Origin: a virus
DNA: 20,405 nucleotides
IMG/VR virus record: IMGVR_UViG_3300001460_005005
Coordinates: 1 to 20,405 of that record
Reading direction: 5' to 3' (one strand)
Under the pieces are notes generated by a model, which worked only from the letters and a program-made list of their open reading frames with translations, was not told where the DNA came from and searched no databases. Position 1 is the first letter of the stretch, and each line of letters opens with the position of its first letter. Shown here in pieces: positions 1 through 20,405 of the stretch. The position numbers and the translations under genes are program-made.

Positions 1-2
1 CC

Positions 3-119
3 GACGACATGCTGATCGACGAACTGATCGCGGCGGCTTCCGTTCTTACTGCTGCGGCGACTGCGTTGAAGTCGATTGATTACGACCCGACGCCTCCTGA
101 CGAACCGGATCTGCCGTGA
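3..119 (+). CDS. 3' end of an unidentified gene (partial)
   Basis: An open frame enters from the left edge and ends with TGA at 117-119, giving the last 38 residues of a protein. The visible part has an Ala/Leu-rich helical stretch (IDELIAAASVLTAAATALKS) followed by an acidic, proline-rich tail ending in PDEPDLP. The other two forward frames stop early, so this is the coding frame. It precedes the virion block on the same strand and is probably another small structural or accessory protein. No function can be assigned from this fragment. Confidence 0.65.
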   Translation, partial: DDMLIDELIAAASVLTAAATALKSIDYDPTPPDEPDLP

Positions 120-160
120 TTGTTGGGTTTTGAGGTTTAAACATGCGGGATAAATGACTT

Positions 161-1324
161 ATGGGTTACGTCAACGACAACGATCCAAACGTCTCGTACT
201 CCTCTCTTCCGGGAGATAGCGTACCGATCAACCCGAACCTTCCGCCGGGCTATGTCATGGCCGGGTTGGGTCAGACGCCTGCTGTACCGGGGTCTCTTAC
301 TAGCCCCCCCTACAGTTACTACGGTAACTCCACCACGATGGCGGGGCAGATAGGCAACGGGTTCCCCATGCAGGGGACAGGGTTTGCTTTCCCTTCTCTA
401 CCCAACAGCCTCTACTTCAACACCTTGATCGGTGGAGGAGGAGGCGGTGGCGGCGGCACTGATCATCGAACAGAGATAACGCTCGGAAACACCCAGTTTA
501 ATTTTCTGACGAGTTCTTCTAATGACAGTACAGATTCGGCAGGAGTAATTACTAGAACGTTTACTCTTGATTATGACGGGACTAACTCTGGTTCTAACTT
601 TTTTCAGGCTGTAAATGCCTGTGTCACTACGGGAAGTTTCGTTGCGTTCAAGAACGTGACGGGTAACACCGGCACTGTCGTTGCCAGCAGCAGTACCGAC
701 GACCTCTTCTTGAAGGGGGATTGGACTTCAGCCGTCAATGACGGAAGTCAATACCTTAAGGCAGTCGCTCAAAACCTCAGCAGCGAGGACACCGTCACTT
801 TCTCCTTCGAGCGGTTCCTGCCGGAGAAGATCACGGCGGATAGTGGGGGGACACTTGAGTCAGGCAAGAAGGGCGGCATCCTTAAGATCGAGGGCGGCAA
901 TGGCATCACGACAAAGGTGCAGGCTGCCGACCTTTCGTCTGAAGGAAGCAACAAAGACCTCAAGGTTGTTATTGACGCAGACAACACAAGTCTTGATCAA
1001 ATTGAATTGGTGATTATTACCGCAGTTGGAGTCGCTCAAACTTTTACAGAAACAGGAGGCGGGAGCAGTATTACCAGTAATATCTATTCGGTAGCACAAG
1101 TAGATATACAATCTTCTTCTACCTACACCTCCGGTGCTACAGGGTCTTTGTACGACTTTAGTCGTAATAAAAATAACGAGCCTACTCAAGGAGCGGGGGC
1201 TACTTTTACTTTTCAACCTCTTGAAGTAGGAACTGTGCTTCCTGCTAAAAAGGTTGTTCTTAGTCCCACTAGCACTATTTGGGTTACGGGTGGTGTTCCT
1301 ACTCTTAACTTCTCCTGCTCATGA
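161..1324 (+). CDS. Putative virion appendage protein with polyglycine linker
   Basis: This is a 387-residue protein of unknown family. The first 90 residues are rich in Pro, Gly, Asn and Tyr. Nine consecutive glycines follow at about residues 91-99, encoded by mixed GGT/GGA/GGC codons. The rest is Thr/Ser/Gly-rich and predicted beta, as in phage tail or head appendages. A rigid N-terminal part, flexible glycine hinge and beta C-terminal part would suit an exposed virion fibre or decoration protein; that is inference. The start has only a weak GGGA upstream. The stop overlaps the next ATG by ATGA, implying co-translation. Composition shifts along the gene: 161-480 and about 660-960 are GC-richer, 481-600 and everything after 960 are AT-rich, suggesting mosaic origin. 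No enzymatic motif is visible. Confidence 0.6.
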   Translation: MGYVNDNDPNVSYSSLPGDSVPINPNLPPGYVMAGLGQTPAVPGSLTSPPYSYYGNSTTMAGQIGNGFPMQGTGFAFPSLPNSLYFNTLIGGGGGGGGGTDHRTEITLGNTQFNFLTSSSNDSTDSAGVITRTFTLDYDGTNSGSNFFQAVNACVTTGSFVAFKNVTGNTGTVVASSSTDDLFLKGDWTSAVNDGSQYLKAVAQNLSSEDTVTFSFERFLPEKITADSGGTLESGKKGGILKIEGGNGITTKVQAADLSSEGSNKDLKVVIDADNTSLDQIELVIITAVGVAQTFTETGGGSSITSNIYSVAQVDIQSSSTYTSGATGSLYDFSRNKNNEPTQGAGATFTFQPLEVGTVLPAKKVVLSPTSTIWVTGGVPTLNFSCS

Positions 1325-2451
1325 GCCACAACGCTGCTGCTGCTTCTGCTTGTTGTTGCGTATGCGGGCCGCCTACATGCGATAGTTCTTGTCTTGATGT
1401 AAGCACTGACATTACAAGTACTATTTCTCACGTTATTTCGGGGGCAAAGAAAAGTTTCTTATGCGAAGTTGGAGAAATTGCTTTGGTTAGAAACCAGACC
1501 CTTGAACATAATTTCACAGGCTTGGGAAGGTCGTCAATTAGTTACATCATCGGGCAAACTTCAAACCCAAAAATCAGGGAGTATCAAACTCCTTCTGGGA
1601 ATCCTTATTCTGAAAGAAGGTTCTTTGGGGGGGCAACTATAAGTGCCTCTGGTTCAGGGTCAGCGTCTGTTGAATACGAACTTGGGACTTGGCCTGTTAA
1701 TCCTCAAACTAGCATTATTAATGGGGAAGGGTCATGGACTATAGATTGGGAGTTAATCGACACTAGTGCGTCTAATTATTTTGCAACAGGTTCATATCTG
1801 TTTAAACATGTAAAAGGCATAGAGGACGATTGCGACGGCGATCCTGTTTGCACAACTACCTTTACGCAAGGTGCGTTTGACGACTTGAAAGTTCAAGTGA
1901 AGCAAACTATTTCTGCTGCTTTTAAGGCTCAAACTTTTGTCCCAGATGAAGACGGAAAAGAATGGGTTGGTGAAACTCCAATAGAATCAACCTTTGATGA
2001 GGTGACAATCATTGAAGTCCCTTTCTGGATGATTTTTAGGCATGAAGAGGACTTGAAAGATTGCGAGCAAATACCGAACGGTAGTAGCGGCAGGGTTTTA
2101 AACAGCGCGTCTCTTCAACTAGCACAACTTGTTGATGCGGCTTATTCAAAAATTCAAAGCCAATGGCTTAACGGTATTGCGGGGGGGTCGTATCCGGATA
2201 TTGGATTTGATTTTGATCCTCCGTTTAACACCGGCAGTCCCGTAGAAGAAGATAGTTGTGAGCCGTTTGATCAAGATTCTTCTGGGCAACAAGGGCTTCT
2301 AATTGGAAGATCTCAAGAAATTGGGGCTCGTTCTATCAATCAAACCTGTACTGAAAGTGGTCCTAAAGTACAAGAAAATACCTCATACAACCTTACTACA
2401 ACTGTCCGCCATAATAATACTTATCCGATGGAGCCAGTCCCTTGTCCTTAA
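1321..2451 (+). CDS. AT-rich, Cys-rich hypothetical virion protein
   Basis: This 376-residue protein is not recognised. Its N-terminus is unusual: an Ala run followed by six cysteines at residues 11, 12, 13, 15, 20 and 24 (CCCVCGPPTC and onward). More cysteines are scattered towards the C-terminus, including DDCDGDPVC, DSCEPF, QTCTES and the terminal PVPCP. The body is polar and predicted mainly beta, with no transmembrane segment or catalytic motif. The cysteines could bind metal or form disulfides in the mature particle; this is inference. Translation probably depends on the ATGA overlap with the upstream gene, since no Shine-Dalgarno site is visible. The gene is noticeably more AT-rich than the replication module and most of the virion block, which suggests recent acquisition or fast evolution, as is usual for host-range genes. 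Confidence 0.6.
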   Translation: MSHNAAAASACCCVCGPPTCDSSCLDVSTDITSTISHVISGAKKSFLCEVGEIALVRNQTLEHNFTGLGRSSISYIIGQTSNPKIREYQTPSGNPYSERRFFGGATISASGSGSASVEYELGTWPVNPQTSIINGEGSWTIDWELIDTSASNYFATGSYLFKHVKGIEDDCDGDPVCTTTFTQGAFDDLKVQVKQTISAAFKAQTFVPDEDGKEWVGETPIESTFDEVTIIEVPFWMIFRHEEDLKDCEQIPNGSSGRVLNSASLQLAQLVDAAYSKIQSQWLNGIAGGSYPDIGFDFDPPFNTGSPVEEDSCEPFDQDSSGQQGLLIGRSQEIGARSINQTCTESGPKVQENTSYNLTTTVRHNNTYPMEPVPCP

Positions 2452-2705
2452 AGTGCTACCACATGAACGGCGGCTATTGCTCTTTGGGGCTATTTGAAGG
2501 AAAGCCTTCAAAGAAAGATTGCTTAGACTGTGACTCATACGACGGAATGAGCAGGGGCCTTGGCGATGATATTGCTAAAATAGTAAAAGCCACAAGGCTT
2601 GACGCTTATGGCACTGCTTTTAAAAGAGTGTTTAAGCGGGATTGCGGCTGTAAGAAGCGACAGAAGAAGTGGAACGAAATGTTTCCTCATGAAAGCGAAG
2701 ACTGA
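2442..2705 (+). CDS. Small Cys-motif protein (87 aa)
   Basis: A basic 87-residue protein starts at TTG 2442 with GGAG about 8 nt upstream; ATG at 2463 (residue 8) is an alternative but has no clear Shine-Dalgarno site. Cysteines fall at residues 5, 13, 27, 30, 68 and 70. They form a CxxC (KDCLDCD) and a terminal CxC followed by KKRQKKWNEMFP. The pattern of GLGD-helix, then DCGCKKRQ, then LN/WN-x-x-FP resembles short conserved segments I recall from other marine phage proteins of unknown role; that similarity is from memory only. A structural zinc site is plausible. It overlaps the upstream gene by 10 nt and the next gene by one base, so it is embedded in the virion operon. Confidence 0.6.
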   Translation: MSLKCYHMNGGYCSLGLFEGKPSKKDCLDCDSYDGMSRGLGDDIAKIVKATRLDAYGTAFKRVFKRDCGCKKRQKKWNEMFPHESED

Positions 2706-5503
2706 TGCCTGAGATTAACCGTAGATGGATCTTTCCCACGATCTCTGCCTCTGAAAACAAAGGCATTGATCGTATTGCATTGACTGGTGAAGGCACCGCT
2801 CATGAGGTTGTGGGCGTGGATGGCAGCCGTCGCTTTGGGTGCAGGCCGTCTTCAGGCTTTCGTCTGGCCCACACGATGGACATCGAGAAGGACTTTTCCA
2901 GTTCGGGGTCTCGGCCTTTCTCGTCTGCCGTTCCCCCCACTCAGGCCAAGACCTCAACCGTCACTGACTGCTACCCGGTCCATTTCCAGATTCGGGAGGG
3001 CGAGTTCGGCCACGGCTTCGTCTACCGGGTGAAGATCGCTGGGGGGACTAACTCTGCAATCTACATGGATTACGTCCCAACCACTACGGTTGATGCCGCA
3101 ACTGGCTGGCGGACGGTCCTTATCAGCGACCACGCAGGAGGCAGCCATGTCTCCTCGGGCGACAAGATGGATGTCGTCTCGATGGGTCGATATGTCTTCA
3201 CGTTTGTGAAGGGGCGTGCGACCCGCGTGTTCTATGTCGACTTCAAGGACTTGACTGATGACAGCACTGACAACCCCACATACCAGCACAAGGTTGTGAA
3301 TGGTGGTCCCGGCAAGCGTCCTCTAGTAGATGGTGGAGCCCAATTGTCTCTTGGCTTCACTAGTACTGGAAACGCTCAAGGGCGTAATCATACTAATTTT
3401 CCTTATGCTGTTGGTTCTGCTTTGCAGGGAAAACTTAAAGAGTTTGGAGGTACAGATCCCGGAGGATCCACTCTTGATTTGCATCAGTTTAGTCCGGGCG
3501 ACTACACATTTGCTTATTACCTGAACGACAGCATCACTGGGCGACGTTCTGCTATTACTGAGATTGTCAGTAAAGAAGAGGGTGGATCGGAAGTCACTAA
3601 CAATGACTATATCGGATGGGTTTTAGAGATAGATCTTTCTTTGTACGATCAGATCTACATCTTTAGGTCTGTCAAAATGCAGTCTGTGGGGGGGACATAC
3701 AGTGGTTCAATCCTCCATCTCGACACTATCTACGACATTGCAGATCTGACTGCTTTGACTACTGGGAATGCTGCATATGGTAATTCGGTGCCGGGAAATG
3801 CCCTTAGTTTGTATGAGGTCTATTACCAGTTGAGCGATATCGCTCTTGCGATGCAGGACGTATACCTTGACAAGACTGAGTGTGATGATGAGATGCCGTT
3901 TGCTGGTGCCGCTGTTGCTTTTGAGAACTCGCTGCTTGTGTCGGATCCTCTCAATGGGTCCAGCGGTATTAGGACCAGCCTTGATAGTCGTGAGCGAAAC
4001 ATCGGGGAGTTGCGGTGGTCGTCGCTGACTGAGCGTAGCCCTGAACTCTTTCCGATCAACAACAAGTACAGCCCGGACGTTTACCAGAATCGGATTACTC
4101 GTCTGTGCCGTGCGGGGGATTATGCGGTCGGGTTCTCTGCTGACCGGATCTACCACATCAGGCGTAACGGAATCTACTTGAAGATCGAGGAGATCCATTC
4201 AGGTTTTGGGCTAGCGTCAGAGAACGGCTTCGCCATGGCGGGTCCCATGGTCTACTTCGTTACGACGAAGGGCATCAAGGCGATCGCCAACAACGGGCAG
4301 TTGGATGATGTGAAGGCGTTGGACAATCTCATCATGGAGGATTGGTACGACAACATCTCCGACCTGAGACTTGCGTTTGATCCGTATGCTTCGTGCCTCT
4401 TTGTACATAACCCGTTCAAGGAACAGACGGTCTGCATGTGGTTCTCGACGGGCCGAGTCACTGAACTCCATGACACCTGCTTCGACGATATCCGTACTGG
4501 TATCTTCCCCAAGACCTATACACGGAACGCTTTTGACGACACGACACCTACCCCCACCTTGACAACAAGCATGGTGGAGCGCTCTTTCTTCCTTCAGAAC
4601 CATCCGTCAACTACTGCGGATAACATCTTGGATGGTTGGAAGCCCCGCGTCTACGTCTTGGATGTGGACCGGGACAAGAAGCAGGTCAATAGCACGGATC
4701 TTTCTGTCGGGCAGAATGTGCTGAGGACGTTGGACTGCAAGGGCGACTCCGTTTTTACGGTCGCTTCGATTACAGACAACGCCACCAACAAGGAAATCAA
4801 TCTTAAGAGCGGGACTACCGGAACCAAAAAGTTGGGTGGTGGGGGGACTGGAGCCAAGGATCTGGTGGGTGCTTACGCTTATGTGATGAGTGCCACTGAC
4901 TCCACGATCGTGGGGAGAAAGTTTCAGATCTTCTCCGGTACAACGGGGACGGTGTCCACCGATGGATCTGGTGGGGGGAACGGAAAGATCAAGGTCAATG
5001 AGGGGCAGCCCAGCCCTGTGCCCCCCACTCTGGCTGCTGGAGATGTCATCTCGATTAGCCCGGTGCTGTTCCGGTATGTGGGGGGAGCCCTGCCCATGAT
5101 CCGGACGGCAGACAATCAAGTCATCTCGTCCTTTGACCTCTTCCAGAATAAACAAGTGTCCTCGGTGGGTTGCCACTTCTCAGACGTATCTGGGGGTGTG
5201 ACGGGCTACAAGTATTTCCGGGGCCTCGTATACAACGCAACCTCTGATTCTGCCTCAGTTTCTGCCTTTCCTCTAGATTTCTCTGGTACTATTATTGGGG
5301 ATTCTATTAAGGAAGGAGAGTCTGACGATTACGCCGCTTTCACGGCTACCGGGCTTACTACCAAGGGACGCCACGGAATCCAAGACTCTGCCCTGAATCC
5401 GGGTATTGAAGTGTTCTGTCCTGATTTGGATTACAAGTTGATGGCGTTGATTTGTAGAGGCCGTACTACCGGGACCGATACGACCGAAAGGAATTCGTCA
5501 TGA
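2705..5503 (+). CDS. Large tail protein, possible nozzle/beta-propeller type
   Basis: This 932-residue protein is the second largest in the window. The part at residues about 410-610 reads like the repeated blades of podovirus tail nozzle (gp12-like) proteins. It shows GDYAVGFSADRIYHI, then an HSGFGLASENGFA segment, then VYFVTTKGIKAI, LRLAFDPYASCLFV and VCMWFSTGRVTELHD. Residues about 680-800 form a Gly/Thr-rich insertion containing four polyguanine motifs. Such proteins form the lower tail tube through which DNA leaves the virion. The family call is by pattern memory and is tentative; a tail stabilisation or adsorption protein is the main alternative. The start is coupled to the previous stop (TGATG). 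Positions about 3305-3790 use AT-richer codons than the flanks. The stop overlaps the next ATG. Confidence 0.55.
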   Translation: MPEINRRWIFPTISASENKGIDRIALTGEGTAHEVVGVDGSRRFGCRPSSGFRLAHTMDIEKDFSSSGSRPFSSAVPPTQAKTSTVTDCYPVHFQIREGEFGHGFVYRVKIAGGTNSAIYMDYVPTTTVDAATGWRTVLISDHAGGSHVSSGDKMDVVSMGRYVFTFVKGRATRVFYVDFKDLTDDSTDNPTYQHKVVNGGPGKRPLVDGGAQLSLGFTSTGNAQGRNHTNFPYAVGSALQGKLKEFGGTDPGGSTLDLHQFSPGDYTFAYYLNDSITGRRSAITEIVSKEEGGSEVTNNDYIGWVLEIDLSLYDQIYIFRSVKMQSVGGTYSGSILHLDTIYDIADLTALTTGNAAYGNSVPGNALSLYEVYYQLSDIALAMQDVYLDKTECDDEMPFAGAAVAFENSLLVSDPLNGSSGIRTSLDSRERNIGELRWSSLTERSPELFPINNKYSPDVYQNRITRLCRAGDYAVGFSADRIYHIRRNGIYLKIEEIHSGFGLASENGFAMAGPMVYFVTTKGIKAIANNGQLDDVKALDNLIMEDWYDNISDLRLAFDPYASCLFVHNPFKEQTVCMWFSTGRVTELHDTCFDDIRTGIFPKTYTRNAFDDTTPTPTLTTSMVERSFFLQNHPSTTADNILDGWKPRVYVLDVDRDKKQVNSTDLSVGQNVLRTLDCKGDSVFTVASITDNATNKEINLKSGTTGTKKLGGGGTGAKDLVGAYAYVMSATDSTIVGRKFQIFSGTTGTVSTDGSGGGNGKIKVNEGQPSPVPPTLAAGDVISISPVLFRYVGGALPMIRTADNQVISSFDLFQNKQVSSVGCHFSDVSGGVTGYKYFRGLVYNATSDSASVSAFPLDFSGTIIGDSIKEGESDDYAAFTATGLTTKGRHGIQDSALNPGIEVFCPDLDYKLMALICRGRTTGTDTTERNSS

Positions 5504-6516
5504 GTACATTTGGTGGATCATCGGGCGGCATGAATTTTGGAAACTTCGGCCCCGGCTCTGGTTACGCTCCTGATGGAGTATCGAATCAGCCGTTCGGCGA
5601 GTTCTACCAGATGCTTCAAAGCCAAGCCAATACTCCAAACCAGTTGCCGGAAGGGTATGCCTACAACCCTTTGACGGGCATGGCTCAGGAACAAGGCGTC
5701 GGGTTTTACGGCACCACTAACTCCATGCACTTTGATCCTCTCGGGACTCAAGGTCTTACGGGTACGCAGCAGGCTATGGGTGCCGCCATGGGCGACTTCA
5801 ATAACGTCAATGCGGCTAATGATTTCAACTACGGCAATAGGGTTGATGCGAACAATCAGTTTCTTCAAGGCATGCTTGGCGGGGCTCAAGACATCCGAGA
5901 TGCAGGACAGACTGCACAAGGACAGATGTTTGACTTTGCCAAGGGACTTCAGCAGCAGGGAGACAACTTCTTTGCTGGTCAAGAGGCTCGGGTAGACGAG
6001 GCTATCGAAGGCTTCCAAGGCCTTCATGCTCAACAAGCGTCTGCTGTAAACAGGGGTCTTGCACAGCAGAACAAGTCAAGACGACAGGAAATGGAAGGCC
6101 AAGCAAAGTTGGGAGATCCACAGGCTCTTGGCGCAATTAGTGAGTTTGAAATGCAAGAGGAATCAAAGCAGGCTCAAACGATGACTTCTCTTGCAACTCA
6201 GTTTAATCAGGGTCTCTCCTCCATGCGTATGCAGGGGATTGGAGCCTTGGGTCAAGCCGGTGCAACTCAGCAAGGTTACAACCAGATGGCTTCAAACATG
6301 AACCAGATGGGGGTGAGCATTGCTAACTCTGCCGAGGCTCAAGCAGCAAACTTTGAAGCACAGGGTTTGGGGCAGTACGCTCAGATGGTTGCAAGCAATC
6401 CGTATAACCCAGTTGCTTTCCTTCCTACGTTGATGTCATTCTTTCAGTATTCCGAGACTCCGGGAGCCAACGAATTTGGTGGCTTTGATCCTGCGATTCT
6501 TGGAATGCAAACTTGA
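5500..6516 (+). CDS. Gln/Gly-rich helical virion protein
   Basis: This is a 338-residue protein of unknown family. Residues 1-30 are Gly/Ser/Asn-rich and probably disordered. Residues about 85-290 are Gln, Ala and Met-rich and predicted long helix (RQEMEGQAKLGDPQA, SNMNQMGVSIANSAEAQA), ending in a short hydrophobic and aromatic tail (VAFLPTLMSFFQ). This resembles the composition of internal or ejection proteins of podoviruses that line the DNA exit path, but no homologous motif is identifiable. AAGGA lies 7 nt before the ATG, and the start overlaps the previous stop by ATGA. It is similar in character to the following gene, so the two could act together. Confidence 0.6.
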   Translation: MSTFGGSSGGMNFGNFGPGSGYAPDGVSNQPFGEFYQMLQSQANTPNQLPEGYAYNPLTGMAQEQGVGFYGTTNSMHFDPLGTQGLTGTQQAMGAAMGDFNNVNAANDFNYGNRVDANNQFLQGMLGGAQDIRDAGQTAQGQMFDFAKGLQQQGDNFFAGQEARVDEAIEGFQGLHAQQASAVNRGLAQQNKSRRQEMEGQAKLGDPQALGAISEFEMQEESKQAQTMTSLATQFNQGLSSMRMQGIGALGQAGATQQGYNQMASNMNQMGVSIANSAEAQAANFEAQGLGQYAQMVASNPYNPVAFLPTLMSFFQYSETPGANEFGGFDPAILGMQT

Positions 6517-6533
6517 ATTGCTTGAGGTAAGTC

Positions 6534-8036
6534 ATGTCTAGAGGCGCTCCCCCCACTCAACCTATTTCTGCCGTTACTCAGGGAACTACTCAGAGTATTG
6601 CTTCTGCTGGTCAGATGGGTCAGCAACGGCAGGCCACTAATAATGCTGCAATGGCTGCTCGAAATGCCGAGGCTCTTAAGCGTCAGCAGATTGATAGTCA
6701 GGAGTTTCTTACTCAAGAGACTCTCAACAACCGCATGAACATGGGGCTTCTTCAGAGTGCGAACTACGCACGGAAGAACGCTACTGACATGCAGATGCAG
6801 CAGAACGTATTGGCTGATAGGCAGAGTCAGCGTTCTGAGCAAGCAAGACAGTTCAATGAATCTAAGCAAATGAAAGAGAAGGTTCATCTGGACACCATGA
6901 ACATGGCTAAAGCCAACCAGATGCTAAAGTTGGATCTGGCTCTTGCCGATGACTACGAAGATCCTGATTCACTTGCTCGCCTTCAAGAGGCTGAGGACGG
7001 GTTGATTGAACGTACTCTTCAGATGGAAGCAGCAAAGAAGATTCAGCAGGGTCAAGAAGTAGACATGAACAAGTTGCGGACTCAGGTGGCACGCCAGATC
7101 CGCGACATGGAGAAAGCACAAAAGCCTCTTATTGATCGTGCGATGGATGTTGTCAGCGACGATGTAGTCTTGCCGATGGCAACCATGACGTACTTCGGCG
7201 AAAGAAGTGCTTTGTCTAAAATGAATCGGTTTGCGTCCGATGTTTTGGAAACAGGTGCAGAAGTAACCACTATGGGTTTCATTGACACGGCTGGTTATCT
7301 AGACGAAGCCAAACTCGAAGTTCTTCTAGACCCTGACCAACTTCGAAGTCATCAAGCAATTTATTATTCGCAGTCGATTGGCAAGGCTTTGGCTGCTGCT
7401 TTCCCAGAATCAGACAGTCGTTATCTGACTTCTTCGATTAATACTGTTCTTTCTAATGCAACCATAAACAACTCTGAAGAAACCGCTCAAAGACTCCAAG
7501 AGGTTTTTCGGCAGAACAACATTGATGCGGGAGTTGCAGGCGAAATTATTAGTCGAATGCAGGAAAGCATTAACGCTCAACGACAGACTTTTCGAAGCAG
7601 TGGTGTTACTGCGAACATGGGTCGTAACGACATTACAGAAGATAATGTCTTGGACCTTGCCAACCTCAAATTGATTTCTAGTTCTGCTCTCCGTGCAGCA
7701 TTTAGCCATCTGCCTTCAATGAAGGCATATCAGGCTTGGGCTGGCGGAGTCATGGGATCTAGGGATGAAGTCGAAGAGACTCTTCGCCAGATGACCGAAG
7801 AGGGAGTAGGCGTTGATGATATCAGTAGACTTGTGGACATGATTGAAGGCCTTGAAACAGGTGCTGAGAATCTTGGTGATATGGAACAGGACTTTGCACT
7901 GGATGAAGGCCGGGTCCAACGGCAAGCCGATAACATCCGTTTCGATACAGGTAGAGCCCGAGCAGGATTGAGGGGTCGAGCCCGCGATAACTTTGCTCAG
8001 GCCCTTGAGGATCTAGTGGGGGGAGAACCGGAATGA
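6534..8036 (+). CDS. Helical, Gln/Met-rich internal virion-like protein
   Basis: A 500-residue, largely alpha-helical protein. The first 60 residues are Gln/Thr/Ala-rich, and residues about 60-210 are strongly charged and Gln-rich with coiled-coil character (NESKQMKEKVHLDTMNMAKA, LQMEAAKKIQQGQEVDMNKL). The remainder is mixed helical and acidic. It has no enzymatic signature. Size, helicity and position before the giant last virion gene fit an internal core or ejection protein, as inference only. GAGG lies 6 nt before ATG. The end (DLVGGEPE) is encoded over a GTGGGGGG motif at 8016-8023, and this G tract also supplies the purine-rich ribosome site of the next gene. The stop overlaps the next ATG (ATGA). 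Confidence 0.6.
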   Translation: MSRGAPPTQPISAVTQGTTQSIASAGQMGQQRQATNNAAMAARNAEALKRQQIDSQEFLTQETLNNRMNMGLLQSANYARKNATDMQMQQNVLADRQSQRSEQARQFNESKQMKEKVHLDTMNMAKANQMLKLDLALADDYEDPDSLARLQEAEDGLIERTLQMEAAKKIQQGQEVDMNKLRTQVARQIRDMEKAQKPLIDRAMDVVSDDVVLPMATMTYFGERSALSKMNRFASDVLETGAEVTTMGFIDTAGYLDEAKLEVLLDPDQLRSHQAIYYSQSIGKALAAAFPESDSRYLTSSINTVLSNATINNSEETAQRLQEVFRQNNIDAGVAGEIISRMQESINAQRQTFRSSGVTANMGRNDITEDNVLDLANLKLISSSALRAAFSHLPSMKAYQAWAGGVMGSRDEVEETLRQMTEEGVGVDDISRLVDMIEGLETGAENLGDMEQDFALDEGRVQRQADNIRFDTGRARAGLRGRARDNFAQALEDLVGGEPE

Positions 8037-8329
8037 ACAGAGACTGGAAAAACATTTCAAAGAAGGTGATGGAGTCAGAAGGAAACATCCTCGTCTCTAA
8101 CCCTGATTATCCTCTAGAAGAACTCCCGAACGAAGCCGTTATTCATCGGTACGACGACAAGACTTTGAACGTCAAAGAAGACCTTTCAGCAAAAGACATT
8201 CGATCTTTCTTTTGGGAGAATCGAAAAGAACGTCAGTTGACTCGGGACAGAGCAGTCGTTTGGCGAGACAATGAACGTGTCGGCTTTGGCGTAGTGACTA
8301 CTGAGAGAGCATTGGAAAGGCTTCGATAA
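8033..8329 (+). CDS. Hypothetical protein, 98 aa
   Basis: A small, highly charged protein with a mixed fold (about a third Asp/Glu/Lys/Arg). No family is recognised. It contains a Pro/Leu segment (NPDYPLEELPNEAVIHRYDD) and an Arg-rich C-terminal half (FFWENRKERQLTRDRAVVWR). GGGGAG from the upstream polyguanine tract sits about 7 nt before ATG. It overlaps the preceding stop by ATGA and its TAA shares a base with the following ATG (TAATG). This tight spacing makes it a genuine operon member. It may be a scaffold, chaperone or minor virion protein; nothing in the sequence decides. Confidence 0.6.
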   Translation: MNRDWKNISKKVMESEGNILVSNPDYPLEELPNEAVIHRYDDKTLNVKEDLSAKDIRSFFWENRKERQLTRDRAVVWRDNERVGFGVVTTERALERLR

Positions 8330-9459
8330 TGGCAAAATCTGATATTTATCTTGAAAGCGTTGCCAGTCTATTCTTTGATGGCTCTGATAAACTTTTTGAG
8401 AAGTCGTTCAGTAAAAGAGAGTTCATTGATGAATTCTTGAGGCCAATATTTAATACTGGCTCACCTACCATTGAAACGACAAGAGCGCAGGGACTTCTAG
8501 ATAGTGTCGACCCGGATATCATTCCTGAATTCCGTAGATCTATTGTTGCGGCGGCTAAGAATCGGTCTGCCGGGGCACCTGCCGCCTCTGGTTTTAACCA
8601 GATGTTGGACGCCTATGAAGCAATTGATGCAAGTGGTAAATTTGATTCAATCACAGACGCCCTTGATGATGAGATTCTAAGCAGTCCTACTATCAAGCCA
8701 GAGCCTAAGCCGCGAAAGCCTCCTCGGAAAAGAGGAACTACTTATCGCCGTAGCAAAGTAGACTTCACACCTTTTGGTGGCTCAGGCGATTTCTCTGTTA
8801 CTGATGATTTCTTGGATGACTTTCAGAGGAGAAGTGCTAGATCTATTAGCACTGACCCAACACTTAATCCTCGTCGCGGACGCAGCGGTGCGGATCTTCC
8901 CGGTGGTTTTCGTACTGGCCCCAATCTGGGTGTTGGGGCAAGCGATCTAGATAAGCAGGTCTTTGATCTGGTTGATGAACTAGACCCTGCTGCTACTCCA
9001 CTTGCAAGAACTAGAGCAGAACGCAAAGCAGCGGCAGCAGCCAAATCTGGTGTGGTTCAAGGCCCTGCTCCTGACATGGGTCCGAAGCCTCTGGGTAAGA
9101 GGATGCCCGCGAAGTTGTCGAAGTTTGCCAAGGTAGCAGGACCTATCGGTGCTGCTTTGATGCTGTATGACATCTTGTCTACTTATGGTGACGTGAGTAC
9201 TAGCGGAGCCCGACAAAATAAGAAGATGCTGGAGAATTCAGGAGCCCCTATGGAGGAACTCTTCACTGCTTCTGACAGGAACGAACTAAGAGAATCTAGT
9301 GCTTTGAGAAATATTGCGGAAGCAGGTAAGATTAGCCCTACAAGACCAAGCATTGAACTTCAAGGTATTCTTGGGGCTCAAGAAGGAATGCTTTCTGATC
9401 TACGACAGAAGGTCAAGCCGACAATGACTGAGGCTTATGCAAGGGCGGGTCTACTGTGA
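8329..9459 (+). CDS. Hypothetical virion protein with hydrophobic segment
   Basis: This is a 376-residue protein of unknown family. Residues 1-120 are helical and acidic. Residues about 121-150 form a basic, proline-rich linker (PEPKPRKPPRKRGTTYRRSK). Residues 150-250 are low in hydrophobics, and residues about 268-284 make one hydrophobic stretch (KVAGPIGAALMLYDIL) that could insert in a membrane. Such a basic plus hydrophobic layout would suit a DNA-contacting ejection protein, but this is inference. AAGG lies about 8 nt upstream of ATG and the start shares a base with the previous stop. Its stop TGA overlaps the GTG start of the next gene. Confidence 0.6.
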   Translation: MAKSDIYLESVASLFFDGSDKLFEKSFSKREFIDEFLRPIFNTGSPTIETTRAQGLLDSVDPDIIPEFRRSIVAAAKNRSAGAPAASGFNQMLDAYEAIDASGKFDSITDALDDEILSSPTIKPEPKPRKPPRKRGTTYRRSKVDFTPFGGSGDFSVTDDFLDDFQRRSARSISTDPTLNPRRGRSGADLPGGFRTGPNLGVGASDLDKQVFDLVDELDPAATPLARTRAERKAAAAAKSGVVQGPAPDMGPKPLGKRMPAKLSKFAKVAGPIGAALMLYDILSTYGDVSTSGARQNKKMLENSGAPMEELFTASDRNELRESSALRNIAEAGKISPTRPSIELQGILGAQEGMLSDLRQKVKPTMTEAYARAGLL

Positions 9460-9962
9460 CGAGTCTAAGCACGAGAATGCTGAGGAATCTTCTTGGTGTT
9501 ATGGGTACGTCCCGAACACCGGGTCGTCGTCAGTTTGCATCTGATCCTGAGAAGGCTGCTACTCTTGGCGAATTTGTAGACAACCCGCTGGCAGCACTCG
9601 GCATTGTCATCCCGTCCGCAACCGCAGTGGGGGGAATGATTGGAGCCCCCATTGCAAGAGGGCTCACGGACACTCTTACGGGAAGACAGGCAAACAAAGA
9701 TCTAAGCATTCTCGAAAGCGGGATGGTCGATTATAAAGAAGATCTTCTTTATAAACTCCAGAAAGCAAGAGAGAAAGAAGAGGTAGAACGGAATATGATG
9801 GCCGTTCAGAAATCCTCCCCCCACTTGTATAATCAAGTCATGGCAGGTCGTCGCTTGCCACAAGGTTCCGTAGTTCTTGGCGGTCAACCCCGTCAGGATC
9901 TCATGGAAGAACTCGCTACTCACATGGGATCGCTCCCCGATCCTGATCCCGTTTTCAAGTAA
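9456..9962 (+). CDS. Hypothetical protein with hydrophobic Gly/Ala segment
   Basis: A 168-residue protein starting at GTG 9456, chosen because GTGA overlaps the previous stop exactly like the other junctions; a Shine-Dalgarno site is poor. Residues about 44-66 form a Gly/Ala-rich hydrophobic stretch (PLAALGIVIPSATAVGGMIG) long enough to cross or insert in a membrane. Residues about 85-118 are a charged helix with coiled-coil character. The short C-terminal part is Pro/Gly-rich. With the preceding gene it forms a pair of small proteins each having one hydrophobic segment, directly before the beta-rich and giant proteins. A role in membrane penetration during DNA ejection is possible, and a holin-like role cannot be excluded. 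Two polyguanine motifs of opposite orientation (9627 and 9817) lie inside it. Confidence 0.55.
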   Translation: MTSLSTRMLRNLLGVMGTSRTPGRRQFASDPEKAATLGEFVDNPLAALGIVIPSATAVGGMIGAPIARGLTDTLTGRQANKDLSILESGMVDYKEDLLYKLQKAREKEEVERNMMAVQKSSPHLYNQVMAGRRLPQGSVVLGGQPRQDLMEELATHMGSLPDPDPVFK

Positions 9963-9973
9963 GGAATTGAATC

Positions 9974-10402
9974 ATGGCAGGCACTCCCGCTCTTATCAAC
10001 ACGAACACCGACAGCAGTTTTCCTGATGTGTTTCAGTATGTCTCTGTCACTATTAACAGTGATGGCGAAGATCTCACGCAGGTCAAGTCTTCCTACATTA
10101 TGTATTGCGAAGTTGACACTGTTGTCGATGCTGCGTACTTGACTTTTACTGATGCTGATGGTTCCGACGATGCGACTTTTCGTCTTGATAGCCTTGCTGC
10201 TGGTACGGCTCCTGTCACTGGTGGTACTGCGATCACTAACGCTCCTACTACTGGTGCTGTTGCTGCCAGCACAGTGACGTTTACTATTGACGAAACTGCC
10301 AACATTGTCCCCGCAGGAAACCGCATTGGCCTCAAGATTACGGGCACCAGTACTGCTGAAGGTATTAATGTGACTCTTCGTATCCGTACCCGAATTGCCT
10401 GA
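9974..10402 (+). CDS. Small beta-rich virion protein (decoration or fibre-like)
   Basis: A 142-residue acidic protein dominated by Thr, Ala, Val, Asp and Gly with alternating hydrophobic residues (VSVTINSDGEDL, STVTFTIDETANIVPAGNRI, INVTLRIRTRIA), typical of an all-beta sandwich. No cysteines or catalytic motif were noted beyond one Cys near residue 48. Small beta proteins of this kind serve as head decoration proteins or short fibre domains in tailed phages; which of these applies is unknown. It has one of the best ribosome sites in the block, AAGGA 8 nt before ATG, consistent with a protein made in many copies. TGA shares a base with the ATG of the next gene. Confidence 0.6.
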   Translation: MAGTPALINTNTDSSFPDVFQYVSVTINSDGEDLTQVKSSYIMYCEVDTVVDAAYLTFTDADGSDDATFRLDSLAAGTAPVTGGTAITNAPTTGAVAASTVTFTIDETANIVPAGNRIGLKITGTSTAEGINVTLRIRTRIA

Positions 10403-13400
10403 TGGCTGATACCTTCGACGATGAAGGTCTGGTCGAGGGCAACTTCGATCAGATCCGGATCTACGATGCCCCCGTCGTTGCCATGACTCAGATCATGGAC
10501 GGCGAGGCGTCGTGGCGTTCGTTCCGGGACACCTTCTTGGACCCGGCTTCGTTGTCGCCGTCAGAGCGAGACTCAATCACCGGGCGTATGAAGAAGGCTT
10601 TGGGGGATAACCCTCTGGGCAACGCCTTGGTGGATGTGGCGACTAACCCCTTCGTCCTCTTGATGTTTGCTACTAGCCCTGCGGCGGGGTCAGCAATCAA
10701 GAGTGGGGGGAGAGTCTTTACGGGTCTTGCCAAGGAAGTGGGGGGAAGAGGGTCAGAGTACATGGAGTATGTCGTAGGGAACTTTAGCCCCCTACGAATG
10801 ACGCACCTGTTGAATGCTCATCAGTTGGGTGCAGGTACGCCACTTACTTCTGTGTTGCATGAAGTGACATCTCGTCTTGATGACCTTGCGTCTCAGGATT
10901 CACTTCAGATCAGGCAGGCTACGGTAGAGGCCCTCGAAAAAATCTCTGCCAAGTTCGGGGCCAAGGTTAACAGTCTGGATCCCTCCAAGGCGCCAGCAGT
11001 CTCGGCAAATGTGAATGGTGAAATGATGTCCGCCAAGGAATACCTGAAGCGGTTCAACACTTACGCCTACGCTCACATGTCGGGCATGACCAAGAATGTC
11101 AAGAGAACTCATTCGACTATTGCTCCTACGACCATCCTTGAAATGGATGTGGGGGGAAAGATTCAGCAGGTACCGCTGCATTCAAAGCAGGCAACAAAGG
11201 TTCAAGACCTGTTGTCTGCACGAGCAGGGCAAATTGCTGACAAGAACAAAGAAGGATTCACTCGGATCAATGACAAGATCCGAGAGTACCTTTTTAGATC
11301 TGACTTTAAAATTCCTAAGAACGCGAAGTTCATGGGAGTTCGTTCCTCTGAAACTTCAAGAGGGTTTGTGAAGTTGGGGAAGGACGACAAGGCGGTTAAC
11401 GTCATGACTCGTGAGAGAGACGTTGCTGCTTTGGATCCCGGAGGCAAGACAACGCAGTGGCTTGAGCGAGAAGGCTTTATGCCCATGCTCACTCAGAGCC
11501 GCTCCATGATGAAGGCAAGATATGCCGAGATGTTCCTCAAGGGGGGACAAGATGCTCTGGCTAGCGGCAAGTTTGAGTACGACGAAAACAAACTGATGCG
11601 TATCTTCAGTGCGTTGAGCGACTCTGCTAAGACCAACAACTACCAAGCATCGGAGTTTCTTGTCCGCGAGATGTTTGGGGGCGTCGATGACGTTCTCCGC
11701 ACTAAACTCATCAAGGGCTTTGAAGACAAGACGATTAACTTCAAAGACTTCAAGAAGATGCTTGTTGATGTCAGAAGTAAGGACGACATTGACAACTTCA
11801 TGTCTCGCAACGTCTGGTCGTTCATCTACAAAGACGGAAAGAAAATCCGCGTAGATGCAAGCAATCTTTCAAGGTCTCAAAGGAACTCTTCTATCTCCGG
11901 CAGGACCATGGAGCGTCAACTCCAAGATCCGCTAACGGATATAGAAGACCTTGAGAGAATCAAGGCTTTGTACAACGATGGCAGGGGGACGCCCGGTACT
12001 CTTCTGGATCGTATTCAAAAGTCAAAGTCTATTCAGCAAGGCCGACTTGCTGTAGGTGCAGAGAGCAACCGCATTCAGGTAATGAACTTTGATTACTTGA
12101 ACTCCTTCAACAAGTATTTGAGGAGTACTCGTAACGATCTTGCAATGTTCATTGACCCACTTGGCCCTGCAAGCAAACAGGCAATCAAAGACTTTAAGTT
12201 CTTTGAGTCTCCTTTGGTTTCTCCCGGAGTAGGAAGGCTCAAAGCATACAAGTACGGAGCAGGTAGTGCTTCTCGGTATTCTGCTGTAGAAGAGATTGCC
12301 AAAGCCATCAAGAACAGCGAGACCAGCGGGGGGGACCACGCCTACAAGTACATTACTGAAACGCTTATGGAGCGTATTCAGGGTAACGTCCCGATGAAGG
12401 ATTACTTGAGTGAGTGGTCTTCCACTGCGGCCAAACGATTTGCAGGATGGCTTGGCAACTCCAAGTTTATGAACGAGGTGGCAAAGGGAGGACCTGCTCC
12501 CAACCGATTCATTCAAGGATTGAAGGAGTTTGCGGAAGAGCCGTTGACGGAATCTTCCGCTAGTAGGACCGGGCGAAATCTTACAACTCTTTTGTACACG
12601 TCTCACCTTGGATTTAATCTGGGCTCTGCGGCATTGAACTTGTTTCAGCCTTTGATGTTTGCTAATGCTTCGATGGGAGCAAAGGCAATGATCAAGGGGT
12701 ATGGAGAAGGTCTTTCTCAGTACTTCAACTACGTTCAGAAGAGAATGGCTCTTCCCGGTGGAATCGCTGCTGACCCATTGAAGGTAGACGAACTTCGTAA
12801 GAAGGTCTTCCGTCTCTCTAACATTGAGATGCCTGACGGCAGCGTGTCTGACCTTCTTGACATCCGTAAGAACGCATTTGAACTTCTTGATTCAGAAGCG
12901 TTTGCAGGTGCTGCTGCGACAGGTAAGCCGGGCCTCAAGTTCTGGGCTTCTGAGTTGCCTCTTAAGATCTTTACTAACTCTGAGATCTTTAACCGCGTGG
13001 TGACGGGTGAAGCGATGCTTGCTGCTTCTCGTAATGCGGGTCAGATCAAGGGTGTAGCCAAAGGTAAGATTGCAAACGTGTTCTCTGGTGGGGGGTCATC
13101 AGGCTCCATCCGAGCCTCCGACAACATCCGCCAGATGGTTCAGAACACGCAGTTTGGTTCTGACCTTGTGAATAGTCCTGCTTTGATGCAGTCGACTGGC
13201 TTTGGTTTGCCTTGGGTCCGCCAGTTCTTCTCGTTCCCTATTAGAACTTTGACAGCATGGACAGATACTTCCTCCATGATCAATCAGGGTCGAAGAACGT
13301 GGGGCGTCTTGGGGTTTGAAACCCAAGGTCGTTACACCGCAATGATGCACGACTTCGTAAGGATGATGGGTGCAAGTGCCGTCATGTACGAAGCGGGCAA

Positions 13401-14217
13401 GAACGCACTAGGCGTTGATCTGAGCAGGGGTCTTTCCGGTCAGACGTTGTACGAGTCCACGATTGTTGGTCCTATGGTATTGGAAGGTAAGGATCGCATT
13501 GCGTACCACCTCCCAATTCCTCCTGCCGGTGACATCTTGATGGATGCGGCAGAGGCTTTGACTCAGGATGATGTGAGCATTCTTGGCACGATGCTCCCTC
13601 GGTTTGTTCCGGGTGGCATTGGTATTTCTCGACTACTCAACGTGGCTCCCCGGATTACAAACCCGTCAGGGTATTTGGGTGGACTCCAAAGAGAGTCGGC
13701 GGATTGGTCCAAGATGAATGCCCAAGGACAGATTCCAATCTACCGGGCAGACGGAAGTCTTCTTGAGTATCGAAGCGGAATCAAAAGCGTCCTTGGCAGT
13801 CTTGGCTTTAACTCCTATATGTTTAAGAACGACAAGGAGTTGAACCGATTCTTGGTCAAGAACAGGCAGGCAGTTGTAGACGAGCGTCGTAAGTATCTTG
13901 ATGCGATGCTTGGCAATGACATGGCTAAGGCTGCAAAGGTGAAACAAAACTTCGAGAAGAGGTTCAAGTTCCCTCTGTCTGTATCAAAGATGCAGGTAGA
14001 TAAAGCGATTGAACTAAGGGAAGTCCCTCTTAAGGAACGCATGTATAAGAGAATGACTCCTGACATGCGACCGCAGGTACGTCCCTACCTTGAAGAACGA
14101 CTTGAGACTTTGAAGTCTCGTACACCGGAAGAATTGGATCTTAGTACTGCGAAGAAGGCTCGCTTGTTGCCTTCTACGTTTGAGTCTTTTGATCCGTATT
14201 CTGCTGTTACGGAATAA
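10402..14217 (+). CDS. Giant internal/ejection-like virion protein (1271 aa)
   Basis: This is the largest protein and the last of the rightward block. Residues about 71-98 are hydrophobic (NPFVLLMFATSPAAG). Residues 100-720 are mainly helical and basic. Residues about 728-775 form a second hydrophobic/amphipathic region (SHLGFNLGSAALNLFQPLMF), and the C-terminal third has a Trp/Phe-rich segment (GLPWVRQFFSFPIRTLTAWT). Its size, helicity and final position match the very large internal ejection proteins of podoviruses, but no lytic transglycosylase, peptidase or polymerase motif is recognisable, so the assignment is by context. The start is coupled to the previous stop (TGATG) and lacks a clear Shine-Dalgarno site. 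The first 400 bases are GC-richer than the rest. Four polyguanine motifs, two only 35 bp apart, lie in the gene. Confidence 0.65.
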   Translation: MADTFDDEGLVEGNFDQIRIYDAPVVAMTQIMDGEASWRSFRDTFLDPASLSPSERDSITGRMKKALGDNPLGNALVDVATNPFVLLMFATSPAAGSAIKSGGRVFTGLAKEVGGRGSEYMEYVVGNFSPLRMTHLLNAHQLGAGTPLTSVLHEVTSRLDDLASQDSLQIRQATVEALEKISAKFGAKVNSLDPSKAPAVSANVNGEMMSAKEYLKRFNTYAYAHMSGMTKNVKRTHSTIAPTTILEMDVGGKIQQVPLHSKQATKVQDLLSARAGQIADKNKEGFTRINDKIREYLFRSDFKIPKNAKFMGVRSSETSRGFVKLGKDDKAVNVMTRERDVAALDPGGKTTQWLEREGFMPMLTQSRSMMKARYAEMFLKGGQDALASGKFEYDENKLMRIFSALSDSAKTNNYQASEFLVREMFGGVDDVLRTKLIKGFEDKTINFKDFKKMLVDVRSKDDIDNFMSRNVWSFIYKDGKKIRVDASNLSRSQRNSSISGRTMERQLQDPLTDIEDLERIKALYNDGRGTPGTLLDRIQKSKSIQQGRLAVGAESNRIQVMNFDYLNSFNKYLRSTRNDLAMFIDPLGPASKQAIKDFKFFESPLVSPGVGRLKAYKYGAGSASRYSAVEEIAKAIKNSETSGGDHAYKYITETLMERIQGNVPMKDYLSEWSSTAAKRFAGWLGNSKFMNEVAKGGPAPNRFIQGLKEFAEEPLTESSASRTGRNLTTLLYTSHLGFNLGSAALNLFQPLMFANASMGAKAMIKGYGEGLSQYFNYVQKRMALPGGIAADPLKVDELRKKVFRLSNIEMPDGSVSDLLDIRKNAFELLDSEAFAGAAATGKPGLKFWASELPLKIFTNSEIFNRVVTGEAMLAASRNAGQIKGVAKGKIANVFSGGGSSGSIRASDNIRQMVQNTQFGSDLVNSPALMQSTGFGLPWVRQFFSFPIRTLTAWTDTSSMINQGRRTWGVLGFETQGRYTAMMHDFVRMMGASAVMYEAGKNALGVDLSRGLSGQTLYESTIVGPMVLEGKDRIAYHLPIPPAGDILMDAAEALTQDDVSILGTMLPRFVPGGIGISRLLNVAPRITNPSGYLGGLQRESADWSKMNAQGQIPIYRADGSLLEYRSGIKSVLGSLGFNSYMFKNDKELNRFLVKNRQAVVDERRKYLDAMLGNDMAKAAKVKQNFEKRFKFPLSVSKMQVDKAIELREVPLKERMYKRMTPDMRPQVRPYLEERLETLKSRTPEELDLSTAKKARLLPSTFESFDPYSAVTE

Positions 14218-14221
14218 AAGA

Positions 14222-14244
14222 CTGGGAAGCCCTACGGCTTCTTA
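14222..14244 (+). terminator. Hairpin after the rightward gene block
   Basis: A perfect GAAGCC/GGCTTC stem with a CTAC tetraloop begins 9 bases after the stop of the 1271-residue gene. On the + transcript it extends by two G-U pairs and one A-U pair to 9 bp. The downstream run is only TTA then CCC, so it is an imperfect intrinsic terminator. On the - strand the stem is shorter but is followed by TCTTTTATT, so it may also serve as backup for leftward transcription. Confidence 0.4.
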
Positions 14245-14349
14245 CCCTCCACCAAGTTTTGCTAGATGAAAGGAGTAACGCTAGCACGTTCTGGAAGTGG
14301 GGGGTAGTGAAGAGAAGCCGCACTCATTGGTTACAGGCTATGACCCGAG

Positions 14350-14363
14350 GCTTTAATTAAAGC
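14350..14363. repeat. Perfect 14-bp palindrome GCTTTAATTAAAGC
   Basis: An exact, gapless AT-centred palindrome in the convergent intergenic gap. It abuts the terminator stem at 14361 and supplies that terminator's T-rich tail on the - strand. As a perfect dyad it could also be a protein-binding site. No second copy was noticed. Confidence 0.6.
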
Positions 14364-14400
14364 ACCCCCACCCCCCGCGGTCGCAAAGGGGTGAGGGGCT
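14352..14400 (-). terminator. Intrinsic terminator of the leftward operon
   Basis: Read leftward just after the DUF932 stop, AGCCCCTCACCCC pairs with GGGGTGGGGGTGCT around a 13-nt loop. This gives 13 pairs with a single bulged U and one G-U pair. The stem is followed at once by TTTAATT. On the opposite strand the G-U becomes a mismatch, so the leftward direction is favoured. It would stop leftward transcription before it enters the rightward virion genes. Confidence 0.65.
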
Positions 14401-14407
14401 AGGAGGG

Positions 14408-15403
14408 TCAGGAACCAGCGGCGGCAAGTGCCAACTTGAATGCCTTGCTGGTATTGTCGGCTGCAACGCCCATCACCTTGTTGACGGACTGAGTATCGCC
14501 ACCCTTGCGGACACGGTTCTGGAGCCAGCGACTGGTGGCGTTGAATGCGTTCCAGTAGGTGGCACCGGCAACGTCATGCTCCATGTCGAAGGTCATCGAC
14601 ATGTCGTAGATGTTGCTGAATGCGTTGTCGTACCGACGATCTGATTCGTCCGCGTTACTACGCTCAGCATTGGTCATCTTGACGATGGGGTCAACGACCT
14701 TGGCATACATGTCGAGGAAGAAGGACTGGACCTGCTCCCCGGTCATGGTGCGATCACGGAGATGCTGGCAGGCATTAACGAAGTCTTCCTTGCCGACCAG
14801 TGCCTTACGCATGGCGATCTTCGCTGCGGGCAGTCGGCTGCGGAGTTTGGAAGTGTGTCGATACGAGAACACCTTACCACTGCCTGACATGGCCCACGAC
14901 AGGGTGTTGTTGCAGACGACACGGACGGAGGTCGTCATCCCGGTGAAGGACAGGCTGCCGTCGTGTGCGTTGGCGACGAGGATGTAAGGCGTCACCGGGT
15001 CGTCCTTCGGTCCGACGTTGAAGGAGTCGGTCTTGAGGAGGAACCAGACCTTGCGTCCCCCCAGCAGGCTGCCCGCTGACTCTACCTTGACCACAGAGTC
15101 CATCGACAGTTCCTCGCAGAAGGTTGCGAGTTCCGTGTTCTGGATGGGACTGAAGTTCTCAGACACGCAACCCAGCACTTCGCTGGTATCGCTGCGGACA
15201 TTGAGAACCCACTTGTCAGTGTGGAAGGTGTCGCCGTTGGAGGTTCCGCCCCGAACGCCCATGGTCTGGTTGACGTTCCAGTCCATGCTTGCGAGTTCCA
15301 GGGCTTCTTCGGTGGTGGGTGCATCTTCGACGACGGTGCCAAGGCCGTGCCATGCCATCTCCTTGTGGAGAACGATGTTGTCGGTACTGGTGATTTCGTG
15401 CAT
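14408..15403 (-). CDS. DUF932 (phage/plasmid-like) protein
   Basis: A 331-residue protein with the N-terminal signature of DUF932 proteins: EMAWHGLGTVVEDAPTTEEAL followed by DWNV, and later VCNNTL. Members are widespread in phages and plasmids; a DNA-metabolism role is often suggested but the biochemical function is not established. The ATG at 15403 was chosen because GGAG lies 8 nt upstream. A TTG two codons earlier is too close to that site. The length is typical of the family. It is the last gene of the leftward group, separated from the previous gene by a short overlap region, and a terminator follows immediately. It uses GC-ending codons, unlike the AT-rich virion genes, so it is probably a long-term resident of this genome. 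Confidence 0.85.
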   Translation of the reverse strand: MHEITSTDNIVLHKEMAWHGLGTVVEDAPTTEEALELASMDWNVNQTMGVRGGTSNGDTFHTDKWVLNVRSDTSEVLGCVSENFSPIQNTELATFCEELSMDSVVKVESAGSLLGGRKVWFLLKTDSFNVGPKDDPVTPYILVANAHDGSLSFTGMTTSVRVVCNNTLSWAMSGSGKVFSYRHTSKLRSRLPAAKIAMRKALVGKEDFVNACQHLRDRTMTGEQVQSFFLDMYAKVVDPIVKMTNAERSNADESDRRYDNAFSNIYDMSMTFDMEHDVAGATYWNAFNATSRWLQNRVRKGGDTQSVNKVMGVAADNTSKAFKLALAAAGS

Positions 15404-15405
15404 TT

Positions 15406-15636
15406 TCAATACTCCGCGATTTGGGTGTGAATGGTGACTTGCACAACGACTTCGGCGTCGATGATGTCGCTACCAAGGTTAATGTGCTTGGGCAGTTCTC
15501 GCTCAATGGCTTCGTTGATTGTGTCTTTGATAATGTCCTGTGCTTGAGGCGGGAGATGCTCCCAATGAAAAACCCGACTAGTCATAGCCGGGCCGGTGTG
15601 AACGTCCTCGCATGTAAGGTTTTCGGTATGCGTCAC
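15406..15636 (-). CDS. Hypothetical protein, 76 aa
   Basis: A small acidic protein starting at GTG 15636, whose GTGA overlaps the stop of the ribbon-helix-helix gene. It ends three bases before the DUF932 ATG. An amphipathic helix covers about residues 28-48 (PPQAQDIIKDTINEAIEREL), followed by a beta segment (DAEVVVQVTIHTQIAEY). No family is recognised. Tight packing between two convincing genes, with the same overlap style, supports it being real. It may act with either neighbour. Confidence 0.55.
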   Translation of the reverse strand: MTHTENLTCEDVHTGPAMTSRVFHWEHLPPQAQDIIKDTINEAIERELPKHINLGSDIIDAEVVVQVTIHTQIAEY

Positions 15637-15881
15637 TTAAGGTATCCCTCTTCCTTGAGGAATCGCTTCAGGGCAACGCGACATGCGACCGAACGAGATC
15701 CCATGTCATAGTCGTTCTGAAAGGAATTGATTGCCTTAACGGTTTCTGAGTCACAAGAGATGGTAAAGACATGCTTCTTGCCAATCTTGGGAGGCATGGT
15801 CTTTGTCGCCTTGGTGTACACAGGGGTGTTGTAAGTGACGGTAAAACGCTTGTTTCTCTTAACGGACTTCTTAGCGGGCAT
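15633..15881 (-). CDS. Ribbon-helix-helix (CopG/Arc-like) DNA-binding protein
   Basis: This is an 82-residue basic protein. Residues 1-35 are Lys/Arg-rich. Residues 37-43 form a strand (HVFTISC), 45-58 a helix (SETVKAINSFQNDY), then a short MGSRS turn, and 65-77 a second helix (VACRVALKRFLKE). This beta-helix-turn-helix order, with SRS at the start of the second helix, is the classic ribbon-helix-helix fold. Such proteins bind DNA as dimers through the paired strands and usually repress transcription, often autogenously. A strong AGGAG lies 6 nt before ATG. It overlaps the upstream gene by 11 nt. The promoter and hairpin at 16394-16485, which drive this gene group, are natural candidates for its operator. 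The fold call is from sequence pattern only. Confidence 0.65.
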   Translation of the reverse strand: MPAKKSVKRNKRFTVTYNTPVYTKATKTMPPKIGKKHVFTISCDSETVKAINSFQNDYDMGSRSVACRVALKRFLKEEGYLK

Positions 15882-16329
15882 TTTCTGCTCCTAGTGGTAG
15901 CCAGACTTCGTAGTTGTCTGGCGAGGTAAAACGAACGCCACCGGGGATACGTCCCGGTAGTAGCGTTGCATGTTGTGGGGGGGAAAGAAGAGGTCGCAAC
16001 TCTTCCTTGTGATCTGCTGTTACATAGAAATCTATAAACTTTAGAGAGCCCCGAACCTGACGAAACGTCATCACGAGTGGACGGTGTAGACGTTCGGCAG
16101 GTCCGGGGCTTTCTCCAACGCGAGCGATCAGCCAATCGCCCAGCACCGAGAGGGAGCCAGTCTGCCTCCAGAACCCACGAGGTGTGAGGTTCTGCCGGTC
16201 CAATGGCGGCAGCGGCAGGGCTTCTAGGTCTTGCGTGATGCGTATTCTGACTGGTGCATCAAGCCCTTCCCGTTCTCGGGCACGGGAGACAGTAGCCCAT
16301 ACCGGCAATTCAGTCAACTTCATCTCCAT
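15871..16329 (-). CDS. Hypothetical protein, 152 aa
   Basis: A 152-residue Arg/Leu/Pro-rich protein with predicted mixed alpha/beta structure and no recognised family. The start at ATG 16329 has GAGG 7 nt upstream; another ATG two codons later is less well placed. It is the first gene after the intergenic promoter and reads through a leader of about 120 nt containing a strong hairpin. A competing frame (15668-16135) overlaps both this gene and the ribbon-helix-helix gene and has an unnatural Arg/Ser/Thr composition. A seven-G version of the polyguanine motif (15975) falls in it and is read as LSPPQ on the coding strand. Confidence 0.55.
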   Translation of the reverse strand: MEMKLTELPVWATVSRAREREGLDAPVRIRITQDLEALPLPPLDRQNLTPRGFWRQTGSLSVLGDWLIARVGESPGPAERLHRPLVMTFRQVRGSLKFIDFYVTADHKEELRPLLSPPQHATLLPGRIPGGVRFTSPDNYEVWLPLGAENAR

Positions 16330-16393
16330 AGAATAGCCTCACGCCCCTCATAAAGAAGGACGTGAAGCCGGAGGAGAAAGAGATCTAGGGGAA

Positions 16394-16427
16394 GGCATGG
16401 GGTCCGTGGCAACGGTATCCCCATGCC
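16394..16427. promoter_or_regulatory. Long two-tier inverted repeat in the 5' leader
   Basis: GGCATGGGG and CCCCATGCC form a perfect 9-bp stem. Inside, CCGT and ACGG pair around a GGCA tetraloop, separated by a 1x3 internal loop. It lies between the promoter and the start at 16329, with no U-run on either side, so it is more likely an operator or a structured leader than a terminator. The polyguanine motif AGTGGGGGGA begins 4 bases after it. Confidence 0.6.
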
Positions 16428-16456
16428 GGAAGTGGGGGGACTAGTTTGGAGACTGC

Positions 16457-16485
16457 ATTATCCCATGTCCCGAGAGATAGTGCAA
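16457..16485 (-). promoter_or_regulatory. Sigma70-like extended -10 promoter
   Basis: On the - strand TTGCAC is followed, after exactly 17 bases, by GATAAT. GATAAT matches the -10 consensus in five of six positions and is preceded by TGG, an extended -10. The -35 is weak (three of six). Transcription would start near 16450 and serve the four leftward genes from 16329 to 14408. It begins directly after the terminator's T-tract, consistent with an independent transcription unit. Confidence 0.55.
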
Positions 16486-16486
16486 G

Positions 16487-16540
16487 TTAAAAGCCCCGAC
16501 GCCCCACCTGCTCTGAGTAGATGCGTTGGAAGCGTCGGGA
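16487..16540 (-). terminator. Intrinsic terminator of the recombination gene group
   Basis: On the - strand CCCGACGC (16539 to 16532) pairs perfectly with GCGTCGGG (16502 to 16495), followed by GC and TTTTAACTT. The loop contains a second small hairpin (CTACTC with GAGCAG). It lies 88 bases after the stop of the DUF669-like gene. On the + strand there is no T-run, so the direction is clear. Confidence 0.7.
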
Positions 16541-16626
16541 CCTAAAGAGAGGATTACTAGCCGGGGTCCCCAAGGATGCCTGAGACTGACCGGCCCGGAT
16601 TGGCACCTATCCTTTGAGCGGGGGAC

Positions 16627-17139
16627 TCAGGACTCTTCAAGGCGGGCGAGAATCATCTCCTCGCCGTAGACCTTGCCGTTGCCACCCTCGCGGGACTTGC
16701 AACGAACCTTGACCGGGACTTCTTCAGTACCGAGAAGTTCCTCGATCTGCTGAAGACCAGACCCCATGGTGGCGACATCGCCAAGCACGACGGTGAGCGT
16801 CTGCTTCATCCGCTTGAGGGCGATGTCCACACGAATCTGACCGCCGTCAGTCTTCAGTCCGGCCTTGCCACAGTCGGGGAAGATCATGGGGCCACCTTCG
16901 AAAGCACGGGGGTTGTCGGGCTGGTCGTCGTCCTGAAGAAGACGATAGTGGAACTTGATGAGAGTACCGTCGTGGGTGGTGCCATCCTTCTCCTTGAAGG
17001 GGCAGTCAACCTGAACGATGCTGGTCATCAAGCACTCGTAGGTTCCGTCTTCCGGGAACCAGTCGTTGTAGCCCTGACTGACTTCGGTCTCGCTGAAGTC
17101 GGACTCGAAGTTGTCAAAGACGGCTCGCTTAATACTCAT
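16627..17139 (-). CDS. DUF669-like putative ssDNA-binding protein
   Basis: A 170-residue acidic protein, predicted mainly beta. An early segment (WFPEDGTYECLMTSIVQVDC) is followed by strands (LIKFHYRLL) and a late helix (LQQIEELLGTEEVPVKVRCK). This layout of an N-terminal strand pair after a GxY motif, then an EELLG-x-x-VPVKV module, resembles DUF669 and related phage ssDNA-binding proteins with OB-like folds encoded beside RecA-like phage ATPases. Function is inferred from that neighbour. The start overlaps the ATPase stop (ATGA), with AAGGA 9 nt upstream. In such cassettes the protein would coat ssDNA produced by the nuclease. A terminator follows. An alternative is an annealing accessory of another family. 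Confidence 0.55.
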   Translation of the reverse strand: MSIKRAVFDNFESDFSETEVSQGYNDWFPEDGTYECLMTSIVQVDCPFKEKDGTTHDGTLIKFHYRLLQDDDQPDNPRAFEGGPMIFPDCGKAGLKTDGGQIRVDIALKRMKQTLTVVLGDVATMGSGLQQIEELLGTEEVPVKVRCKSREGGNGKVYGEEMILARLEES

Positions 17140-18041
17140 TGCTCTGTTTCCTTATTTGCGTTATCGAACGCGGACTCGAATGAACCCCACGGATCAACAG
17201 GATCCAAGGGAATGTTTGGCATACGGTGAGTGGTACGGGTACGAATGATACGGGAGAAGCGTGCATCATCAAACGCCAACTTGCGGTCGTAGATGATCTG
17301 CTCCTTGGGAATCTTCCGCTCGATTTCCTTTGTGCCAGATTTCACAATCTTCTTCTCCATCACGGTGGTGGAGCGTCGATCGCAGCACACTGGAGCAATC
17401 ATCTCAACTGCTGGAGTCAGGCGACGGACCATGCCTGCTGAGAGATTAAGGGTGAGTTCTTCTTGCTTGGCTCCATCGTCGGAGATCTGCAAGAACTCAC
17501 GGCTGAGATGTGCAATGAACCACACACCGTAGCCCACTTGGCGAAGATCAAACGCGAACGACAGGATCTCGTCGAAGAGTTTGTCGTAAGCGGCTGGACC
17601 ATGTGCCTGATCAAAGGAAGCCTTGCCCATCTTCTTGGCGATGTAAGGCTTGAGGAGTCGAACGCAGGGCGTGATAGTGTCGAGTACCACGCACTTGGGA
17701 CGAAGTTCATCTGCCCTTGCCATGTCGATGAGTTGTTGCTTCTTCTCCAACACCTTCTCCCAAGCCAAGACGATATGCTTTTCGTCGATGTCGACTGGGA
17801 GTCCTTGCTCGTTCACACCCGGCCAGATAGTGGCACGACACTCTGGCGTCACGGTAGATGACAGATCAAGGTTGATGATGAAAGCATCGGGATTGGATTG
17901 GAACAGATAAGACTTGCCTGTGTTCTGTTCTCCAACCACCATGCCGAAGAGAGCGTTGAGCGGATACTTCATCCGCTGTCCTGAGAAACCGAGTTTGGTA
18001 AAGCCCATCGGTGTTCCTTCTACTAGGGTTGTATGGTTCAT
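17136..18041 (-). CDS. Sak4-like RecA-family ATPase
   Basis: A 301-residue P-loop ATPase. The Walker A motif GEQNTGKS is at residues 37-44, Walker B CVVLD at 117-121, and a WFIAHLS segment at 174-180 sits at the usual sensor strand. Size and motif order match phage Sak4/AAA_24 single-strand annealing or recombination ATPases, which are about 220-300 residues and work with a phage SSB. The listed start (ATG 18041) overlaps the upstream stop by ATGA but lacks a good ribosome site. Residue 12 (ATG 18008) has AGAAGGA 6 nt upstream and could be the main start. Position between a small protein and the DUF669-like gene supports the call. A replicative RecA or helicase is less likely given the short length. 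Confidence 0.75.
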   Translation of the reverse strand: MNHTTLVEGTPMGFTKLGFSGQRMKYPLNALFGMVVGEQNTGKSYLFQSNPDAFIINLDLSSTVTPECRATIWPGVNEQGLPVDIDEKHIVLAWEKVLEKKQQLIDMARADELRPKCVVLDTITPCVRLLKPYIAKKMGKASFDQAHGPAAYDKLFDEILSFAFDLRQVGYGVWFIAHLSREFLQISDDGAKQEELTLNLSAGMVRRLTPAVEMIAPVCCDRRSTTVMEKKIVKSGTKEIERKIPKEQIIYDRKLAFDDARFSRIIRTRTTHRMPNIPLDPVDPWGSFESAFDNANKETEQ

Positions 18042-18388
18042 GCCTGATTGAACATATCGTTACGCCTCTGCTGGCTCTTAAACCTGTGGGGGGACACATC
18101 TTCGTTATCGAATGCGACTTCTTCTTCCGAGGCATCCGCCCCGGCCACCGCCGGGGGGGTTGCGTCGGGGTAAAGTCCCTTGATCTCTACCTTCTTCACA
18201 AAGGTGATACCCAGAATGCTGAGGTAACTTTCAAACTTGGCAGCAGACATGCTGACTCCTTCTTGTTCAATGAACTTCTTTCTGAAGTCTGCCTTGTTGT
18301 TGATGTCGCCTCGTGTCTGATACACCTTCTGCAACTTGGGCAGAATTACTGCCCTTGCAATGTCGTTCTCAAAATTGTCGTCACTCAT
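18038..18388 (-). CDS. Hypothetical protein, 116 aa, possible HTH
   Basis: A charged protein. Residues about 30-63 (NKADFRKKFIEQEGVSMSAAKFESYLSILGITF) could form a helix-turn-helix of the type that contacts DNA, and residues 77-100 are acidic and probably disordered. No family is recognised with confidence. AAAGGA lies 7 nt before ATG, and both ends overlap neighbours by a few bases, so it is clearly part of the recombination operon. A DNA-binding accessory to the ATPase or nuclease is plausible but unproven. A polyguanine motif (18086) falls in its C-terminal part, read as VSPH. Confidence 0.55.
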   Translation of the reverse strand: MSDDNFENDIARAVILPKLQKVYQTRGDINNKADFRKKFIEQEGVSMSAAKFESYLSILGITFVKKVEIKGLYPDATPPAVAGADASEEEVAFDNEDVSPHRFKSQQRRNDMFNQA

Positions 18389-18543
18389 TTTCGTTTCCTT
18401 TGTTTGTAGCCCGGTAGGGGCTTGTGCTTGGACTTGGTACGATCTTTGGGCGTACCACCCATTGTGATGGATTGTCGGGTTGCTTTGTTTTTCTTGCCTT
18501 TACTAAACATTCCGGGAGTGTCGGTAAGAGACTTGCTTTTCAT
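18385..18543 (-). CDS. Short strongly basic protein, 52 aa
   Basis: A small open frame fills the gap between the nuclease and the 116-residue gene. Its ATG (18543) overlaps the nuclease stop as ATGA, and its TGA overlaps the next ATG by the same 4 bases. The product is very rich in Lys/Arg with almost no acidic residues (GKKNKATRQSITMGGTPKDR, ending GYKQRKRK). It could bind nucleic acid or neutralise a partner, but no family is recognised. Perfect coupling at both ends and lack of any other explanation for the gap make a true gene likely. Confidence 0.65.
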   Translation of the reverse strand: MKSKSLTDTPGMFSKGKKNKATRQSITMGGTPKDRTKSKHKPLPGYKQRKRK

Positions 18544-19865
18544 TCCTCAAACTCCGACCCCGGCTCAGCAATGACATCGAACTCCACCTCCTCGGGGATA
18601 GGGTCATCCCGACGACGAAGCGTGAACCCTTCGCTTTGAATCAGCGAGGGCCAATCCCCTACAGGCGACAGCATGAAGGGGGAGTAGGTAGAGAACCTGC
18701 CCATGTGGGCGACCCGATCTGACATCGGGAAATTCTCTGGGTATGGGTTGCAGAGGGCGTAGTGTTGGACCAGCCTTACACGATCACGATACCGTTTGTT
18801 GATGGCGGGGTCAAGGACAAGAGACGCCTTTGTCATTGAAATGTTGACGGGTGGATCTTCTGACCACTCGGGGGCCTTGTCAATGTAGTCCCCCCGTGCG
18901 TGATACCACTGATTACATCTATCGAGGTAGTTGTCGAACCGTGGCTCGCCCTCGTAGATCTTGGTGTTGCGTGGCATGCCCTTGCGGGGTCCGGACTTCA
19001 ACGGAGACATGTCGATCGTGAAGTCACGATCTTTCATACCGAACTCAATGCTGGGTTTACGAATGGCAAGGTGCATCATCCCGCCGAGGGTTGCGTCCTT
19101 GGGGATCTTGAATGCTTGCTGGATCTGTCCTGTCTTCAGCAACTCGTTGACGCTGAACATGTAGTGTTCACATTGAAACTCAATGGGCACACTTGCCAAC
19201 CGCATCTTGGGAGAGATGGCGGTTGACTTGAGATCCACGATCCAGACGGTGTTGTCTTCCTTGTTGTATAGGAGGAGGTCAGGCTGACAGATGCACCGGA
19301 TGGGCCGAGCCCGGTCGTCGGTCTTGATAGACGTGACTAGCCGGTACTCAGTACCCATCCGATGCCATCGTGGGTTGAGAAGTACATCCTCAAACGACTG
19401 GCCGTCCAAGCAGGGGAGGGCTCGTGCTGCTTCGTACCAAGCCAAAGAGGAACGCATGTCACGCTCCTCGCGTTCAAGAATCTTTCTCAACGCAGATCCC
19501 ATCATGCCTGCGTCTTTACAACTTTCAGTAAGTTCTGAAAGTCTCTCACCCAATGCCTCTTCCATTCTCGTTCGTGCGTCAATGATTGATCGGTGGTAAT
19601 GCTGGAACCTGAGGTGCATCCATGTGCCACGGTTCATTGCTTTGGACCACTTGACTGCTGGCACTACGCCGAGTCGCCGTGCCATGTAGTAGGCAAAGGG
19701 GTCAGACAGGCAAGTGCCGTAGTCACTAGAACGGAGGGGCGGAATGATCGCGTTGACCCCGTGTGCTTGGAGATGCTCGTAGGCTTCCCGACCCAATGTC
19801 TCCGGCCACGGATGGCTGGTAGGTATTGGTGGGGGGGTCTGATTGAAGTCCGCTTCTAAGGTCAT
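18540..19865 (-). CDS. PD-(D/E)XK nuclease (RecB/Cas4-type)
   Basis: This is a 441-residue protein with the RecB-family nuclease core. RSSDYGTCLSDPFAYY (45-60) marks the N-terminal conserved S/C region, and GTWMH (80-84) supplies the conserved His. CQPDLLL (193-199) carries the metal-binding Asp196. VDLKST (210-215) carries Asp211 and Lys213, and QCEHYMF (231-237) is the QxxxY motif. All core residues are present, so an active metal-dependent exonuclease or endonuclease is expected. Beside a Sak4-like ATPase and a putative SSB, it would resect double-strand ends for annealing. The family usually spans 200-350 residues; the C-terminal 150 residues are unassigned. ATG 19865 has GAGG 7 nt upstream. 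It overlaps the upstream frame by 140 nt out of phase, which is unusual. Confidence 0.8.
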   Translation of the reverse strand: MTLEADFNQTPPPIPTSHPWPETLGREAYEHLQAHGVNAIIPPLRSSDYGTCLSDPFAYYMARRLGVVPAVKWSKAMNRGTWMHLRFQHYHRSIIDARTRMEEALGERLSELTESCKDAGMMGSALRKILEREERDMRSSLAWYEAARALPCLDGQSFEDVLLNPRWHRMGTEYRLVTSIKTDDRARPIRCICQPDLLLYNKEDNTVWIVDLKSTAISPKMRLASVPIEFQCEHYMFSVNELLKTGQIQQAFKIPKDATLGGMMHLAIRKPSIEFGMKDRDFTIDMSPLKSGPRKGMPRNTKIYEGEPRFDNYLDRCNQWYHARGDYIDKAPEWSEDPPVNISMTKASLVLDPAINKRYRDRVRLVQHYALCNPYPENFPMSDRVAHMGRFSTYSPFMLSPVGDWPSLIQSEGFTLRRRDDPIPEEVEFDVIAEPGSEFEE

Positions 19866-20079
19866 GGATCTGCCTCATGAGTGCATGGAGATGTGTATCA
19901 AGTGCATCAACAGTTTCGGCCATGGTCTGAAGTTCAAGGCATAGTGCTTCCCTGTCTCCACGAATCGCCGCTTCCCACTGAGGATCAAAGTTGTCTTCAA
20001 GCATTTCCTTCTCCATCTTGGTTTCCCATTGCTTCTGGATCTTGTCCCAGTCCGGATTGTTCTTTGCTATCCAAGCCAT
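19726..20079 (-). CDS. Hypothetical coiled-coil-like protein with long overlap
   Basis: A frame of 117 residues. Residues 1-75 look coding: charged, Trp-containing and helical (LCLELQTMAETVDALDTHLH has heptad character). The last 40 residues overlap the nuclease out of frame and are low-complexity Ser/Pro/Gly. The ATG at 20079 has only a distant AGGA and overlaps the previous gene by 83 nt. The ATG at residue 26 (20004) has GGAG 6 nt upstream and would reduce that overlap to 8 nt, so it may be the true start (92 aa). It has no family. The 140-nt overlap with the nuclease makes the C-terminal end doubtful. Confidence 0.45.
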   Translation of the reverse strand: MAWIAKNNPDWDKIQKQWETKMEKEMLEDNFDPQWEAAIRGDREALCLELQTMAETVDALDTHLHALMRQIHDLRSGLQSDPPTNTYQPSVAGDIGSGSLRASPSTRGQRDHSAPPF

Positions 20080-20236
20080 TCTCTATCTTTCCTATAAGCA
20101 TTGCCATGCACTCGTCTACAACGACTGGGTGCCAAATGGGTGAAATGTGATCGCCAATTGTGTAGTTAGACCTAGCCCATTGCCGGTACTCTTTCTTTTC
20201 TTCTTCGCTGAGTTCTTTGAAGAATGAATACGCCAT
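19997..20236 (-). CDS. Hypothetical protein, 79 aa
   Basis: A small protein beginning MAYSFFKELSEEEKKEYRQW, with a helical N-terminal half, an aromatic middle and a Gly/Gln/Asp-rich tail. The start at ATG 20236 is chosen because GAGGAG lies 6 nt upstream. The frame stays open upstream to 20359, but that stretch overlaps the coding end of another gene in a different frame. No family is recognised. It lies just upstream of the recombination genes on the same strand. Confidence 0.55.
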   Translation of the reverse strand: MAYSFFKELSEEEKKEYRQWARSNYTIGDHISPIWHPVVVDECMAMLIGKIENGLDSKEQSGLGQDPEAMGNQDGEGNA

Positions 20237-20246
20237 GACTATCTCC

Positions 20247-20405
20247 TCATTTAGCGGTGAACGGGAACTCCAGAGTACGCTCTGTAATCCTCCAGTTGTT
20301 ATCTCTTGCCAAGTCAATCTTGTTTTGGATGACACTGAAAGATACAAGTTCTTCGACATTGTTGAAGGTGCTATACCATCGTCGAGTCCTGTCGTCTTGC
20401 TTGAA
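20247..20405 (-). CDS. 3' end of an unidentified gene (partial)
   Basis: Reading leftward from the right edge, an open frame of 52 residues ends with TGA at 20249-20247. It lacks a start inside the window, so it is the C-terminus of a larger gene. The composition is natural (STFNNVEELVSFSVIQNKI, then a charged segment and TLEFPFTAK). It ends 10 bases before the next ATG, within the ribosome site of that gene. No domain can be recognised from the fragment. Confidence 0.55.
   Translation of the reverse strand, partial: FKQDDRTRRWYSTFNNVEELVSFSVIQNKIDLARDNNWRITERTLEFPFTAK

Follow-up and report, generated by a model that had tools for sequence, protein, structure and literature searches.

A clade-variable, G-rich octamer under selection in an uncultured phage family, a candidate Chi-like recombination signal

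The 20,405-nt stretch of viral DNA analysed here (the window) carries genes on both strands, among them two genes of a recombination module, and is punctuated from position 843 to 19829 by the octamer GTGGGGGG, which occurs exactly 20 times when both strands are read over the whole window (16 copies on the plus strand and 4 on the minus strand). The copies, with their flanking bases, and the two recombination genes are as follows.

843-850, plus strand: motif copy AGTGGGGGGA, sense in gene 161-1324
2933-2940, minus strand: motif copy AGTGGGGGGA, antisense in gene 2705-5503
3686-3693, plus strand: motif copy TGTGGGGGGG, sense in gene 2705-5503
4839-4846, plus strand: motif copy GGTGGGGGGA, sense in gene 2705-5503
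4971-4978, plus strand: motif copy GGTGGGGGGA, sense in gene 2705-5503
5021-5028, minus strand: motif copy AGTGGGGGGC, antisense in gene 2705-5503
5078-5085, plus strand: motif copy TGTGGGGGGA, sense in gene 2705-5503
6549-6556, minus strand: motif copy AGTGGGGGGA, antisense in gene 6534-8036
8016-8023, plus strand: motif copy AGTGGGGGGA, sense in gene 6534-8036
9627-9634, plus strand: motif copy AGTGGGGGGA, sense in gene 9456-9962
9817-9824, minus strand: motif copy AGTGGGGGGA, antisense in gene 9456-9962
10703-10710, plus strand: motif copy AGTGGGGGGA, sense in gene 10402-14217
10738-10745, plus strand: motif copy AGTGGGGGGA, sense in gene 10402-14217
11149-11156, plus strand: motif copy TGTGGGGGGA, sense in gene 10402-14217
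13088-13095, plus strand: motif copy GGTGGGGGGT, sense in gene 10402-14217
14297-14304, plus strand: motif copy AGTGGGGGGT, gap between convergent gene blocks
15975-15982, plus strand: motif copy TGTGGGGGGG, antisense in gene 15871-16329
16432-16439, plus strand: motif copy AGTGGGGGGA, gap 16330-16626
17136-18041, minus strand: Sak4-like annealing ATPase gene of the recombination module (phrog_124, E 4e-10; AAA_24)
18086-18093, plus strand: motif copy TGTGGGGGGA, antisense in gene 18038-18388
18540-19865, minus strand: PD-(D/E)XK exonuclease gene of the recombination module (PDDEXK_1, E 1.3e-9; phrog_1218 exonuclease)
19829-19836, plus strand: motif copy GGTGGGGGGG, antisense, in the overlap of the minus-strand genes 18540-19865 and 19726-20079

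The protein of gene 161-1324 also contains a run of nine glycines (window 430-470).

No other octamer is as frequent in the window, and Markov models predict only 0.5 (order 2) or 1.2 (order 3) copies. When synonymous codons were permuted within the genome, preserving the proteins and the codon counts, 200 shuffles gave a mean of 1.04 coding copies and a maximum of 4, compared with the 18 observed. The remaining G6 contexts occur 0-4 times each (AAGGGGGG 1, CGGGGGGG 3, GCGGGGGG 3 and TGGGGGGG 4), so a general enrichment of G tracts is rejected. The over-representation that the original prediction had described therefore withstands both comparisons proposed with it, against a codon-shuffled expectation and against other G-tract contexts. 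Its flanking constraint, never C before the octamer and usually A after it, also holds: the preceding base is A in 11 copies, T in 5, G in 4 and C in none of the 20, and A follows in 14/20. The copies that it placed in both non-coding gaps are those at 14297 and 16432, in the two larger gaps. Among the 65 Gly-Gly pairs in the window, GGG-GGG ranks first (10/65) and GGG-GGA third (7). A literature search found no paper that prints GTGGGGGG as a word.

Using the exonuclease gene (18540-19865) as a query in IMG/VR yielded 18 and then 27 contigs, and 73 loci were recovered with the D5-type helicase that the larger relatives encode. The relatives comprise about 90 IMG/VR contigs that share a syntenic genome plan of about 50-54 kb; one contig of 54,420 bp, with a terminal repeat of 127 bp, probably represents a complete genome. 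TerL, portal, capsid and internal proteins lie on one strand (the portal and capsid being named from position and size alone), and the helicase, family A polymerase, uracil-DNA glycosylase (UDG), ERCC4 nuclease, PD-(D/E)XK exonuclease and Sak4 on the opposite strand, with the recombination and replication genes found in nearly all large members. A search of 50,697 phage records at 1e-5 gave no match to TerL or portal; judged by that collection, the family is therefore uncultured. Likewise, a 1271-aa protein had no match to cultured phages at 1e-5, and the helicase, polymerase and DUF932 protein gave nothing beyond remote hits to them. Whole relatives (L032-L034, L059-L061 and others) carry a stand-alone D5-type helicase and a family A polymerase with no recognisable primase, a set that resembles the CCPol-MP-Cch2 set of SCCmec. 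Scanning six family genomes for tRNA genes as a clue to the host revealed none in five; the most divergent member, G064, encodes tRNA-Arg(CCT) and tRNA-Gln(TTG) (L194, 4372-4520).

A G-rich octamer built on this design heads the over-representation ranking in nearly all members that offer enough sequence, at a density of about 0.4-1 per kb and an observed-to-expected ratio (O/E) of about 8-27. Every variant is short, G-rich and non-palindromic, as known Chi sequences are, and the consensus differs by clade as follows.

Window clade: AGTGGGGGGA
G018 and G019: GTGGGGGGGA
G046, G047, G051, G053, G065 and G021: cGTGGGGGGAC
G027 and G025: TGGGGGGAg
G055, G058, G060 and G061: CAGTGGGGGT
G044: GAGTGGGGGA
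G050: AGTGGGGGAG
G063: TAGTGGGGAA
G043 and G045: AGCGGGGAA
G064: GGAGGGGGA, with 89 copies of GGAGGGGG in 45 kb

G062 shows a weak excess of a TGGTGGGG-type word and nothing stronger. The variant AGCGGGGA includes AGCGG, the Chi of B. subtilis. On a helicase tree, in which some short loci were labelled by hand, motif types group into clades with 12 changes over the labelled rows, and within the window clade the motif is unchanged while GC ranges from 0.42 to 0.56. The consensus words derive from the same data as the enrichment, for which the conservation and codon-shuffle analyses are separate tests; in loci of 4-20 kb the motif signal is slight, and genomes of one clade are not independent. 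In some genomes (L044, L136 and L214), palindromic octamers are over-represented as well (TCTCGAGA, CGAGCTCG and GCTTAAGC), perhaps linked to modification.

The octamer is under selection as DNA. Copies far exceed the codon-shuffle expectation in 10 genomes, and conservation of the sites is two to four times that of matched sequence: across 15 adequately aligned genome pairs, two of them nearly identical and adding nothing, 149/228 sites are conserved versus 71 expected from all octamers of the same alignments. Single pairs reach significance on their own (15/17 conserved versus 0.46, 10/16 versus 0.15, 26/32 versus 0.43 and 12/18 versus 0.18). These results, together with the codon shuffle and the recurrence of clade-specific variants in relatives, support the earlier suggestion that selection acts on the DNA itself. 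Genomes of this family of aquatic phages hold dozens of copies each, maintained by selection and branch-specific in detail.

The sites occur in genes and in gaps and on either gene strand, most of them inside genes; they are dispersed over the genome without clustering, and in most genomes they are spaced somewhat more evenly than chance would give. Over the full genome length, about 70% of them are on the TerL-sense strand. The preferred strand leads by 96:45 in plus-strand genes, 42:20 in minus-strand genes and 26:6 in gaps, indicating that polarity tracks the genome and not its genes. Over 20 genomes the bias is 437:193 with no switch along the map, and it exceeds strand composition (486/696 versus 393 expected, z 7.2, with related genomes not independent). 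Directionality is thus independent of gene direction family-wide; the 16:4 bias in the window equals the level predicted from its G skew (expected share 0.76, sites masked), and polarity beyond composition is visible only across relatives, not being significant in the window alone.

Applied to phage P1, the same statistics ranked GCTGGTGG, the Chi of E. coli, above every other octamer (50 copies in 94.8 kb, 0.53 per kb, O/E 11 at order 2, strands 31:19). Its log-likelihood excess is 54; the top octamer reaches 27-89 in most of the family, with G050 and G062 weak at 17 and 20, and three other control phages had no comparable octamer (top excess 18-20). Like Chi in P1, which is read by RecBCD, the family word is the top octamer, G-rich, non-palindromic, present at about 0.5 per kb and favours one strand. 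It differs in being another word that varies by clade and in its often higher O/E and somewhat stronger polarity. Because Chi in P1 gives the same statistics, a Chi-like hotspot fits best among the candidates listed in the original prediction; primase sites are possible, whereas neither packaging signals nor a general G-tract binder is a good fit, since the sites are genome-wide and other G6 contexts are unenriched. Proteus phage 2207-N35 (L215) has nine copies of AAGGGGCT versus 0.4 expected.

With about even confidence, our leading reading takes the octamer for a Chi-like recombination signal that acts in one direction, and most probably for the Chi read in each clade's host; Chi signals direct the repair of DNA ends in bacteria. 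Phage replication and packaging would make concatemers and expose double-strand ends, which a host helicase-nuclease of the RecBCD or AddAB type could enter; on meeting the octamer on the 3′-ended strand, this enzyme would halt degradation and begin recombination. We propose that selection filled the phage genome with copies because the octamer protects ends in this way. In lambda, P22 and SPP1, packaging proceeds in the TerL direction. If it does so here, an enzyme that loads at the unprotected end created by a packaging cut would meet the TerL-sense motif in its active orientation, and by analogy with the cos-Chi rule of lambda such RecBCD-like entry may explain the TerL-sense preference. 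The simplest reader would be the host's own RecBCD or AddAB, and the variants would then be candidate Chi sequences of different host groups.

The phages encode their own exonuclease and annealing protein, and motif type tracks the phage tree despite the GC range; both observations speak against a host Chi, and the second would also be expected of a recogniser encoded by the phage. It is possible, if less probable, that a phage-encoded recombination or replication machine reads the octamer, with a DNA specificity that drifted along with the phage (a G-run of 4 to 7 and a central T, C or A). The presence of recombination and replication genes in nearly all large members favours a phage-encoded reader, as do scans of unrelated viruses for close pairs of AGTGGGGGGA and CAGTGGGGGT, a weak test restricted to pairs within 35 bp: apart from members of the family, they found the words only singly or in tandem, and never densely in an unrelated virus. 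A phage protein as the reader would make the octamer a new kind of genome-wide signal, either a Chi owned by the phage or a genome-wide priming code; we know of neither from any virus. If a phage protein is the reader, we tentatively regard as likeliest that the octamer marks sites on the lagging-strand template at which the family A polymerase and the stand-alone D5-type helicase prime or start replication. The octamer lies mainly on one strand, as priming predicts, although Chi predicts the same. Primase-polymerases of phages and plasmids read short template-strand sites containing GTG or GTGG (NrS-1 at TTTGGTTA and at GTGG or GTGA, and ORF904 at GTG; PMC8718748), with a related D5-type helicase as a further point in common, and the similar SCCmec set of family A polymerase, MP and D5_N helicase, which lacks a classical primase, primes at preferred sites (PMC7581432). 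However, the preferred SCCmec site lies at one putative origin and is not element-wide, and the phage polymerase has a 3′-5′ exonuclease-like N terminus that CCPol lacks. Searches of Pfam, PHROGs and PDB sequences revealed no primase domain in the core replication proteins (an unrecognised or host primase is possible): the helicase aligns to the helicase part alone of primase-helicases, the polymerase matches family A polymerase alone, and a candidate for the missing primase turned out to be the uracil-DNA glycosylase. Moreover, the variants AGCGGGGA and GGAGGGGGA lack GTG. Sites of the NrS-1 and ORF904 type are not, to our knowledge, found filling genomes, and we know of no 8-10-nt primase site with comparable genome-wide enrichment.

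It seems unlikely that the phage's own recombination system (the PD-(D/E)XK exonuclease, Sak4 and an SSB-like protein) uses a Chi-like signal of its own that the exonuclease or one of its partners reads. Its genes are conserved together with the motif across clades, but known Chi recognition requires a helicase-nuclease machine and the exonuclease shows a nuclease domain alone in Pfam; its predicted structure (pLDDT 39.6) was too poor for a structure search. We give still less credence to stoperators, packaging signals, FtsK-orienting sequences (KOPS) or another directional DNA signal. Repeated, polar, short sites do occur among operators, packaging signals and FtsK-orienting sequences, and mycobacteriophage stoperators likewise comprise tens of short asymmetric sites in each genome. 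Those, however, are repressor sites near gene ends, oriented with transcription, whereas the family sites are mostly intragenic and disregard genes in position and orientation. A cos or pac signal needs one or a few clustered sites and the family sites are dispersed genome-wide, and KOPS need convergent polarity and no strand switch occurs along the 20 genomes. Operators and packaging signals are thus mostly refuted by site position and orientation. The window does have G skew and a Gly-rich stretch from which composition, codon use or protein repeats might have generated the octamer; this explanation is rejected by the codon shuffles, the order-3 Markov models, the other G6 contexts and the site conservation, and we assign it a negligible probability.

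If the words are host Chi, as in the reading we prefer, they offer a fresh clue to the hosts of uncultured phages. The only genome found to hold a phage of the family is the Myxococcales MAG PCCS01 (48.6 kb on contigs C7, C18 and C72; L054, L055-L057). The tetranucleotide odds of the phage contigs correlate with the MAG at 0.04, versus 0.64-0.85 for its own pieces; given this mismatch, the MAG is probably not the host and the contigs are probably mis-binned. Its own DNA has 3 copies of GTGGGGGG in 420 kb versus 5.6 expected, and the octamer as the Chi of this MAG was rejected on both grounds. Similarly, 379 genomes of its phylum showed no Chi-suggesting excess of AGTGGGGG over a reversed control. 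The lack of enrichment in the MAG and its phylum counts against the Chi reading, with the reservation that this MAG is probably not the host, as does the O/E in the family (8-27), which is higher than the value near 2.3 reported for Chi across the genome of E. coli (PMC3784561). The same difference means that phage genomes could reveal Chi words directly. Experiments have established Chi sequences for no more than about five bacteria, and most proteobacterial species yield none when searched (PMC8022716); Chi-like signals in phages could reveal Chi for bacteria in which none is known. An unrelated viral contig (G433, the contig of L076) carries five copies of GTGGGGGG in an 11-bp tandem array at 11323-11374.
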